Part shown: piece by piece, positions 1 to 64,000 of the stretch | Numbering within the stretch: the first letter of the stretch is position 1 | How the letters are laid out: every line of letters begins with the position of its first letter | Origin: Bacteroidaceae bacterium | Lineage (GTDB): Bacteria > Bacteroidota > Bacteroidia > Bacteroidales > Bacteroidaceae | DNA: 64,000 nucleotides | NCBI GenBank assembly: GCA_017557635.1 | Contig: JAFYYH010000021.1 | Coordinates: 475,161-539,160 of the forward strand | Direction: 5' to 3' | Made by a program: the position numbers and the translations under genes | Notes under the pieces: model-generated | Databases searched by the model: none | Seen by the model: only the letters and a program-made list of their open reading frames with translations | What the model was told of the DNA's origin: nothing

Positions 1-1299
1 ATACTGACTGAGATGGAGCGCGTCTCAATTGCCCATCCCGAGGTGGCCTTTGAGCTGACCCATCAGGGTGAGCAGATACTGTCGCTTCCGGCATCGGCCG
101 TAAAACAGAGAATTGTAAATCTCTTCGGACGTAAGATGAATGAGGCTCTGCTGCCGGTCGAGGTTGAGACGTCGGTCGTAAAGGTAAGCGGATTCTGCTC
201 CAATTTGGACAATGTGAAAGGCAAGGGCGCAAAGCAGTTCTTCTTTGTGAACGGCCGATTCATGCGTCATCCCTATTTCCATAAGGCTGTGCTGAGTGCA
301 TACGAGGGTCTTGTGCCCGAGAGTGACCAGCCGTCATATTTCCTTTTCCTGGATGTGCCGCCCGAAACCATTGACGTAAACATACATCCCACCAAGACTG
401 AGATAAAGTTCCAGGACGAGCAGGTTATCTGGAAGATTCTCATGGCTGCGGTCAAGGAGTCTGTGGGCCGTTTCGAGGAGATGCCCACCATAGATTTCAA
501 TACTACCGACATGCCGGATATTCCCATCTATGACGCATCCCGTCCCGTAACACCGCCTAAGGTGAACTATAATCCTGATTTCAATCCGTTCTCATCAACC
601 CGCATTGAGACAGGTCAGACACGCTCAAACCGCGAGAACTGGAGCAAGCTTTACGGTGATGCCATTGAGCGTAAGGTCAATGACGGCGAGATACCTTTCA
701 CACCCATGAGCGAGATGCAGGTCAAGCCAGAGGAGGAGATTCTGAAACCGTATCAGTTCGCAGACCGCTTCATACTTGTACCCTCTGAGCAGGGACTGAT
801 GATCATAGACCAGCACCGTGCGCATATAAGAGTTCTGTATGACAGGTTCATGGCCAATGCCAAGAGTCACGCAGCCGCATCGCAGGGACTGCTGTTCCCC
901 GAGATGTTCCAGCTGTCTGCCAGTGACGCCGTTGTATTTGAGGAACTCAAGCCCCGTTTTGCAGCACTTGGTTTTGATCTGTCCGATATGGGACGCGGTG
1001 CAATAGCCGTTCAGGGCGTTCCTTCCGGTATGGAGGGACAGGATTATGAACGTCTCATCACCGATATGATTGCCGATATCCGCATCAACCCCACTCATGA
1101 GGAGGACCGTCAGCTTGAGAGTCTTGCCCTTGCCATGGCATACAAGGCAGCCATCCCGACGGGACGTCACCTGTCAGAGAATGAGATGCAGGAGCTTGTG
1201 CGCTCCCTGAAGGCATGTAGCATACCTTCACGCACACCTGATGCCAAGACCGTCTATATTGTCAGGTCCGTTCAGGAAATATCGAGATTGCTTGATTAA
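1..1299 (+). CDS. mutL: DNA mismatch repair protein MutL, C-terminal part (5' end outside window)
   Basis: The reading frame is open from base 1, so the N-terminal ATPase region lies upstream. What remains is the transducer domain (NGRFMRHPYFHKAV, then DVNIHPTKTEIKF, the conserved loop of GHKL-MutL proteins), a low-complexity linker and the C-terminal dimerisation domain starting near QFADRFILV. MutL links MutS mismatch recognition to strand removal. The endonuclease motif DQHA(x)2E(x)4E is degenerate here: the segment reads DQHRAHIRVLYD, lacking both glutamates, and the usual C-terminal metal ligands are not seen. This MutL is therefore probably not a nicking enzyme. It converges with yitT, sharing four bases. 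Confidence 0.93.
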   Translation: MLTEMERVSIAHPEVAFELTHQGEQILSLPASAVKQRIVNLFGRKMNEALLPVEVETSVVKVSGFCSNLDNVKGKGAKQFFFVNGRFMRHPYFHKAVLSAYEGLVPESDQPSYFLFLDVPPETIDVNIHPTKTEIKFQDEQVIWKILMAAVKESVGRFEEMPTIDFNTTDMPDIPIYDASRPVTPPKVNYNPDFNPFSSTRIETGQTRSNRENWSKLYGDAIERKVNDGEIPFTPMSEMQVKPEEEILKPYQFADRFILVPSEQGLMIIDQHRAHIRVLYDRFMANAKSHAAASQGLLFPEMFQLSASDAVVFEELKPRFAALGFDLSDMGRGAIAVQGVPSGMEGQDYERLITDMIADIRINPTHEEDRQLESLALAMAYKAAIPTGRHLSENEMQELVRSLKACSIPSRTPDAKTVYIVRSVQEISRLLD

Positions 1300-2234
1300 A
1301 CGCCGTGGTGCGTTTTCTTTTTCCAGAGACCGTACACCTCACTGACATTACCTGCGGTAATAAAGCCGTGGATGTCGTTCTTTTTCATGAAATTCATCAG
1401 GTTTGAGAACTCATCCTGTGTAAGCAGGGCCTGAATCTCAGTCTGCTCTTTTCCGCTGTAGCCGCCTGTCACCTTGTAGAGACTGCAGCCGCGGTCCAGA
1501 TCCTTGATGATGTACTGGCGTATGACTTCGTGGTCATCGGATATGATGCATACCCTCTTGCGCTTGTTGATGCTTGCTGTAAAGTAATCAACCACAATAC
1601 CGTTAATCCAGGTTCCTATCAGACCTACCACAACCATGCGGAAGGGGTTGATGGCAAAAGCCGAGCAGCAGATGATGGCACCTGCAACCGATATGGAGGC
1701 GCCTATGTCAAAATGGAGGTATTTGTTCACTATCTTGGCCAGAATGTCCAGCCCGCCGGTAGAGGCGTTTATATGGAACAGGATGGCCTGTGATGCGCTG
1801 AGCAGAAGTACAAAGCAGCACAGGTCAAGCCAGACGTCACCCATGACCGATGTACTGCCGTCAGTAAGCATATTGGAAACCGGGAGTACCTTTTCCCAGA
1901 GATCCATAAGGGGACCCAGGATAAGGGCTGTATAGACGGTCTTGATGCCGAATTCCTTGTCGATTAGCAGGTATGCCATTATGAGCAGAATGGCATTGAT
2001 GATTACTATGACAGTGGAGACCTTGACGGACATTCCCAACAGATCAAAGATTCCGCTGATTACGATAGAGAGACCCGATATGCTTCCTACAATCAGTTTT
2101 CCGGGAATCAGGAAATAGTTTACGGCCAGGGCGGCGATAGCCATGCCGAAGGTCATTATAATCAGTTCCTGCCAGAATTTTCCGGTCTTTACGGCATTCC
2201 ATGCAGTGCCGGCTGCATCTTTGATCTTACCCAT
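1296..2234 (-). CDS. YitT family membrane protein (DUF161/DUF2179)
   Basis: 312 residues. The first ~210 residues hold five or six hydrophobic helices (ELIIMTFGMAIAALAVNYFL opens the first), with the YitT hallmark stretch STGGLDILAKIV. The soluble C-terminus (about 220-305) is a DUF2179 domain, recognisable from GCSLYKVTGGYSGKEQ. The family sits in the inner membrane and its substrate is generally unknown. The gene begins 25 bases after the trpS stop on the same strand, so the two are probably cotranscribed; its 3' end overlaps the mutL stop codon. Confidence 0.88.
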   Translation of the reverse strand: MGKIKDAAGTAWNAVKTGKFWQELIIMTFGMAIAALAVNYFLIPGKLIVGSISGLSIVISGIFDLLGMSVKVSTVIVIINAILLIMAYLLIDKEFGIKTVYTALILGPLMDLWEKVLPVSNMLTDGSTSVMGDVWLDLCCFVLLLSASQAILFHINASTGGLDILAKIVNKYLHFDIGASISVAGAIICCSAFAINPFRMVVVGLIGTWINGIVVDYFTASINKRKRVCIISDDHEVIRQYIIKDLDRGCSLYKVTGGYSGKEQTEIQALLTQDEFSNLMNFMKKNDIHGFITAGNVSEVYGLWKKKTHHGV

Positions 2235-2259
2235 ATAGTCCTTTATTTAAGCGGGGTGA

Positions 2260-3252
2260 TTAATACACCCTGAATCCTATGATCTGACGTACTTCGCGAA
2301 GAGTCTTGGATGCGCTCTCACGAGCCTTCTCGGCACCGGCCAGAGCAATCTTGTCCAGCAGGGCTGTATTGCTTGAGAACTCCTTGATGCGCTCGCGGAT
2401 GGGATCGGTTGCTGCAACAATGTCCTCGGCAAGCTGCTTCTTGAGATCACCGTAACGCAGTGTGCAGTCATTCCACTTATCGTTGAAGTAGTTGTAGGTG
2501 TCCTTTGATGATACAACCTCGAGCAGGGTGAACAGGTTCTGGATAACATCAGGCTTCTCACTGTTCATGGCCTGTGGGCCGGCATCGGTAACAGCTTTCA
2601 TCACCTTCTTGCGGATTACTGAGGGCTCGTCGCACAGATATATGCAGTTTCCCTCGCTCTTACCCATCTTACCGGAACCGTCCAGTCCGGGAATCTTGAT
2701 TCCGCCCTCCTTGGCCAGTGAGAATGATGCGGGCTCGGGGAAGAACTCTACATTGTACATCTGGTTGAAACGGCGTGCGAACTTGCGGGCCATCTCCATG
2801 TTCTGCTCCTGGTCCTTGCCTACTGGAACCTTGTTGGCCTTGTGGATAATGATGTCAGATGCCATCAGGGTAGGATAGGTCAGCAGACCTGCGTTCACGT
2901 TATCGGGCTGCTTGCGTGCCTTCTCCTTGAATGAGGTTACGCGCTCCAGCTCGCCCAGATAGGCGTTCATATTGAGATAGAGGTAGAGCTCTACTACCTC
3001 GGGTACATCGCTCTGTACGTAAATGGTGGCTTTCTCGGGGTCCAGACCGCAGGCCAGGTACTCGGCCAGGATGGTGCGGACGCTGTTCTGGATGTTCTCA
3101 GGGGTGGGGTGTGTGGTCAGGGAATGCCAGTCTGCTATGAAGAAGAAGCATCTGTACAAATCCTGAAGCTTTATGAAGCTTGTCACTGCACCGTAGTAGT
3201 TGCCGAGGTGTAGGTTTCCTGTGGGGCGTATGCCGCTGAGAACTGTTTCCAT
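2260..3252 (-). CDS. trpS: tryptophanyl-tRNA synthetase
   Basis: Class I aminoacyl-tRNA synthetase that charges tRNA-Trp. The HIGH signature is HLGN at residues 15-18 within GIRPTGNLHLGNYYG, and the KMSKS loop is KMGKS near residue 195 (GLDGSGKMGKSEG). 330 residues is the normal bacterial length. The start is set at METVLSGIRPTG, the family's usual N-terminus, rather than an ATG nine codons upstream. It is transcribed away from tRNA-Val and leads into yitT. TATCTTCG on the minus strand upstream of the start resembles a Bacteroidetes -7 box with one mismatch. Confidence 0.95.
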   Translation of the reverse strand: METVLSGIRPTGNLHLGNYYGAVTSFIKLQDLYRCFFFIADWHSLTTHPTPENIQNSVRTILAEYLACGLDPEKATIYVQSDVPEVVELYLYLNMNAYLGELERVTSFKEKARKQPDNVNAGLLTYPTLMASDIIIHKANKVPVGKDQEQNMEMARKFARRFNQMYNVEFFPEPASFSLAKEGGIKIPGLDGSGKMGKSEGNCIYLCDEPSVIRKKVMKAVTDAGPQAMNSEKPDVIQNLFTLLEVVSSKDTYNYFNDKWNDCTLRYGDLKKQLAEDIVAATDPIRERIKEFSSNTALLDKIALAGAEKARESASKTLREVRQIIGFRVY

Positions 3253-3340
3253 TTTCTTGTTAAATATGTGTTTTTGCACTGCGAAGATACCATAAAAGAG
3301 CCATATCGGAAAAAATTTATGAAAAAAAGGTCCGAAAGTT

Positions 3341-3370
3341 TTTGACTGTTCACAAAAGTCCTTATCTTTG
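3341..3370 (+). promoter_or_regulatory. Bacteroidetes-type promoter of tRNA-Val
   Basis: TTTG at 3341-3344 and TATCTTTG at 3363-3370, separated by 18 bases, match the Bacteroidetes sigma-70 consensus TTTG / TAnnTTTG. The tRNA begins about 21 bases downstream of the -7 box. Confidence 0.75.
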
Positions 3371-3391
3371 CACCGCTTTTACGGAAAGCAC

Positions 3392-3466
3392 GGGCGTTTA
3401 GCTCAGCTGGTTCAGAGCATCTGCCTTACAAGCAGAGGGTCGGCGGTTCGAATCCGTCAACGCCCA
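3392..3466 (+). tRNA. tRNA-Val (anticodon TAC)
   Basis: 75 nt cloverleaf. Acceptor stem GGGCGTT pairs perfectly with AACGCCC (3459-3465), discriminator A at 3466. The anticodon stem TCTGC/GCAGA closes the loop CTTACAA, giving anticodon TAC. The T-loop segment GGTTCGAATCC is canonical. The CCA end is not encoded. An intrinsic terminator follows directly. Confidence 0.96.
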
Positions 3467-3518
3467 CAAAAAAAGAGGTTCGCATTTGCGGACCTCTTTT
3501 TTTGTGGGCGCTGACGGA
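3453..3518. terminator. Long palindrome: tRNA-Val 3' end plus intrinsic terminator
   Basis: The core is AAAGAGGTTCGC-ATTT-GCGGACCTCTTTTTTT, an intrinsic terminator for the tRNA. The pairing extends outward: arms 3453-3483 and 3488-3518 are 31 nt each with only two imperfect positions. The left arm includes the tRNA T-arm 3' half and acceptor strand (TCCGTCAACGCCCAC), mirrored by GTGGGCGCTGACGGA on the right. It would terminate in either direction. Confidence 0.85.
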
Positions 3519-3532
3519 CGGACCTTTTTTTA

Positions 3533-3565
3533 GTTCGCTAACGCGAACGGTGGCCCTCCGGGCCA
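3533..3565. repeat. Two adjacent small hairpins after tRNA-Val
   Basis: GTTCGC-taac-GCGAAC (3533-3548) and TGGCCC-tcc-GGGCCA (3551-3565) sit between the tRNA terminator and the stop of the minus-strand lipoprotein gene. They may help terminate the convergent gene, but neither is followed by a clear T-run on the minus strand. Function unknown. Confidence 0.4.
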
Positions 3566-3608
3566 TCTCGCTCGCATACTCGCTTCGCCCCAATACGTTG
3601 AACCTGCG

Positions 3609-4772
3609 TTATTCGAAGAGGGGTGAGAGGTTGAAGGCTAGGATTTCCTCTTCGTCCTTTTCATCCAATGGGATTCCGTAGAGGGTTTTGGTTTTCTCGT
3701 CGAAGGCTGGGTAGAATATGTAGTGATCCAGCTTGATGGATTTCTTGAAGTTTCCGTCCCAGTCAAAGAGCATCACCTCCGGTCTGGGCCAATCCTTATT
3801 GGGATCACTCATACTGTGATCACCGCCGTAATAGAATACCAGAAAGTAATCCTCAAAGGGCAGGGCCTCTTCAAAACAACCCCTCTCTTTATCCATGTAG
3901 TCAACTTCTCCGTTATCATTGTAATGCGGAACCTCGTTCGGCTCTTCCTTGAGAGTGGGGCTGCCATTCTGATGTACTGCAAAACTAATGTCCTTGTCCA
4001 GGTCATAGTACATGATGTAATCAGAAAACAGGAAAGGTTCTACAATCAGATTTTTGGAGGGGTGTTTATAGAATCTTCTTTGGTACTGATCCTTGGGCTG
4101 GGGACCCACTATGGCAAGCATATCGGACAATACTGTAGGTAATTCCATGAAGGCGGTGTCATGCCTGATCCAATAGTGTTCCTCAATTTTTCCAAACTCA
4201 AATTCAAAGCCTTGAATATATTCCAGGGTCTTGTATATATCATTGTCAAGGAACACATATTCCAGGTTGACTCTGAGTTTGGCCTGATAACCGTCCATGT
4301 CCAAAGGCTGTAAATAGTAAGGTAAGAAGTCTCTGGTCTGCTTCATGACAGTCTTGCCGGATAAAAGGGACTGGGTAACATCCAGAACCTTTATGCTTGT
4401 TTCATCCTGAAGGGGAAGCAGCAGGTGACCGTCATCGCCTTTAAGGACCTGTCTGCGGATTTCGCCCGGACGGTTCACGAATTCGTTCCTGGCTCTTCCC
4501 TGAAGACAGAACTTGCCAAGCAGTTCCCATTCATCGGAATAGATGAACAGAAAGCCGTCCGGATCCTGGGAAATTAAGATTTTATATGAGTCGCAGTTTA
4601 TGATTGAGGTTATCTGTAGCGGTAATTCGGCATCTACATGAACACCCTGGGCAAGTTGGTCGGATTTGTTCAAATAATCTATCTCGCGGATTTCAATCTG
4701 GGGTTCTTTCTTGCATGATGAGAAAAGAGAGAGGGTTAATGCAAACGATACTAAGAGGATACGGATTCTCAT
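3609..4772 (-). CDS. six-bladed beta-propeller lipoprotein (TolB-like / BF3164-type)
   Basis: 387 residues with a lipoprotein signal: MRIRILL, a hydrophobic stretch, and lipobox LFSSC (Cys20), so the mature protein should be membrane-anchored. The rest is a beta-rich repeat protein with the style of Bacteroidetes TolB-like six-bladed propellers (recurrent Gly/Asp turns, a GKFCLQGRARNEF segment typical of the family). Ligand unknown. It diverges from the phosphatase-fold gene at 4833 and resembles the lipoprotein at 5804-6961, though the two are well diverged. Confidence 0.72.
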   Translation of the reverse strand: MRIRILLVSFALTLSLFSSCKKEPQIEIREIDYLNKSDQLAQGVHVDAELPLQITSIINCDSYKILISQDPDGFLFIYSDEWELLGKFCLQGRARNEFVNRPGEIRRQVLKGDDGHLLLPLQDETSIKVLDVTQSLLSGKTVMKQTRDFLPYYLQPLDMDGYQAKLRVNLEYVFLDNDIYKTLEYIQGFEFEFGKIEEHYWIRHDTAFMELPTVLSDMLAIVGPQPKDQYQRRFYKHPSKNLIVEPFLFSDYIMYYDLDKDISFAVHQNGSPTLKEEPNEVPHYNDNGEVDYMDKERGCFEEALPFEDYFLVFYYGGDHSMSDPNKDWPRPEVMLFDWDGNFKKSIKLDHYIFYPAFDEKTKTLYGIPLDEKDEEEILAFNLSPLFE

Positions 4773-4799
4773 AACTTTCTTTTTTTGTTGACAAATGTA

Positions 4800-4807
4800 T
4801 ATATTTG
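4800..4807 (+). promoter_or_regulatory. possible -7 box for the secreted phosphatase-fold gene
   Basis: TATATTTG matches TAnnTTTG and lies 26 bases before the start codon at 4833. No TTTG is found at the proper -33 spacing, so the promoter is only partly supported. Confidence 0.35.
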
Positions 4808-4832
4808 AGAACGTTTTCAGAATGTTATTGTT

Positions 4833-5786
4833 ATGAGTTTAAGAAAGTTTTTGTTTTTGTCTCTCATGGCTTTAACTGCTATGGGGAGTGTACAGGGTAA
4901 AAAACTTCTCTCCTGGAATATCCAGGACGGTATGTGGTCTGATCAGGCCAACAATTATGACAATTTCGTAGAGTTTCTCAAGGCTACTGATCCCGATGTC
5001 TGTGTCTTCTGTGAGGCCAAGACCACACATTTGGAATCCGGTCAGGAACCTTATCTTCCTGCCGGCTGGGAGACGTTGGCCGCCCGATACGGTCATCCGT
5101 ATGTCTACCTGGCACAGGATCAGGACAACTCGCCTCAGGTAATAACCTCAAAACATCCTATCAGGAACATGAAGAGGATTGCCGGTTCACAGGACACTAT
5201 TGTAGGACACGGCGCTGGCTGGGTCCAGATAGATATGGACGGCAAGACATATAATATTGTCTGCATGCATGCCATGCCGTTTGCAATGGGTGGCGGTGGC
5301 AGGCCTCAAGGCGGCAGGCCCCAAGGCGGAATGGGCCCAGGACGAGGAATGGGCTTTGGAGGATTTGGAGGTGGCGGAAGTGATGAGTTCCGAAAGAAAG
5401 AGGTGGAGTATGTATGTAATCAGACCATCCTTACCCATGAGAATCCCGGGCAGGAGCGTTGGCTAATGATGGGTGATTTCAACTCTATATCCAGCTTGGA
5501 CAATGACCACTATAAACTGTCTGCTGACTCATCAATCTACTGTGTTCATGACTACATCCGCAATAAGACTCCCTATATCGATGTGATTGCTAACAAGCAT
5601 CCGGGTGAGTTCATACAGTCCAGCCAGAACGGCCGCCGCATAGATTTCATATATGCGACAGAACCGGTGATCAAGGAGATCAGAAGTGCCGAGATCCTGA
5701 ACTCAGGCTATACGGAGCAGCATAGGGCCACGGGCGCACAGTACTGGATACCGTCGGACCACAGACCTATACTGATAGAATTCTGA
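4833..5786 (+). CDS. secreted endonuclease/exonuclease/phosphatase family protein
   Basis: 317 residues with a signal peptide (about residues 1-22, cleavage near SVQG-KK). The family's catalytic motifs are present in order: LLSWNIQDG (Asn29), VFCEAK (Glu61), a His in CMHAMP, MGDFNS (Asp/Asn near 214-216) and the terminal SDHRPI. It should hydrolyse a phosphodiester or phosphomonoester outside the cytoplasm; the substrate cannot be told. A glycine-rich insert of about 35 residues (GGGGRPQGGRPQGG and on) sits between the catalytic His and the GDFN motif, where most relatives have a short loop. It lies between two propeller lipoproteins. Confidence 0.85.
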   Translation: MSLRKFLFLSLMALTAMGSVQGKKLLSWNIQDGMWSDQANNYDNFVEFLKATDPDVCVFCEAKTTHLESGQEPYLPAGWETLAARYGHPYVYLAQDQDNSPQVITSKHPIRNMKRIAGSQDTIVGHGAGWVQIDMDGKTYNIVCMHAMPFAMGGGGRPQGGRPQGGMGPGRGMGFGGFGGGGSDEFRKKEVEYVCNQTILTHENPGQERWLMMGDFNSISSLDNDHYKLSADSSIYCVHDYIRNKTPYIDVIANKHPGEFIQSSQNGRRIDFIYATEPVIKEIRSAEILNSGYTEQHRATGAQYWIPSDHRPILIEF

Positions 5787-5803
5787 AAGCCGGAAATTTC
5801 CTG

Positions 5804-6961
5804 TCAGATTGATCTGATCTTGTAGAAAAGAAGACAGGGACTTGATTCAAGAGTTGCTTTAGCGGCAATGTCGCGCAGTTTTGCCAGATTGGGATCCTGC
5901 GTTTTTTCGGGCAGGTCTTCACGCATCTGCATCAGAGACATAGGCTCTGCAACTCCGATGAACCAATCCTTATATGTGCCCTTTATTTTGTGGATGGGCA
6001 GGGTCTTGAGATCATCTCCGCGTGAATACTCATATCTTCTCTGCTTGCCGGTGTTCTTGTCTATGATGTAGTAATACTGACTCTCCATTATGTTGAGCAG
6101 AATGAATGATCCGGTCTGATGCAGTCCGGTGAATCCCACGAACCGGCCTTCATTGGACATGTTGTATGACGTGAAGAAATTGTAGTTGGTGATCTCTTTC
6201 TGTTCTCTCTCTCCCACAATGTTGTCAACTCCGGGAATCTCTCTGCATACGATGCCTTTGTCATTGTCCAGGACATAGATGTTTGGATCAAAAGGAAGTA
6301 TGTAGTACAGACTGTCGTTGAACATGTTGCAAAGGGGCTGGCCGCAGTACTCGGCCGTATTGTCGGTGGAGAACGGTACTGACTTGAAATCAGTGATGCT
6401 TCCGTCTTTGAGGTTTATGATTGAAAAGAGCAGACCGCTGTCATTGTAAATCCTGTTGTGTGCAAAGAGTCGGCCATCGGCCATCAACCGTACATCGAAC
6501 AGATAATTGATTCTGGTCTTTAATGCTTCAAGTTCATCTTTCCTGATAAAAGAACCGTCATAGTCAAAATACAGCATCTTTCCCTGAGAAGCGTCAATAA
6601 TGCAGACCTGTTTGGTGTTCGTGTCTACATAGAAGGCGCCCAGATACAGATACTCGTTTGATGCCCTGCCTTTCATTCCATAAACGGTATTCAGTGAACC
6701 GTCCATATTGAAGGAGTACAGTACATCATTTGAACTGATGAAAATAAGGGAATCCTCAACTACAATCTTTTCGATGTTACCCATGGGAACATCCTCGGAG
6801 AGTTCCACTATCTCAAAGGCATCGAAAGTAATACCGCTGGCATTGGGATACAGTTCCTTGTAGCCGGATTCAGAGGATCCGGAACTGTTTTTACACCCTA
6901 TGGAAAAACAAATGAAAAGACAGCCGAGAAGAGCTGCTTTAAAAGAATTTCTACAATTCAT
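5804..6961 (-). CDS. six-bladed beta-propeller lipoprotein
   Basis: 385 residues from the chosen start MNCRNSFKAALLG, which gives a clean lipoprotein signal with lipobox FSIGC. An ATG 16 codons upstream would put a poor N-terminal extension before the signal. The mature part resembles TolB-like propellers: repeated Asp/Gly turns, VYGMKGRASNEYLYLG early on, and blades about 50 residues apart. It is the last host gene before the prophage, and the element lies in its upstream region, so insertion may have separated it from its original promoter. Confidence 0.72.
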   Translation of the reverse strand: MNCRNSFKAALLGCLFICFSIGCKNSSGSSESGYKELYPNASGITFDAFEIVELSEDVPMGNIEKIVVEDSLIFISSNDVLYSFNMDGSLNTVYGMKGRASNEYLYLGAFYVDTNTKQVCIIDASQGKMLYFDYDGSFIRKDELEALKTRINYLFDVRLMADGRLFAHNRIYNDSGLLFSIINLKDGSITDFKSVPFSTDNTAEYCGQPLCNMFNDSLYYILPFDPNIYVLDNDKGIVCREIPGVDNIVGEREQKEITNYNFFTSYNMSNEGRFVGFTGLHQTGSFILLNIMESQYYYIIDKNTGKQRRYEYSRGDDLKTLPIHKIKGTYKDWFIGVAEPMSLMQMREDLPEKTQDPNLAKLRDIAAKATLESSPCLLFYKIRSI

Positions 6962-7151
6962 GTTATCGGAAAAGAATGTTACGTGAATACAAGAAGCAAA
7001 TATATTCATTATTTGTTTAATTTAGCGGTCGGAAAACTAACTTAATAATCAAAATATGTTCAAGGGACAAAGTAAAGGAATTTGCACCTATCGTCTTGAT
7101 AATCAATATATAGTTGCATAGCAATTGTTTAGAATAATTGTACTTCCATAT

Positions 7152-7211
7152 CCCTCACAGGCCCTCACAGGCCCTATGTTACCCGAAGCTACGGCCCTCC
7201 TGCGGCCCTCC
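7152..7211. repeat. short direct repeats before the integrase (possible arm-type or attL sites)
   Basis: CCCTCACAGG occurs twice in tandem (7152-7161, 7162-7171), followed by a third CCCT. CGGCCCTCC occurs at 7192-7200 and 7203-7211 with an 11-base period. Such repeats beside an integrase gene fit recombinase arm-binding sites or part of the attachment region. The rest of 6962-7216 shows no gene or tRNA fragment; it is AT-rich near 7080-7140. Confidence 0.45.
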
Positions 7212-7216
7212 AAATT

Positions 7217-8317
7217 ATGACACAAACCAAGAAAAAAGAACTTGTAACCCTGAATGAAAAGCCGCTTAAGGATGGTGGCAGCTCGCTGTATCTGAACTAC
7301 ACGATAGACGGAGTAAGACACAAAGAATACCTGCAAATGTATATTGTAATACCAAGGACCAAGTTAGATCGTCTGCAGAATGAGGAGACCATGAAAACAG
7401 CTCTGGCTATCAAGGCTAAGCGAATTGTAGAGTTGCAGAACGGCAAGGCCGGATTTGACCGAGCTAAGCATAAAGACATGCTACTGACCGATTATCTATC
7501 CAAGCGTATTGATTATTACCTCCAGCGTGACAGCAAGAGTTATAGCCAGCACCTTGAAAAGATAATACGCTGGCTCAATAACTGGGGTGGCCGCATGACA
7601 CTTAAAGGAGCCGACAAACAACAGATACTAAGCTGGTGCAAGTTCATGAAAGACGGCGGCCTGGCCAATACGACCATACGCGGTTACTTTGAGACGCTGG
7701 GTACTCAGTTTCGCGCAGCAGTCCGTGATGAGCTGATAGACGTAAGTCCGTTTGACCGCATGGACAAAGTTGAAAAGCCTGAGAGGGTAGAGGTAGAAAG
7801 GGAGTTTCTTACCATGGCGGAGCTGCGCAAGCTGGCGGCTACCAAAACACAGAGCGACCTTGTCAGGCGCGCTTTCCTGTTTTCTTGTTTCACCGGTCTG
7901 CGTGCGTCAGACATCAGAAAGTTGGACTGGAGCAACATAACAAAAACAGACACCGGTTGGATGTTGTCTATACGTCAGACAAAGACCAAGAGCATGGTGT
8001 ATATACCTCTATCTGATAACGCTATCAGCGTATTGCCTACCATACATCCTAAGAACGGCAAAGTGTTTGACAGATTGCCGCATGAGGTTACCGTCAATGA
8101 GACCGTAAGAAACTGGGTTAAACGCGCCGGAATAACCAAACATATATCATTTCATTGCGCACGTCACACCTATGCCACCCTGCTGCTTACGTCAGGCGTT
8201 GACATATACACCGTCATGAAGCTATTGGGTCAAAAAGATGTACGTGTCACGCAAATATACGCCAAGATAGTTGACGAACTTAAGGTAAATGCCATCAACG
8301 CCATACCCCAGCTCTGA
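7217..8317 (+). CDS. int: tyrosine-type site-specific recombinase (phage integrase)
   Basis: 366 residues. The N-terminal part is the SAM-like core-binding domain of Bacteroidetes integrases; the catalytic domain follows from about residue 195. Catalytic residues seen: Arg229 (TGLRASDIRKLDW), a Lys in RQTKTKSM, His313/Arg316 (FHCARHTYATLL) and nucleophile Tyr348 (VTQIYAKI). The usual second His of the LGH motif is Gln339 (LLGQKDV). It integrates and, probably with the helix-turn-helix protein at 60561, excises the phage. It faces into the element and its 3' end nearly touches the convergent gene at 8321. Confidence 0.93.
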   Translation: MTQTKKKELVTLNEKPLKDGGSSLYLNYTIDGVRHKEYLQMYIVIPRTKLDRLQNEETMKTALAIKAKRIVELQNGKAGFDRAKHKDMLLTDYLSKRIDYYLQRDSKSYSQHLEKIIRWLNNWGGRMTLKGADKQQILSWCKFMKDGGLANTTIRGYFETLGTQFRAAVRDELIDVSPFDRMDKVEKPERVEVEREFLTMAELRKLAATKTQSDLVRRAFLFSCFTGLRASDIRKLDWSNITKTDTGWMLSIRQTKTKSMVYIPLSDNAISVLPTIHPKNGKVFDRLPHEVTVNETVRNWVKRAGITKHISFHCARHTYATLLLTSGVDIYTVMKLLGQKDVRVTQIYAKIVDELKVNAINAIPQL

Positions 8318-8320
8318 CGG

Positions 8321-8713
8321 TCAATCCCTCATACATACCGGCATGATTGCTTTCATACCCTCGCGCATCAGAAAGCCCATGGTGTATGCTGCATCCTCAC
8401 TGCCCAACTGGAAACCATAGAATATAGACAGCGCATCCTGAACATGATCCAGCTCATGCGCCAGGCTATCTACTGTCTGCTGCTTGCTGGTGGTGGGTCC
8501 AATCAGCACAAGGCTCATGGTTGTGTCATAGTTTGACACACAGCAGGCGCAGTTCATACGTCCCAGCACGGTATTCACGCAGTAGTCAATACGCTCCTCC
8601 TTCACGCCAAACGAGCGCAGGTAGGCACGTATTCTATCTTCGTCATTCCAATCCAGGTCATAGCACAGCACCACGCCCCAGTAGCCCTCTACATCTATGT
8701 ACTTTGTAATCAT
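8321..8713 (-). CDS. small zincin-like (HExxH) phage protein
   Basis: 130 residues. The recognisable feature is AHELDHVQDAL, a HExxH zinc site (His86, Glu87, His90), followed by an acidic segment GSEDAAYTMGF that could provide a third ligand. This layout recurs in the 130-residue protein at 55033 (HELFH, then EAYAYLIGW), so the two may share a fold. It is the last gene of the minus-strand late block. Role unknown; metallopeptidase activity is inferred only from the motif. Confidence 0.6.
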   Translation of the reverse strand: MITKYIDVEGYWGVVLCYDLDWNDEDRIRAYLRSFGVKEERIDYCVNTVLGRMNCACCVSNYDTTMSLVLIGPTTSKQQTVDSLAHELDHVQDALSIFYGFQLGSEDAAYTMGFLMREGMKAIMPVCMRD

Positions 8714-8727
8714 GGTCTGTTACATTG

Positions 8728-9126
8728 TTACATCATGCGTTCCCAGTGGATTGGAACATCCTTAACGTCCATCTTGGCACGGAAACATGCCAATACCGCC
8801 TCGGGTGTGCAGTCCGGATCATAGATTGTCTCATGTATGAAATACGCAATGGCTTGTTTGTTAGGCAGACACTTGGGGTAATCGGCATAACACATGTTAT
8901 ACAGATACCAGGCAGAGTAAATATCCTCCTCCTTTATTGTCAGCCCCATCTGTCGCATCAGCTCCTCCATTTCGTTGATGGAATGCTGCGGTACTGATTT
9001 CAGGACACCAGAGTTCTCGTCTCTTTTCTTCATGGATGATATAGCCCACTCGGCCAGCTTGTAACTGAACCTGCCCTTGTACTGGTCCATATATACAGCC
9101 TCACCCTCACTCATTATGTATTGCAT
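8728..9126 (-). CDS. hypothetical phage protein
   Basis: 132 residues, not recognised. It is predicted mostly helical and acidic, with conserved-looking aromatic stretches (SAWYLYNMCYADYPKCLP). It lies 14 bases upstream of the zincin-like gene and reads as part of the same late transcript. An alternative start is the Met at residue 5. Confidence 0.6.
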   Translation of the reverse strand: MQYIMSEGEAVYMDQYKGRFSYKLAEWAISSMKKRDENSGVLKSVPQHSINEMEELMRQMGLTIKEEDIYSAWYLYNMCYADYPKCLPNKQAIAYFIHETIYDPDCTPEAVLACFRAKMDVKDVPIHWERMM

Positions 9127-9193
9127 GTTCTTTTTCGCTCTAATCGTTTATAATAAGGCCGATGGACGGACAGCCCACCGGCCTTCTTGAAAA

Positions 9194-9475
9194 TCACTTG
9201 TAGCGTCCCATACGGTCACGCTGGCGGCGATAATCCTCGCGCATCTGGCCCTCCTCCTGGAACTGGTCACCTGAGAGCTCCTTTTCGGCATCTTCCCAGC
9301 CTTCCTTGTAGCCCTTGCAGTAACCCTCCTTGTACTCTTGGCCCTCCTTGTAGTGCATAGGATAGTGGCGCATACCAGAACCACTCCTCATACTCATGCT
9401 GTCACGCATCTCAGAGCGCATACCTGAACGCTCCTCGTCTTTGTCGTTTATAATTAAGATTGGCATAATCGTCAC
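9194..9475 (-). CDS. small charged repetitive phage protein
   Basis: 93 residues, rich in Glu, Lys, Arg, Met and Gly. The middle contains a short repeat in which KEG recurs every few residues (KEGQEYKEGYCKGYKEGWED), resembling an amphipathic or coiled segment. No known domain. The frame was chosen over an alternative frame (9148-9384) because its start follows the upstream gene at an operon-like distance and its composition is typical of these phages. Confidence 0.5.
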   Translation of the reverse strand: MTIMPILIINDKDEERSGMRSEMRDSMSMRSGSGMRHYPMHYKEGQEYKEGYCKGYKEGWEDAEKELSGDQFQEEGQMREDYRRQRDRMGRYK

Positions 9476-9492
9476 TTTTTAAGGAAAGTCAA

Positions 9493-10017
9493 TCACTTGG
9501 ACCCGACGGCCGATAGAATCTTATCCATCATCGTCCGCATCTCATCCAGTTTCTTGTCCTGGTTGTTTACTCTGTCCTGGAGTTCCACCATTGTACGCGC
9601 TTGGTTCTTCTCCTCCGCATAGCGGGGGTTCAGTTTTTCCAACATCTTCTCACCCTCGGTAAGCACATTCTCATGATACGCCTTTTTGTTCAGCGCATCT
9701 TTTGATGCCTGCATCATAGCGTCCACCGCTTGCAACATAGCCTCACGGCTGGCTGAGTAAGTGTCTTTACCCCTTTCGGCAATCTCCACGTTGATAGGCA
9801 GAGAGGGAATAACCTCATCTTTGCCGTCCAGCGTCACGGTGATGTTGAACACCTGCTGAGGGTTCAGGCCGCTGAAAGCCGAAGGAACAGCTTGTGTCTG
9901 ATACATTGGCTGTGGTGGTGTTTTTGACTTCACGGTGCCAATCTCCAGCACGGGTTTAGACTCAGTACGTCTCAGAATATAGAAAGGGCTGCCTTGCCCA
10001 AGTGAATTGAAATCCAT
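9493..10017 (-). CDS. hypothetical phage protein with C-terminal coiled coil
   Basis: 174 residues. A proline-rich N-terminal third leads to a short beta-like section (QQVFNITVTLDGKDEVIPSLP) and then long helices; the last ~40 residues (LQDRVNNQDKKLDEMRTMMD) look like a coiled coil. The position among virion-associated small genes suggests a structural or assembly role. No domain recognised. Confidence 0.6.
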   Translation of the reverse strand: MDFNSLGQGSPFYILRRTESKPVLEIGTVKSKTPPQPMYQTQAVPSAFSGLNPQQVFNITVTLDGKDEVIPSLPINVEIAERGKDTYSASREAMLQAVDAMMQASKDALNKKAYHENVLTEGEKMLEKLNPRYAEEKNQARTMVELQDRVNNQDKKLDEMRTMMDKILSAVGSK

Positions 10018-10058
10018 TGTTTGTTACTCTTTTTGTTTGTTACTCTTGTTTCTCTCTC

Positions 10059-10397
10059 TTATGCTGTGGCCGTCAGTGGCGATACCACCTGCAGCACGCC
10101 GTTGAACAGGTCGTTAAAGACCATTATCACACCGGTGCCCGCAAGATCGGCCGCAGTGACAGCATCCCCTCCCAGCTGAGTCAGGGCACGTGCAGTACCG
10201 TTCAGCGTCAGGGTTACAGGCAGAGTGCCTGTTGTCCCCTCCGGAATGGCAGTAGCAATGCGCAGCGCAAACAGGCCCACAGGAGCAATCCTTCTGAACC
10301 CCATTGCGATGTTCACAGCCTCCGTTGTTACCTGCACGTTCTTTGACTCCAGGTAAGGAATGCCGTTTACGTTTACCGTTACAGCGTTGCATCCCAT
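10059..10397 (-). CDS. small beta-rich phage protein, possible virion component
   Basis: 112 residues rich in Thr, Val, Gly and Ala with alternating hydrophobic residues, as in beta-sandwich decoration or tail proteins. The N-terminus MGCNAVTVNVNGIPYL has a Cys but no signal sequence. It lies between the glycine/asparagine-rich protein (10419) and the coiled-coil protein (9493) on one transcript. No family assigned. Confidence 0.6.
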   Translation of the reverse strand: MGCNAVTVNVNGIPYLESKNVQVTTEAVNIAMGFRRIAPVGLFALRIATAIPEGTTGTLPVTLTLNGTARALTQLGGDAVTAADLAGTGVIMVFNDLFNGVLQVVSPLTATA

Positions 10398-10418
10398 AAC
10401 AAACTCCTTATTGATAGT

Positions 10419-11330
10419 TTAGAATGCAAATCCGTTGCCGTAGAAACCGTTGGCACCATAAACGCCGTTGCCGTAGATACCACCCATGTACGGTGTGTTG
10501 TTCACAGCCTGTATGTTGGGATATATTACAGGAACGGTAGGCAGCTGCTTGGCAGCAATCTCGTTCACCTTGTTGGCCAGCGGAGTAACAATGCTGTTCA
10601 CGTAGCCGGTTATGGCGGCAGTCTGATTGGCGTTGTCAATCTGACCGCGCAGCTGGCTGATGATGTCAGCCTGAGTGTCAATCTTGGCCTGCATCTCACG
10701 CTCCTTCAGTGCGCAGAACTGGTTGTCCATCTCTACGGTCTGATTGTTGATTGCAGCCAGGAGAGCGTTGGCGTTGCGGTCAGCCTGTGAACCCAGCTGG
10801 TTGGTCTGCTCCAGAGTGCGAATCTGAGCCTCATAACCCTGCTGTGTGGTCAGCAAGCGGTTCTCGCAGCAGCAGTTAGCCAGCTGAGCGGCCAGCTGTG
10901 AGTTACCACTCTGGATAGAGTTGATAACCTGGAGTGTTGACATACCCTGCTGAGCGGCCAGTGTTGCCAGTGCGCTCTGCACGTTCTGTACTGCGCCAAA
11001 TACAGTGTTGTAATCCTGACCCAGCATAGTAGCAAGGTTCTGGATCGCGCTGCGTGAAGCCTCGCCGTTGGAGTTGATAGCGTTCATGATAAGCTCACGA
11101 CCGCTGTCGTTGTTAAGCTGGTTGCTCAGGAAACCTGCGCCACCTGCGTTACCACCCCAGCCGCCAAAGCCGCCGTTGTTCCAGCCAAAGATTGATGCGA
11201 CGATAGCAAGACCGATAAGGTCACCGATGGTGTTGGTACCGTTACCAAAAATGCCGTTTCCGCCGCCGATAGGAATTGAGAAAGGAAGGCTGTTGTTTCC
11301 AGTCTCAGGGAGTTGTACTATTTCTGACAT
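10419..11330 (-). CDS. glycine/asparagine-rich phage protein with long helical core
   Basis: 303 residues in three parts. An N-terminal region has Gly-Asn turns and a hydrophobic stretch (TIGDLIGLAIVASIFGW), then GGFGGWGGNAGG. A central Gln/Asn/Ala-rich helical region (about 75-250) contains the Cys cluster CCCENRLL. The C-terminus has YGNGVYGANGFYGNG repeats. Similar proteins are common in Bacteroidales phages but have no assigned function; a virion or membrane-contact role is possible. It probably has its own promoter just after the hairpin at 11391. Confidence 0.62.
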   Translation of the reverse strand: MSEIVQLPETGNNSLPFSIPIGGGNGIFGNGTNTIGDLIGLAIVASIFGWNNGGFGGWGGNAGGAGFLSNQLNNDSGRELIMNAINSNGEASRSAIQNLATMLGQDYNTVFGAVQNVQSALATLAAQQGMSTLQVINSIQSGNSQLAAQLANCCCENRLLTTQQGYEAQIRTLEQTNQLGSQADRNANALLAAINNQTVEMDNQFCALKEREMQAKIDTQADIISQLRGQIDNANQTAAITGYVNSIVTPLANKVNEIAAKQLPTVPVIYPNIQAVNNTPYMGGIYGNGVYGANGFYGNGFAF

Positions 11331-11380
11331 AATGTACTTTTAGTTAGTTAAACAATAAGTTTTGTAACCGGTTATGCCAA

Positions 11381-11388
11381 CAAAAGTA
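11381..11388 (-). promoter_or_regulatory. possible -7 box for the glycine/asparagine-rich protein gene
   Basis: On the minus strand the sequence is TACTTTTG, matching TAnnTTTG, about 50 bases before the start codon at 11330 and directly after the stem-loop at 11391-11431. No TTTG at -33 was found. Confidence 0.35.
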
Positions 11389-11390
11389 CA

Positions 11391-11431
11391 GTGGCGCTCT
11401 GCGGTCTCCTATCATTACCGCAAAGCGCCAC
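11391..11431. terminator. strong stem-loop between two late genes
   Basis: Arms GTGGCGCTCTGCGGT (11391-11405) and ACCGCAAAGCGCCAC (11417-11431) pair over 15 positions with one mismatch around an 11-base loop. On the minus strand it lies after the gene at 11449 and is followed by a weakly T-rich TGTACTTTTGTT, so it may terminate that transcript or protect the next one. Confidence 0.6.
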
Positions 11432-11448
11432 AACAATATAAAAATGAA

Positions 11449-11775
11449 TCAGTTACAGGCGGTTATGCTTTTTTCTCTGCGTGCTGCAGCAGCTTTCTCA
11501 ACCTTATAGCGGTTATAGTGCAGCTCATTAAATCCAATACGATGTTCACCCTTGGGCGCTTCGCCCTCCTTCACCAGCTCGTCATACCTTGTACGTTTCA
11601 CATCCATTATACGCATAGCGTCATACTTGCTCACGTCAGGACTGAGCACCGTATGAAGTGCATCCAGCGCTGTCTCGCACTGGCTATCGGTCAAATGTGA
11701 ATTACCGCTGCGTAGTGCGGTTGTTACACCCTCCAGCAGGTCCGTCAGATTTTCTTCTTTGGACTTCTTTGACAT
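11449..11775 (-). CDS. hypothetical phage protein, DNA-binding-like C-terminus
   Basis: 108 residues. The C-terminal half, KYDAMRIMDVKRTRYDELVKEGEAPKG, resembles a small helix-turn-helix module of the excisionase type (a VKR...YDELVKEG pattern as in HTH_17-like proteins), but no full match can be claimed. The gene starts inside the end of the membrane-protein gene, a 74-base overlap, so either this start or the upstream C-terminus could be shorter. A start at the internal Met before RIMDVKRT is an alternative. Confidence 0.55.
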   Translation of the reverse strand: MSKKSKEENLTDLLEGVTTALRSGNSHLTDSQCETALDALHTVLSPDVSKYDAMRIMDVKRTRYDELVKEGEAPKGEHRIGFNELHYNRYKVEKAAAARREKSITACN

Positions 11776-12124
11776 GGTGAATTACAAGCAGAATGATAAC
11801 AAAGCCCACCAACGCCACATGCAGTACAAACATACCCTTGTTGCTGATGGGAATACCTACGTAATAATCAAAAGTGTTGATTGCCTCACAAGCCATAATA
11901 TAGGCAATCAGGCATCTGTGCCAAAAGCAGAACCGCAGCACATAAGAAAGCAGGAACACGCCTATGTAGATGAGTATCGTCACCAGGTAACCCAGCGCCT
12001 CCATGTTATATCCAAAGTAAGCCGATAGCGAGTTGCTGGCGCAAGCCAGTGCCGCTATGATCGGCAGATACTTTATCCAAAGCGCTGCCAGTTTCCTAAT
12101 ACGCTGATACCTTTCTTCGTCCAT
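11702..12124 (-). CDS. small integral membrane protein, possible holin
   Basis: 140 residues with about four hydrophobic helices: YLPIIAALACASNSL, YLVTILIYIGVFLLSYVL, CLIAYIMACEAINTF and MFVLHVALVGFVIILLVIHH. A charged N-terminus and a Lys/Arg-rich tail flank them. It lies just downstream of the spanin-like and DUF5675 genes, so a holin role is plausible, though no holin family is recognised. Its ATG overlaps the stop of the 39-residue ORF upstream as TGATG, indicating translational coupling. Confidence 0.6.
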   Translation of the reverse strand: MDEERYQRIRKLAALWIKYLPIIAALACASNSLSAYFGYNMEALGYLVTILIYIGVFLLSYVLRFCFWHRCLIAYIMACEAINTFDYYVGIPISNKGMFVLHVALVGFVIILLVIHHVKEVQRRKSDGPAGGCNNRTTQR

Positions 12125-12243
12125 CAGTGGGTCCTGCGTCCGTTACGTGATACACCTTTCTTGGTAGCCATTGGCCGCGGCCGTGCCTTAGCTCTCGCCT
12201 TGGTACCGCTGCTACTGCTGCTCCTACCTTTGCTGCCTGCCAT
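12124..12243 (-). CDS. 39-residue basic serine/arginine-rich peptide
   Basis: Short ORF with ATG at 12241-12243 and TGA at 12124-12126. The product starts MAGSKGRSSSSSGTKARAK and ends in a Lys/Arg-rich tail; about a third of the residues are basic. It has no membrane segment. It sits between the spanin-like gene and the membrane protein and its stop codon overlaps the next ATG (TGATG), which supports real translation. Function unknown; nucleic acid or membrane-surface binding is possible from charge alone. Confidence 0.6.
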   Translation of the reverse strand: MAGSKGRSSSSSGTKARAKARPRPMATKKGVSRNGRRTH

Positions 12244-12297
12244 AGGTTTTCTCTGTTAGGTTAAACAAATATAGTAAACAATTCTCAAATCACAATC

Positions 12298-12903
12298 TTA
12301 CTTGTCAATGATTATATGCTCCATTCCTGTAATAGTACTATGAGGATTGAGCGACACCGCATCCAACTGGCGGTCCTTGATTTTGCCAGTTTTCCAAAAC
12401 AGGAACTTTTTGTAACGTACCGTCTCAGTCAACACTATCTCATCATGGCTTGTCATGGTGCCGGTAAAACTATCCTCAGTAAGCAGGCCGTCAAACGTGT
12501 ACCATTCATCACCACAATGGACTGATGTGGCTGTGATATACACCGAATCCACCAGGAGCAGGGTATCATGCGGAACGCATCTCAGCTGCTCAATGGTATT
12601 AAGCTGCGCTTTATTGAGCTGCTGCAGGTCGCGGTTCTTACCGGTCAGTTCCTTAATAAGTGCTGCATCCTGAGCTCTGAACTTTTCAAACTCCTTTATA
12701 GTCAGCTCCAGCGAGCCCACACGCGCGGCATTAAGGCTGTCGCGTACCTGAAACTGCTCGCAGTCAGCCAGCAGCACCTCAGTGTTACTCTTATACTTGT
12801 CACGCTCATCAGTCAGGTTTTTAATCTGACGATCCTGCGACACGATGGTTACTATCATGCAAAACAAGATAACCCCCAAAATGATATAGAGCTGTTTCTT
12901 CAT
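12298..12903 (-). CDS. spanin-like membrane-anchored coiled-coil protein (DUF6549-like)
   Basis: 201 residues: one N-terminal membrane helix (YIILGVILFCMIVTIVS), a long coiled coil (about 28-110, ...QIKNLTDERDKYKSN...), then a small C-terminal domain (HDTLLLVDSVYI ... EIVLTETVRYKKFLFWK). This N-in anchor plus coiled-coil architecture is that of inner-membrane spanins and of the DUF6549 family of Bacteroidetes phages. It overlaps the DUF5675 gene by ATGA, a lysis-cassette arrangement. It probably spans the periplasm during lysis; this is inference from architecture and context. Confidence 0.68.
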   Translation of the reverse strand: MKKQLYIILGVILFCMIVTIVSQDRQIKNLTDERDKYKSNTEVLLADCEQFQVRDSLNAARVGSLELTIKEFEKFRAQDAALIKELTGKNRDLQQLNKAQLNTIEQLRCVPHDTLLLVDSVYITATSVHCGDEWYTFDGLLTEDSFTGTMTSHDEIVLTETVRYKKFLFWKTGKIKDRQLDAVSLNPHSTITGMEHIIIDK

Positions 12904-13346
12904 ATTATACGGATAAAAGTCTTGATGCCATTCTTCTGGTTTTCAAGCAGGATATTCATCAACTTATGATAGCATATCTGACTATCAAGGACCTTGCCAA
13001 CCTCTCTGTTTTCGCCCGGCAGTAAGCAACCGTCTGTATCGTTTATGGTGTTACCCGGATGAATAAGAATACGGTCCCTTCCAGGCACATCCATAAGTGT
13101 CGGAACAATACCTCCATAAGGCTTGCTCCAGACGCGCTCTTTATACTTTGGGCTTACAATAGTCATGTCTATCTCATAAGTTCCCTTTGGAATAGCCGTT
13201 ACGCCATGATGACAACCATTACAAGGCGGCTCCAGCATATTGCAAAGCCTTACACCATCAAGGCTCAAAACCCCAATGGTGTAAGCTGCTTTCTGCCATT
13301 TGCGCACCAGCACCAGTATCTGTTTACTCTTTTGTCCTATTGGCAT
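12900..13346 (-). CDS. DUF5675 family protein, likely cell-wall-directed lysis protein
   Basis: 148 residues. The DUF5675 hallmarks are present: TAIPKGTYEIDM, SPKYKERVW, MDVPGRDRILIHPGNT (His96) and DTDGCLLPG (Cys107). A His and Cys in this order recall L,D-transpeptidase/YkuD-type active sites, though the family's activity is not established to my knowledge. The gene is between the tail protein and the spanin-like gene, where an endolysin would be expected, and no other peptidoglycan hydrolase is seen in the late block. Confidence 0.75.
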   Translation of the reverse strand: MPIGQKSKQILVLVRKWQKAAYTIGVLSLDGVRLCNMLEPPCNGCHHGVTAIPKGTYEIDMTIVSPKYKERVWSKPYGGIVPTLMDVPGRDRILIHPGNTINDTDGCLLPGENREVGKVLDSQICYHKLMNILLENQKNGIKTFIRII

Positions 13347-13393
13347 TTGTTTGTATATCCCAGATTACAATATGTACCTACTTATTACAATAT

Positions 13394-16363
13394 TTACTCC
13401 ACTATATTGATACCGAAAAACTCCTTATTACCTGCTTCATCTTGAGCAAAAGCCGTTGCATATCCAACAGACAAACCTGTTACAACTCCATTACTGATAC
13501 TTGCGTGATTAGTCGGTGTTCCAACAGGTGTACCTGCGACTCCATTAACTATCGGCACATAGTAGCCAGTAGAAACACTATAAATACCCCAAGTAAGGGT
13601 TCCACTTACCTTTGTAGGAGTAAGGGTTATAGTTCCATCAACGGCAACTTCATTTGTCCCAAGATGAATATATCTATCCCCACTCGTTTTTTCACTTTCT
13701 ACTGCACCAAAACGGAACATTGAAACCATATCATCCGCCACCGATGCGGTATCCCAAAGATATTCTGATACAGTTCCAACAGTTCTTGGAAGCGGCAAAG
13801 TTGCGCCCGCCGGCATATCTTCTGTATCATCGGGATGTGCCGCGCCACTTGATATGTGGGGAACGCCATCTTGGAATATAACCCTATCTGTGTGAGTGTG
13901 TCCGTGAATGAAAGCATAATACTTCATCGGTCCTTGTGTACGGAAATCAGCAACAATGCTTACATAGTAGTTAGGGTCATTATCAAAAGAATAAGTCCAC
14001 TCATATCGTTCACCTTTCTTAAAGGCTTGCAACATAAGTTCTACCTTATTACCATCTCCGAAAGCAGAATTATCGGCATCTACTCCATCGTGCGAGGTTA
14101 CTACAATACCCCAATTACTCTTATCATCCCCTTTATCGCTGAAATCAAGTGCTTTTGTAGAAAGCCAAGTCGCTTGTGCTTGTCTGATGCTTGCTTTTGA
14201 ATACATTGCATTATAGGCATTACCGTCAGGGTTTGTTCCTGTCATATCATAGCAATTCAGAACAATCACACGGATTTTCTCAATGGGATAATCTTTGTAG
14301 AAATAACCACCCATAGGATTGGCTTGGTCTATGACAATTCCATCAAGACTGCTTACCATCATATTGTACCAATCTTGGTTGTTTATTTCATCATCATAGG
14401 TGGGATGTCCACCACCATCAACAATCGCTTTCCAAGCCTTGTGGCTGCCATCGTGATTACCCCGAACCATTAAGCAATCAAGTGCAAAATTATCTTTGAA
14501 AGCCTCTTTGCCGTTCAGCATTGTAGTCATATCAAGAGCAACAGTATTCTCACCACTAACTAAATCTCCGCCAAAGAGCAAAAATTTAGCGGCAGAACTC
14601 TTGCCATATTTTGCCATTGTGTATAACCTCTTTAAATGCTCTACCGCACCACTTGATGTAAGATGCACATCTGTAAGAAAGCCAAAGTTAAGAGCAAATT
14701 TCTTTGAATTTCTGCAAACCCTATTTCTATATTCTTTGATTGCAGTTTCAATAGTTACCCCAAGATTTGAATAAGTATTATTATAGTCTTCAAGCACATC
14801 AATTCTTTTTGAATTGGAATTGCACTGCTTTCTTGTATCAAGATACCTTTCCCATATATTTGTACCACCTTGATTGAGATAGGGAATTTTATCCCCAAGA
14901 CCTACGGACATTCTTATATAAGCCGAATCTGACGGAGTTGTGATTGCATAAGGTTCTCCATAATCAGAATAATAAGTCCTAATTGTAGTTTTATTTGAAG
15001 AATAAATAATAATTTTTCCAAGTCTGCCAACAGGTTGTTCTGCGTTAAAAATGTACTGCGTATTTGACGTTACAGGAATAAAATCAGATATTCCATAATT
15101 TGCATTCTCAACCTCTTGACCACTTGAATTTAAATAGAAACCAATTTTGACATTTGGCAATACTTCTTCTTCTAACTTGTCAATTCTTGCATTTATAGGT
15201 GCTATTTGTCCATAATTAACTTCCCACACAGTTGTGCCATCAATCTTAATCCAAGCGGATTCAGAAGCAAGATAAACAGTAGTTCTGATATAGGCAACAC
15301 ACATATATCCTGCAATAGTTTGGGATGAATCTTGTGATACACTTGCAACCCTCCGTTTGTTTTTATCATAAAAAACAAGTCTTATGCTTGAATTTGGATT
15401 ATCCGTACCACTATGCCAAGTGAAAGTTCCAGCACCGATATTCACAGGAATAAAATCGGAAACACCATAAGAGTTATTTGCGACCTCATTACCATTTGAA
15501 TCAAGATAATATCCCTTTTTAATGACATTGCCGTTTATATCATCATTCAAACTTGATATGTTTGATTTGTTTATATTAGTTGTTTCTTCAAGTTCTTCAA
15601 TTCTCTGCAAATCAGAATATCTCCTTTGCCAAATAATATCACTCCCTTGCTTTAATTGTGGCAAGAAACTAAAATCATTGATAGCGAAATCAAACCGTAA
15701 GTAAGCACCGTCAGACTGACTGTTAAAAACATATCCTGCAACACTACCATAATCACCAGTGTAAGTTGCTCTTACGGTTTTATTGGCTGCATATTCAACA
15801 CATTTTCCTCTAACACTTCCACTCCTTATACCACTTATCCATACATACGATGTATTTGGCAAAATAGGAATAAAATCTGTTACGGCAACTCCATCGGCAT
15901 CGCTTAACGTACCATCATCGTTGATATGCTTATTTGGGTAAGATATATTGCCGAACACATCTTCTCCGCTTGGTATGTTATAAGAATCTGCGCCTATTTC
16001 TAAATCATACCCGCCTGTTTCTGTATTTTGTGATACACTAACAGGATCATGTATCTTCAGAACGCTCTTACTCCAATCAGAGCCGTCATACTTAAATATG
16101 CACACTGAGCCCACAGGCACCTCAACCGCATCATTCTCATAACCAGTGTAAGTGCCAGGACCAGCAATATATACTACCGGCACGTCCGATGACGGAGCCG
16201 CAGCAGGAGCGGAGTCCTTAAATGCAAAGCCCACGCCCACATAATCCATGATGGCTGAAAGTATAGCGTTAAGATGAGCGCCGGTAATCTCATGCCCACC
16301 TAAACTTGTGATCCAATCTTGAATTTTCTGTTTAATCTCATCGGGAGTAAGAATAGTTGCCAT
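13394..16363 (-). CDS. tail/receptor-binding protein with metallophosphoesterase domain
   Basis: 989 residues. The N-terminus (1-115) looks like a virion-attachment segment. Three diverged ~100-residue repeats follow near residues 140, 283 and 406, each with a YG(V/I)SDFIPV- or VTDFIPI-type motif and an aromatic end (IIWQRRY, TTVWEVNYG, TNIWERY). A complete calcineurin-like phosphoesterase domain runs from about 550 to 840: Asp565/His567 (TDVH), Asp600 (GGDL), Asn636/His637 (GNHD), VTSHDG, and His822/His824 (GHTH). A small Ig-like (BIG2-type) domain closes the protein. It probably binds the cell surface and removes phosphate groups from a surface polymer; the substrate is unknown. The repeat region looks more AT-rich than flanking genes. 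Confidence 0.82.
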   Translation of the reverse strand: MATILTPDEIKQKIQDWITSLGGHEITGAHLNAILSAIMDYVGVGFAFKDSAPAAAPSSDVPVVYIAGPGTYTGYENDAVEVPVGSVCIFKYDGSDWSKSVLKIHDPVSVSQNTETGGYDLEIGADSYNIPSGEDVFGNISYPNKHINDDGTLSDADGVAVTDFIPILPNTSYVWISGIRSGSVRGKCVEYAANKTVRATYTGDYGSVAGYVFNSQSDGAYLRFDFAINDFSFLPQLKQGSDIIWQRRYSDLQRIEELEETTNINKSNISSLNDDINGNVIKKGYYLDSNGNEVANNSYGVSDFIPVNIGAGTFTWHSGTDNPNSSIRLVFYDKNKRRVASVSQDSSQTIAGYMCVAYIRTTVYLASESAWIKIDGTTVWEVNYGQIAPINARIDKLEEEVLPNVKIGFYLNSSGQEVENANYGISDFIPVTSNTQYIFNAEQPVGRLGKIIIYSSNKTTIRTYYSDYGEPYAITTPSDSAYIRMSVGLGDKIPYLNQGGTNIWERYLDTRKQCNSNSKRIDVLEDYNNTYSNLGVTIETAIKEYRNRVCRNSKKFALNFGFLTDVHLTSSGAVEHLKRLYTMAKYGKSSAAKFLLFGGDLVSGENTVALDMTTMLNGKEAFKDNFALDCLMVRGNHDGSHKAWKAIVDGGGHPTYDDEINNQDWYNMMVSSLDGIVIDQANPMGGYFYKDYPIEKIRVIVLNCYDMTGTNPDGNAYNAMYSKASIRQAQATWLSTKALDFSDKGDDKSNWGIVVTSHDGVDADNSAFGDGNKVELMLQAFKKGERYEWTYSFDNDPNYYVSIVADFRTQGPMKYYAFIHGHTHTDRVIFQDGVPHISSGAAHPDDTEDMPAGATLPLPRTVGTVSEYLWDTASVADDMVSMFRFGAVESEKTSGDRYIHLGTNEVAVDGTITLTPTKVSGTLTWGIYSVSTGYYVPIVNGVAGTPVGTPTNHASISNGVVTGLSVGYATAFAQDEAGNKEFFGINIVE

Positions 16364-16375
16364 AGTTATTCTGGT

Positions 16376-17056
16376 TTAATTATTGTTGCTAAGGTATGTT
16401 TTCGCTTTCTCAGTCTCACCGTACACGGTAAGCACAAGGCCGGTCAGCTGGTACACTACGGCATCCAGCAGGCCGTCCGATATAAGGTAATATGAGTTGG
16501 GTACGCTTGCGGCCGCCGTGTACAAACGGCCACGTTCCAGCTCACACTCAGGCATGAAAGTAAACACGTCAAATGGATTGGCAGGATGCACTACACCCTC
16601 TTTCAGGCTGTAATACTTGAATTTCAGCCGTGAGCCCTGTAAGCCCACCAGTGTGGGGTCATCATAACGCCCACGCACGTAAGGGTTGAGCTGCTTGCGG
16701 CCCTCGGCCGATGCCTCATCGGTCACCTCCGTCAGCACTACGTCTGAGTCGGCCGCTTTCAAGCTCACCAGTTTAAGCCACGGCCCTGTTTTGCTTTCGT
16801 CAACCTGAAAGCTTACAGAGCCGTCGCTGTTGATTGTAATGTTGCTGTAATCAGCGGATGCAACCGCCAAGCCCTGTAACCTCTCGGCCGGTACCATGCG
16901 GTTGACGGCATTGATAGCTTCAGGGATAGTACGTCTTATCACCTCGTCCAGCGCAGTAGTCTCAGGCTGCTCCAGCATAATCTCCACGCCGCTGTCCGCC
17001 TCGTCCATGTTCTTACGGACCAGGCTTATCGCATCACCTACATACAGCTTAATCAT
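16376..17056 (-). CDS. phage structural protein, possible head-tail adaptor
   Basis: 226 residues, no recognised domain. It starts MIKLYVGDAISLVRKNMDE and mixes helices with beta segments (GSVSFQVDESKTGPWLKLV). The C-terminus LISDGLLDAVVYQLTGLVLT is hydrophobic and may pack in an oligomer. It follows the 190-residue gene with a TAATG stop-start overlap and precedes the tail protein, where adaptor proteins are usually encoded. Confidence 0.55.
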   Translation of the reverse strand: MIKLYVGDAISLVRKNMDEADSGVEIMLEQPETTALDEVIRRTIPEAINAVNRMVPAERLQGLAVASADYSNITINSDGSVSFQVDESKTGPWLKLVSLKAADSDVVLTEVTDEASAEGRKQLNPYVRGRYDDPTLVGLQGSRLKFKYYSLKEGVVHPANPFDVFTFMPECELERGRLYTAAASVPNSYYLISDGLLDAVVYQLTGLVLTVYGETEKAKTYLSNNN

Positions 17057-17628
17057 TACTCTTTATCCTCAAAATTGAAGTTGGGGAACTTAATTTTATT
17101 GGCCACCATGAAATTCTTCATGGCTGACTTGTTCATGAGCACACCGGCATTGGCACCGCGAGCCTTAAGAGCTATGCGAGCATCCTCAATGGTCTTCACA
17201 TCAGGCATCTCAGTTACGGTGTCTGCGTTTGGTGTAGTGTCGTTACCTCCTGCGCCAGAGCTATCACCAGCGTTATTATCAAGAACTTTATTATCAGGCG
17301 TAGGTCTGGAGTTGGCAGCAGTTCTGTTTCCTGCACCATTATTTTCTCTTCCTGTGCGGTTAGTGACTTTTTTCTTTGTTTCAACAGGTTCGGCTGTGCC
17401 GATAACCTTAACAAGCCTGATTACACCGGTTTTAAAGAGTGAGCTTGATTCAATCATCAGCTGCTCTATCCTGTTGGCGCAAGCAAATGTAGCAGGACGA
17501 TAATTTGCGCCTCTCAGATCATTGCCGCGCTTGAAAGTAACCTGCATCTCGTTGCGGCCGTTGCCCAGCGGAATCATCATCACCGCTTCACGTTTGCCGT
17601 CAACGCCATAAATCTTTGTCTGTGACAT
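17056..17628 (-). CDS. hypothetical virion-region protein with disordered linker
   Basis: 190 residues. A folded N-terminal part (about 1-80, MQVTFKRGNDLRGANYRPATF) is joined by a low-complexity Asn/Thr/Gly linker (about 85-135) to a short C-terminal module, MKNFMVANKIKFPNFNF. The linker implies two independently anchored ends. Located directly after the major capsid candidate and a stem-loop; its ATGs and stop overlap the next gene. Function unknown, perhaps head decoration or completion. Confidence 0.55.
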   Translation of the reverse strand: MSQTKIYGVDGKREAVMMIPLGNGRNEMQVTFKRGNDLRGANYRPATFACANRIEQLMIESSSLFKTGVIRLVKVIGTAEPVETKKKVTNRTGRENNGAGNRTAANSRPTPDNKVLDNNAGDSSGAGGNDTTPNADTVTEMPDVKTIEDARIALKARGANAGVLMNKSAMKNFMVANKIKFPNFNFEDKE

Positions 17629-17655
17629 ATTTGTTATATTTGGTTGTTTTATGAA

Positions 17656-17687
17656 GAAAGAGGTAAGGGCATCCCCTTCCCTCTTTC
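17656..17687 (-). terminator. stem-loop after the major capsid gene
   Basis: Arms GAAAGAGGTAAGGG (17656-17669) and CCCCTTCCCTCTTTC (17673-17687) form a stable hairpin with one bulge in the gap between the capsid gene stop and the next minus-strand start. It lacks a T-run, so partial termination, or mRNA stabilisation to raise capsid output, are both possible. Confidence 0.5.
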
Positions 17688-17708
17688 ATATCAGTTATTT
17701 GGACTATA

Positions 17709-19430
17709 TTAGGCCACCTGACCCACAATACCCTCAAACAGTTTCCAATCTTCCAGATTGTTGTCCCACTCAACGATGTCACCAGCCTTGAAGCCGGCAT
17801 CATCATCATCGGCAGTAAGGAAGTACTTCTTAAGTTTCAGGCTTGCGTCGGCTGCTATCTCCTCAGCAGTAGGCAGAGCAGACACTGGCTCAAATGTTGC
17901 CTGGATGCTTCCCAACTTAGCAGCCTTGGCTGCAGCAGCCTGTGACGGGCATGCCAGTACAGCATTGTGACCCAGCAGGTCAACACAGTCAATACGTATA
18001 AGGTTGTACTCCTTGGCCTCACGTGCCTCACCGGTCTTAGACATGTCACGTTCCTTACGCTCCTCGGGCTTTAAATACGGACGCTCAGCATTCTCAAGGT
18101 CAAGAACAGCCATGTACTCGGTGTAGCCCAGGTCGTCAAGCGTCTGTGACCAGATGAACTCCAGTGAGCCGAAGTTATCCTCATACATTCTTATCTTGAT
18201 GCCGAACTTGTTAACCTCAACCTTACCCACATCCTTATGTTTGAGGCTGGAGTTAGCATACTTGATGATACGCTTAAGCTCCTTCTTGCCGCAGAATGCG
18301 TAAGCATGGTCGTTGGTAGCGTTGTTTGTAAACATCAAGGTGGTGATTGCCAGGAAGTCGTCATCATTCATCTCATTACCATGGGTATAGAGGATAGGAA
18401 TCTGACGCAGCATACCTTTCTCATGATATACGCTCTCACGGCCGTTGGTCGCCTTGACATCAATCTGATCGTGATACTGCTTGCCGTTCCAGTGTGAGCG
18501 TGCACACTTACGCTTAAAGTTATCCTTGGCGTGAGTAAGGATGTTACGGGTCTTCCACGACATCTTAGTCTCACTCTCCTCAAAGCGGTCGGTAACAACA
18601 ACAGTCTCAATCTTCTTCTGCAGATAACACTCACCAGGAGCGGGCTGGAATGAAGATGACTGGACGTTCATCTGTGACTCTGAGCCTGCGGTTGCCATGC
18701 AATGGAATGTTGCGGTAGGCTCGATAGTTACTGTTGTTTCACTTGCAGTAGGAGGATTCAGAACCTTGAACTTAATCTTCTCTCCCTGGAAGTCGTTGTC
18801 AAGCACAAAGAGTGTAAGCTCACCATCAGCAATCTGGTTGCCTGCCTCATCCTTGGCATAACCCTGAACACCTTCTACTACTACGTCTGAGTAGTTGATA
18901 AGTATCTCCCAGTTTTCAAGGTCTTCCTTAGCGATTGCAATAGTCTTGTTGTTGCTGTTATAGGTAATGGTAATGTCGCTATCACCGATATATACGCTAT
19001 CAAGGTCTGATGAGCCGTCTACCCAATGTTTGTGAACATAATCCTTAGCCTTGACAGGCTTACATACACGTGCAATAAGAAGCTCCTCGGGATACTTGAA
19101 CTTACGGAACTCAACCGTCTTCTCGTCGTAGTCCTCAGCCAGCAGTCCAGCGTCCCTAAGATTGGTTGCCGATGACGGCTGTCCGGGCAATTGCGTCAGG
19201 TTGCCCTGCTCATCAGGCTTGACAGCCTCGCCTGCAGGTCTGCCGCCAGGGTTTTCTTCACTTACAGGCTCAATATTCTCTGATGGATTAGGGTCAGCCG
19301 CAGGCTCTACCGGGTCCACCACTGCCATTGCAAAGCCGCTGCTGGCTCCCAGCAGAACAGCTACAACCACGAGTAGAGCTGACAGCAAACTCATTTTGTG
19401 GTTCTTCAGATAATTCAAAATCTTCTTCAT
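17709..19430 (-). CDS. major capsid protein candidate with N-terminal hydrophobic leader
   Basis: 573 residues. The position after a scaffold-like gene and near portal and terminase, and the size, point to the major capsid protein; the central part (about 270-480) has the mixed alpha/beta look of HK97-fold coats (TRNILTHAKDNFKRK, GKKELKRIIKYANS, WSQTLDDLGYTEYMAVLDLE). The unusual part is the start: MKKILNYLKNHKMSL, a hydrophobic run (LLSALLVVVAVLLGASSGFAM) and a Pro/Glu-rich linker to about residue 85. This looks like a signal or membrane anchor followed by a spacer, probably removed on maturation. Family is inferred from context. Confidence 0.68.
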   Translation of the reverse strand: MKKILNYLKNHKMSLLSALLVVVAVLLGASSGFAMAVVDPVEPAADPNPSENIEPVSEENPGGRPAGEAVKPDEQGNLTQLPGQPSSATNLRDAGLLAEDYDEKTVEFRKFKYPEELLIARVCKPVKAKDYVHKHWVDGSSDLDSVYIGDSDITITYNSNNKTIAIAKEDLENWEILINYSDVVVEGVQGYAKDEAGNQIADGELTLFVLDNDFQGEKIKFKVLNPPTASETTVTIEPTATFHCMATAGSESQMNVQSSSFQPAPGECYLQKKIETVVVTDRFEESETKMSWKTRNILTHAKDNFKRKCARSHWNGKQYHDQIDVKATNGRESVYHEKGMLRQIPILYTHGNEMNDDDFLAITTLMFTNNATNDHAYAFCGKKELKRIIKYANSSLKHKDVGKVEVNKFGIKIRMYEDNFGSLEFIWSQTLDDLGYTEYMAVLDLENAERPYLKPEERKERDMSKTGEAREAKEYNLIRIDCVDLLGHNAVLACPSQAAAAKAAKLGSIQATFEPVSALPTAEEIAADASLKLKKYFLTADDDDAGFKAGDIVEWDNNLEDWKLFEGIVGQVA

Positions 19431-19450
19431 AGTTGTATTGAAAAAAGTTA

Positions 19451-20227
19451 TTACACTATTTCATCCCAAGGATTATATGGTTTTGGAGGTTCGGGCTTGG
19501 GCATGCTGCCGCCACGACCGCCATTTATTGACGGCATTGTGCTGCCGCCAGCAGTACCGCGTGTCTTGCGGTTAGCCTCAATACGCTCGTTACGGCCTGC
19601 AACCAAGCCCTCCTTACGTGCTGCCTCTACATCACTTTCATAATGAGTGCCACGCCATACGGTGTTAAAGTCATCTTCATCGAACATGCTCACACCACCT
19701 TTCTGTGCAATGTCAATCAGACGCACAGCCACGGCGGCTTTCTCCTCATTACTCAGGTTATGTTCATTACCCCAGTTGTCCAGACGCTCCAGGAAACTCT
19801 CATAGTTCTGCTGGTCCTGCTCCTCCAGCTCACGGCTCTTACGGGCACGCTCACGGTAATCTTCAAGCTGTGTCTGGAACTTACCACGGCCCTCCTCGGT
19901 TGCCAGCTCAGCCAGTTCGTCACCAAACACCTCAATCAGTGCCGCACGCGGATCACCTGTCTCAATCATCATGTTCAGGAAATCAGCAGCTTTTGGATCG
20001 CGGTAAAGAACTTTAGCCAGCTTTTCGTTCATGCTGGCGTTCTCTGCTATCTGTGATGCGTCCGCATCCATCATCTCATTGATAGCCTCATCCAGGTCGG
20101 CCAGTTGTCCGTCTTGTCCTTCCTGTCCTTCTGGTCTCACAAACTGGCGGTCGGGGAAACGGCCCTGTACTCTTTCCAGCAGTTTCTCCCTTGCGGTCTT
20201 AACTTGCTCTTTATCAGGTTTTGCCAT
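19451..20227 (-). CDS. capsid assembly scaffold-like protein
   Basis: 258 residues from the chosen start MAKPDKEQVKTAREK; an upstream ATG would add 28 residues in the promoter region. It is acidic, Gln/Glu-rich, almost all helical (LEDYRERARKSRELEEQDQQ) and ends in a disordered Gly/Pro tail (GGRGGSMPKPEPPKPYNPW), the usual make-up of scaffolding proteins. It lies 20 bases upstream of the capsid candidate on the same transcript. The repeated upstream element GTCTATCTTAGCCCC stands 63 bases before the start. Confidence 0.7.
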   Translation of the reverse strand: MAKPDKEQVKTAREKLLERVQGRFPDRQFVRPEGQEGQDGQLADLDEAINEMMDADASQIAENASMNEKLAKVLYRDPKAADFLNMMIETGDPRAALIEVFGDELAELATEEGRGKFQTQLEDYRERARKSRELEEQDQQNYESFLERLDNWGNEHNLSNEEKAAVAVRLIDIAQKGGVSMFDEDDFNTVWRGTHYESDVEAARKEGLVAGRNERIEANRKTRGTAGGSTMPSINGGRGGSMPKPEPPKPYNPWDEIV

Positions 20228-20290
20228 TGCTTTTTGATTGTATGTTTTCTTTCTTGCTACCAAAAGTAACTCAGACCGCAAAGTGGGGTA

Positions 20291-20305
20291 GTCTATCTTA
20301 GCCCC
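20291..20305 (-). promoter_or_regulatory. shared upstream element, copy 1 (scaffold/terminase divergent region)
   Basis: GTCTATCTTAGCCCC on the plus strand (minus: GGGGCTAAGATAGAC). It lies between the minus-strand scaffold gene and the plus-strand terminase cassette. Here it sits inside an inverted repeat, GTGGGG...CCCCAC. The same 14-base core occurs upstream of four other minus-strand virion genes. Confidence 0.6.
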
Positions 20306-20348
20306 ACACAATTTGTAACTTCAATGCAGCAGACAACTATTTCAGACA

Positions 20349-20762
20349 TTGAAAGATACAGACCTCAAACGTCAGCGAGACCGTGACCTCTATAAGGTCT
20401 ATGTGCGCTCACTCAGTACTGGCCACTTTGCCAGTATCGGTGAAGCTGCCGACCACGCTCGCCGCCAGCCTGCACCACAATGGTATATATCCGCACGGAC
20501 CGCCAGTCTGCTTATCGGCCGTATCATGACACACCAGTCGCTTATCAACCTCAACAGCAACTCACGTCAGCGTATATGGTATCTCTATGACGCTTACCGC
20601 GATTATCTCAAAGCCCACCCCGGCTGCACGCTCTCACGTGAGCTCTTACTGGAGCAGCTGGTTGAACTGCCGGCACCCCATTTCTTTGTGTCGGCCGGCC
20701 GAGCCAAACATATAATCATCTATGAACGCCGCGCTGCAATCAAGCGCATGAGGAGACAATGA
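20349..20762 (+). CDS. small-terminase candidate with two internal repeats
   Basis: 137 residues, very basic. The only in-frame start is TTG at 20349; an in-frame TAA at 20316 excludes an ATG upstream. Two diverged repeats of about 45-50 residues are visible: DLYKVYVRS...PAPQWYISARTASLLI and RIWYLYDAYRDYL...LPAPHFFVSAGRAKHIII. Basic repeat proteins directly before a large terminase are often DNA-recognising small subunits, so this is the best candidate. It overlaps the rhomboid-like gene by ATGA. Confidence 0.55.
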   Translation: MKDTDLKRQRDRDLYKVYVRSLSTGHFASIGEAADHARRQPAPQWYISARTASLLIGRIMTHQSLINLNSNSRQRIWYLYDAYRDYLKAHPGCTLSRELLLEQLVELPAPHFFVSAGRAKHIIIYERRAAIKRMRRQ

Positions 20763-21220
20763 GAGTAATCATCATTATAATATGCAGCATCCTGTTATTT
20801 ACAGGCGTGCCTCAGTGGCTTACCGATACACGCTGGCCGCTGCTTTGTGCCATGCTCTATCCGCTTTTCCATGCCAACCTCTTTCACCTGGCCGTCAACA
20901 TGATTGCCGTCTGGCCGCTTTATGCACCTCAGCGTAAGAACAAAGCTCTGCTGCTGCTTGCCAGCTGGATCATATCATGTGTTGTCTGGCCGCTGGCACC
21001 ACATCCTGTAGTAGGAATCAGCAACCTCCTGTATGCCAGCATAGGCTGCCTCTCACCGGTGCTACGTCCAGGTTACTGGCGCTCACCGGTTGTCATCACG
21101 TTCTACGTCATGACCTTTGCTATGGTATTCCTTCCTTTCGTGGCAGGCTGGTCCCATATAGCAGCGCTCGCACTTGGCATTATCGTGTCACTTATCCGAA
21201 CTAAGACCCATGGCACGTAA
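20759..21220 (+). CDS. rhomboid-like intramembrane serine protease
   Basis: 153 residues with about five membrane helices. Rhomboid hallmarks in order: His38/His43/Asn47 (FHANLFHLAVNMIAVW, pattern HxxxxHxxxN), a GxS motif with Ser88 (GISNLLYASIG) and His133 (WSHIAALALGI). These fit a catalytic Ser-His dyad in a minimal rhomboid. It would cleave a membrane-embedded substrate. The gene overlaps the upstream ORF by 4 bases and the large terminase start by 11 bases, so it is tightly built into the packaging cassette. Substrate unknown; the capsid protein's hydrophobic leader is one candidate. Confidence 0.72.
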   Translation: MRVIIIIICSILLFTGVPQWLTDTRWPLLCAMLYPLFHANLFHLAVNMIAVWPLYAPQRKNKALLLLASWIISCVVWPLAPHPVVGISNLLYASIGCLSPVLRPGYWRSPVVITFYVMTFAMVFLPFVAGWSHIAALALGIIVSLIRTKTHGT

Positions 21221-23375
21221 AAGCACCAACACAGCACAGCAGCACCTCAATATGACACAAGAGGAGCTAATCGCAGTCCTTGACATCATAGCCGAGAACC
21301 AGCGCCGCTGTACTATGTATGCCGCGCATTATGATGCTATCACAGGACAGGGCCTGCCTGAGTTGTTGGATGAGGAACGCAGCCAGCTCCGCATACCTGA
21401 CTTTGCCGTACCTGTCCAGTACGTCCCCAAACGTATGATGAAAGTAAAGCTCATACGCAACATCTGCCGTGCCGGAGGCATACAGAATTTCATAGACCGC
21501 CACAAGTGGAAGTCCGAAGATATACCGACCTTTCAGGAAATAGAGGATGAGCTGCGCCGCATACGGCATAAGTATGACTTTTGCAACTGGGCCTATGAGT
21601 GTATATGGATTGATATGAAACTGGGAGGCAGCGGCCGTTTTCTTCTCAACTACGCCCAGCTTCAGGTGCTCAAACTATGTATGATACTCCTTTGGGCCGG
21701 TGTACCTATCAACATAGTCATAGCCAAGGCACGTCAGTGGGGTGGTTCTACGTTCTGTATCTTCTTTCAGTTCTGGCTGCTGGCTCATCATGATCCGTAT
21801 CACTCTTTTGCTGTGGCAGCCCACGTACAGGATGCAGCACATAACGTCCTTAACATGCTGGTTAAGGCACTGGAAAAATACCCAGCCTGGGACCTCGGCC
21901 TGTCACATGGAGAGCAGCTGCATCTGGGCAATTACGGAGGTAATAAACACGGCTATCAGATAAAAGACAGCGCTGGTAACGCCGTTCTGCCAGGTGTCAT
22001 ATACATAGGCTCAGCTGAGCGTCCTGAGTCGCTGCGTTCAGGCCGTATATCCGGAGCCCACTACACCGAGGTAGGTGTGTGGCCTGACACGCCAGGTAAG
22101 AGCGCGCCCGGGCTGGTGGCCGATATCAGCGGTGGTATTCCCAAACAGCAGCCGCTGGCCATGCAGGTATATGAATCTACCGCCAAGACCTCCGATGATT
22201 TCTTTCATGATATCTTTTATGACGCGCTGGACGGCAAGAGCAACTTTCATCCGCTGTTCATACCGTTCTACTACATACCGCATGACACCATGCCTATACC
22301 TGATGAGATGGAGTTTGCTCTATGGCTGTATCGTAATCGTAATAACGAGACACGTGAAGGTAAGTGGCGCAGCACCGGCCGCTATTACTGGTGGCTGTGG
22401 ACCGAGGGTGCTACACTCCAGGCTATACAATGGTACCGATATGAGGAGCTTAGTTTCACACGACGCTCTGAAATGGTCAACGAAGCACCGGCCAGCGTCA
22501 CTGAGGCGTTCCAGTCATCAGGTAACAAGGTCTTTGACTTCTATGATGTAGAGTGGTTCATGAAACATACACGTCAGCCCCAGTGGGAAGGGGACCTCAT
22601 CAGCGACGGCACACGCGGAGCTGACGTACTCAAAAACATACGTTTCATAAGCCGTGCTGGCGGTCACCTTAAGATATATGAAATGCCAGACCCCACACCC
22701 ATACTCAACCGCTACGTCGTAGCTGTCGATATCGGCGGACCCAATGAAACGAGTGACTACTCATCCATTCGTGTCATGGATCGTCTCATGATGATGCCTG
22801 AGTTCGGTACCGGCGGCCGACCTACCATAGTGGCCGAAATGCACTACCATACTGATGATGACCTGCTGGCTTATGACGCCATGCGTCTGGCCGCCTGGTA
22901 TAATAACGCGCTGCTGGTGGTAGAGAGTAACACCTATGAAAGCCGTGACCAGAACCGCGACACCGGTGTTGAGGGCTTTGAGTATATCATGGACGCTGTG
23001 GCCGAGCTGTATGGTGAGCGTAACCTCTACGCACGTCATAACAAGGAGGAGGATATTGACGATAAGATAGAGCGTAAATGGGGTTTCAACACCAACGTAC
23101 GTACCAAGCCACTTATCATCAACCACATGCGCACCTGTCTGCGTGACCGCCTGTGGGATGAGCCCAGTAAGACCTGCTGTCAGGAAATGTCCATATACAT
23201 TGAGGACAAAAAGAAACTGACCGCACCGCCCAAGAAACATGATGACGTTCTCATGGCTACGGCAATACTTCTCTGGATCGCCTTTAAGGAAATGGAGTTG
23301 CCGCAGCTTGTCAAGGAAAGCACCATCACCAGTGACGGCCGCCCACACAGCAGCAACAACCTCACCGCATTCTAA
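21210..23375 (+). CDS. terL: large terminase subunit (packaging ATPase/nuclease)
   Basis: 721 residues from MARKSTNTAQQH, a start overlapping the rhomboid gene by 11 bases. The ATPase part has a Walker A-like AKARQWGGST near residue 171 and an acidic motif in SGAHYTEVGVWPD. The C-terminal RNase H-like nuclease shows its acidic residues in VAVDIGGPNETSDYSS (near 500), LLVVESNTYES (near 570) and KKHDDVLMA (near 675). It cuts and pumps DNA into the prohead through the portal. Unlike nearly all other virion genes it is on the plus strand. Confidence 0.92.
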   Translation: MARKSTNTAQQHLNMTQEELIAVLDIIAENQRRCTMYAAHYDAITGQGLPELLDEERSQLRIPDFAVPVQYVPKRMMKVKLIRNICRAGGIQNFIDRHKWKSEDIPTFQEIEDELRRIRHKYDFCNWAYECIWIDMKLGGSGRFLLNYAQLQVLKLCMILLWAGVPINIVIAKARQWGGSTFCIFFQFWLLAHHDPYHSFAVAAHVQDAAHNVLNMLVKALEKYPAWDLGLSHGEQLHLGNYGGNKHGYQIKDSAGNAVLPGVIYIGSAERPESLRSGRISGAHYTEVGVWPDTPGKSAPGLVADISGGIPKQQPLAMQVYESTAKTSDDFFHDIFYDALDGKSNFHPLFIPFYYIPHDTMPIPDEMEFALWLYRNRNNETREGKWRSTGRYYWWLWTEGATLQAIQWYRYEELSFTRRSEMVNEAPASVTEAFQSSGNKVFDFYDVEWFMKHTRQPQWEGDLISDGTRGADVLKNIRFISRAGGHLKIYEMPDPTPILNRYVVAVDIGGPNETSDYSSIRVMDRLMMMPEFGTGGRPTIVAEMHYHTDDDLLAYDAMRLAAWYNNALLVVESNTYESRDQNRDTGVEGFEYIMDAVAELYGERNLYARHNKEEDIDDKIERKWGFNTNVRTKPLIINHMRTCLRDRLWDEPSKTCCQEMSIYIEDKKKLTAPPKKHDDVLMATAILLWIAFKEMELPQLVKESTITSDGRPHSSNNLTAF

Positions 23376-23399
23376 TCATCAACTCAAAACAATACAGTT

Positions 23400-23798
23400 A
23401 TGAACAAAACAAACATCTTTCAGTCAATCAAAGAGTGGTGGCACAACCTACGCCGCCGCTGGGCACGTCGAGTAGTTACACGTTACGCCAAACGTGAGTT
23501 CTATGCCGCCATGCGCAGGGCCGATGAGCGTTACAAACATGAGCACACCATGATATACGTCTGCTCCAAGCCGTTTGACCCCAGCGTACTCACCACCTAC
23601 GACCGCGCACGATTCAAGCATGAAAAGAAGGTATGGGGCTGGCTCGCTACGCTGCTCACCCTCCAATCGCTTAAGTTCGGCTGTTACTACCACACACCGG
23701 ACCGTGCTGGCAACCAGCGTATGAAACAGAAAGACATAGATGTGCGTCTGGAGTATTTTATCAATGAGCGCTTAGAACTTGCTAAACTCACTGATTAA
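23400..23798 (+). CDS. hypothetical basic protein in terminase cassette
   Basis: 132 residues with a strongly basic N-terminus (WWHNLRRRWARRVVTRYAKR), then a mixed domain (TMIYVCSKPFDPSVLTTYDRARFKHEKK). It follows terL after 24 bases and ends at a bidirectional terminator. No family recognised; DNA or terminase binding is a guess from charge and place. Confidence 0.6.
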   Translation: MNKTNIFQSIKEWWHNLRRRWARRVVTRYAKREFYAAMRRADERYKHEHTMIYVCSKPFDPSVLTTYDRARFKHEKKVWGWLATLLTLQSLKFGCYYHTPDRAGNQRMKQKDIDVRLEYFINERLELAKLTD

Positions 23799-23804
23799 AA
23801 CAAC

Positions 23805-23832
23805 ATGGGCCGCGTATCACTACGCAGCCCAT
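23805..23832. terminator. bidirectional terminator between terminase cassette and portal
   Basis: ATGGGC-C-GCGTA-TCAC-TACGC-A-GCCCAT: two stem sections around a 4-base loop, lying between the ends of two convergent genes. The plus side is followed by TTTCTT; the minus side by GTTGTTTT. Confidence 0.7.
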
Positions 23833-23876
23833 TTCTTACCTTACAAAATCAATTATGTATCAAAAGTATGTTTCTC

Positions 23877-25802
23877 TTATTGTGCCGGAACAGGCGCAGC
23901 CGCAGCCTCCTGCTGGCGTGCGTCACGATATTGTTTCAGTTTCTGCATCCACGGACGCTTACTTATCAGAGCATACTCGTCAAAGGTAATCAGACCGTTA
24001 TTCATCATCTCTTTTGCATCCTGCTCAGCGATCTCACGGAACGCCGGTGTCTCTGCACTCTCCTGAATAGTCAGGTCACAATGTATATAACGCAAATCAT
24101 CCAGGTTCAGCGTAGCCATATCAAACTCGCCGTCCAGCTGGCCCACAATCATCTCCCAGCGTTTGCGGTCATAGTAATACAGCAGGTTCTGCATCTTCTT
24201 TGTATGCTGCAGCTCCAAGAACTTATGGAACTTAAGCAGGAAAGCAGCTACCGTAGTGGTGCTGTTACTTGCCATCTGTGCATATAACGTGCCGCTGGCA
24301 CCTGCAAACGGAGTCTTACCCTGCAGCGCGTCAGTGATAGCCGTTGACTTGTCACTCATACTTGAGAACGTCTGCAAGAATCCGCTCACGTCAAAGTTCA
24401 CCGCATTGCTGTGGAATGACTGCGGCATGAGTTTCTCCATGCCAGGCTTGACATCCACAAATACCAGACCGCCAATCTCCGTCCAGCTCTTTGCAAAGTC
24501 TTTCGGATCAACGCCGTTAAGTATCTGCTTAGGCACAACCGTCACACCCTTAACCTGAGCGCGCAGCAGCCAGTCATGCAGCACGATGGCACGGTTCATG
24601 ATGATATTATGGTCAATCACCGGATACAGGAAACCTTGTATCTTACCGTCAATCATCGGTATGGTACGTACTATGAACGGATGATTACGTCCGGGCAGTG
24701 TGCTCTCGCCCTCCCACAGCACCGTGCCGTCAGGAGCCAAGAACCTGCAATACCAGAACTCGTCAATAAAGAAACCATCCTCACCATATCCGTCACCGGT
24801 GATATATGGAATTTCGTCCTCACTCCAACTTTCTGCTGCGCTCTCCGCAATGGCACGGCGGCGCTGGTTCTCCTGCTTTATACGTTTGCGCTCTGCAGTA
24901 TCGTCAGCGTCAATGATAAATTCCGTACCCTCGTTCCAGTCATGCAGCCTGATACGTGGTTTGGTCTCCTTGGTCCATGCCTCCAGCACCACACAAACAG
25001 ACGGGTCCTCGTCTTTCATCCACTCCAGCACACCGTCTTTGTAGCGGTCCATCAGAGAGTCTAAGCGCGCCTTGCTCTTAAGTGGCTCATATTGCTCAGG
25101 GAAGATAGAACGCAGCACGGCATAATCATCGGCATTACGCGCAAAAGTGGCGGCCAGCTTACCAAAGCTGCATTTAATCATACGACCAAACATGGTAGCG
25201 TCCCACATACGGCTGTCACTCATCAGGCAGTCCATCACAAACAGGTTCGGGTTCACGTAACTGGACCAGCTGTCAAATGTGCCGTCCGGACCGCTGGTGC
25301 TGTCCCATGTCTCATAACCTGCCATAAGACCACCCAGACACAGCTCGCGTCCCCAGTCCAGATACAGCTCGTTCATGGAGTTCTTCTTGCAGTTCACCTG
25401 CAATCCCTTACTCACAATCTCACCAAACGCCTGCTCATCGGCATCCACGGCAGTAGCCTGCGGCTCTAACATCTCACGTGTAATCACGCCGATCATAGTC
25501 TCCACCTTTTCCTGCACCTGGTTACTCTGCACTACGATGTTACCGGTAGTCTGCAGATACTGGCGCATGGTCATGATTTTGCCTTCATACTCCATCAGGT
25601 CTCCCCACTGGTCATCATAGGCAAAACGGAACGCCCTGGCTCTCTGCTCGCGGAAACTCTGCATGTTCAGCCACAGGTCACGAAACTGCTCCAGCAGCGC
25701 CATGTCACGTTTACTACGCTCAATGGCTTTCTTCCGTACGCGTACGCTATCCATCTCGCTTACGGATTTCACTCTGCGGTATAGTCTGTCAGGCTTCTGC
25801 AT
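23877..25802 (-). CDS. portal protein
   Basis: 641 residues, usual for podovirus-type portals. Recognisable traits are a helical N-terminus, FRFAYDDQWGD, a central alpha/beta part with NPLFVMDCLMSDSRMWDA-type segments, a long stem/crown helical region (IMNRAIVLHDWLLRAQVKG), and a disordered Ala/Pro tail. MTMRQYLQTTGN and the Ser/Thr-rich ASNSTTTVAAFLLKFHKFL helix fit portals that expect flexible wing and barrel parts. It forms the dodecameric DNA channel at one capsid vertex. A stem-loop lies in its leader. Confidence 0.82.
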   Translation of the reverse strand: MQKPDRLYRRVKSVSEMDSVRVRKKAIERSKRDMALLEQFRDLWLNMQSFREQRARAFRFAYDDQWGDLMEYEGKIMTMRQYLQTTGNIVVQSNQVQEKVETMIGVITREMLEPQATAVDADEQAFGEIVSKGLQVNCKKNSMNELYLDWGRELCLGGLMAGYETWDSTSGPDGTFDSWSSYVNPNLFVMDCLMSDSRMWDATMFGRMIKCSFGKLAATFARNADDYAVLRSIFPEQYEPLKSKARLDSLMDRYKDGVLEWMKDEDPSVCVVLEAWTKETKPRIRLHDWNEGTEFIIDADDTAERKRIKQENQRRRAIAESAAESWSEDEIPYITGDGYGEDGFFIDEFWYCRFLAPDGTVLWEGESTLPGRNHPFIVRTIPMIDGKIQGFLYPVIDHNIIMNRAIVLHDWLLRAQVKGVTVVPKQILNGVDPKDFAKSWTEIGGLVFVDVKPGMEKLMPQSFHSNAVNFDVSGFLQTFSSMSDKSTAITDALQGKTPFAGASGTLYAQMASNSTTTVAAFLLKFHKFLELQHTKKMQNLLYYYDRKRWEMIVGQLDGEFDMATLNLDDLRYIHCDLTIQESAETPAFREIAEQDAKEMMNNGLITFDEYALISKRPWMQKLKQYRDARQQEAAAAPVPAQ

Positions 25803-25830
25803 ATATGTCGTTTTTCTCTTTATACTTTTA

Positions 25831-25861
25831 AAGGCTGGATGCTGTCACAGCCGCCAGCCTT
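25831..25861 (-). promoter_or_regulatory. stem-loop in the leader of the portal gene
   Basis: AAGGCTGG (25831-25838) pairs with CCAGCCTT (25854-25861), with an inner GCTGT/ACAGC pair extending the stem. On the minus strand it is followed by TTTAAAAGTATAAAG before the ATG. It could be an intrinsic terminator of the upstream transcript or a translation-control hairpin. The rest of 25862-25955 holds CCTAACC-type short repeats but no gene. Confidence 0.5.
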
Positions 25862-25955
25862 CCACCTTTCCATTTCGTTTACTTTGTGTTCTGAATACTA
25901 ACCTAATTCTAACCAAATGAGAAAAGTCCTAACCAATTGCCTTTTATGTGCTCAA

Positions 25956-26291
25956 TCATTTCTCGTCGTTGTTATCGCTGTTATATCCACAGCGCAGACA
26001 TCGTTTCTCCAGACGCTCGTTGTTGGCCTCATCAACCGGGCAGTGTATGTTCGGGTCCTTGAACCTGTGCTCACACTGACCTGATTTCATGATCACCGCA
26101 CTTTTCTCGGCGCTGTCCAGTTTCTCACGCTCAAAATCAGCGTTACGTTCCTGGTAAAACCGTTTCTGCTCCTGTAACATCTCCAGCACCATGGTGTAGG
26201 GTGTCTTACGCTTGTCAATTATCTTGCCAAGCACACCGCCCACACCAACAGATATCAGCGATGTAATAATCAACGTCCAGTCAATCTGCAT
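25956..26291 (-). CDS. small membrane-anchored protein with zinc-ribbon-like end
   Basis: 111 residues. An N-terminal membrane segment (LIITSLISVGVGGVLGKII) is followed by a short coiled coil (LQEQKRFYQERNADFEREK) and a C-terminal cluster CEHRF...HCPV...CLRCGYN that looks like a zinc knuckle. Similar small anchored proteins occur in Bacteroidales phages beside virion genes. Holin, spanin or assembly roles cannot be separated from the sequence. Confidence 0.58.
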   Translation of the reverse strand: MQIDWTLIITSLISVGVGGVLGKIIDKRKTPYTMVLEMLQEQKRFYQERNADFEREKLDSAEKSAVIMKSGQCEHRFKDPNIHCPVDEANNERLEKRCLRCGYNSDNNDEK

Positions 26292-26298
26292 CGCTTAT

Positions 26299-26883
26299 TT
26301 ACGGTTGGGTAGGAGTGAATGTAAATGTCTCAATCGCGCTATCTACCATACCGTCCTTTATTGCGATAGCCTTGTAGGTTGTTTCCTCAGCAGGCTGGTC
26401 AAGTGCGGCAGAGTAAGCTGTTGATGCCGATGTCGGGTCTGAATCGTCATCAGTGTAGTAGATAGTTGCACCATCGGTAGCGCAGCTCATCTCAATCTTA
26501 CCGGTATCAGCGTTGACACCGATAACCGGCTTAGCCACGATTGTGAACACCTTACTTGCCACAGCGCTGTCATGGCAGTCCAGTTTCATGGCGATAGCCT
26601 TGATAGTAGTAGGACTGGCAGCAATACTCAGAGGCTCGCTATAAACAGCCGAATCGGCTGTCGGCTCTGTGCCGTCCGTAGTGTAGTGAATTACCGCACC
26701 GCTGGTGGCGCAAGTAATGGCAGCCTTGTTACTTGACAGAGCAATAACCGGAGTTGCCACGGTAGGCAGCTGGTTATATGCAATCACCTTAAGCGTCTCG
26801 CTAATCTCAGCCATTGTCTTGTTCAGTTCGTTAAGCCTGTTGGCAATCTTGCGGCTGGAATCGTTATCTTTATTTGCTCCCAT
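26299..26883 (-). CDS. virion-region protein with two chitobiase-C-terminal-like beta domains
   Basis: 194 residues. A short helical N-terminus (RLNELNKTMAEISETLKV) carries two tandem domains of the CHB_HEX_C_1 type: SGAVIHYTTDGTEPTADSA...TTIKAIAMK and DGATIYYTDDDSDPTSAST...TTYKAIAIKDG. The G-A-x-I-x-Y-T-x-D-G-x-x-P pattern is diagnostic. Such Ig-like folds decorate phage capsids or tails and may hold carbohydrates. The shared upstream element (copy 2) stands 52 bases before its start. Confidence 0.78.
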   Translation of the reverse strand: MGANKDNDSSRKIANRLNELNKTMAEISETLKVIAYNQLPTVATPVIALSSNKAAITCATSGAVIHYTTDGTEPTADSAVYSEPLSIAASPTTIKAIAMKLDCHDSAVASKVFTIVAKPVIGVNADTGKIEMSCATDGATIYYTDDDSDPTSASTAYSAALDQPAEETTYKAIAIKDGMVDSAIETFTFTPTQP

Positions 26884-26935
26884 AGTAAGAATATATTAAG
26901 CAAAACAAAAATGGGGACAAATACTTGCCCCCAAA

Positions 26936-26950
26936 GTCTATCTTAGCCCC
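26936..26950 (-). promoter_or_regulatory. shared upstream element, copy 2
   Basis: GTCTATCTTAGCCCC, 52 bases upstream of the Ig-like protein gene. The neighbouring sequence AAAATGGGGACAA...TTGCCCCC AAA is nearly the same as at copy 3, so about 45 bases are duplicated. Confidence 0.6.
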
Positions 26951-26963
26951 TATACAATCAGTG

Positions 26964-27113
26964 TTATAACGCCATGCGGCGGCTGTTAAAGTCATCGCTG
27001 AAATCTATGCTAAAGTCCTCTGGTCTGCTGATGGTACGCAGCAAGCTTAATATACGTGCCGCCTCCTCAACAAGTGCGCTTATCCGGCTGTATGTTTTTT
27101 CCTCGTCAGTCAT
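26964..27113 (-). CDS. 49-residue acidic phage peptide
   Basis: Small ORF, ATG at 27111-27113 and TAA at 26964-26966. The product begins MTDEEKTYSRISALVEEAA, is helical and acidic, and ends NSRRMAL. It is supported by its place in the late transcript and by having its own copy of the shared upstream element 50 bases before the start. Function unknown. Confidence 0.6.
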   Translation of the reverse strand: MTDEEKTYSRISALVEEAARILSLLRTISRPEDFSIDFSDDFNSRRMAL

Positions 27114-27163
27114 AACCTATATTGAACCTGGAACAAAAATGGGGACAATTGCTCGCCCCCAAA

Positions 27164-27176
27164 GTCTATCTTGGCC
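27164..27176 (-). promoter_or_regulatory. shared upstream element, copy 3
   Basis: GTCTATCTTGGCC, one mismatch to the other copies, 50 bases upstream of the 49-residue ORF. It lies just past the stop of the tail hub gene and is preceded by the same ATGGGGACAA...GCCCCCAAA as copy 2. Confidence 0.55.
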
Positions 27177-27181
27177 TGCGC

Positions 27182-29992
27182 CTATCTCAGACGGCTGCCG
27201 TAACGTGTCTCATACTCAGCCTCCACGTAACTGATACGCTCCGTCTCGCTCAGCTCACACAGCAGCATTACCCTGAACTGCTTATATGAGCCGCCGCGCA
27301 TCGAGCGTAGCCGCTGCCACGTCTGGCCGTCCATGCTACCCAGCAGGATCATCTTCACCTGCGTCTTGTCATACAGCCCACGCACAAACAAGCGGTTAAG
27401 CACCTTACGCACATCCACCTCATCCAGGTCCATAGGACGTGTCACAATCATACCCATACGCCTTGTCGCAGTGTCCTGTCCGCGAGCGTTTGAGAAACTC
27501 ATTATAGCCGGAGCATGAGCCGCCTCATGAATGAGATAATCATCGTTAAAGTCATCATTAAAATCACCCCTGCTCTTATCCATGGCGATAAACGTCTCAG
27601 GATAGCTGTTAAGCACACGCTTAAATCGGTACCGTTCCGGCATCACCACCTTATGCCAGCTGTCCGTCTCCAGCATGTAAGTATAGATATACTTGCACAG
27701 CGGTCTCTCCGTGCTGGCATTAAAGAACAGCAATCGGCGGCCCACATAATCATACGCGGTCCTGGCATTCTTCATAAACTCCATGAACGGCATATCCTCA
27801 TGCGCTATGATAGCCAAATCACTCCAATCGGAGTAATATCGCATCAGCAGGTTATAAAGGCTGTCATCCAGCTTATAGTGCCGTCCGTGCATCTTGTCCG
27901 ATATGCACCGCAAGTCACTACCGGTAAGCAGCATTACGCCTTTCTTGGTAGTAAATACCACAGCCTGTTCCAGCTGGCACGCCGTACCAGGCAGCGCCAC
28001 ATCCTGCGACACCGCATCGGGCTTACCCAGACTTCCGTCATTATTTACAGATATAGCCCACAAGCCTTCTGTTGTGAAAATATACAGGCTTGAATAACCA
28101 AACTGGCCAGTTGATAGAGCTTTGGTAACAACCGCTATATCCACTAATTCTCCGAAAGGGAAAGACTGCTCAAGAGCAGGTGTAAACAAATTCTGGAATT
28201 CAAACTGGAACAAAACATTGCCTCTATACTCTATATCATCCAGTGTGTCGGTAGGAGACTGGACTTCGTTTCCATGTCCTATCAATGTTCCATTATCAAA
28301 ATTTGTAAGACAATAGGCTCCATTAAGATATGGATGCTCTTTCATCTCAAACTCTTCCGAATAATTGTTTCCTATTGAAAAAACACACTTGTAACATCTG
28401 TTGTTGGGATAGAACAGCCAGTTTCCAATACTGGGTACATAATCAACGGAATATGTTCTGTCAACAATTATTTCTTTGCCGCTGGTTGACCTGATATAAT
28501 ATCTCAGGTGTATGGGATAAGAAGGTACGTTATTTATACTTGTCGCCAAGCTGGGTATATTGAAATATCCGTTATAATGCTTTATCATCGCACCGATAGC
28601 CAACAATCGCTCATTATACACCTTAATGTTGTTTGGTATCAAGTAATTGTTTGTTTGCTTCGTATCATCCGTAAGGCGTTCTTTTGTAATCAGTATGTCC
28701 TGGCGGAAATCCTCCAACCCTACGGTGCAGTATTCCTCGCTTGGAACACGTGATATAAGTTCATTATAATCAATTCTGAGAAATCTGTAGAAATTACTTT
28801 TACTCAGTATTTCATCTCTTATCTCTTCATCAGTCAACACATGGCCATGATAGATTACTCCTCTATGACTTGAATCATTCCAATAGTCGGTTATACTGCC
28901 AACCTTTGGTGAAATCATATTTATTTCAGGTGATATAAATACATCTACTCCACTGACTATATCTTTCCAATCTGCAAACTCAGTCGCCGTCGTGCTGTCA
29001 AGGAATAGATTGATAAAATATGGTCTTACAAGCCAATCGAACGCTTGGCCTGGATCATCGGGGTCACTGTTGCGTCTGCGACGTACATAGGTATATCTTT
29101 TACCACTTGATAAAGTGGTTATATCGCCGTAATAGTTAAACTCTAAGTTGTTCAAATCATCTACACCGCGTACCAAAACGGGCGCGCTATGCCTTACGTA
29201 AGAGCCATCGTATAACCTTATAGCATAACGTACAAACACAGGAGCGTTAAAACAGCCACGTTCAAGGTTATGTGTCAAATCCTGATTAACTAAGCCGAGT
29301 GAAAACTCATAAACTCTCTGTGCAAACGACGCATAATCCTCATCTGAATGCCAGTTGTCATCATGTTCTGTTGTCCATGGAGTATCCCAAATATCTGGAT
29401 TTGTATGTATTTTTTCCAATTCACTATATATGGCTGAAAATTGGCCGTGCTCCCACTCATCGGCACCGGTTTCTCCATAAGCAGGCGTGAGCTCGCTTTC
29501 TATTTTTATTCTCGGTTCTGGTATTTGTGAACCGAGTGTTTGATAACCGCCGTTTTTGAACAGCACATATTCCATACGTTTGGAGTTGCCGTCCAGGTCC
29601 GCAATTAGAATTATTAGGGTGTTTCCAACGCTCTTTATCTCTTTTACCGTCTCATCCGGTTCATATTCCAGAAAGTTAGAGAATGTTGGGGTGGGGGCAA
29701 ACCAGCCCACATACTTGTGGTGTACCTCCTGCTCCTCAACTATTGTCACCGTATGCTTGGTTCCAATATAATGATTGTAGCTGTTTGTCTTGTGGATATA
29801 CAACACCTCATAATCGCCATCGGTGTATTCACCTACAAGAGTATCATCGGTCACGTTCACGGCCGGTACTGACGTAGCCAACTCGTTCTCGCTCATCTCA
29901 AACCCTATTGACTCGGCCAGCCCACCGTCAGCGCTCATGCGGTCTGACGGAGTACGGCTAATACCTCTCAGTTGTATTCTTTTTGTTGGCAT
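27182..29992 (-). CDS. large tail hub / nozzle-like protein
   Basis: 936 residues, beta-rich, without signal or membrane segments. Blade-like segments such as SLYIFTTEGLWAISVNNDG and TACQLEQAVVFTTKKGVML suggest a propeller-type fold, as in tail nozzle/stabilisation proteins of short-tailed phages. The N-terminus (MPTKRIQLRGISRTPSDRM) is typical of tail hub proteins of this phage group, in my recollection. It lies between the giant virion protein and the Ig-like protein on one transcript. The middle third (about 28100-29500) looks more AT-rich than the ends, as if exchanged by recombination. Confidence 0.6.
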   Translation of the reverse strand: MPTKRIQLRGISRTPSDRMSADGGLAESIGFEMSENELATSVPAVNVTDDTLVGEYTDGDYEVLYIHKTNSYNHYIGTKHTVTIVEEQEVHHKYVGWFAPTPTFSNFLEYEPDETVKEIKSVGNTLIILIADLDGNSKRMEYVLFKNGGYQTLGSQIPEPRIKIESELTPAYGETGADEWEHGQFSAIYSELEKIHTNPDIWDTPWTTEHDDNWHSDEDYASFAQRVYEFSLGLVNQDLTHNLERGCFNAPVFVRYAIRLYDGSYVRHSAPVLVRGVDDLNNLEFNYYGDITTLSSGKRYTYVRRRRNSDPDDPGQAFDWLVRPYFINLFLDSTTATEFADWKDIVSGVDVFISPEINMISPKVGSITDYWNDSSHRGVIYHGHVLTDEEIRDEILSKSNFYRFLRIDYNELISRVPSEEYCTVGLEDFRQDILITKERLTDDTKQTNNYLIPNNIKVYNERLLAIGAMIKHYNGYFNIPSLATSINNVPSYPIHLRYYIRSTSGKEIIVDRTYSVDYVPSIGNWLFYPNNRCYKCVFSIGNNYSEEFEMKEHPYLNGAYCLTNFDNGTLIGHGNEVQSPTDTLDDIEYRGNVLFQFEFQNLFTPALEQSFPFGELVDIAVVTKALSTGQFGYSSLYIFTTEGLWAISVNNDGSLGKPDAVSQDVALPGTACQLEQAVVFTTKKGVMLLTGSDLRCISDKMHGRHYKLDDSLYNLLMRYYSDWSDLAIIAHEDMPFMEFMKNARTAYDYVGRRLLFFNASTERPLCKYIYTYMLETDSWHKVVMPERYRFKRVLNSYPETFIAMDKSRGDFNDDFNDDYLIHEAAHAPAIMSFSNARGQDTATRRMGMIVTRPMDLDEVDVRKVLNRLFVRGLYDKTQVKMILLGSMDGQTWQRLRSMRGGSYKQFRVMLLCELSETERISYVEAEYETRYGSRLR

Positions 29993-30004
29993 AGTTAACT
30001 TACT

Positions 30005-30048
30005 TTAAGTCCGATATTAAGTCCGATACTATCACTTTAAGTCCGATA
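30005..30048 (-). repeat. three copies of a 12-base repeat across a gene junction
   Basis: TTAAGTCCGATA occurs at 30005-30016, 30017-30028 and 30037-30048; the first two are exactly tandem. The third lies inside the last codons of the giant gene (encoding ISDLK), the others between its stop (30032-30034) and the next start at 29992. They may come from slippage or serve as a binding site or translation spacer. Confidence 0.6.
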
Positions 30049-33000
30049 TTTCGCGTATCATTCTTGCTCTTAGCGCATCATGTTCTCGGGTTACCTGCTT
30101 ACGCTGCTTGCGGTCCTTTCCGTCAAGCTGACGCAGGTACTTATCATAACCGTCCATCTCCTTCTCATAGCGTTTCCACACCTCCAACACCTTGTAATCG
30201 TAACTATCAGTAACTTTCTTGTAGTACTTTTCATCACCGGCTTTCATTGCCTCCTTGAGCCTGCGCTCGGTATCCTGTGCCACCTCGCGGTAGTAGTAAT
30301 ACAAGTCAGTCACATGTGCATTACGATATCGGTCATCGTTCCATGTCATCAGACGGCGCAGGAATGGAGTGTCACTTATCTTCACCTCGCCGCCCAGCGC
30401 GTTCTCCATGAACTTGAGGCCCTTGCCTACGGTAGTGCCCACGCCACCGGTGTAACCCTCAACGATATGCTCCATGATATTGGGATTCCAGTTCACGGCA
30501 CCAGCCTCATACTCGTTACCGCCGCTAATCCAGTTCAGCGCCTCTGACAGCGCCACATACACCTTACTGGTGTTCTTAAGCGGATTGCGGTAAGCAGGAA
30601 TATGTTTCTTCTCCTCATCACTCAGGAAACGGTTCTCGTTATACACCCTTGCGCCCTTATAGTCTTTGTTTTGCCATACTTCCACAAAAGGAGTACCAAT
30701 ACTGGGCAGCACGGCAGCCAGGCCCGATGTCGCATCCAGCGGAGCAATCTCACCAATCATGCTTGCCACCTCACCCACGATGTTACGGTGCGGCTCGCGG
30801 CCCAGTGAGTGGTTGACAACCATGTCACCCATACCGTAGAACACACGTGCCTCCTGCGGCAGTGCCCATTTCAGATACACACCCTTAAGGCCAAGCAGCA
30901 GGTTGTTGCGACGCTCATAGTCGGGTACGTCAAGGTACTGGTCATCATCGTCATCATCACCATCCAGCATAGAATGCAGCACAGCGTTCATGGCACCCAG
31001 CATGAGGTAACCGCCCACCCACAAGCCCAGCTTGCTCTTGTTTTTCTTGGTCAGCAGGTACATGGCGTTAAGACCCTGGACCGATGCGTTAAAGAACATT
31101 ATCGCGTGACGGCCATATACTGACAGCATGCTGGCCAATACGGCAAACAGACGCTCTATGTCATTGAGCTTGCGGCCTTCTCTTGTGCGCAGGAACTCAC
31201 TCTCTTTCCATGTGATACCCTTACCGCTGCCTTTGCGGTTGAAGTTCACCGTCAGCTCCTTAGCATCGGCCACGCTCTCCACCACGCTCTTACCCTGCTG
31301 GCGTGATGTCAGGTATGCGGCAAAACGTGTCATCTGCTCAAAGCTCTCGCCAAACTCCTGAACAGCGTCCAGCGCTGCACCAGCACGCTCAATGGCGGTA
31401 CGTGTCTCACCAGTATATTTCTTTATCTCAGCTTCCCATACGTCAGTACCGCGGACCGATGTATAACCGGTCACACCGCCGTTCTCAACAAACAGGCGGT
31501 AGTGCTGCTCCAGCTCTCCTGTTCCCAGCTTGCCGTTCTGCAGGTCACGTTTCATACGTACCACTTTCAGAGCTTGTTTCAGGTTCTTACGGAAAGCCTC
31601 GTTGTACGCCTTATCTTCCTTGATGTTTACTGACATGAGCGCAAACAGCATATCACGCTGCAGGTTGCTCAGCCAGAACTCGGGGTTGAGTGACGTGTTG
31701 ATTGACGCAAACCCACGCAGAATTTTAAGCGTTACCTTGGTAAACTCACTCTTGCTGGCATCTACGTTCAGCTCTCCGTTGATGGCCTGAGCCGCACGTG
31801 GATTGCCGTTTATGAACATGAACATGTCACGGCCGCCCAGCTTGAATGTTATGATATGTGACTTGACCTGCTGCTTGCTGGTGTTCACCACATAGTTCAA
31901 GCGCTGCTTGTCAATCTCACGCACGCCACGGAAAGCACGGTGTTCACGTGCCAGCTGCTTCATCTCATTTTCCCACTGCTCATACTCGGCCTTTGCCTGG
32001 TCTGTTGACAGCGCCTCGGTGAACGGAGGATATTGCGGCTCAAATATGGTGCGTCCCTGGTCGTCCAGCTTGGCATTGCCATTCTCATCCACCTGTTTCA
32101 CATACCACACGTCACTTACCAATACCAGGTCATTGTCCTTTTGGCGGTTACTTACAAAGTAATACAGGGCCAGCTTGCTCTCGTTCTTAATGTCAGCAGC
32201 AATAGCTGAGCTTGCCATGGCACCGATATATGCCAGCGGTGACTCAGCCTTGGTCTTACGGCCCTTAGCCTGTTTGAGCGGTGCTACAAACGTAGCGTCA
32301 GCGTTGCTGGTGTAGTAGGAGTACATATCCTCGGGGGTAGTCTCGGCAAAGCCACGCAGCGGCACGTAGTACTTGAACATGTCACGTACGTGCTCATACT
32401 GGCCGCGGCTCATCATGTTAGCGTCATACTGGTGTTTCAGCACCGCCTTGGTAGCGCCGTTGATCTGTTTCCACAGCTCAGTCATGTAGTCGCTGCCCAT
32501 ACGTTTCTCAAAGTCTGCTATTTCGGCATCTGCGGCCAGCTCCATGTCTGACATGTTGTCAAACATGGGCTTACGTGCGGCCAGCAGGCGTTTCTCATAC
32601 GCCTCCTGCGTCTCTTTCGTTGGATCATACGGCTCAATATTCTCATACTTGGAGTAGAGACCCGTCAAACCACCGTAATCTTTCTCACGCAGCTCCTTGT
32701 ATTTGCTGTCAGTACCGGACTCAATAGCCACAAAGTGACGGTCCAATATATCATCCTCACGTGATATGCGCTTGTTTATCTCCTCATCCGTCAAATCCGG
32801 ATGCTGTTTTGCAAACTCCTTGATAGCCGCTACTTTGTTGTCATGGATAGCCTGGTAGAACGCACGTGCGTCACGCTTAGCCAGTATGTCATTACGCTCC
32901 ACACCATGTTTAAGCATCAGGTAACGCTCAATCTCATCATAGCTCATGCCGCGCTCATCAATGATAGCCTGCACGGCTTTCATCATCTTATCCCAATGCT

Positions 33001-36000
33001 CGCGCTCCCATTTCTGCATGGCGGCCAGACCTTTTGATGACTGCTGGTTAAGAGACTTGCGTATATCCTCAAATCCCTGTGCCTGTTTTTTGGAAGCTTT
33101 CTCCAGCGCGTCAACAAGAGTATTCACGCTCTGGAACTGGTCGCGGTAGGTCTCATCCATGCGAGCCCACATACGGCTCACCACGCGGTTGTAGAGGTTG
33201 GCGGCACTCTCGCCTGTACGTTCCTCAGCCTGCTGCACCCTTGCAGCCTGTGCACCGTCAGTACGGTTCTCATCATCGGCAGCACTCAGACCCAGGTTAT
33301 GAGCCAGCGCAGCACCACGTGCAATAGTAGCGATAGACTTATCACCCTGATGTGCGTTCTGGAACAGGATATAACGTAACGTGTTACCCTCAACCCATCT
33401 CCAGCCCATAGGTGCTCTATTCAGCACCTTGTCAATCATCTTATTGAACGCGGTCTCTATAATATCCCAGGTATCCTGTGACTCCGCATCATCGGTGGTG
33501 CTCTCGGCCATTGAGCCCAGATATTCCATCATGGCACGTGCAGTGTCCCAGCCATAGCTCTGCTGAGCAATCTCCACCACCTTCTGACGGAACTCTGGCA
33601 ACTCGCGGTACAGCTCCTGTGCAAACTCACGTACTGCATCGGCTCCCAGTATATCGCTGAGCGGCATTTCACGACACATAGCCATGAGTGCTGCCTCCAG
33701 CGGTGAGTCTCCGTTCAGCGCGCCAATGTTGATAGTCAGCTTGCCGTCCTGGTAAGAACTCTTAAAGCTGTTCTTAGGCTCGTTGATAACCTCAACAGCT
33801 ACACCCAGGTTAGCGCCCACAGCCTTACAGCGCTCCGTCATGTCTGCTGCGCTATCCTCATAGTCAGTAGGCTCAACGGTCCGCCATCTCACTTCATCAT
33901 CAGGACCGCCCAAGTTTCCATTATCGCCCACCTCAGAACCACCATATTCCATGCCAGGCTTGGCTGCAGAGTCCGTCACCGCGTCGCGCTTGCCCTGTAT
34001 GCTGTTTGTGTAGCCTACTCCTGTTCCTGCGGCTTCTGCCTGTGTTCTTCCTGCCAGGCTTTCTCCATCTCTTCCAGCTTGGCCATCATCGCCTTTCCTT
34101 CTTTCGTCTGCATTTTCAGTCTTTTTTATCCTGTTGACTATACCGTTAAAGAAACTCTCCAGCTGCTCATCGCCACCTGCATAACCCTTCACCCTCTCGT
34201 ATTCCCTTCTATGGAACAGGTCATGCGACAGGTTGTATGTTATGAACTCGTTGTCGGCCTCTTCCGCATCGATTTTCTTGAGCAGCTGATAGAGATCTTC
34301 CGCCCACCGTCTGGCGTCCTCCCCGTATCTGCCCGCAAAGAACCGTATCATCGAAGGAACGGCGTTTGCAGGCACCTCTCCTATGGTGCCGTGGACGTTC
34401 TCATGGAGCATCTCCGTCATGACCTGTTCGCCGGATGTGGTTTCGTCCCTTGCAAAGATAATGATTTTTGGCTCTATCCCTTCGTATTCATACCTTCCTC
34501 CGTCTTTATCCTTGTCGGCGAAATCTTCCTTGTAATCTTCGTAGAGCGCGTCGATATCAACGTTCAGCAGTATGTTCATCATCCTGCGGAAACCCTCCTT
34601 GCTGAGCATTTCCTGTCCGCTGAGGATATGCGTATCGTCGATGGTGTTGAAATCGTCTTCGTAAGCGTCTTTTATCCTCCACGTGAACTGCATCGGCGAT
34701 TCATCTTCCCTGCGGTCTGAGGTGTCGCTCATGCGGAACATGGTGGTTTCACTTTCTACGCCGTTTCTCCAGTTGTTGTAAGCATCCATTGCAGCCTGTC
34801 CCGCGCTCTTCTTGGGAGCCAGTATCTCCACGCCTCTCTCGTCAAGGATTTGCAACAGGGCAGGGGGTACTATATCAAACGTTACTCCTGTTTCGCCAAA
34901 TTCGTCTTCCCATCCATCGGCCACTTCCTCCCAGGGCACAATGCGTAAAGGCTTATCCCAGCGTGACAGTATAAGCTCGCCTCCGTTCCATCTGTGACGG
35001 CCTACACTCTTAGCGGCCTTTTCAGCCTTATATCCTGATGTAAGTTCGCTTTCCGGATACTCGGTCTCTATGTATGCCAGCTCCGGACGGTTCCAAGCCT
35101 GAGTAAACTGCTTGTTCAGGGTTGTGGGACGTATATGTATGTACGGATTGTAATCCACACCGTTTACGCTTCCGCGTCCTTGCGGCTTGATAAGGTTGAT
35201 CTTACCGTTCTTGTTGGCCAGTCCGGGATTCTCCTCAGCCTCTTCCCATTGTCCCAGATAAAATGAAGATGTAGCCTTGCTTTGTTCACCGGCTTTCCCA
35301 AGCTTTCCGGCCATAGGTGAACCAAAGCTTCCGTCTTCGTTCACCTTGACAGTCCTGTAACCCCTGGCTTTCTTGCCGGTCTCCAGTCTTGCGATGGTCA
35401 GCGGGTCAGTTACCCTGCGGAAACGTACCTCCTCGTCTCCGGAGGATTCGGGCATATCATAACGGGTCTGTTTTTCTGCCGTGCCTTCGGCCTTGGCTGC
35501 GTATCCGTTCTCAGGCTCGTTGAGCAGACCCCTGTCGGCGTATGAAAAGTAGCTGTAGTTTTCGTCTATTATGCTCAGCGCGTCCACCATCTCTATATCC
35601 GCCGTCTTGAGTAGCCTCTTGGTGGCGGCGACCGACGCGCTGTTCATGGGGATGCCGGTGCCGAAGACGCATACCAACCTCGCTCCGCAGGCTCCGGCGT
35701 AATGGGCACACTCGCGGGCCAGTCTCCTGGCTTCGTCCTCCGTACTGACATCTGTAAGGTCCGAGAAGAAGTTGCCTATCACATGCGCCGCATTGTCCAG
35801 GCACAGCACGTTGACCTTCCTTCTCTCTCCGAGACGGTGAGATGCCACGAACCGCGCCACATCCAGGGATGTCCTTATGCTCTTCATGTGCTGGGGTTTG
35901 TATTCGGGACTGAAAGCGGCCTCGTCAAACTTATACACCGGCACCTTCACCTCGTCCTTTGCCTTGTCGGGCATGTTGCCCACGGCATCCTGGCTGTTCA

Positions 36001-39000
36001 CGTCGAACGTGCCGTACACACCCCTTGTGGTGTCGATGATGATGCCGGGTGTCACGTCGGCATATCTTGCGTATGTCTTCACGAGGTCTGTGACGCTCTG
36101 GAGCAGAGCCCTGTCCTGACGGCTTGATACGATGTTGCCCGACGGATGGTTATGTACCAATGTGACCTGTTTGGGATGCACCGCGTTGAGCATCGGTATT
36201 ATCGGACTCAGATCGACGGACGAGTTGGCGATGCCGCCCATCCCTATATGCAGCACGTATGCGTCCTGCACCTTCGTGCCGGGCCCGCCGTGGAACACCA
36301 CGAAAGCGTTTTCTATGGCTTTGTTCTCCAGCTGCTTGAAGATGTAGGCTATGTCATCCAGGGATTCTATTTTGTTGCCGGCGATGAACGAGAAGTTTTT
36401 ATCTTCGCTCATCTTGCGCTCCACAAGACAGGTCTCACCCTCCTCCAGCCCCCTGAGAGGCGGTATGATGTCTTTTACTCCTTTTGGATTGTTTACGCGA
36501 GGATATGCGGCTCCTGGGGTATCTCCCTGCCGTTGTATATCAGAGGTTCCGGACCTGTCATTCTGGGTTCGTCCTGTATCTCCCTGCCGTTGTATGTCAG
36601 TGGCGGCTCCTGCATTGCTTCTGTTCTTTCCTGCAAAGTTAATGCTTCTTTGCGAACCCGCAACATTGCCGACCATCTCTTCCGGAGAGAAGAGGCTGGG
36701 GGTCTCGCGGAAACGGATACCATCCTCTTCCTTTGTAAGAGCGAGATACTTTTCCCCAACCCAACTTCCGTTTCTCCAGTATGTCAACTTGACCGGTTGC
36801 CCATGTTGGTAAAAAATTTCCTCTCCGTCTTTACGACCATCCTTATATTCGACGCTATCAATAAGGTCGCCTGACGCATTCCAAAACTCTACCCTCCCGT
36901 TAATCTTGCCATCCTTATCGAACGGCATATATTTTTTCTTTGTTCCATTCGGATGCCATTCTTCCTCCGGAGCTATTCTGTGTATGAAGTTATACTCGTC
37001 CGGTTCACCGTGTATGGACTTATGGGCCAGCTGGCCGTTAGGATACCATTCCTTGTATTCTCCCGTGATCATACTATGGTAAAATTGGCCTTTTGTTTGC
37101 TGCTGTCCGTTTTCATACCATCTTTCCATCGGTCCGTGCAACCTTCCGTCTTCATCGTATTGGAAAAATTCCTTTCTCGTTCCGTCCGGATACCATGTTT
37201 CAAATTTACCTACTCGCCTGCCATCCTTGAAGTGGCTACGCTCGATTAAAGGACCTTCAACGTCAAACCATTCCATAAACTCACCGTTGTTGCGGTTGCC
37301 TATATATGGTCTGCCAACAGACATTAGCTTGCCTGTCTCGGAGTTATATTCCATATCTGCCATCCTGCCCTGCTCGTCACCTGGAATCTTGCCGGTAACT
37401 GGAATACCGTAATAGCTGCGGTCTTGTTTATCCCACCATAGTCTATCGCCCCTGTTGGCGGAAAACGCCAGAAGCTTACCGTCCTTGAAAGCAACCTGCT
37501 TCGGATAGGAATTGTAGTAATCCCAATACTCGCGGCTCTGGCTTGTCAGATTACCTTCACCATCACCCTGTAACAAGCACCAGGGAGAAGACTCCTTGCC
37601 GAAGTGGGTATCAATGATAGCACGCATATTCTTGCGGCTCTCCTCGCTGTCATCTACGTCATAGATAACGATACCATCAGGCAGCTCACGATGCTTATGC
37701 AGTGTGCTCACCTCGTCAGGGTTGATAGGCTTCTCCTTCACCTGGATGTCAGCATGAGCGTTGATAAGCTCCATAGGTGATGAATACTTCAACGGGTCAA
37801 CCTTGGCTATTGTCGATACGGCCACAGCCTGCTCTACCTTCGGCATATCCTCCGGGAGTCTGATTGTACCCTTTGCGAACCACCAGCCGGTAGCGAGCTG
37901 GGTCTTGGCATCAGCCAGGTTATCTATGTAAGCCAGTGTTGACTCACGCTCGGCGGCATCAATGTCGGTACGCTTGTTCAGCCATGACTCAACAGTCTTG
38001 CGGTTGTTCTTGCTGAGACGGAAACGGATGTCATCGTCTTGCTCATTGAAACGCTGGGATAGGGGAATCAAGTTGCCCTGGTCATCGAAGGTGAACGTTT
38101 CGGCAGATTTTATCTGCGAAGGATAGAAAGCAACGTATTCCTTGTAATTTTCGCTCCTGTCGGCAATAACACCGTCATATCCGCCCTCTTTCAGAGCTGC
38201 CGAAAATTCTTCTGAACCTATTGCTTCGGCAATTATATACTGAATTGAGTTAGGAAGAGAGCCAAAATCGCCAGCACGTTTGCTTATAAGTTGATACCTA
38301 TAAACAGGCATTTTGTCCTGAGGCCGGTAACTGTTCTGTATTTCCTCGTCAGCCGCCAATTTTTCATCATGCTCCCCTCTCTCTATTTCCGCGTCAACAG
38401 CCTTAATGATATCAATGTATTCTCCAAGGTTAATACTCTTTTTGTATTGAGTAAGAACCAGCGCACGCAACGCAGGAATGTCAAACTTGTCAACAAGATA
38501 ATGGTATATAGTTTTATTCTCCTCTTTAACAGAATCATCTATTTCAAACGGCTTATTCATGCCAAGGAATACTTTCATAATATTCTTTGTTTCACCCAGC
38601 CAGCGAGGGGCATGAGTTCCAAAATAGAAGCCTGCACCAAACAATCCCTTGTCTTTGCTACTCTTACCCAAATAGTCAATGTCAAACTCTGTAAAGTCAT
38701 CATTTGTAGCATGTTCCACTACCAGCGGTTCTCCTTTTTTGTCAACAACCTTTGTATTGGGATAAGCGGCTTTAAATGCGTCACGGACCATGCTTTCTGC
38801 CAGCTCGGTGTCGCCACGCATATAGGCATCCTGGTAAGCCTCGTCCAGAGTCTTACGTTCAAATACGTCCGGCTCTGCAATGATATGGTCTTCACCCGGA
38901 TTCTTCTGCTTGTCATTCAGCTCGTGGGTTCTCTCGTTGTTACCGATACGGAACATCACCTGACCTTCCATGACATCGGCCTTCATTTCGGGAGTGATGT

Positions 39001-42000
39001 CAATAGTCCACCATTTGCCATGGATATCCGGGAACTCCTGGAGCTCAGGTTTGACACCCCACTGCTTGCCGTACTTGGTCATGAAGGCGGGAAGCATCTT
39101 GTCATAGAAGCCCTGCATACCGGATATACCAACACGCAAAGCATCATCCTTATACTCTCTTCCGTTTGCTGTACCCTTTCCTGTAATGGTCAAGGCATCA
39201 GCTGCAATCTCCTTGCCTACAAGGTCGCTGATATTCTTGGCTGCATCAAGACCGTCAATAACACTATTATGCTTAATGATATTGCCTTTGTCATCATGGA
39301 TTATATCTATTGTAGGCCCATCAAGAAGATGTATGAGCAAACCCCTATTGCCATCCTGGTCGAACCCGGCAAATATGCTCCTTACCTGTCGGCCAAGGTC
39401 GTACCTGTCGGCCTGTATCTCTCCGGATGTCCAGGCCATCTTGCCATAACCCTCCTCGGCTGCAAGTCTAAGCATACGCTTCATGCAGAGCTCCGGCCAG
39501 TTCTTATCGAATGGAGCGTCTGGAACGCGGGTGTCAAAATCGCCGCCTCCTAACTCTTCTTCCATATTGTTGACTGCGACAGATGCTTTCCTCACTTCCT
39601 CGTCCAGGGTGTTATAACGACTGCGGTCTTCTTTCGAGAAGCTTGCAAGCCAACGCTCATGACCTTTGTTTCCCGGCTCAAACAAATCTTCCGGTTTGAC
39701 AAACTTTGCTTCTGAACCATACTTTGAATTTAGCAGGGCAACAAAGGCAGAGAGGCGATTTATGGCTTCATAGTGATTGCTCTTGAGTTCATTGTACAAA
39801 TCTTTCTGTTCTGCAGATATTGGATTTCTGTAACCCTTTTCTCTGCCTTCCTGATGACGTTTGCTCTGAATCTCATCTATAACAAGGGTTTTAGCATCGC
39901 GTTTTGCCGATACTTCCTTTCCCGTAACGGGATGGGTGATTCCTGCATCTTCTCTTGTCCAGGTCTCTCCGAACCTTATCCAACCAATAGCTGTGCCGCC
40001 ACCAGCATCACCGAAGTGAGTCTTATCGCTTTCATCCCAGGGTTCTATGGTCGGAACGGTCAGCGCTATCTCTCGCTTGTTCTCAAGCCCTTCTGTGGTA
40101 TATCCAAGACGAACATCATTGATTATACCATCACCTTCCAGATAGTATGCGGCTGCATCCGGGTCAGCAATATCCAGCCCATCTTCATCATACATAAATG
40201 CGGTACCGAAATCATCGCCGTACTCCTCAACCATATAGTTGAAGGCCGCCTCTGCGGGATTCTCCTGCCACATCTCGCGTGCTTCGAGAAGCTGCTCTTC
40301 AACGTGGCTCTCGCTGTCGGTCATCGCTGAATCCCAATCCTCGCCATATTTCCCCCGCATGTCATCCATGAATTCCGCGTAATCCCTATCAGCCTCCTCC
40401 CATTTCTCTTCGGAATCGGCTACAAGGTTTCGGTATTCATCGTTGAACTCCTTGAATCTTGCGGTATTTCTGAAAGCGCCTTCCTCCGCATAACGCTCTT
40501 CCTCAATCTCAATCTTGTTGCTGTCAATGAAGTCCAGAACCTCCGGCTTGGTGAGTGTCTTGACACCCTCGGCCTTCTTGTCATTCAGCCACTGAGACAG
40601 GCCCATCCACTTGTCTTCACCCGCTTTCAGACCACCCTTGCTCCGGATCATGGCCAGCCACTGCTCAGGTGTAGCCTTCTCCTGCTTGATGTTCTCTACG
40701 GCCTTCTGGGCGTTGCTGACGAAGATAGCCTGGTTGGCGTTGGCCTCACGGAAACGGACATCAGTATTGTCAGCGTCAAACCTCTGGCTGAGCGGAATAA
40801 GATTGCCGTTGTCATCGTAAGTCACAGTCATATTCTTAAGATCGCTTGTCGGGTTGGACCTCACGCCTTTAGCGTATGCCATAGTAAACCCGCCCTTGAT
40901 CGCTTCCGATGCAGCCTTGGCAGTCTCACCCGAATCCACCACGTTGTCAATAAACACAGGAATCTTACCTTCCGGTATCTCGGCAATCTGCCTGAATCCC
41001 AGTTCGTCTGCCTTAAGACCTTCTTTACCCTGCTGCTTTGCCTGGTATCGGCTTTCTCTCGGATTGCCTTCCAGTGCTACTACAACAGGCGAGCCTGTAA
41101 TCTCAGCCACGGCATCAGCCAGAATCTTGGTGTCCGTCTCATCAGTAACCTTGCCTTCATGTGATGGTATGGGAACCAAAACAGCATTATTAGGAACAAA
41201 ACGAGCCATGTCGGCAGCAGCTTTTTGCACAGCATCACTCTTACCGGTCTTTATGAGTTTGGCGACATCCCTATGAGAACCGCTGTACGCATTAGGCGCC
41301 ACATAACCGGTAATGCCTTCAGTTGTCAGAGCTTTTTCCCTGAGCATATCAAGAGCCTTGTCTATGTCACCGCTCTTGACAGCCTCCACATACTCCTTGT
41401 CAAGTCGGGCCTGCTCCGCCTGTTCTCCAGCCATCCGGAACAACACCACATTGCCGTCCTCCTCGCGCTCCTGCATGGTGGCGAACATGCTGTCAAACAC
41501 ACTACCCAGACGTGTCGCCTCCTCGCCCTGCGGATACGGATACGTATCAGGCTCACCGTTCCATTTCTCATCCGGAGTGAAACTTGACAGGAAGTCGTTT
41601 ATCTGCCCGCTGTTGGTTAGCCTGCGCTGCACGTAATCCTGGAAAGCGCGTGCTGCCAGCTCGGTAGGTTTGTCATAATAACCTTCACCTATTCTGTTCG
41701 GGTGTACTTTCTCCTCCAGCTGCTTGGAGCGTTCCATATATTCCGAATCCTCTATCGCCCGCATGAGTCTGAGGAAAGCATTGATGGTTTCTGTGCTGGC
41801 CGCCTCGGTGTTGAAATCCTCTTGACGCCTGTTGGCGGTCGCGCTCTTTTTTCTTCTGCCTTCGCTGTCCCTGTTGAGGAAATAGTCCAGGGCGTGCCAC
41901 CACTCATGCGCCAGACTGCCGGCTCCCTGTGTCTTTGTCAGGTTTATGACATTCTTTCCAGGCTCATAGTGCGCTGCAGCCTGTCCTCCGCCGCCACGTG

Positions 42001-45000
42001 CTCCGATGGCGAACCCCAACTGTCCGCCTAATCCCAACGCCCTCGGTGATACACCAAGCATGTCGGCCAGGTCCATCAGAGCGTCATAGCTCTCGTTGAG
42101 AAACCTCTGTCGTTCCTGCTGTGTCACATAGTTGCCGAACTCCACACCGCGGAATCCGAACGTGCTGCGGAACTCTTCGGGTGACACGTTACGTCCGCCT
42201 CTGAAATCCTTACCCACTCTTGTACGCTTGCCGCCAAGTGTAAGCTCCGGTTTCCATCTGCCTTCGCCACCTGACTTCTCCCCCTTCTGCTTGCGCTGTT
42301 CGTCCAGCATACGCGCCTTCTCCTGCAGTTCCGCCTCATGGTCGCGCATATATCTTTGCACCTCGGCAGAGCTCATGGTGTCGGTCAGCGGAACAACCTT
42401 GCCGCCCAGCTTGACACCTACGTAGTCACTGTTCTTGACTCCCGGCCGATAATAGTGCACCAACTTATAGGGGTGGGATTTCTTGTAGTCCACACTTTCT
42501 GTCAGTCGGCCCACAACCTCGTCGATAGCGTCACCAAGCCTGCCCTCTTCATAGTATGATGTCCCGCCTCCGACGTGCGATGTGGCATAATATGCGTCAA
42601 CCTGCTCCATCTCACCGTTTTCGCCTCGACGGTAATATTTTGAGTTTGCCCTTGAGCCGGCAGTGAGCGGGATGATATAATAATCCTTGAGGTCCAGTCC
42701 GAACATATCGTCACCTAAGGTTTCATATATCTTCTCAAACAGGGCGATGTTATTCTTGATGTAAGCCTGTCCGTATTCGGTGAAGGCAAACCCGCTGTCC
42801 TTGAAATCAACATCGGCATTGCCGGTTTCAAGCAGCCTCTTGGCGTATGCGGCATAGAACTGCGCAGCTTTCAGGGCGTACTTTTTCCCGTAACGCTTGG
42901 TGTAGCGCTTGTATTCCTCGTATGCGGCCTGACGGAGGAACTGCACGGGTACCGCCAGTTTCGGGTCAAGCCCCTGCTCAACCATCTTCTTCAGGTCGAA
43001 CTTGGGGAACATCTTCGGGAAATTGTCCGCATCAAGGTCTATCTTGTCCGACATCTTCTGCGCCAGATCCTTGCGTGCGCCTCCTATCTTCTCACCTACA
43101 TCATCAATCCTTTCGGTCGGCTCCTTGACTTCGGCAGCTTCGCGCTTTATCTCCTTGATGCGTTCACGGCATTTCTTCTCACAGAAGTCATCCATCCGGT
43201 ATTCGGCGGAACCTTTCTCCGCCTGTTTCTTCCTTGTTGCAAACTCCTTTGCCGTGATGTCAAGCTTCTCTATGCTGTCGCTTGACATGATATAGTCGCC
43301 CACAGCCTTCTCGGCCTTGGCGATGTCCGCCGCATTGCCGGACTCATAGGCGGCACGCAGCGTTGCGGGATGATGCAGTGTCTTTTCACCGCTGGCATCA
43401 TAGGGCAGACCGCCCTGCTGCGCCCTTATCTCTTCCTCGCTCTTGCCGGTAACAAAAGCCAGCGCCTTGACCTGAGCGTCGGTAAGTTCATTATTTTCTC
43501 CGTTTTCGTTTGGTGATTCAGAACTTTGTGTATCTTTGCTCTCAGAAACGTCGGGAGCGACAGCCCTGCTCCCTTTATCGCTTTCAGGGGTAACGAGGGT
43601 GGAAGCGGATTGTTTCTTTTGAGATTTGGGTGTGTTATTATCATAAGATGTAACCACCCAATTCTTGTTTTCATTAATTATCTCACCTTTGGCGTTACGC
43701 ACATATTTTGCTGCGACTACACGCTTACCGTTCAGTTCATAGATTATCTTGTCAAGATTGTCTTTTATCTTCTTGCCATTGGCAATTATCTCCTGTATAG
43801 CTTTCTGGGCATCCTCAACCGTTTCAAAGTCTCTCCCTTTACCTACGTGTTTGTCAATGATATGCTCCAGTCCGGCATTTGACTCCTTACTACCCCAAAC
43901 CAAATCTATGTCACCCAGTTCATTGTCATGGAATACACCAAGCAGGTCGCCGCTCTTGTGTGAAACAAGAAAATCAAACGCTTCCTTAACCTTACCTTTA
44001 AACTGGTCGTAGATATTACCAAAGAATCCTCTCCCGATAGGCTGCGGTTCCTCCTTCTTGTAGTCTTTATTCCTTTCCAGGAACTCTTGGATAGTACCGG
44101 ACTTTCCGGGAGTGATGGGGTTAATATCAACCTTGATGCCGTCTATCTCCAGTCCATCTTCACCGTTCAGGGCGTTGAACAGGTCATCCTCACGGACGCT
44201 TCCTTCATATTCAACAAGTATATCCAGGTCACTGTCCTCACGGGCTGTGCCGCTGCTCCTGGAGCCTATAATACGTATGTCGGTAACACGGAAGTCATCG
44301 GGCATAGACTCGCCCAAAGTGTCTTCCATGTATTCACCTACAATCTCCTTTATCTCCTGCTCGGTGTAACCGTCAAGACCCTGGATTACTCCGTTTTGTG
44401 CAGTTCCTGATGTGCCAGTTCTAACAGGTACATTGTCACTGCGCGTCTCTGAACCTCCGGCCCGAATCCCCAAACTGCCGTTATCAGATGCTTCTCCCTG
44501 GCCCAATGAATTGCCTCGGCCGTAAACTTCATTTTGTCCGTTACCGCCTGGTATATTTCCTTCATTTTGTCGCTGAGTAGTTTCCTCTCCGGATGCTTCT
44601 CCCAGTACTCCTCCGGATGAGCCTTCCAGTACTCCTTGTCCTTCTCCGGTTCGTTCGTCTGCTTCTGTTCCATATATTGCGTTGTAATAGTTTTCTATCT
44701 CTGATTCGGGAATAAGCACAAGATCCTCTCCCGTTTCCTGTAGTTCTTCAAAGGTAACATAATCCTGGAAATTGGCAAAACCTTTTTCTTTCGCCATAGC
44801 ATCTGCCTGGCGTTCTGCCTCCTCAAGCTCTGCCTTTTCCTGCCTCTCAACAATGTCAGCATACACCTGGCGCACAAGTGCGGACGGCGATTTTGCTGAT
44901 GTCACTGCGTCAAGCACAATATCAAGAGCGTCGCTGGTGTCGTGTCCTTCTGTCATAGCCTCAGGCATATCGGCCATGATAGCCTCCGCAATCTGCTCAG

Positions 45001-48000
45001 GTGTCTTGCCGCCCTTGTCCTTGCCTGCTATCCATGCGAAGTACTGGTTCTTGTCGTGTCGTGACGCTCCGCCCTTGGTTGCAATGACGGAATGGGCCAG
45101 ACCCTTGCTGCCTGACAGGTCATCCCATAAGAATTTGTACCGTGACACCGCATAACGCACCTGAGTGGCAAAGTCCATCTCGTCAATGATATCCTCAACA
45201 GCCTTATGGAGAGTCTGGTATTCGGTAGGAGCGTTCTTGCTCAGCCTCTTGCCTTTCTTCTTCGGCTCCTTCTTAGGCGCGGGTTCCTGCTTGGCTTTCT
45301 CGGCAGCTGATGTCTCGGTTTTGGTCTCGGCTTTTGCACCCTGTTCTTCTGCGGCCTCTGCAAGGTTGATGGTATCCAGTATTGTTTGCCAGAATAATGT
45401 CTCGCGCCCGTTCTCCTTAAGCGCATCATTCAGCTTCTGCATCTGCTTTGGCGATGCGGCTTTCCTCTTGTCGGCGGCAATCTTCTTGGCCTCACCGGCC
45501 AATGCGTCGACACGGTTGGCTGCAAACTCCTTGATGGAATCTGAATCCAGTCCGGCCTCAGACATTCCCAACAAAGCGGTCTGTATATCCGGCGCTTCCG
45601 ACCATTTGTAGTCGGTTTCCCCGTCATTATCGGTAAATGACGGTATCTTGCTCAGGGCGCTTTCCTGTTTCGGTTCCTGTTTCTCCTCTCTCTTGGATTC
45701 CCTGGTCTGCTGTCTGTTGAGCAGCTTGTAGCGTGTCAGCGAGTCGGCAAGCAGACTGCTTAGGTCTTCTTCGGTGATCGTCGTGCCGGTGATCCTGTTC
45801 AGCAGGTCAAGGAGCATCTTGACAAATTGCTGCCAAGTGGTCCTGACTTCCTCTGTCGGGCTCATCCGCATCTGCTCAGCGAAGTATGCTATGAATTCAT
45901 CGGCAGCTGCCAGTCGCCTGTCTTCCTCGCTGCCTTTCAGGTGCGATACATAGCCAATGTATTCCTCCCTCTGCTCCTCGGTCATCAGCTCGTCCCATAC
46001 CCTGCGACACAGGACGGCGTAGTTACGAGCCCCAAGCAGCTCCCTGAGACCACGGTGGGAAACAACCTCGTGGATAAACGTCTCGTCCAGGTCTTTCGCA
46101 TCGTCTATGTTGGGCAGGTAGAAATACACCTCCTTGGTCTTGGTGTCATACCAACCTTTCACCTTCTCCGCGGGCTTACCTTGCTTCTCGGCTTCCATCT
46201 GCGCCTCTATCTTTTTGCGCGCCGCAGTGTTGGCGACGTCCTCCGGACGTTCGAGCATGATGACCTTGACACCTGTAGCCTTCTCCCATTCGGACGCTCT
46301 CTGCAGCACGGCCTCGTTTTTCTTCTGTTCCGGAGCCATATATGAGTTAAGAATGGCATCGTAACGGGCATCAAGGTCTTTTATCTCCTGTGCTTGCTTT
46401 TCCAGAACCTTCAGTTTACTGGGCGAGGTCTCTGCGGCTATTGCTTTTTGTGCTTCAACAAGTGCGGCCTCTGCCTTTGCGTGCAACTTCCCGATTAAGG
46501 CTATAGAACTACTACCTCCATCTTGGCGCTGCTCATCGTTCCATGCTGCCCACGCCTCGGGTGACTCCTGTATAAACGCATCTTCATTGACCGTAGGATT
46601 GCCATCCTCATCAAAAATAGGCTGGCCTTTCTCATCCATTACTATAGGAATAGCCTTACCGTTCTTGTCACGCAGCACACCTTTGTCATCAGTATATGAT
46701 GCAGGTTTAGGCTTATTCTGCTCCATGGTCATGGTATCGCCGCCTTTGGCAGCCCACGCAGCCTCATTAACTCCCAAATATGCTGCCACCTCCTCAGTTT
46801 CAAGCATCATGCTGTCGTTGTTGCCTTCCTCATCAGTGACATATACATGCAGTACCGGTGTCCCATCTTCTTTTTCCTCCCACCCTAAAGCAGCATTGAT
46901 ATGATATTTCTTGCCGTCGCGCTCCAGCGGCACCGCATCGCCGCGCTTGGCTATGACATCCACTTTGTCCTTCAGTTCCTCACGGTGTTCAATATTTACC
47001 ACCTCATCATTTTCAAGTTCTTCATCGCTTTTGCTGTCTATGGGGTTACCCATGTGCTCGGCAATCTGGGATATAGAATATTGGTTAATTTGTCCGTCAG
47101 GAGTCTGGATAACATAACCGTCCGGCAGAATCTGATTGACAATAGCTGTGCCCTGGTCCCAAGGTATTTCAGCTTGTGGAGTAAGTACGCTTTTTAAGTC
47201 CTCGGCCTGCTTGGCTTTCTCGCTACCCATACGCATCTCCTCGGCAGCCTTCTTATTCTCAACGGCATGAAGGTCCAGAAAATCCTCTTCAGTCATCCAG
47301 CCGGTATCAGCACCATTGCCGTTAGAAACAGCATCTTGAATATCTTTCTCACTCAAATAGCCTACCGAGCCATCTTCATAGTTGACACCCCACTCAGTCT
47401 CATCGCCACTAACTATATAACCGGTCTTGCCATCTATCTGTACGCGCCTTACGCCGTTCATGTATGCACTGCCGTTAGGCAGCTCACGTTTCATGGTGAA
47501 ACCGCTATGACCTTGCATACTGCCTGTCACCGCCTCACGCTCATGCTCCCTGTTAACCTTCTGGTCTATGGCATTACGTGAATCAGCCTCCAGCGCCTTA
47601 GCGGTAGTATTGATATAATCCAGTATCATCTTATAACCTGTCGCATCGCTTTCGTTGTCCTTTAGGAACTGACGCAGATATGGTGACGTGTTATGTGCAA
47701 GGTCATAAGGCGTATCACCGCCCACAGCGTCAACAAACGCTTTGGCAGCATCCTCAGTATAGCCGCTGGTATTGATAAGATAATTGTATAAACTTTCCTT
47801 CTTTGATTGCTGCTGGTTATGAAGATGTTTTCTCTGTGCAACAGACAAGGCAGCACCGCCGCCGATGGTAGGAGCAAAAGAAGTGAGCAGGATCAGCTGG
47901 TTCTCGCCACTCCAGAACTCACCCATTTCCTTTGTGTTGCCAATCTTGTTGCCGGTCATCAAGCCAGCCAGGGCACGTATATATGCACCGTTCAATTCCT

Positions 48001-49675
48001 CTCCCCATTCCTCAACTCCGCTCTGTATGCCAGCCGCTTTCATTACACGACCCACGGAACCGGAATAGAGACTACCCCATTGTCTGCGTCCTATTGCTTT
48101 CGCCAACTGTCGCTTACCAGCCTGCAGACCCTTATTGGCTAAACCTAATCCAAACTCAGAGGCGTTTTCTATATACCGGTCAAAGATACCGTCCAAAGCG
48201 CCCTCTACCGTGCGGTCCAACTCGCCCTTATCATTTATCGTTGCTATACGCTCCATCACACCTGCATAGGTAGATGGACCAACGGCAGTCTGAATGGCAC
48301 CGCCCACAAGTGCACGTGTCTCGCCAACGGCAAACTTGCCGGTTCCTTTGATTGCGGCACGTCCCAACTTGGTAGAAGCTGTACCTGCACGCTTGGCAAA
48401 CCATTTTAGCATACCCTTTGTCGCGCCATTGGCGGCAGAACCGGTAGCGCCGCTGCCCACCATCATCTCAGCCATGAACTTCATGCTGTCAGCAAATGAA
48501 CCACCGGATTTATAGCTCCAGTGAATATCCTTGTTGTCATTGGTGGCCTGACTATTACGCAGGTAAGCCTCAAGTAAAGCCTGCTCGCTGTCTGTAAGGT
48601 TGTCATCCAGAACCTTAGCCATGTCATCCTCCTGGATGTCATTATATGAACCTATCAGACCAGTAACCTTGTTGTGCAGTTTATATATGGCATGATTGCT
48701 TGTTACGGGGTCAACAAGTTCTTCCCAGAACTCTTGCTCAGTTGCTCGGTCAGCACCTCCCTCTGCCATTGATGCCACAGCCTTAGCGGTTTTTTCATAC
48801 CATGGCATACCCTGAAAATCCTTTTTCTTAGTAGCGCCATACAACTTGATGGACTCATCTATGAGTTGGTTGGCGGCTTTATAATTTGCCTCATCTTCAG
48901 CGTTACCTGTCAGGTGGCTTGTCACATTCATCGTTCCTGGCTGCTCTGACGATACAAGTGCGGCCGGATTACCTGCGAGCGCCAGTCTGTTAAGAAATAG
49001 TCTGCGCCTTGCGCTTTTGTCATTAGGATTATTTTGAGCAGCAATATCCTGTTTAGCCAACTTATTCCACTTAGCTTCATTGGCTGCCTTCTGTTTTTTC
49101 AGGTCCTCAACGGTCTGATTACGGTAGTCGTTACGCTTTGATATTACAGCAGGATTGTTTTCATAAGCCTCTTGCTTTGTTTGGAGCTGATTTACAAGCT
49201 CATCATAATACCGCTTGTTTTCAGCAACATATTCATTTGCCTTTTTCCTGCGTTCTTCGGGCAAAGAGTCATCATCAAGCTCTGATTGTCTGGCCTCATA
49301 CTCCGCTATAAAGTCTCCATTGGTACGGTCAAACTCATCCAGTTCTGCTTGTTGTGTCTTGGCGCGTTCGCCCCAATAGTCATAGGGACGCATACGCTCC
49401 ACCTTGACATCTTTGTTATCCTCAACAAAGCGCTGCACGTTGGGAGTATGATAATCTTCGTTGGAATAGGTCTTTGAGTTGCCGTTAGGCAGTGTGAGTG
49501 TAAAGATATCATCTTTAGTATCCTCGTTCTCTACAGGTGCCAGAGGCTGTAACTCATACACTTTATACTGTTGGTCACTCTGCAAGAAATTCTGCACGTT
49601 AGGGGATGAGAACTCATCCTCTGTATATCTCTTTGACTTGCCGCCAGGCAACTCAATAACATAATCCTTTGCCAT
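30032..49675 (-). CDS. giant 6547-residue polyvalent virion protein with multiple enzyme modules
   Basis: One uninterrupted 19.6-kb frame. Modules: twin repeats at 4-45 and 57-98 (PNGNSKTY...PNVQRF); helical Gly/Ala-rich region about 390-620; zincin-like HEVVSH at 1202-1207; nucleotidyltransferase GSRSSGTARED at 1804 with Asp1816/1818; BECR/MuF_C-like GLEHIIDKH at 1938-1943; LPD1 with HEWWHALD at 2590; phosphoribosyltransferase loop DNVVDSGET at 2910; DEIQSKRHQEG module at 3267; ADP-ribosyltransferase (ART-PolyVal type, His3655 to IKSA near 3855); MORN/YwqK-like repeats about 4140-4310; RadC/JAMM HNHPSG at 4508 plus a degenerate second copy; HENVH at 5091; LPD38-like C-terminus with hydrophobic helices near 6175-6236. 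Probably packed in the virion and delivered into the cell with DNA, as in other polyvalent protein phages. Confidence 0.9.
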   Translation of the reverse strand: MAKDYVIELPGGKSKRYTEDEFSSPNVQNFLQSDQQYKVYELQPLAPVENEDTKDDIFTLTLPNGNSKTYSNEDYHTPNVQRFVEDNKDVKVERMRPYDYWGERAKTQQAELDEFDRTNGDFIAEYEARQSELDDDSLPEERRKKANEYVAENKRYYDELVNQLQTKQEAYENNPAVISKRNDYRNQTVEDLKKQKAANEAKWNKLAKQDIAAQNNPNDKSARRRLFLNRLALAGNPAALVSSEQPGTMNVTSHLTGNAEDEANYKAANQLIDESIKLYGATKKKDFQGMPWYEKTAKAVASMAEGGADRATEQEFWEELVDPVTSNHAIYKLHNKVTGLIGSYNDIQEDDMAKVLDDNLTDSEQALLEAYLRNSQATNDNKDIHWSYKSGGSFADSMKFMAEMMVGSGATGSAANGATKGMLKWFAKRAGTASTKLGRAAIKGTGKFAVGETRALVGGAIQTAVGPSTYAGVMERIATINDKGELDRTVEGALDGIFDRYIENASEFGLGLANKGLQAGKRQLAKAIGRRQWGSLYSGSVGRVMKAAGIQSGVEEWGEELNGAYIRALAGLMTGNKIGNTKEMGEFWSGENQLILLTSFAPTIGGGAALSVAQRKHLHNQQQSKKESLYNYLINTSGYTEDAAKAFVDAVGGDTPYDLAHNTSPYLRQFLKDNESDATGYKMILDYINTTAKALEADSRNAIDQKVNREHEREAVTGSMQGHSGFTMKRELPNGSAYMNGVRRVQIDGKTGYIVSGDETEWGVNYEDGSVGYLSEKDIQDAVSNGNGADTGWMTEEDFLDLHAVENKKAAEEMRMGSEKAKQAEDLKSVLTPQAEIPWDQGTAIVNQILPDGYVIQTPDGQINQYSISQIAEHMGNPIDSKSDEELENDEVVNIEHREELKDKVDVIAKRGDAVPLERDGKKYHINAALGWEEKEDGTPVLHVYVTDEEGNNDSMMLETEEVAAYLGVNEAAWAAKGGDTMTMEQNKPKPASYTDDKGVLRDKNGKAIPIVMDEKGQPIFDEDGNPTVNEDAFIQESPEAWAAWNDEQRQDGGSSSIALIGKLHAKAEAALVEAQKAIAAETSPSKLKVLEKQAQEIKDLDARYDAILNSYMAPEQKKNEAVLQRASEWEKATGVKVIMLERPEDVANTAARKKIEAQMEAEKQGKPAEKVKGWYDTKTKEVYFYLPNIDDAKDLDETFIHEVVSHRGLRELLGARNYAVLCRRVWDELMTEEQREEYIGYVSHLKGSEEDRRLAAADEFIAYFAEQMRMSPTEEVRTTWQQFVKMLLDLLNRITGTTITEEDLSSLLADSLTRYKLLNRQQTRESKREEKQEPKQESALSKIPSFTDNDGETDYKWSEAPDIQTALLGMSEAGLDSDSIKEFAANRVDALAGEAKKIAADKRKAASPKQMQKLNDALKENGRETLFWQTILDTINLAEAAEEQGAKAETKTETSAAEKAKQEPAPKKEPKKKGKRLSKNAPTEYQTLHKAVEDIIDEMDFATQVRYAVSRYKFLWDDLSGSKGLAHSVIATKGGASRHDKNQYFAWIAGKDKGGKTPEQIAEAIMADMPEAMTEGHDTSDALDIVLDAVTSAKSPSALVRQVYADIVERQEKAELEEAERQADAMAKEKGFANFQDYVTFEELQETGEDLVLIPESEIENYYNAIYGTEADERTGEGQGVLEGSSGGVLGEASGEETTQRQNEGNIPGGNGQNEVYGRGNSLGQGEASDNGSLGIRAGGSETRSDNVPVRTGTSGTAQNGVIQGLDGYTEQEIKEIVGEYMEDTLGESMPDDFRVTDIRIIGSRSSGTAREDSDLDILVEYEGSVREDDLFNALNGEDGLEIDGIKVDINPITPGKSGTIQEFLERNKDYKKEEPQPIGRGFFGNIYDQFKGKVKEAFDFLVSHKSGDLLGVFHDNELGDIDLVWGSKESNAGLEHIIDKHVGKGRDFETVEDAQKAIQEIIANGKKIKDNLDKIIYELNGKRVVAAKYVRNAKGEIINENKNWVVTSYDNNTPKSQKKQSASTLVTPESDKGSRAVAPDVSESKDTQSSESPNENGENNELTDAQVKALAFVTGKSEEEIRAQQGGLPYDASGEKTLHHPATLRAAYESGNAADIAKAEKAVGDYIMSSDSIEKLDITAKEFATRKKQAEKGSAEYRMDDFCEKKCRERIKEIKREAAEVKEPTERIDDVGEKIGGARKDLAQKMSDKIDLDADNFPKMFPKFDLKKMVEQGLDPKLAVPVQFLRQAAYEEYKRYTKRYGKKYALKAAQFYAAYAKRLLETGNADVDFKDSGFAFTEYGQAYIKNNIALFEKIYETLGDDMFGLDLKDYYIIPLTAGSRANSKYYRRGENGEMEQVDAYYATSHVGGGTSYYEEGRLGDAIDEVVGRLTESVDYKKSHPYKLVHYYRPGVKNSDYVGVKLGGKVVPLTDTMSSAEVQRYMRDHEAELQEKARMLDEQRKQKGEKSGGEGRWKPELTLGGKRTRVGKDFRGGRNVSPEEFRSTFGFRGVEFGNYVTQQERQRFLNESYDALMDLADMLGVSPRALGLGGQLGFAIGARGGGGQAAAHYEPGKNVINLTKTQGAGSLAHEWWHALDYFLNRDSEGRRKKSATANRRQEDFNTEAASTETINAFLRLMRAIEDSEYMERSKQLEEKVHPNRIGEGYYDKPTELAARAFQDYVQRRLTNSGQINDFLSSFTPDEKWNGEPDTYPYPQGEEATRLGSVFDSMFATMQEREEDGNVVLFRMAGEQAEQARLDKEYVEAVKSGDIDKALDMLREKALTTEGITGYVAPNAYSGSHRDVAKLIKTGKSDAVQKAAADMARFVPNNAVLVPIPSHEGKVTDETDTKILADAVAEITGSPVVVALEGNPRESRYQAKQQGKEGLKADELGFRQIAEIPEGKIPVFIDNVVDSGETAKAASEAIKGGFTMAYAKGVRSNPTSDLKNMTVTYDDNGNLIPLSQRFDADNTDVRFREANANQAIFVSNAQKAVENIKQEKATPEQWLAMIRSKGGLKAGEDKWMGLSQWLNDKKAEGVKTLTKPEVLDFIDSNKIEIEEERYAEEGAFRNTARFKEFNDEYRNLVADSEEKWEEADRDYAEFMDDMRGKYGEDWDSAMTDSESHVEEQLLEAREMWQENPAEAAFNYMVEEYGDDFGTAFMYDEDGLDIADPDAAAYYLEGDGIINDVRLGYTTEGLENKREIALTVPTIEPWDESDKTHFGDAGGGTAIGWIRFGETWTREDAGITHPVTGKEVSAKRDAKTLVIDEIQSKRHQEGREKGYRNPISAEQKDLYNELKSNHYEAINRLSAFVALLNSKYGSEAKFVKPEDLFEPGNKGHERWLASFSKEDRSRYNTLDEEVRKASVAVNNMEEELGGGDFDTRVPDAPFDKNWPELCMKRMLRLAAEEGYGKMAWTSGEIQADRYDLGRQVRSIFAGFDQDGNRGLLIHLLDGPTIDIIHDDKGNIIKHNSVIDGLDAAKNISDLVGKEIAADALTITGKGTANGREYKDDALRVGISGMQGFYDKMLPAFMTKYGKQWGVKPELQEFPDIHGKWWTIDITPEMKADVMEGQVMFRIGNNERTHELNDKQKNPGEDHIIAEPDVFERKTLDEAYQDAYMRGDTELAESMVRDAFKAAYPNTKVVDKKGEPLVVEHATNDDFTEFDIDYLGKSSKDKGLFGAGFYFGTHAPRWLGETKNIMKVFLGMNKPFEIDDSVKEENKTIYHYLVDKFDIPALRALVLTQYKKSINLGEYIDIIKAVDAEIERGEHDEKLAADEEIQNSYRPQDKMPVYRYQLISKRAGDFGSLPNSIQYIIAEAIGSEEFSAALKEGGYDGVIADRSENYKEYVAFYPSQIKSAETFTFDDQGNLIPLSQRFNEQDDDIRFRLSKNNRKTVESWLNKRTDIDAAERESTLAYIDNLADAKTQLATGWWFAKGTIRLPEDMPKVEQAVAVSTIAKVDPLKYSSPMELINAHADIQVKEKPINPDEVSTLHKHRELPDGIVIYDVDDSEESRKNMRAIIDTHFGKESSPWCLLQGDGEGNLTSQSREYWDYYNSYPKQVAFKDGKLLAFSANRGDRLWWDKQDRSYYGIPVTGKIPGDEQGRMADMEYNSETGKLMSVGRPYIGNRNNGEFMEWFDVEGPLIERSHFKDGRRVGKFETWYPDGTRKEFFQYDEDGRLHGPMERWYENGQQQTKGQFYHSMITGEYKEWYPNGQLAHKSIHGEPDEYNFIHRIAPEEEWHPNGTKKKYMPFDKDGKINGRVEFWNASGDLIDSVEYKDGRKDGEEIFYQHGQPVKLTYWRNGSWVGEKYLALTKEEDGIRFRETPSLFSPEEMVGNVAGSQRSINFAGKNRSNAGAATDIQRQGDTGRTQNDRSGTSDIQRQGDTPGAAYPRVNNPKGVKDIIPPLRGLEEGETCLVERKMSEDKNFSFIAGNKIESLDDIAYIFKQLENKAIENAFVVFHGGPGTKVQDAYVLHIGMGGIANSSVDLSPIIPMLNAVHPKQVTLVHNHPSGNIVSSRQDRALLQSVTDLVKTYARYADVTPGIIIDTTRGVYGTFDVNSQDAVGNMPDKAKDEVKVPVYKFDEAAFSPEYKPQHMKSIRTSLDVARFVASHRLGERRKVNVLCLDNAAHVIGNFFSDLTDVSTEDEARRLARECAHYAGACGARLVCVFGTGIPMNSASVAATKRLLKTADIEMVDALSIIDENYSYFSYADRGLLNEPENGYAAKAEGTAEKQTRYDMPESSGDEEVRFRRVTDPLTIARLETGKKARGYRTVKVNEDGSFGSPMAGKLGKAGEQSKATSSFYLGQWEEAEENPGLANKNGKINLIKPQGRGSVNGVDYNPYIHIRPTTLNKQFTQAWNRPELAYIETEYPESELTSGYKAEKAAKSVGRHRWNGGELILSRWDKPLRIVPWEEVADGWEDEFGETGVTFDIVPPALLQILDERGVEILAPKKSAGQAAMDAYNNWRNGVESETTMFRMSDTSDRREDESPMQFTWRIKDAYEDDFNTIDDTHILSGQEMLSKEGFRRMMNILLNVDIDALYEDYKEDFADKDKDGGRYEYEGIEPKIIIFARDETTSGEQVMTEMLHENVHGTIGEVPANAVPSMIRFFAGRYGEDARRWAEDLYQLLKKIDAEEADNEFITYNLSHDLFHRREYERVKGYAGGDEQLESFFNGIVNRIKKTENADERRKGDDGQAGRDGESLAGRTQAEAAGTGVGYTNSIQGKRDAVTDSAAKPGMEYGGSEVGDNGNLGGPDDEVRWRTVEPTDYEDSAADMTERCKAVGANLGVAVEVINEPKNSFKSSYQDGKLTINIGALNGDSPLEAALMAMCREMPLSDILGADAVREFAQELYRELPEFRQKVVEIAQQSYGWDTARAMMEYLGSMAESTTDDAESQDTWDIIETAFNKMIDKVLNRAPMGWRWVEGNTLRYILFQNAHQGDKSIATIARGAALAHNLGLSAADDENRTDGAQAARVQQAEERTGESAANLYNRVVSRMWARMDETYRDQFQSVNTLVDALEKASKKQAQGFEDIRKSLNQQSSKGLAAMQKWEREHWDKMMKAVQAIIDERGMSYDEIERYLMLKHGVERNDILAKRDARAFYQAIHDNKVAAIKEFAKQHPDLTDEEINKRISREDDILDRHFVAIESGTDSKYKELREKDYGGLTGLYSKYENIEPYDPTKETQEAYEKRLLAARKPMFDNMSDMELAADAEIADFEKRMGSDYMTELWKQINGATKAVLKHQYDANMMSRGQYEHVRDMFKYYVPLRGFAETTPEDMYSYYTSNADATFVAPLKQAKGRKTKAESPLAYIGAMASSAIAADIKNESKLALYYFVSNRQKDNDLVLVSDVWYVKQVDENGNAKLDDQGRTIFEPQYPPFTEALSTDQAKAEYEQWENEMKQLAREHRAFRGVREIDKQRLNYVVNTSKQQVKSHIITFKLGGRDMFMFINGNPRAAQAINGELNVDASKSEFTKVTLKILRGFASINTSLNPEFWLSNLQRDMLFALMSVNIKEDKAYNEAFRKNLKQALKVVRMKRDLQNGKLGTGELEQHYRLFVENGGVTGYTSVRGTDVWEAEIKKYTGETRTAIERAGAALDAVQEFGESFEQMTRFAAYLTSRQQGKSVVESVADAKELTVNFNRKGSGKGITWKESEFLRTREGRKLNDIERLFAVLASMLSVYGRHAIMFFNASVQGLNAMYLLTKKNKSKLGLWVGGYLMLGAMNAVLHSMLDGDDDDDDQYLDVPDYERRNNLLLGLKGVYLKWALPQEARVFYGMGDMVVNHSLGREPHRNIVGEVASMIGEIAPLDATSGLAAVLPSIGTPFVEVWQNKDYKGARVYNENRFLSDEEKKHIPAYRNPLKNTSKVYVALSEALNWISGGNEYEAGAVNWNPNIMEHIVEGYTGGVGTTVGKGLKFMENALGGEVKISDTPFLRRLMTWNDDRYRNAHVTDLYYYYREVAQDTERRLKEAMKAGDEKYYKKVTDSYDYKVLEVWKRYEKEMDGYDKYLRQLDGKDRKQRKQVTREHDALRARMIREISDLK

Positions 49676-49695
49676 ATATGATGATTGTGTTTGGC

Positions 49696-51042
49696 TTAGC
49701 CTGCAACAGGAAAGCCGTCTTTATCTGTTTTTATCTCATTTTTCTGAGGTCCCTGCTGTTGCTGCTCACCTATGTTGTAGGAGTTAATGGAAACTCTGCG
49801 CAAAGCCTCTACAAGAGTGGGGGAGTACATGGCCGCTGTTTGTATCTGAGTTTGAAGGTCGGTACCAGATAGCTTACCTTCAGTGAACATGTCACCCTTA
49901 GCACCTTTCAGCTGGTTAACTATAGCATCCAAATCAAATCCTGCGGCCGCCAGTTCCTCTTTCACCTGCTTATCCTGAGCATAAGACAGGATAGTGTTTT
50001 TAAGGCTGTTGGGGTGAACATACATCACCACGGCGTTACGGTCACCATAAGCAGGTATTTCAAGCGCCTGTGCGCCCATTTTCTTGGCTGCCGTCGCTGG
50101 ATCGTAACTGAAACCTCCGTTGCCGTCAGGAACAAGACCCTGCTTAAGGAGTTCAATGTTAAATCTGGTCTCATCAGCACTGTATCTTTGCTTTATAGCA
50201 GCCATCTCAACATCCTGGCCTCGCATCTGTGCCTCAATCCTTTTAGCTGCCAGTACGTCACTGACAGTATTACGTCCGCGCTCATACGCCTCATCATCCT
50301 CGGCTTTCCGCTGTTGTGCCAGACCCATTGCATTGGCACCCTTGAGTTTTCTCAGGTTCAGCTGCTCGACAATCTGCTCCTTGGTAAACTGGTGCCTTGC
50401 GTTCTCACCGGCCATTTCCTGCTGGCGCAGTTTGTCACGCATACGGTCCAGACGTTCCCGTTCCTGTAAGCGGTGTTGGTCGACTTCACGCATCCAGTCT
50501 TGAGTGACGGTACGCGGCTGCTGGTTGACAGCACCGCGGCTGGTACCTATAAGGTTGGTGAGCGCGCTGGCAAACTCCGTCACGCCGGCAAACACACTCT
50601 TAGTGGTGTCAATCTGCCTCTGCAGCTCAGCCTCTTTCTTGGCCTCTCGCAGCTCGTTCTGATAACCCTCTACTATTTTACCAAGAAAGTTCTGATAATT
50701 GGCGTTAGCGGCTGCATTGGCTTTTGCAGCATCCTCGGCCGCCTGTTCCATATCCCTGTTTGCCTGTTCCATGACAGTAGATACGGTGCGGTTTACCTCA
50801 ACACCCTCTACATCCTCACCATTATCGGTGTCATGAGTAGTGGCGGCAGGCTGTGTGCCAGCAGCCATTTGAGCTGCCGATATGCCTGGCTGCACCTGTC
50901 CCTGGAGTGCTGCAGCCTGCTGCTTTTGCGCAGCTGCCAATTCAGCCGCCTGAGCGGCCAGCCTTTCCTGTTCCTCGCGCTTTCTGCGCTCCTCCAGCTC
51001 GTTCTGGAGTTCCATTGTTTGCTGTGAACCTGTTGACGGCAT
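49696..51042 (-). CDS. coiled-coil internal virion protein
   Basis: 448 residues rich in Gln, Ala and Glu, mostly helical: NELEERRKREEQERLAAQ near the start, long helices about 90-300 (REVDQHRLQERERLDRMRDK), and a compact C-terminal part (GDRNAVVMYVHPNSLKNTIL). It is encoded directly upstream of the giant protein and downstream of a small membrane-active protein, the order of the ejected core proteins of T7-like phages. A start at MELQNELEERR, nine codons downstream, is also possible. Confidence 0.65.
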   Translation of the reverse strand: MPSTGSQQTMELQNELEERRKREEQERLAAQAAELAAAQKQQAAALQGQVQPGISAAQMAAGTQPAATTHDTDNGEDVEGVEVNRTVSTVMEQANRDMEQAAEDAAKANAAANANYQNFLGKIVEGYQNELREAKKEAELQRQIDTTKSVFAGVTEFASALTNLIGTSRGAVNQQPRTVTQDWMREVDQHRLQERERLDRMRDKLRQQEMAGENARHQFTKEQIVEQLNLRKLKGANAMGLAQQRKAEDDEAYERGRNTVSDVLAAKRIEAQMRGQDVEMAAIKQRYSADETRFNIELLKQGLVPDGNGGFSYDPATAAKKMGAQALEIPAYGDRNAVVMYVHPNSLKNTILSYAQDKQVKEELAAAGFDLDAIVNQLKGAKGDMFTEGKLSGTDLQTQIQTAAMYSPTLVEALRRVSINSYNIGEQQQQGPQKNEIKTDKDGFPVAG

Positions 51043-51059
51043 AATGCGTGAGTGTTAGG

Positions 51060-51653
51060 TTAATTCTTTTTCTTGAACAAATCAGACCATTCCTTGTCTT
51101 TGAGCGCATCCACCAGAGCGCCGCCCATTTGTACGGCAGCACCTGAAGCCTGTGCGCCAGCCTGTGCGGTCTGCTGTGCCTGCTGCATGTTCTGATTATA
51201 ACCGGCATTTGCCATGTTCTGAGACGCGGCATTGTCCATACCCAGGTACATCTGGTCCAGCTTATCCTGATTAGCGGCTCCGGCAGCTGCTATATTGGCA
51301 ATGGTCTCACCCATAGCCTTGTTGGCCGCCTCTTTCTCAGCCGCCAGCGCAGCCTCACTGCCGCCAGCTACCACGTTGGTAGCGCGTGACTGGTTGTAAC
51401 GCTCGTTAATCAGCTCACGCTGTTTGGTGAGCGCAGCCTGAACATCGGCACGTTTGGTGTAATCCTGGTTACTGCGTATGTTGTACCAGTTCTCGATCTT
51501 ACGGCGTTGAGCCTCGGTCTCCCTGTTATAAGCGTCACGTGCCGTATTAGCCTGCCCCTTGGAGTTTTTTGCTGCGATGCCGGTGCTGGCCAGACTCGAC
51601 ACGCCACTTATGATAGCCGCTACTATAGCAGGCGCTATTGCCATTGTAAGCAT
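51060..51653 (-). CDS. small internal virion protein with N-terminal hydrophobic helix
   Basis: 197 residues from MLTMAIAPAIVAAII; an ATG 11 codons upstream adds residues from the leader and is less likely. A hydrophobic Ala-rich helix (IAPAIVAAIISGVSSLAS) is followed by an Ala/Gln/Asn-rich helical protein (NMANAGYNQNMQQAQQTAQ). This composition resembles the small membrane-inserting ejection proteins of podoviruses (gp14-like). The shared upstream element (copy 4) lies about 60 bases before the start. Confidence 0.6.
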   Translation of the reverse strand: MLTMAIAPAIVAAIISGVSSLASTGIAAKNSKGQANTARDAYNRETEAQRRKIENWYNIRSNQDYTKRADVQAALTKQRELINERYNQSRATNVVAGGSEAALAAEKEAANKAMGETIANIAAAGAANQDKLDQMYLGMDNAASQNMANAGYNQNMQQAQQTAQAGAQASGAAVQMGGALVDALKDKEWSDLFKKKN

Positions 51654-51713
51654 AGTAATGTAATTTGAGTTTATAAACCAACCCAAAATAAAAAAAGACC
51701 GCCCCTAACAGCA

Positions 51714-51727
51714 GTCTATTTTAGCCC
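51714..51727 (-). promoter_or_regulatory. shared upstream element, copy 4
   Basis: GTCTATTTTAGCCC, one mismatch to copies 1, 2 and 5, in the gap between the 104-residue gene and the small internal virion protein, about 60 bases before the start of the latter. Confidence 0.55.
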
Positions 51728-51775
51728 ACACCACAAATGGTTACGGCAAACTACATTAAACTACAATAGTATCAA

Positions 51776-52090
51776 TCAAGGCGTTTCGGCACGCATCTCC
51801 TCCAGTTCCTCTTTATATGTCTTGACAGGCACTTTATCTTTCAGCTCCACAGCGCTCAGCTTAGGTATCACGTAGGGAATAAGGTCCTTCATTACCTTGG
51901 CACGCTCAGCAGGCTGCATGGCCGCCAGGTCCTCTGACAGCTTTGCTTTGGTCGGTCCCAGACCCTCACCGCTCACATAGGCACCAACGATATCGGCCAG
52001 CGCGCTCTTAGCCTCGCCAGTCACCTTATTAGGTGTGCCCTTGGTGCGTCCACCTAATCGGCCCTTACCGTCATTCTTTTGCCTTGACAT
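51776..52090 (-). CDS. small phage protein with DUF5681-like N-terminus
   Basis: 104 residues. The basic start GKGRLGGRTKGTPNKVT is the GRxxGTPNK motif found in DUF5681 and in several small terminase-like phage proteins; the remainder is helical. It is separated by three bases from the 178-residue gene. A DNA-recognition role in packaging would compete with the candidate at 20349; sequence alone cannot decide. Confidence 0.55.
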   Translation of the reverse strand: MSRQKNDGKGRLGGRTKGTPNKVTGEAKSALADIVGAYVSGEGLGPTKAKLSEDLAAMQPAERAKVMKDLIPYVIPKLSAVELKDKVPVKTYKEELEEMRAETP

Positions 52091-52093
52091 ATA

Positions 52094-52630
52094 TTATCGC
52101 AGATTTCTTGGTCGGCCCCACGGATTAAGCGGAGGAATGATAGTTGTATCTGGTATCATGGCGTTGTTTATCTCTGCCTCTATCTGATCCAGCTCGGCAG
52201 CATACACCGCGCTCTGCTTGCTGCCCATACCGGCCGCATACCAGTCATACAACGCGCCATATACGATGTAACGATGAATATAGGTTGCAACAGATTTAAG
52301 CAGCTCATCTTTGAGTATTGTGGGAACTATCAGGTGATACTCAATATATTCGTTCTGCTGCAGGTCATCATCAGCGATAACCGTCACCTCCTCAGCCTTT
52401 ATGAAACGCCTGAGCATCTTACGGACCTGTGCCTCGCGGAACTCTACGTTACGTGCCATTAAATGACCGTCAAGGCTTTCCTTAACGTCACTGCTCATAG
52501 CGTCACGCTGCTGCGGACTGGGCACGCTCGATACCTCGGCATACTTATATGTCAGTGAGTCAATATCATCATAGATACCCTGTTTACGTATCTTGATAGT
52601 GCGTTCTTTATTCTCCGTCTGCTGGCTCAT
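52094..52630 (-). CDS. virion-region protein, possible connector
   Basis: 178 residues, mixed alpha/beta, with a helix-rich C-terminus (YIHRYIVYGALYDWYAAGMG, then DQIEAEINNAMIPDTT). It resembles in style the head-tail connector proteins that form small rings, but no family is recognised. It overlaps the 158-residue gene by 23 bases, indicating tight coupling. Confidence 0.55.
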   Translation of the reverse strand: MSQQTENKERTIKIRKQGIYDDIDSLTYKYAEVSSVPSPQQRDAMSSDVKESLDGHLMARNVEFREAQVRKMLRRFIKAEEVTVIADDDLQQNEYIEYHLIVPTILKDELLKSVATYIHRYIVYGALYDWYAAGMGSKQSAVYAAELDQIEAEINNAMIPDTTIIPPLNPWGRPRNLR

Positions 52631-53084
52631 ATCTCGGTGGTGTTTTGCTGAATAACAGACCTTCTATCTCCCCGGCTGCATCGGCCGTCTGCAAGCTGTG
52701 TGTATTACTCAGCTCACCGGCATTCACAGACTTGTAGTAGCGTGCCAGCGTGTAATGCACCAGATAGTCATGGCAAGCGTCAGCAAGCGGCTGTGCCTTA
52801 TTGCTGGCACGGCGGTCACTCATGTCAAGTTCCCATACCAGTTGCTGGCCCACGCGCCCGTCAAGAGTGTTATCGGCCTGCGCTGTGTCATCAACATTCA
52901 GGTAGCGCTGCAGCATACGCGTCAGCGCCGAGCTCACAATCACAATCTCACGTTTAAGCTGCTCGTTCTTATCGCTGCCTGCCTCCGTGCGGTACTGCAT
53001 GTCAGGCTCCATACCCTGAACGTCCAAGTGGCTGCGCTCACGAATATCCTTGAGCAGCTCCTCTATAATGATAGTAATGGTCAT
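52608..53084 (-). CDS. virion-region protein, possible head completion
   Basis: 158 residues. SSALTRMLQRYLNVDDTAQ and LADACHDYLVHYTLARYYKSVN are helices of a type also seen in the two flanking genes (DWYA / HYTLARYYK / HITAQWLIEKQYKRAEE), so the three products may be related small virion proteins. ATGA overlap with the gene upstream. Confidence 0.55.
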   Translation of the reverse strand: MTITIIIEELLKDIRERSHLDVQGMEPDMQYRTEAGSDKNEQLKREIVIVSSALTRMLQRYLNVDDTAQADNTLDGRVGQQLVWELDMSDRRASNKAQPLADACHDYLVHYTLARYYKSVNAGELSNTHSLQTADAAGEIEGLLFSKTPPRYEPADGE

Positions 53085-53539
53085 AGTCCTATCCTGTCAC
53101 TCACAGGTTTCCTGATCTTAAGATGTTCAATAGTCTCATCAAGCACCGCGTTAGCATGAGCCACAAACTCCTCGGCCCGCTTATACTGTTTCTCTATCAG
53201 CCACTGCGCCGTGATATGCTGCACCATAAACCGGATAACATCAGCCTCCACCATATCAGTAAGCGAATCATTAAAATCCGGCAGGTAATACTCCAGCTCA
53301 CGCTCCGTGTCCGATGTCTTGGTGTACTTATTCAGAATATCTCTGGTACGCTCCATCAAATGTGACAGAGCATCCTCAAACAGCTTCTGCAGAGCGCTCT
53401 CATCACGGCTATATATCATGATAGCGTCATAGAGCGACTGCCCATCGCCATCATAAGCCGATGCAGCCACCCTGGAGACCTCCTCTCTGACGCTCTCCAG
53501 CACATTATCCCTGTTTATTTCAATGACAACCATTGACAT
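53081..53539 (-). CDS. first gene of the late block, possible connector/tail completion protein
   Basis: 152 residues. MVVIEINRDNVLESVREEV opens a beta-strand and helix; the C-terminus FMVQHITAQWLIEKQYKRAEEFV is a helix like those of the next two products. The shared upstream element (copy 5) is 46 bases before the start, so this is the likely head of the virion transcript. Start could also be the Met at residue 3. No family assigned. Confidence 0.58.
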   Translation of the reverse strand: MSMVVIEINRDNVLESVREEVSRVAASAYDGDGQSLYDAIMIYSRDESALQKLFEDALSHLMERTRDILNKYTKTSDTERELEYYLPDFNDSLTDMVEADVIRFMVQHITAQWLIEKQYKRAEEFVAHANAVLDETIEHLKIRKPVSDRIGL

Positions 53540-53585
53540 ACCAATTCAATCTACGCAAATAAACAAGCCCACGCCCACACCAGCT

Positions 53586-53599
53586 GTCTATCTTAGCCC
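53586..53599 (-). promoter_or_regulatory. shared upstream element, copy 5
   Basis: GTCTATCTTAGCCC, overlapping the stop codon of the cysteine-cluster gene (TAA at 53593-53595 on the minus strand) and standing 46 bases before the late-block gene at 53539. Preceded by GCCCACGCCCACACC on the plus strand. Confidence 0.58.
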
Positions 53600-53922
53600 A
53601 CACCGGCATTACCTTGCGGTTCTGCCATTCCCAATAAACCACGCAGATAGGTACAGGATTTATAGTTCTCTTTGTACCATTCCTCTCGCGTCTTGCCAGT
53701 CTGTTTTATAAGCTGTTCATACGAACCATCCACCTGGCAGTATATTGGACGTTCTTCATAAATGGAGCAAAGGTCATCAGGCGTCAGGTAACGGCAAGCG
53801 TCAGTATTTTCCTTTGCCAGCTCCCTTACCTCCGGTATAACACTAAGGCCAACCAGCTTGCAACACGCTCCGCATCGTTGGCACTTAAATTGAGGTGCGT
53901 TATCCAAAACTTTTTCTTGCAT
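53593..53922 (-). CDS. YkgJ-like cysteine-cluster protein
   Basis: 109 residues from MQEKVLDNAPQFK; an upstream ATG adds eight residues. Cysteines follow the YkgJ layout: FKCQRCGACCKLVG, ACRYLTPDDLCSIYEERPIYC and a late Cys in SCTYL, which bind an iron or zinc ion in this family. The cellular role is unknown. The 5' end overlaps the 82-residue gene by 23 bases, and the gene ends where the late promoter-like element begins. Confidence 0.75.
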   Translation of the reverse strand: MQEKVLDNAPQFKCQRCGACCKLVGLSVIPEVRELAKENTDACRYLTPDDLCSIYEERPIYCQVDGSYEQLIKQTGKTREEWYKENYKSCTYLRGLLGMAEPQGNAGVG

Positions 53923-54148
53923 CGTCAGGATTGTCAAACAACTCACACCCCCAAAGAAAAGCCTTATTGCCCTTTATCTCCAGTAATCCATACATAGACT
54001 CCACATCTGACACAGCGGCAAGCGCATTGTACCACTTCTTAACGGCCTCAACAAAAGTCTCAGCTTCTACCGCAAGTGCAAGCAATTGGGCACGCGAACT
54101 TTCACCCGTAGCCTTGTACCCTTCTTCCCAAATATCAAATTGCTTCAT
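53900..54148 (-). CDS. small acidic hypothetical phage protein
   Basis: 82 residues, helical (AQLLALAVEAETFVEAVKKWY) with a C-terminal strand region (YGLLEIKGNKAFLWGC). Not recognised. Part of the AT-rich small-gene run between 53.9 and 55.9 kb, all on the minus strand with short overlaps. Confidence 0.55.
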   Translation of the reverse strand: MKQFDIWEEGYKATGESSRAQLLALAVEAETFVEAVKKWYNALAAVSDVESMYGLLEIKGNKAFLWGCELFDNPDDARKSFG

Positions 54149-54151
54149 ATC

Positions 54152-54424
54152 TCACCTTTTACTATTATTTATGGCGTTTACAATGCTGCTCAAATCAATA
54201 CCTTTGATAGCTTCAGTTGCCTTGCTCACATCCACGCCCTGTTTCATTTTTTCACCCAAAGCAAGCATAGTGATATCAGATATTGCTTGCTCATAACCGT
54301 ACTTGACAGCATCGTATATCTGATTATAATCATAGCCTAAAATGCCGTGTTCTTTAGCATACTCATAGGCGATTTCTTCTGCTCTGGTCATATCATTTAC
54401 ATTTAGGGCAATAGTGCTTGCCAT
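54152..54424 (-). CDS. small helical hypothetical phage protein
   Basis: 90 residues from MASTIALNVNDMTRAEE; three more residues precede if the upstream ATG is used. Helices with a conserved-looking YEYAKEHG...YDAVKYGYEQAI pattern. It overlaps the zinc-ribbon gene upstream by about 30 bases. No known family. Confidence 0.5.
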   Translation of the reverse strand: MASTIALNVNDMTRAEEIAYEYAKEHGILGYDYNQIYDAVKYGYEQAISDITMLALGEKMKQGVDVSKATEAIKGIDLSSIVNAINNSKR

Positions 54425-54581
54425 CTTTCTCAATCCACCCCTCTTCTAATGCACATTCTTCAATCTCTGAACCATCGGTATCATAGGGTATGCACATACC
54501 GCCTTCACCATCGTCAAAATACTCTCCGCACTTGTCGCATTTGAGTTTAGTGCTTGGTATAATTACTTTTTCTTTGCTCAT
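54393..54581 (-). CDS. 62-residue zinc-ribbon protein
   Basis: Contains two zinc-knuckle pairs: CDKCG near the N-terminus and CPKC at the C-terminus, with Cys29 and Cys43 between. Short zinc-ribbon proteins are common in phage early regions and may bind nucleic acid or polymerase; no target can be named. Confidence 0.55.
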   Translation of the reverse strand: MSKEKVIIPSTKLKCDKCGEYFDDGEGGMCIPYDTDGSEIEECALEEGWIEKDGKHYCPKCK

Positions 54582-54620
54582 ATCTCAATCTTTTTTGTTA
54601 GTGTATCCCCATTATATTAA

Positions 54621-55040
54621 CTACTTTCCAAAGTGAGAATCAAAACGTGAATCTTGCCAATAATTTAAGTTGCCAAGTATCACATTTATATCCTCTTTCA
54701 TCTCCGATTCATTGGAATACGCAGATTTAGATTCTATCATAAAACTATACATCGGACAATCCCCTGCATCGTTTGTTTCTACTTTTATAGAAAATACTAT
54801 GTTTGTTCCAGAGTATCTTCTATCAAATGCCCTTGCTATGACTCCCAAAGAATAAGTGTTAACACTCTTAAACCATATTCTATATGGATTTTTGCAATGG
54901 CCACAACAACTTTCTGTCGTCTCTACACCTGGTAACTTATTAAGCGCATTACATACTTCTATACACTCTTTATCCATAAAGCCATCATAGCCATCTTTTC
55001 TTTTAGGCGGAATGCCACCTTTTACTAATCCTTTATTCAT
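54621..55040 (-). CDS. hypothetical phage protein with ESCCGHC motif
   Basis: 139 residues. The stretch ETTESCCGHCKNPYRIWF recalls the substrate-binding section of TYW3-like proteins (a T-x-S-C-x-G-H pattern), but the rest is too short to claim membership. N-terminus GGIPPKRKDGYDGFMDKEC. It overlaps the HExxH gene upstream by eight bases. Confidence 0.55.
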   Translation of the reverse strand: MNKGLVKGGIPPKRKDGYDGFMDKECIEVCNALNKLPGVETTESCCGHCKNPYRIWFKSVNTYSLGVIARAFDRRYSGTNIVFSIKVETNDAGDCPMYSFMIESKSAYSNESEMKEDINVILGNLNYWQDSRFDSHFGK

Positions 55041-55425
55041 CTTTCTTTGCTACTTCATTATGTAATACTACATTGTTATATTGGTCTGCAAGCCATCCTA
55101 TCAAATAGGCATAGGCTTCACCATCTCTATCAAGAGTAACACCCCTATCGGAAAGAATATCGTGCGCCAAATGGAATAATTCGTGTATGTAATACACAAG
55201 TTTTTCCTTTTCCTTTATAAGAACAATGTACCCACCTTTCATCAGCCTGTTGGTAAACCCTACACAAGGGTTATCCATTTCTTCAAAAAGGTTTTGCAAT
55301 TCTGCATCTGTAAGTTTGTTCCTGTTGGTTTCATTTGATATGAGTTCATCAAACTCTTCTTTTGTTGGCTCTACCAACATCAAAGCATTGGTGTTGTAGA
55401 TTGGTATGTCAATTTGGTAAATCAT
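55033..55425 (-). CDS. small zincin-like (HExxH) phage protein
   Basis: 130 residues with YYIHELFHLAHDIL (His81, Glu82, His85) and downstream GEAYAYLIGW, whose Glu could be the third zinc ligand. The layout and length match the protein at 8321 (HELDH, EDAAYTMGF), although other identity is low. Predicted metallopeptidase fold; no substrate is known. It lies in the accessory/early block. Confidence 0.62.
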   Translation of the reverse strand: MIYQIDIPIYNTNALMLVEPTKEEFDELISNETNRNKLTDAELQNLFEEMDNPCVGFTNRLMKGGYIVLIKEKEKLVYYIHELFHLAHDILSDRGVTLDRDGEAYAYLIGWLADQYNNVVLHNEVAKKDE

Positions 55426-55485
55426 ATTTCTTGTATCTCTATCCGTTAATAATTCACCGATTCTTTAACTTGTTCTCTCTATGTG

Positions 55486-55698
55486 TTAAGGTTTTGCGGA
55501 TTGCTTAACTTGCTCCTCAACCATACTTGGCACAAATATCTGATAATTAGGATAAGGCAACACCTTGACACTTTCTATTGGAACTTCTGTTTCCTCCGCT
55601 AAAATGCAATATATATTTATTGCTTTTGTCATAGTGCTTGCAACTACCAGATATGGATAGTCACTTTTATTAGTCTTAATTTCAAATGCTTGCATCAT
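55486..55698 (-). CDS. small hypothetical phage protein
   Basis: 70 residues: MMQAFEIKTNKSDYPYLVVA, then ILAEETEVPIESVKVLPYPN. A small alpha/beta fold is likely; not recognised. Followed downstream (55426-55485) by a gene-free AT-rich gap with TAAGG/TTCTTTAACTTG repeats. Confidence 0.5.
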   Translation of the reverse strand: MMQAFEIKTNKSDYPYLVVASTMTKAINIYCILAEETEVPIESVKVLPYPNYQIFVPSMVEEQVKQSAKP

Positions 55699-55724
55699 AT
55701 TTCACTTTGTCCTTGTTTGTTTCC

Positions 55725-55886
55725 TTAATTTTTTTTCATCACCTCGTCAAAAGCCTTCAACCCTCTACGTCCGGAAATAACGCCTGGGGCTAATGCATAT
55801 AAACCTTCTCCAAGTTCTTTGGGGTACAAATCCAGCCCTGCTTCTTTCGCGGCTTCTTCAAGTTGTTTTAACGATAGCTCTTTCAT
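55725..55886 (-). CDS. 53-residue hypothetical phage protein
   Basis: Small ORF with ATG at 55884-55886 and TAA at 55725-55727. The product reads MKELSLKQLEEAAKEAGLDL, then a Gly-rich loop, and ends FDEVMKKN. It fills the gap between the 70-residue gene and DUF5131 and has the spacing of a real cistron (11 bases to the upstream stop). Function unknown. Confidence 0.5.
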   Translation of the reverse strand: MKELSLKQLEEAAKEAGLDLYPKELGEGLYALAPGVISGRRGLKAFDEVMKKN

Positions 55887-55897
55887 ATAGTGCAACA

Positions 55898-56638
55898 TTA
55901 TAATTCAGGCATCTGTTTCCACTCCTGCCCATCCAGCAGCGCACCATTGGCGTACTTGCTACGTTTTATCCCATCAGGTCCCCAAGCGCCCCACTGCTTA
56001 AAAAAGAATGGTACGCCAGCATTGACACATCGGTCGCGCAAATTCCTAAAATGCTCAACTGGCGTGCGTCTTGCTTTAGGCCCACTCTCACCACCTGTGA
56101 TCACCCAGTTTATTCCGTCTAACGGCAAATCAGGCATATCACCCAACAATGGCTCGCAGGACAAGAACTTGACCTTTGCGCCGGTAATACATTGCAAGTC
56201 ATATACGCGCTTATAATGCTTGCTGCTTTCACAAGTCACGCCCAGCCATACATTATCAGGGACCGATATGCTTTCAGTCACAAAGTATGTAGCCAAACGT
56301 TCTGAGCGTTTAGTCAATATCTGATAAGTATGCTGTGGCGTCCGCTTAATAACATCCATTACCTGGTCAATGAAGGCCGATGAAACTTTGTCATGAAACA
56401 AATCTCCCATAGAACACACAAATATCATTCGTGGCTGTTTCCACTTTAATGGTTCCACCAAGCTTTCCGGATGCAAAGTCACCTTAAAGCCGTTTCTATA
56501 CTTATCCTTGCTGCCAGGCATACCGCTCAGACGCCTACTCATCACCTCAGCATAGCAGTTCTCACACGCTTCACTGACCTTATTACAGCCTGTAACAGGG
56601 TTCCATACCTCCTGTGTCCATTGAATCTTTGTAGGCAT
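55898..56638 (-). CDS. DUF5131 (phage Gp37/Gp68) family protein
   Basis: 246 residues from MPTKIQWTQEVWNPVTG, the family's usual start; an upstream ATG adds four residues. Hallmarks: WNPVTGCNKVSEACENCYAE (the Cys cluster, possibly an iron-sulphur or metal site as in radical-SAM-like proteins), IFVCSMGDLFHD, ILTKRSER, WLGVTCE and a late GGESGPKARR. The biochemical role is not established. Common in phages, often near nucleotide or DNA metabolism genes, as here. Confidence 0.85.
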   Translation of the reverse strand: MPTKIQWTQEVWNPVTGCNKVSEACENCYAEVMSRRLSGMPGSKDKYRNGFKVTLHPESLVEPLKWKQPRMIFVCSMGDLFHDKVSSAFIDQVMDVIKRTPQHTYQILTKRSERLATYFVTESISVPDNVWLGVTCESSKHYKRVYDLQCITGAKVKFLSCEPLLGDMPDLPLDGINWVITGGESGPKARRTPVEHFRNLRDRCVNAGVPFFFKQWGAWGPDGIKRSKYANGALLDGQEWKQMPEL

Positions 56639-56646
56639 ATAATTGT

Positions 56647-57009
56647 TCAATCAATGTTTATAACAAAGCCATATTTTTTGCAATAGGCATCAATAATTTT
56701 ATCAAGTTCTGGTTTAAATTCGTGATAGTGCCTTTTTTCGCAAGTTTCCATATCTTCCATATTGTTTCTATGGGTTTCCCAAAGCCAGCCTCTTAACTCC
56801 TGTATCTGTTCTGAATCTCTAATGAATTCGTCAAGATTAAAACCCTCTTTGTTGAGGTTATCTTTCAGGTAACGCGCAAAACCCTCAACACAAACACCAG
56901 TTTGCAGTTCTGAATGCCAAGCCTTGTCGGTCTTTGCAGTCTCGCTTTTGTCCATATAATACTCTATGTCAAACAGAGTATATTTGTTGTAATCAATATC
57001 AATAGTCAT
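56647..57009 (-). CDS. hypothetical acidic phage protein
   Basis: 120 residues, acidic and mostly helical (WLWETHRNNMEDMETCEKRHY). It ends shortly before DUF5131 and starts two bases after the nuclease-like gene stop. No domain recognised. Confidence 0.58.
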   Translation of the reverse strand: MTIDIDYNKYTLFDIEYYMDKSETAKTDKAWHSELQTGVCVEGFARYLKDNLNKEGFNLDEFIRDSEQIQELRGWLWETHRNNMEDMETCEKRHYHEFKPELDKIIDAYCKKYGFVINID

Positions 57010-57011
57010 AG

Positions 57012-57563
57012 TTATTTTGGTTTAATAGTTGTTCTTGCGCCGCGATAGTTGTATATCTTCTGCGGAAACTCCTCACGCTTTAGGATGCTCGTCAGCAGAT
57101 GCAGGTCCGTACGACTTGTATTCTCAAATTTAACCGGAGAAACAACTGGGTAAATTTTCTTGCCATCCCAGTAAAGCAAACCCCACTTGTCAGGTAATTC
57201 CTCCTTTTTGATGATCCCTTCAGGGCACAGATACCACCTGAATGTTCCTGTCTGGAGCTGCATGTCTCGGGCCTCATCGGACCGAGCCCACTTCTTCTGT
57301 TCTGCCTTGAAATCAGCGTGCGAGGTCTTAACTTCAATGATTGATGACTCATCCCATGCACCAAGGCCCCACACATCAGTAAGCTCTGAGCCCCATGTTA
57401 CCAATTCAACAGCAACCCATAAATGCTTTTTGCAAGCACCGCCACATTTGCACATGTTGTAGCAAGGCTTCTGCCGGCAGCGTTCAAAGTTCCACTTCTG
57501 CCGGCGTAGCCATTTGGCACCCTCAATACAAAGCTGGTAATGTAAGCTATCTGTTTTGCTCAT
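57012..57563 (-). CDS. PD-(D/E)XK-like nuclease / VRR-type phage protein
   Basis: 183 residues from MSKTDSLHYQLCIEGAKW; a longer frame upstream would overlap the HAD gene far into its 3' end. A Cys cluster (CYNMCKCGGACKKH) resembles a zinc site. DVWGLGAWDESSIIEVKTSHADFK carries the Asp...Glu-x-Lys pattern of PD-(D/E)XK nucleases, as in phage proteins that read VEVKVSRSDF. It may process phage or foreign DNA ends. Overlaps the next gene by 17 bases. Confidence 0.68.
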   Translation of the reverse strand: MSKTDSLHYQLCIEGAKWLRRQKWNFERCRQKPCYNMCKCGGACKKHLWVAVELVTWGSELTDVWGLGAWDESSIIEVKTSHADFKAEQKKWARSDEARDMQLQTGTFRWYLCPEGIIKKEELPDKWGLLYWDGKKIYPVVSPVKFENTSRTDLHLLTSILKREEFPQKIYNYRGARTTIKPK

Positions 57564-58269
57564 ATTTAGCGTTATTACTAATGCTATTATTAGTTTCCGT
57601 ATGCGATATAGTTTTTTCATTTGCCTTTATGGCCTGCTTAAGATTGTACCGAGGACTAAAGGTGCATGGCAGCATCATCGGCTTATCCTCTCCGGCATAA
57701 CATGGGGCACCGGCCGATATACATACACTGCACGGTACCATAGCATGAATAAATTGCTGCACGTCCACGTATCTGATGCCTGCGTTATGCGAACAACGCG
57801 CATCAGAGTCGCTGAACTGTCCTGCCAACCCACTCGCATCGCCTATCATCAAAGCCTGACGAGGGTTAAAGTCATAGTTTCTATAACAGTCCTCTCTAAA
57901 GTAGTCCACCATACCTGTATTCGGTTTGCGATACTTATCATCCGGATCATTGGATTTGCAATAGGTGCCATCTACAATAAAGTCGCCCCAGGCTTCGATT
58001 ATCTTCATGATAAGACTGAGTTTTTCCCGGAACTTCTCCTCGTTTACCAGACCTTTCTCAATACCTCCCTGGTTGGATATGATGAAGATGTATCTGGGGT
58101 TGTATTCTTGAATAGCCTCCTTTATCCACTCCTTAAACTTCCAGTCATTCTCGTCAACTGGAAAGGTCTTTCCGGATTTGGTCTCTATCAGAGTGCCGTC
58201 CAGGTCACACAGCAGGACCTTCTGATTGAAAAAGTCCCTAATTCTTTGGCATATAGTTTTCTTTTTCAT
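57547..58269 (-). CDS. HAD-superfamily polynucleotide 3'-phosphatase-like protein
   Basis: 240 residues. CDLDGTLIETKSGKTFP (Asp22, Asp24) is the HAD nucleophile motif in the form seen in PNKP 3'-phosphatases, and ISNQGG and IGDASG are the later motifs; KSNDPDDKYRKPNTGM adds the Lys. There is no kinase domain. It probably cleans 3'-phosphate ends during repair, or counters host nuclease damage. The C-terminal Cys-containing extension (CSVCISAGAPCYAGEDKP) is not part of the standard family. Confidence 0.78.
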   Translation of the reverse strand: MKKKTICQRIRDFFNQKVLLCDLDGTLIETKSGKTFPVDENDWKFKEWIKEAIQEYNPRYIFIISNQGGIEKGLVNEEKFREKLSLIMKIIEAWGDFIVDGTYCKSNDPDDKYRKPNTGMVDYFREDCYRNYDFNPRQALMIGDASGLAGQFSDSDARCSHNAGIRYVDVQQFIHAMVPCSVCISAGAPCYAGEDKPMMLPCTFSPRYNLKQAIKANEKTISHTETNNSISNNAKYEQNR

Positions 58270-58272
58270 CAG

Positions 58273-58614
58273 TCAGATAAGAGGATAGTTGTTTTCCAGA
58301 TAAACTTCCTTACCGATAGACAGCGCATAATGCAGCTCAGCCCAACAGCCGGCGCTACGGTTCCATCCTTCCAGCATCACAATAATATCACACTTACGGA
58401 TAAGCTGATAGTCAGCATCCATGTGTACCACATCCTCGGCCATAGGTTCAACGCCGTTCTTCATCGGGTTTAAAACCTCAAATCCGCGTTCCCTATAAAA
58501 CCGCTCCTTACTTTCAAAAAAGTCAAAACGTTCTTTGTACTTTTCTGGGTTTGTCTTTACTCCGCTACCTATCGGAGCAGAGATATAAACCTTAAAAATC
58601 TTCACCTCTCCCAT
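58273..58614 (-). CDS. DUF4406-like nucleoside-deoxyribosyltransferase-fold protein
   Basis: 113 residues from MGEVKIFKVYISAPIG; an upstream ATG adds eight residues. Signatures are VYISAPIGSG, GFEVLNPMKN, DADYQLIRKCDIIVMLEGW and SAGCWAELHYALSIGKE, the DUF4406 / 2'-deoxyribosyltransferase-like fold used in nucleotide or nucleotide-sugar handling. The specific substrate is unknown. Confidence 0.75.
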   Translation of the reverse strand: MGEVKIFKVYISAPIGSGVKTNPEKYKERFDFFESKERFYRERGFEVLNPMKNGVEPMAEDVVHMDADYQLIRKCDIIVMLEGWNRSAGCWAELHYALSIGKEVYLENNYPLI

Positions 58615-58618
58615 ATCA

Positions 58619-58987
58619 CTATTTGTTTTGAATTGCATAATAAAACTTATCCCTGGTCACGTCATAGTACTTTCTTGTAGCACTAATCTGATACGTGCCG
58701 TATCCACCCAGCAGCTCGCATAATCGGTTACTCAGCTTGGCCGAGCATATACGGCCGGTATGAGTGCTCTTAGTCTTGATCCGGTAATCAGCAACATTGT
58801 CGGTACCGCAAATCCACGCCTGACAGCCTACCTCATCCGATACGGTCACCTCAGCATAGCGCCTGCGGTCACCGCCCACGCCCAGCAACCGCATGGCCGC
58901 AGCGTTCAGCGTGCAGTAGTTCTTATACACACGTAGCAGCGGAGCTGTACGTGGCACCTCGTCCGATATGCGCTGCATCTTTATCAT
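58619..58987 (-). CDS. hypothetical phage protein
   Basis: 122 residues, basic, with a Cys-rich middle (VGCQAWICGTDNV). It begins with ATG in an ATGA overlap with the next gene upstream, which supports this start over the Met at residue 4. No domain recognised; the location among replication genes suggests an early role. Confidence 0.55.
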   Translation of the reverse strand: MIKMQRISDEVPRTAPLLRVYKNYCTLNAAAMRLLGVGGDRRRYAEVTVSDEVGCQAWICGTDNVADYRIKTKSTHTGRICSAKLSNRLCELLGGYGTYQISATRKYYDVTRDKFYYAIQNK

Positions 58988-59472
58988 TGTACCACCAATC
59001 TTCTCATTTTAGCCTTTTTCTCTGGCCTATCTTTCTTCAACTCCAGGCTGATACGATCCAGTTTATTATTGATAGCGTTCTTCTTACCTTCGGGCAGGTC
59101 ACTTGCTATCTTACGTATAGCGTTCATGTGGTTTCTGATACGCTTCTCTCTGTTGGGCAGCATGATGTAGCTCTTGAAATTCTCGTTAATGATATTCTCC
59201 ACCTGATAACCATGTGAGTTATGATCTATGATAGCATGGTACCGCTTGATGCCAAAATATACCGTAGCATGATTGCGTCTGAACAGACGGCCTATCTTTG
59301 ACTTGGTCCATTTGTATTCCTCATGCAGGAGCGCATACAACATGAACCTTACAAACGGCAGCGGCTCCTGACGTGATTCGCTCTTTATTGCCGATATCGA
59401 AAAACCGCTGGCCGCAGCCGCAGCCTTAAGCAGTTGTGGCAAAGCCTCGTTTTCTTCCTCTGTGTAAACCAT
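58984..59472 (-). CDS. DnaA C-terminal-domain-like protein
   Basis: 162 residues. The stretch EEYKWTKSKIGRLFRRNHATVYFGIKRY matches the DnaA domain-IV helix-turn-helix (IG-x-x-F-x-R-x-H-x-TV pattern), preceded by PFVRFMLYALL, as in the domain's start. No ATPase domain is present. It may bind a phage origin. The C-terminus is a long basic helical region (KKNAINNKLDRISLELKKDR). It is next to the DUF4373-type gene. Confidence 0.72.
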   Translation of the reverse strand: MVYTEEENEALPQLLKAAAAASGFSISAIKSESRQEPLPFVRFMLYALLHEEYKWTKSKIGRLFRRNHATVYFGIKRYHAIIDHNSHGYQVENIINENFKSYIMLPNREKRIRNHMNAIRKIASDLPEGKKNAINNKLDRISLELKKDRPEKKAKMRRLVVQ

Positions 59473-59474
59473 AA

Positions 59475-60554
59475 TTATTTATCCTTAATGCGGTAAAATA
59501 AAAAACGTGTGCTTGTTGCTTTCTGCAGCTCTTTGATATCGGCCATAATAATATCCAGGTTACGCTCTATCCACTCATACAGATTGTTTGTAGTAGGCAG
59601 CTCATATTGTTCGTTAACCGCCTTGCCGGGCTTGCAGTAATCATCCAGCAGCTCATACATCAAATTATATTCCTGACGTTCTGCCATCTTTACATACAGC
59701 GCCTCAATGAAAGCAACCCACGCCGTATCATTCCAGCGTGCATCAGTCTGCTGGTCCTTACATTTGGATTGCCACATACGCGCAGCGGCAAACCATTGTT
59801 CGGCACTCCAGCTGGCCGCCTCTTTGTGGTGCATCAGGTTATATGCAATCAGGCGGTCTGTCTCAGCTACTGCGTGCTGCATGTGTAACTGGAACGCCAT
59901 ATACGTAGCAACCTCCAGCGTCCATTCCGGCTTGCCGTCAGGTTGTCTCTTGAATGGAATTTCAAGGTCTGTGTCGTGTAGTGTAAACACCACACAACTT
60001 TTCTTTTCTTTATTTTTAATTTCTTTTCTCTTTACTTTTATTTTATTTAAAGCCATAGGCAAATTATCACTTTTGCTATCGTTTTGCCATTCTTTGCCAT
60101 TTTGAGCAGGGTTTTTGTCATCACCATTTTTCATATTTTCTTCATTTTTTGTGGTGTTATTTTTACTTTCTCTTTTAGATTTCTTTTCTTTTTTGCCATC
60201 ATCTGAAAAAAAAGAACCCCAGCGACCAGACGCACCCTTGCGGCCAGCTTGGGACCTAATCTCACGCAACTCCATACGCTCAATGAAACCCTTTGAGCTG
60301 AACTGCTTGCCGTCACCGCTAATCTCAAACAAGCCAAAATCCTCCACCACAGACTTTATAAGAGCCTTATCCTCGCGCAGATCGTACGCAATCATGTCAT
60401 AATCCCTGTCACTTGTATAACCACCCTCCTCACGCAATCTCTCCAGCAGCATGAAGTACACACCGTACCCGGCCGCTCCATGTGCCTGGCGCAGCCGCAG
60501 CAATTTCTTGCTGTTCCTTGCATTACTATCGTGACTGAAATATGATGATGCCAT
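59475..60554 (-). CDS. DUF4373 (Lin1244-like) replication protein
   Basis: 359 residues. The N-terminal DUF4373 domain (about 1-110) is clear: YFSHDSNARNSKKLLRLRQAHGAAGYGVYFMLLERLRE. A basic, Lys/Asn-rich linker (GKKEKKSKRESKNN) joins it to a helical C-terminal module. Such proteins are found in replication modules of Bacteroidetes mobile elements. It is paired with the DnaA-like protein, and the two probably prepare phage DNA replication. Confidence 0.8.
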   Translation of the reverse strand: MASSYFSHDSNARNSKKLLRLRQAHGAAGYGVYFMLLERLREEGGYTSDRDYDMIAYDLREDKALIKSVVEDFGLFEISGDGKQFSSKGFIERMELREIRSQAGRKGASGRWGSFFSDDGKKEKKSKRESKNNTTKNEENMKNGDDKNPAQNGKEWQNDSKSDNLPMALNKIKVKRKEIKNKEKKSCVVFTLHDTDLEIPFKRQPDGKPEWTLEVATYMAFQLHMQHAVAETDRLIAYNLMHHKEAASWSAEQWFAAARMWQSKCKDQQTDARWNDTAWVAFIEALYVKMAERQEYNLMYELLDDYCKPGKAVNEQYELPTTNNLYEWIERNLDIIMADIKELQKATSTRFLFYRIKDK

Positions 60555-60560
60555 ATATTG

Positions 60561-60800
60561 TTACTTAATTGCTATCACGTTATGTTTAACCTTGAGCTGC
60601 CACGCCTCAATATCCTCCCTCTTAAACCATATCCCATGACCGTTCCTGTAATGCGGAATCTCATCCACCATGTTACGCACGGTCTTAGGCTTGAAGCCCA
60701 GCAGCAGCGCAACATCGTTCACGTTGAGCACGTTTTTGGCACCCAGCAGCGTCAGTTTCTTAATCTCCTCCAGCTCTGTCTTAATTTCCTGCAGTTCCAT
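60561..60800 (-). CDS. helix-turn-helix (MerR/excisionase-type) protein
   Basis: 79 residues from MELQEIKTELEEIKK; the ATG seven codons upstream would overlap the methylase gene. LNVNDVALLLGFKPKTVRNMVDE is an HTH_17-type module, followed by a wing (HYRNGHGIWFKREDIEAW). Proteins of this type act as excisionases or as small regulators. Its position beside the replication genes fits either. Confidence 0.78.
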   Translation of the reverse strand: MELQEIKTELEEIKKLTLLGAKNVLNVNDVALLLGFKPKTVRNMVDEIPHYRNGHGIWFKREDIEAWQLKVKHNVIAIK

Positions 60801-60804
60801 AGTG

Positions 60805-61626
60805 CTACTCCTGTTCGTCAAACAATGATGGGTACGGCCGATAGTTACACACTAGGACCTCCTGCTTTCTCCTTGGCTTGTTGATTAAAGCCGGAATCAT
60901 GCATTTCCTATCTATCACTCTGACAAACCACCTATTGTCCTCAATGTATCGTGAGAGAATATCAGACGGAAAGTTGCTGAGCATAAACTTGCCCTTAATT
61001 CCAGACAGCATGTGCAGCAACTTTTCAAAATCCTCTGTCTGATAACCCTTGTAATGCTTTTGGTCGCAGTGTATGTACGGAGGATCAAGGTAAAAAAAAG
61101 TATCAGGCGTATCTCTTTCTTCAATCACATCAATAGCATCCCTGCAAGATATTTGAACGTACTTAAGTCTGTCATAGACCGCTGCTGTAAAGTTATTTCT
61201 GTGCGCAGCCATAGAAACACCCACGTGACTGCCGCCGGTACCGTTGTCTCTTTTCCATCCGCCGCTTGGTGTGGCCATAATACTCATATTGGTTACAACC
61301 CATACAGCCCACGCCACATTAAGCTTACTCTGATGCTTGGGATTGTTATAAATACGCTTAGCCTTGTTGTACTCTGACTCGGAGTGCAGCGTGTTCTGTA
61401 TTTTCTCCTGCAGCCGTTCAAAGTTCTCAACACACTGCCTGTAAAATGTAACTATCAGGTCGTTCTTGTCATTGATAACTTCAAGGAAAGAAGGCCTCTT
61501 AGCAAAGAAAACAGCCCCAACGCCAAAGAACGGCTCACAATATATCTTGTGCGGTGGCATCATACTAATGATGTCATCCGCCAGCTGCTGTTTGCCTCCG
61601 TAATATGTTATGGGCGTCTTCATCAC
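60805..61626 (-). CDS. dam: D12-class DNA N6-adenine methyltransferase
   Basis: 273 residues. Motif X/I ITYYGGKQQLAD at the start, CEPFFGVGAVFF (SAM-binding region) and the catalytic LDPPYIHC near residue 180 define the Dam/D12 class. It methylates adenine in a short site, which could protect phage DNA from host restriction. No restriction endonuclease partner is seen, so it acts alone. It lies just left of the phage tRNA-Ser. Confidence 0.9.
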   Translation of the reverse strand: MMKTPITYYGGKQQLADDIISMMPPHKIYCEPFFGVGAVFFAKRPSFLEVINDKNDLIVTFYRQCVENFERLQEKIQNTLHSESEYNKAKRIYNNPKHQSKLNVAWAVWVVTNMSIMATPSGGWKRDNGTGGSHVGVSMAAHRNNFTAAVYDRLKYVQISCRDAIDVIEERDTPDTFFYLDPPYIHCDQKHYKGYQTEDFEKLLHMLSGIKGKFMLSNFPSDILSRYIEDNRWFVRVIDRKCMIPALINKPRRKQEVLVCNYRPYPSLFDEQE

Positions 61627-61637
61627 TCAATCATTAG

Positions 61638-61724
61638 CGGTAGGAGAGGGATTCAAACCCCCGATACGTTTTCACGTATGCCACGTTAGCGGTGTGGTGC
61701 TTTCGGTCACTCAGCCATCCTACC
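61638..61724 (-). tRNA. tRNA-Ser (anticodon GCT)
   Basis: 87 nt on the minus strand. Acceptor GGTAGGA pairs with TCCTACC, discriminator G. The anticodon stem CCACA/CGTGG (one weak pair) closes loop CCGCTAA with anticodon GCT at 61690-61688, which reads AGC/AGT. A class II variable arm forms the perfect hairpin ATACGT-GAAA-ACGTAT, and the T-loop TTTGAAT is standard. It lies within phage genes, so it is probably phage-borne. Confidence 0.93.
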
Positions 61725-61817
61725 AAGGGGAGCCTTTGCGTGCTTCACAGCAGACAAAGGCATAAATTCATAAAAAGGACTGTTATAGTTTATCCTTCAA
61801 ACAAGTATATAACAATG

Positions 61818-62120
61818 TCACCAATCAATTAACAATGATGAAGGCTTGTTCAATAACTGAGGGCTGTTGTTCTCCTCTTGGCAGTCACAATCGGGTGAGT
61901 GTAACATATTTCCGTTCCTAAAGTAAATATACCAATGACCGTTGTACTTGAATCGGCAGAACTTTATACACTCACCGTCAATATGCTCATGCACAAACTC
62001 TCCCTCCGTTATTTTACTTTCATTAAGTTCGACCTCGCCAACACTGCTCGGGACAGGCCCGCAAGACAAGACGAGAAAGGCTGATAACACACTTAAACAC
62101 GCTAAAACCTTAGTTTTCAT
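61818..62120 (-). CDS. small phage-encoded lipoprotein
   Basis: 100 residues: signal MKTKVLACLSVLSAFL, lipobox LVLSC (Cys20). The mature part has CIKFCRFKYNGHWYIYF and CDCQEEN, four or more Cys. It starts one base after the SPFH gene stop, so the two are cotranscribed. Phage lipoproteins can block superinfection or act as outer-membrane spanins; neither can be proven here. Confidence 0.7.
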   Translation of the reverse strand: MKTKVLACLSVLSAFLVLSCGPVPSSVGEVELNESKITEGEFVHEHIDGECIKFCRFKYNGHWYIYFRNGNMLHSPDCDCQEENNSPQLLNKPSSLLIDW

Positions 62121-62121
62121 A

Positions 62122-63321
62122 TCACTTGCTTAACTGATTTGACAAATCTACAAGCATCTTAAGCCCCATAGCATCCATAGCGGTATTGTTGTTTCCGTTG
62201 GAGCCGGTAGATACAATCTTGGGAAGAGTAACCTTAGAGATAGCCTCTGCTACACCAACCTTAGTCTTATAATCCCATTCTGCTCTTTCCTGGGGAGTAA
62301 GGCCGGCTGCAACCTTTGCTCTGTTGGCGGCAGCCTCAGCTTCACCTTGTGCGATAACCTTCTTCTTGTCAAATTCGGCTTTCTCGGCGGCGAGACGCGA
62401 AACCTCTTTCTCCTGTTCCGCTTTAGTTACTTCGGTAGCCTTGATGGTTTCTTGTGCCCATTTAGCCTGAGCTGCCTTAGCTTTACCTTCCTCTTCTGCG
62501 CGGATAGCTTCCTGTACAGCGGCTGCCGCTTTCGCCTTGGAAGTTTGTATAAGCATATTAGCTTCCTGTTGCTGGGCTATCTGTTGCTTTACTTTGTCAG
62601 AGTAGTCTATCTTGTTTACAGACACCTGACCTCCGGACTCGGCGCCGATAGTTATGCCATAGTATTTGAAGGGTGAGCTCTCGGAGCGTTTGTATCCTCC
62701 AGGAGCATCAACGTCCGGTATGAGTGTTGCCACCTTCGTTTTCTTCAGCTCGCCAGTGATGGCATCCTGAACCTCCTCGGTCTTGACAGTGGTCTTATAT
62801 ACGCCATTGTTGAGCTGGTCGGTTATATACTCAATGAGGTCGTTCTTCTTCTCTGCGTAGCTTTCAAATGCTGACATCAGGGGGCCGCTGGCGTATATAA
62901 CCTTAGTGACCGTTGGTCTTACAAGGTCGTTCATTAGCCTTTCCATACCGTTATAATCCGTCTGGATGCGGCTTAGGTGTTCAATGTCTGTCGGCAGTTT
63001 GATCCTTAAGGAACCATAAATCAGGCCATCAGAAGCGTCGTTGAATATAACTGGAATGGGAGCTCCGATAGGCTTGTTGTCATCGTTGGTTGCTCCAAAC
63101 CAAAGCTGTTCGGTCTTGTGGTATATGGTGGTCTTGCCAAACCACTGGCCTCTCCATCCTGGCGTAGTCCAATATTCCATCCTTCCTGTAAAAGGATACT
63201 GGTTTACCACAATAGTTTCATTCTTTACATCCTCACCAATCTTGCCAAGCATGGAAAGAATAACGATAGCGAACACACTGCATATAGCAGCGATAACCTG
63301 TTTCTTTGAAATTTCAAACAT
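62122..63321 (-). CDS. SPFH/Band 7 (prohibitin-like) membrane protein
   Basis: 399 residues. One N-terminal membrane helix (QVIAAICSVFAIVILSMLG), then the SPFH beta/alpha domain (about 35-250; FGATNDDNKPIGAPIPVIF), a long coiled coil (about 260-340; AQQQEANMLIQTSKAKAAAA) and a Gly/Asn-rich tail. SPFH proteins assemble in ring-like membrane complexes that hold or control proteases and other partners. A phage version is unusual but known; it may reshape host membrane quality control, for example to exclude other phages. Confidence 0.82.
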   Translation of the reverse strand: MFEISKKQVIAAICSVFAIVILSMLGKIGEDVKNETIVVNQYPFTGRMEYWTTPGWRGQWFGKTTIYHKTEQLWFGATNDDNKPIGAPIPVIFNDASDGLIYGSLRIKLPTDIEHLSRIQTDYNGMERLMNDLVRPTVTKVIYASGPLMSAFESYAEKKNDLIEYITDQLNNGVYKTTVKTEEVQDAITGELKKTKVATLIPDVDAPGGYKRSESSPFKYYGITIGAESGGQVSVNKIDYSDKVKQQIAQQQEANMLIQTSKAKAAAAVQEAIRAEEEGKAKAAQAKWAQETIKATEVTKAEQEKEVSRLAAEKAEFDKKKVIAQGEAEAAANRAKVAAGLTPQERAEWDYKTKVGVAEAISKVTLPKIVSTGSNGNNNTAMDAMGLKMLVDLSNQLSK

Positions 63322-63325
63322 AAGC

Positions 63326-63487
63326 TTACTTTTTTATGAAATAATAAAATGGGATTAAAAACTCGGGAAACTTGATAGTTGTCTTCTTTGACGTCCACTT
63401 GATAACCTTAAACACTTCAAGAAGGCATACTATGTAATAGAGCAGGGTGGCCAAAATAAAAAGGCCGATGAATGTTTTGTAGATCAT
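63326..63487 (-). CDS. 53-residue membrane protein
   Basis: Small ORF with ATG at 63485-63487 and TAA at 63326-63328. A single strong membrane helix (FIGLFILATLLYYIVCLLEVF) is followed by a basic loop and a second hydrophobic patch (FLIPFYYFIKK). It overlaps the upstream stop by ATGA and ends four bases before the SPFH start, which strongly supports translation. Likely part of one membrane operon with SPFH and the lipoprotein. Confidence 0.65.
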   Translation of the reverse strand: MIYKTFIGLFILATLLYYIVCLLEVFKVIKWTSKKTTIKFPEFLIPFYYFIKK

Positions 63488-64000
63488 ATCTTTTTCTTTA
63501 GCTGTTTGATCACACCGCCGCCATAAGCGTTCAGCGTGAGATTGATAAACTCCTGTACCGTAAAGCTGTCTTTCTCCACGTTAATACCGTGTTCCCAGCA
63601 GAACTGCTGCCGCCCCATCATGCAGGAGCCAGTTAGAACTCCATGCCAGTCAAATAAATCCTGAGCATCATATTTCTTCTCCCTATCCGGATGTTCAGCC
63701 ATAAAGCGCGCTATACGCTTTTCAACAGGCATATTCTGCAGCTCTTTCTTCTGCGCGTCTGCATGGGCCTTGGGTAGGGACTCTCCATGAGCAAAGCTGT
63801 TGCCAACCCTCGCAATATAGCAGGGCGTAAGTGTTAGGTCTTTGTTCAGGATGTGACCTTGTGCGTATGTGCTGTGTACTCTGTCTATGAGAGTTGCAAC
63901 ACCGTCAATGTAATAGACTTTCTGGCCCTTGTATGAAGTTACGCCAGAGCCATAGCCATAGCCATCGCCATAGCCATCGCCAGAGCCATCGCCATAGCCA
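63484..64000 (-). CDS. DUF7666-like phage protein (5' end outside window)
   Basis: The frame is open to the window edge, so the N-terminus is missing. Going inward: a Gly/Tyr/Asp/Ser repeat region (GYGDGSGDGYGDGYGYGS), then VYYIDGVATLIDRVHSTYAQG, LTLTPCYIARVGNSFAHGES and LPKAHADAQKK, a DUF7666-like layout common in Bacteroidetes phage small proteins, and a C-terminal helical part with DAQDLFDWHGVLTG. An internal ATG at 63732 would give only the last 82 residues. It heads the membrane/SPFH operon. Confidence 0.65.
   Translation of the reverse strand, partial: GYGDGSGDGYGDGYGYGSGVTSYKGQKVYYIDGVATLIDRVHSTYAQGHILNKDLTLTPCYIARVGNSFAHGESLPKAHADAQKKELQNMPVEKRIARFMAEHPDREKKYDAQDLFDWHGVLTGSCMMGRQQFCWEHGINVEKDSFTVQEFINLTLNAYGGGVIKQLKKKI

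Follow-up and report, generated by a model that had tools for sequence, protein, structure and literature searches.

Phage-type polyvalent proteins carry unrelated enzyme domains in one chain, together with LPD domains and commonly, though not in every case, a zincin, in a portal/terminase setting. In its available text, the survey of Iyer et al. 2017 (PMC5512222) gives them 2-15 domains per chain, predicts that they are processed by the zincin, and tells of the N4 virion polymerase, which has such a peptidase and is packaged uncut. DarB-like giants of Bcep22-like podoviruses, such as JC1 gp69, are multi-domain proteins encoded after two smaller genes; according to the available text of PMC9144972, JC1 has proteins of 196, 510 and 4515 aa in this gene order, all in CsCl-purified virions, with 51 unique peptides from gp69. 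Giants are also known from the Bacteroides phages BS-TP4, BKO1-TP3 and BF1-TP2, each with one HExxxH peptidase. In T7, the ejection proteins gp14, gp15 and gp16 are a small protein with a hydrophobic start, a medium one and a large one, in that order.

Here we describe a giant of this kind from a prophage of a gut-type Bacteroidaceae bacterium, encoded in a 64,000-nucleotide stretch of one contig (the window). It belongs to the phage-type polyvalent proteins, and its novelty lies in how it is built. It shares with them the features given above and differs in having RadC and a pol-beta nucleotidyltransferase beside LPD38, which the available text of PMC5512222 reports from conjugative elements only. 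With the three Bacteroides phages it shares gene order and the C-terminal block (26-30% identity), while their cargo is different (ddrB-ParB, InPase, helicase, PBECR5). To JC1 the likeness is one of gene order; JC1 was not among the best 30 of 120 matches listed, and Burkholderia did not occur in the organism tally. The small, medium, large order is also that of T7, although the small protein of the window has no PDB sequence match and the C-terminal block has no PDB fold match.

A giant polyvalent protein and its setting

The frame is uninterrupted over its 19.6 kb and 6547 residues, as an initial annotation of the window had claimed; among the 298 ORFs of at least 150 aa in 400 kb of the same contig, taken as a control, the longest has 1449 aa. 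The source genome bin is 2.4 Mb and 89% complete. The prophage around the giant has an integrase gene (7217-8317), an SU10-type capsid gene (17709-19430), and terminase and portal genes. The following features were identified, with the basis of each call in brackets:

30032-49675, minus: giant polyvalent ORF, 6547 aa (ORF call)
45200-49675, minus: N-block, residues 1-1492, constant with the sister prophage G305 (88.8% identity)
45686-46258, minus: HExxxH metallopeptidase region, residues 1140-1330, HEVVSH at 1202 (motif and alignment)
44084-44308, minus: nucleotidyltransferase NTP_transf_2 PF01909, residues 1790-1864 (Pfam E 2.8e-8)
43631-43933, minus: PBECR1 PF18809, nuclease-like, residues 1915-2015 (Pfam E 2.3e-16)
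42164-42454, minus: LPD5-like PF18799, residues 2408-2504 (26.7 of 27 bits, just below cut-off)
41894-41908, minus: HEWWH site, residues 2590-2594 (motif)
41465-41689, minus: LPD1 PF18796, residues 2663-2737 (Pfam E 9.5e-17)
40760-41428, minus: phosphoribosyltransferase-like module (PRT), residues 2750-2972 (weak)
38951-40714, minus: ANAN module, residues 2988-3575 (confident fold, weakly GNAT-like)
38099-38743, minus: ADP-ribosyltransferase ART-PolyVal PF18760, residues 3645-3859 (Pfam E 1.1e-17)
36719-38017, minus: module with MORN_2 repeats, residues 3887-4319 (MORN_2 just below cut-off)
36077-36337, minus: RadC/JAB domain, residues 4447-4533 (Pfam E 3.3e-9)
34811-35416, minus: M4751 module, residues 4754-4955 (widespread in relatives, unknown fold)
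34391-34405, minus: HENVH site, residues 5091-5095 (motif; zincin reading unsupported)
33236-33880, minus: degenerate peptidase copy without HExxxH, residues 5266-5480 (alignment to peptidase)
30035-33880, minus: C-block chassis, residues 5266-6547, mostly helical, common to giants of many phages (alignment, model)
30359-30946, minus: LPD38 PF18857, residues 6244-6439 (Pfam E 5.2e-27)
49696-51042, minus: 448-aa gene directly upstream, medium member of a conserved trio (no Pfam or PHROG match)
51060-51686, minus: 208-aa gene, aligned from Met 12, small trio member with hydrophobic/Gly-rich start (no Pfam or PHROG match)

NTP_transf_2, PBECR1, LPD1, ART-PolyVal, RadC and LPD38 each score above their own Pfam cut-off, which upholds the nucleotidyltransferase (1804), BECR-type nuclease-like (1938), ADP-ribosyltransferase (3655), RadC/JAMM (4508) and LPD1/LPD38-type modules of the initial annotation. 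Four of these (nucleotidyltransferase, PBECR1, ART and RadC) give the chain more than one unrelated activity, and together with the portal and terminase genes and the HExxxH peptidase they bear out its reading as a phage-type polyvalent protein. The HxHPSG motif and the D of the RadC domain are kept in 4 relatives, and MORN_2 near residue 4204 scores 29.5 of 29.6 bits. The phosphoribosyltransferase placed at 2910 is a weaker call: Pribosyltran reaches 12.8 of 26.3 bits and the fold matches of the region, phosphoribosyltransferases among them, have E 0.8-1.6, although residues 2906-2918, which we take to be a PRPP-loop-like stretch, are conserved in G305. The nucleotidyltransferase module matches the PADLOC candidate family PDC-S09 weakly (best E 2.7e-6); PADLOC otherwise matched, weakly, one helix stretch of the C-block.

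Three zincin-like sites had been proposed, at 1202, 2590 and 5091. The first belongs to a conserved HExxxH family in which H, E and H are invariant in 10 aligned rows and a later E is nearly so. HEWWH at 2590 lies about 70 residues ahead of the LPD1 match. The zincin reading of 5091 is unsupported, and residues 4955-5261 around it have no match among 180 related proteins; since a chance HExxH is rare (0.14 per shuffle, with two or more in 1.2% of shuffles), HENVH is an unusual site and a candidate only. PDB sequence searches with the peptidase, ANAN, M4751, the small gene and the C-block gave nothing better than E 0.18, and the model of residues 2740-3890 had no PDB fold match at E 0.001.

The number of modules joined and their order had been called unusual. 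Chains of up to 15 domains are described in the available text of PMC5512222, and relatives with frames of 6613, 6655 and 7630 aa are known, so the window's giant is among the largest and not the largest; the 15 giants we compared, including the window's, span 3312 to 7630 aa. The order of the modules, for its part, is not the same even in sister prophages.

Of 399 genomes sampled from the family, 12 (the source genome counted among them) encode a relative of the last 1348 residues, as do 3 of 37 at genus level; two family genomes with short frames only (G216, 877 aa; G049, 357 aa) were left out and not rebuilt. Two named bacterial records have a close C-block, both from uncultured Bacteroidaceae, one from red deer and one from water-buffalo rumen. 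LPD38 is found in 7 of 393 genomes of the order, in frames of 1190 to 6562 aa of which the window's is the longest. In the phylum sample, some 30 genomes (genera g288 and g293, family f136) have LPD38 in short frames, ~200-260 aa in most rows, which might be a stand-alone form of this chassis domain in a simpler virion or host protein.

The two neighbours reported for the giant are there, as smaller conserved genes that complete a trio. Across 15 loci, the small/medium/giant order is kept with 12 aligned small genes and a partial one in BS-TP4; none was found for G114, and the G305 locus ends too early. Because this gene order is the same as in JC1, packaging of the trio is likely, and the giant is thus likely carried in the virus particle; this we infer from gene order and from a distant phage tested by mass spectrometry. 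The fold that the C-block has in common with phage giants also speaks for packaging.

Several further observations concern the prophage. The window ends at the contig end, with a tRNA-Ser at 61637-61724, and the right border was not found; comparison of 6.8-8.4 kb with 58-64 kb gave no integration repeat above 11 bp. A 989-aa late-region protein (13394-16363, minus) has a calcineurin-like metallophosphatase domain (Pfam E 2.4e-6), likely in a tail or spike protein. The genes on either side of the terminase block (20349-23375, plus) run the opposite way to it; one product of the block is a small hydrophobic protein (20759-21220). An inverted block occupies the equivalent position in the three Bacteroides phages and encodes a protein annotated as rhomboid-like; the BKO1-TP3 protein is annotated instead as a glycoside hydrolase, with a rhomboid structure match. 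The DNA of the giant gene has 32 families of direct repeats, the 20 listed being short and mostly two-copy.

Constant ends and exchanged cargo

Comparison with sister prophages separates the giant into parts that stay and parts that move. In G305, residues 1-1492 are 88.8% and residues 5268-6547 are 88.2% identical to the window. In G402 and G404, the C-block is 92.2% and 89.9% identical, and the N-block differs from that of the window (32% and 30%). Overall, the last 1,280-1,310 residues of the sister prophages are 88-92% identical, yet the cargo is reordered or different. The window has PRT, ANAN, ART, MORN and RadC in that order; G305 has PRT, RadC, a methyltransferase, ANAN and MORN, and no ART module was found in it. 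G402 and G404 have ddrB-ParB (just below cut-off in G404), a SNF2-type helicase and RadC, with a kinase in G404, of which about residues 2550-3700 were left out of the Pfam scan.

The model of residues 5348-6547 (59 rows) is mostly helical, with pLDDT 82.2 and pTM 0.72. It has no PDB fold match at E 0.001 and matches predicted proteins of many phages, a Ralstonia phage protein among them (75 at E <=0.001, best TM 0.61). N-block relatives were searched for in viral contigs with no match.

A single intact HExxxHxGLR peptidase copy is found in the window's protein, in the N-block. A second copy lies just before the modelled C-block region. In the window, G305 and G402 this copy no longer has HExxxH, whereas in giants of other lineages it is kept in a predicted active form. 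Because the C-block copy is dead in the window's lineage and kept in others, exactly one HExxxHxGLR is present in 14 of 15 giants, the exception being G114 with none. Among 89 viral frames of at least 3000 aa, 49 have one, 2 have two and 38 have none.

Connectors at the module borders

In the second half of the cargo, the borders between modules coincide with a short peptide, the connector. Seven sites in the window fit [IVL][RML][FW]R:

41435-41446, minus: VLFR, residues 2744-2747, near breakpoint (motif)
40748-40759, minus: VRFR, residues 2973-2976, near breakpoint and DNA block border (motif)
38948-38959, minus: VMFR, residues 3573-3576, near breakpoint (motif)
38018-38029, minus: IRFR, residues 3883-3886, near breakpoint and DNA block border (motif)
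36707-36718, minus: IRFR, residues 4320-4323, near breakpoint (motif)
35417-35428, minus: VRFR, residues 4750-4753, near breakpoint (motif)
33881-33892, minus: VRWR, residues 5262-5265, near breakpoint (motif)

Five of the seven fit the stricter [IV]R[FW]R, for which 0.08 are expected by shuffling and 0.10 from host ORFs. Among the three Bacteroides phages, this form is confined to BF1-TP2, whose giant has 4, placed around its ART, PBECR5 and peptidase modules. All seven sites of the window have a breakpoint within 15 residues (P 0.001). Conversely, 16 of the 56 distinct breakpoints in residues 1400-5300 have a connector no more than 30 residues away (P 0.00015); the 16 before residue 2740 have none near. 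The coincidence extends to the nucleotide level. There, the PRT block that the window has in common with G305 runs to codon 2975.7, and the ANAN block (90% identical) begins at 2973.3, so that both borders fall on connector codons, and the next block begins two codons ahead of the connector at 3883. The unrelated PRT and ART modules end with the same tail, GNLIPLSQRF-x5-D[VI]RFR. A broader form, [IVML][RMLK][FWY][RS], was rejected for the window: it occurs 8 times versus 2.69 expected, but the shuffle maximum is 9.

The motif was first spotted by eye in the window and the patterns were set afterwards; 106 viral frames serve as an independent set. These non-redundant frames come from 166 loci in four viral-contig scans with module alignments (the best 80 of 221 relatives being kept in the peptidase scan), were gathered with the window protein's own modules, and are in many cases cut by 10-kb flanks. 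The acid-preceded pattern [DE][DEGN]?[IV]R[FWY][RS] occurs 57 times in 40 of the 106 (mean 5.8 and at most 11 in 20 shuffles). For 45 of these occurrences a breakpoint is no more than 15 residues away (2000 random trials gave a mean of 11.1 and a maximum of 23), compared with 136 of 467 versus 97.7 for an acidic-stretch control. It is this form that stands out; the bare [ILVM][RK][FWY][RS], tried as a signature, is hardly enriched (148 vs 120.9).

The last residue divides connectors into two types, R (35 of 66) and S (31 of 66). Within one protein it is identical in 34 of 34 pairs from 14 proteins, and under a looser pattern it agrees in 73 of 78 pairs from 30 proteins; G305, a near relative of the window, was excluded from this test. 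The connector ahead of M4751 agrees with the others of its carrier in 14 of 14 testable cases, and that ahead of ANAN in 8 of 9 (L146 disagrees). The M4751 tree (30 rows) has 5 R/S changes, at least 4 of them forced by supported branches, and places the R-type copy of the window among S-type copies. Where a joint exists, its last residue follows the carrier and not the module. Many M4751 borders have no recognisable connector, including those of the closest copies (L137-L139, 68-70%). At the level of sequence, the comparisons show a constant chassis, exchangeable cargo and seams at the joints.

Our literature search found no earlier report of a standard carrier-matched connector. The available text of PMC5512222 leaves such a feature at module borders unmentioned and has no word beginning 'linker'. 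A 36-aa connector tag searched against phages and plasmids gave weak matches (best E 0.04 and 5).

Cleavage or seam

We propose, with somewhat more confidence than doubt, that the giant is a virion-borne polyprotein of a temperate Bacteroidaceae phage, with a constant chassis, swappable cargo, standard joints and processing sites at the joints. Its constant ends are the helical C-terminal chassis of ~1,280 residues and the N-block with the only intact HExxxHxGLR peptidase. Between them stand some dozen enzyme-like modules in a row, whose order and content change from one sister prophage to another by rearrangement, loss and replacement. Exchange points in the latter half of this cargo lie on the connector, an acidic stretch ending in [IV]-R-[FW]-R here and in [IV]-R-[FY]-S in other carriers. 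The virion would take up the small, medium and giant proteins as a set, and they would exit the capsid along with the DNA. The connectors would then be cut, most likely by the resident peptidase or else by a partner, and the freed single modules could act on host defence or host metabolism. The short joint, in other words, may be the point at which the chain is divided into functional parts.

Cleavage at the connectors, a live alternative to injection of the whole chain uncut, is a hypothesis for which evidence can be cited either way. It is favoured by the one peptidase per chain, the uniform connectors of each carrier, the conservation of the peptide and not of its codons, and the link between R-type connectors and the peptidase. 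This link is seen as HExxxHxGLR in 22 of 23 R-type carriers versus 5 of 21 S-type, and is confounded, the peptidase itself having been the bait for many loci; among loci recovered by the other scans the figures are 3 of 3 versus 4 of 20 (P about 0.02, a hand count uncorrected for kinship). Cleavage is weakened by giants that have the peptidase and no connector ([IV]R[FW]R is absent from 10 of 15 giants, and 9 of these 10 have the peptidase), by a connector density that does not rise with the peptidase (1.25 with versus 1.43 per 10,000 aa without), by the M4751 borders and the breakpoints before residue 2740 that have no connector, by the disagreeing ANAN border of L146, and by the uncut N4 polymerase. 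A more specific proposal, which we advance tentatively and with the balance of our judgement against it, is a processing code: [IV]RFR or [IV]R[FY]S joints would be cut by the carrier's own peptidase, connector and peptidase would co-evolve, and cargo would pass between carriers.

The main rival to cleavage is a pure recombination seam, in which crossovers fall at or by a short shared sequence, or a module takes a conserved tail along when it moves, and the chain functions without being cut. We consider this somewhat unlikely. It explains why exchange points coincide with connectors and dispenses with the protease; the 10-mer TCCGTTTCCG, present in 3 copies in the window, all at connectors, with 0.13 expected, also speaks for it, as do the many borders without a connector and the failure of density to track the peptidase. 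However, codons differ among the connectors of one gene while the peptide stays, as in G305, where five IRFR are written in four codon strings. Imported tails would also mix carriers, whereas all 34 pairs agree despite at least 4 changes of carrier type by a module, although the carrier would retain its own residue if the crossover fell just past the joint.

It is improbable, in our view, that the joint is instead a flexible or unfolding linker that lets a long chain thread through portal and tail and is kept uniform in each carrier by the ejection machinery of that phage. Connectors do sit in hydrophilic, acid-rich stretches (2.40 vs 0.94 acidic among the last six residues), and two of the three modelled are in segments with pLDDT <50. 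Nevertheless, a linker would not require an invariant aromatic with R or S after it, and the low pLDDT is weak evidence because the model is poor throughout the PRT and ART flanks. Finally, we regard as very improbable a decaying or host-retained prophage whose giant is no longer used in virions, for which one could cite the contig end and missing integration repeat, the host-retained polyvalent proteins described in the available text of PMC5512222 and the weak PADLOC match, but against which stand 19.6 kb without a stop, the portal, terminase, capsid and integrase genes, the likewise open frames of the sister copies (C-block identity 88-93%), and relatives in three named Bacteroides phages.

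Ever since multi-enzyme phage proteins were first described, it has been asked how they give rise to separate working enzymes. If the processing code proposed above is real, cargo modules would behave like cartridges with a lineage-specific fitting. A standard joint provides a rule by which these giants, for the most part without annotation, can be split into units open to testing, and it predicts the places of cleavage.
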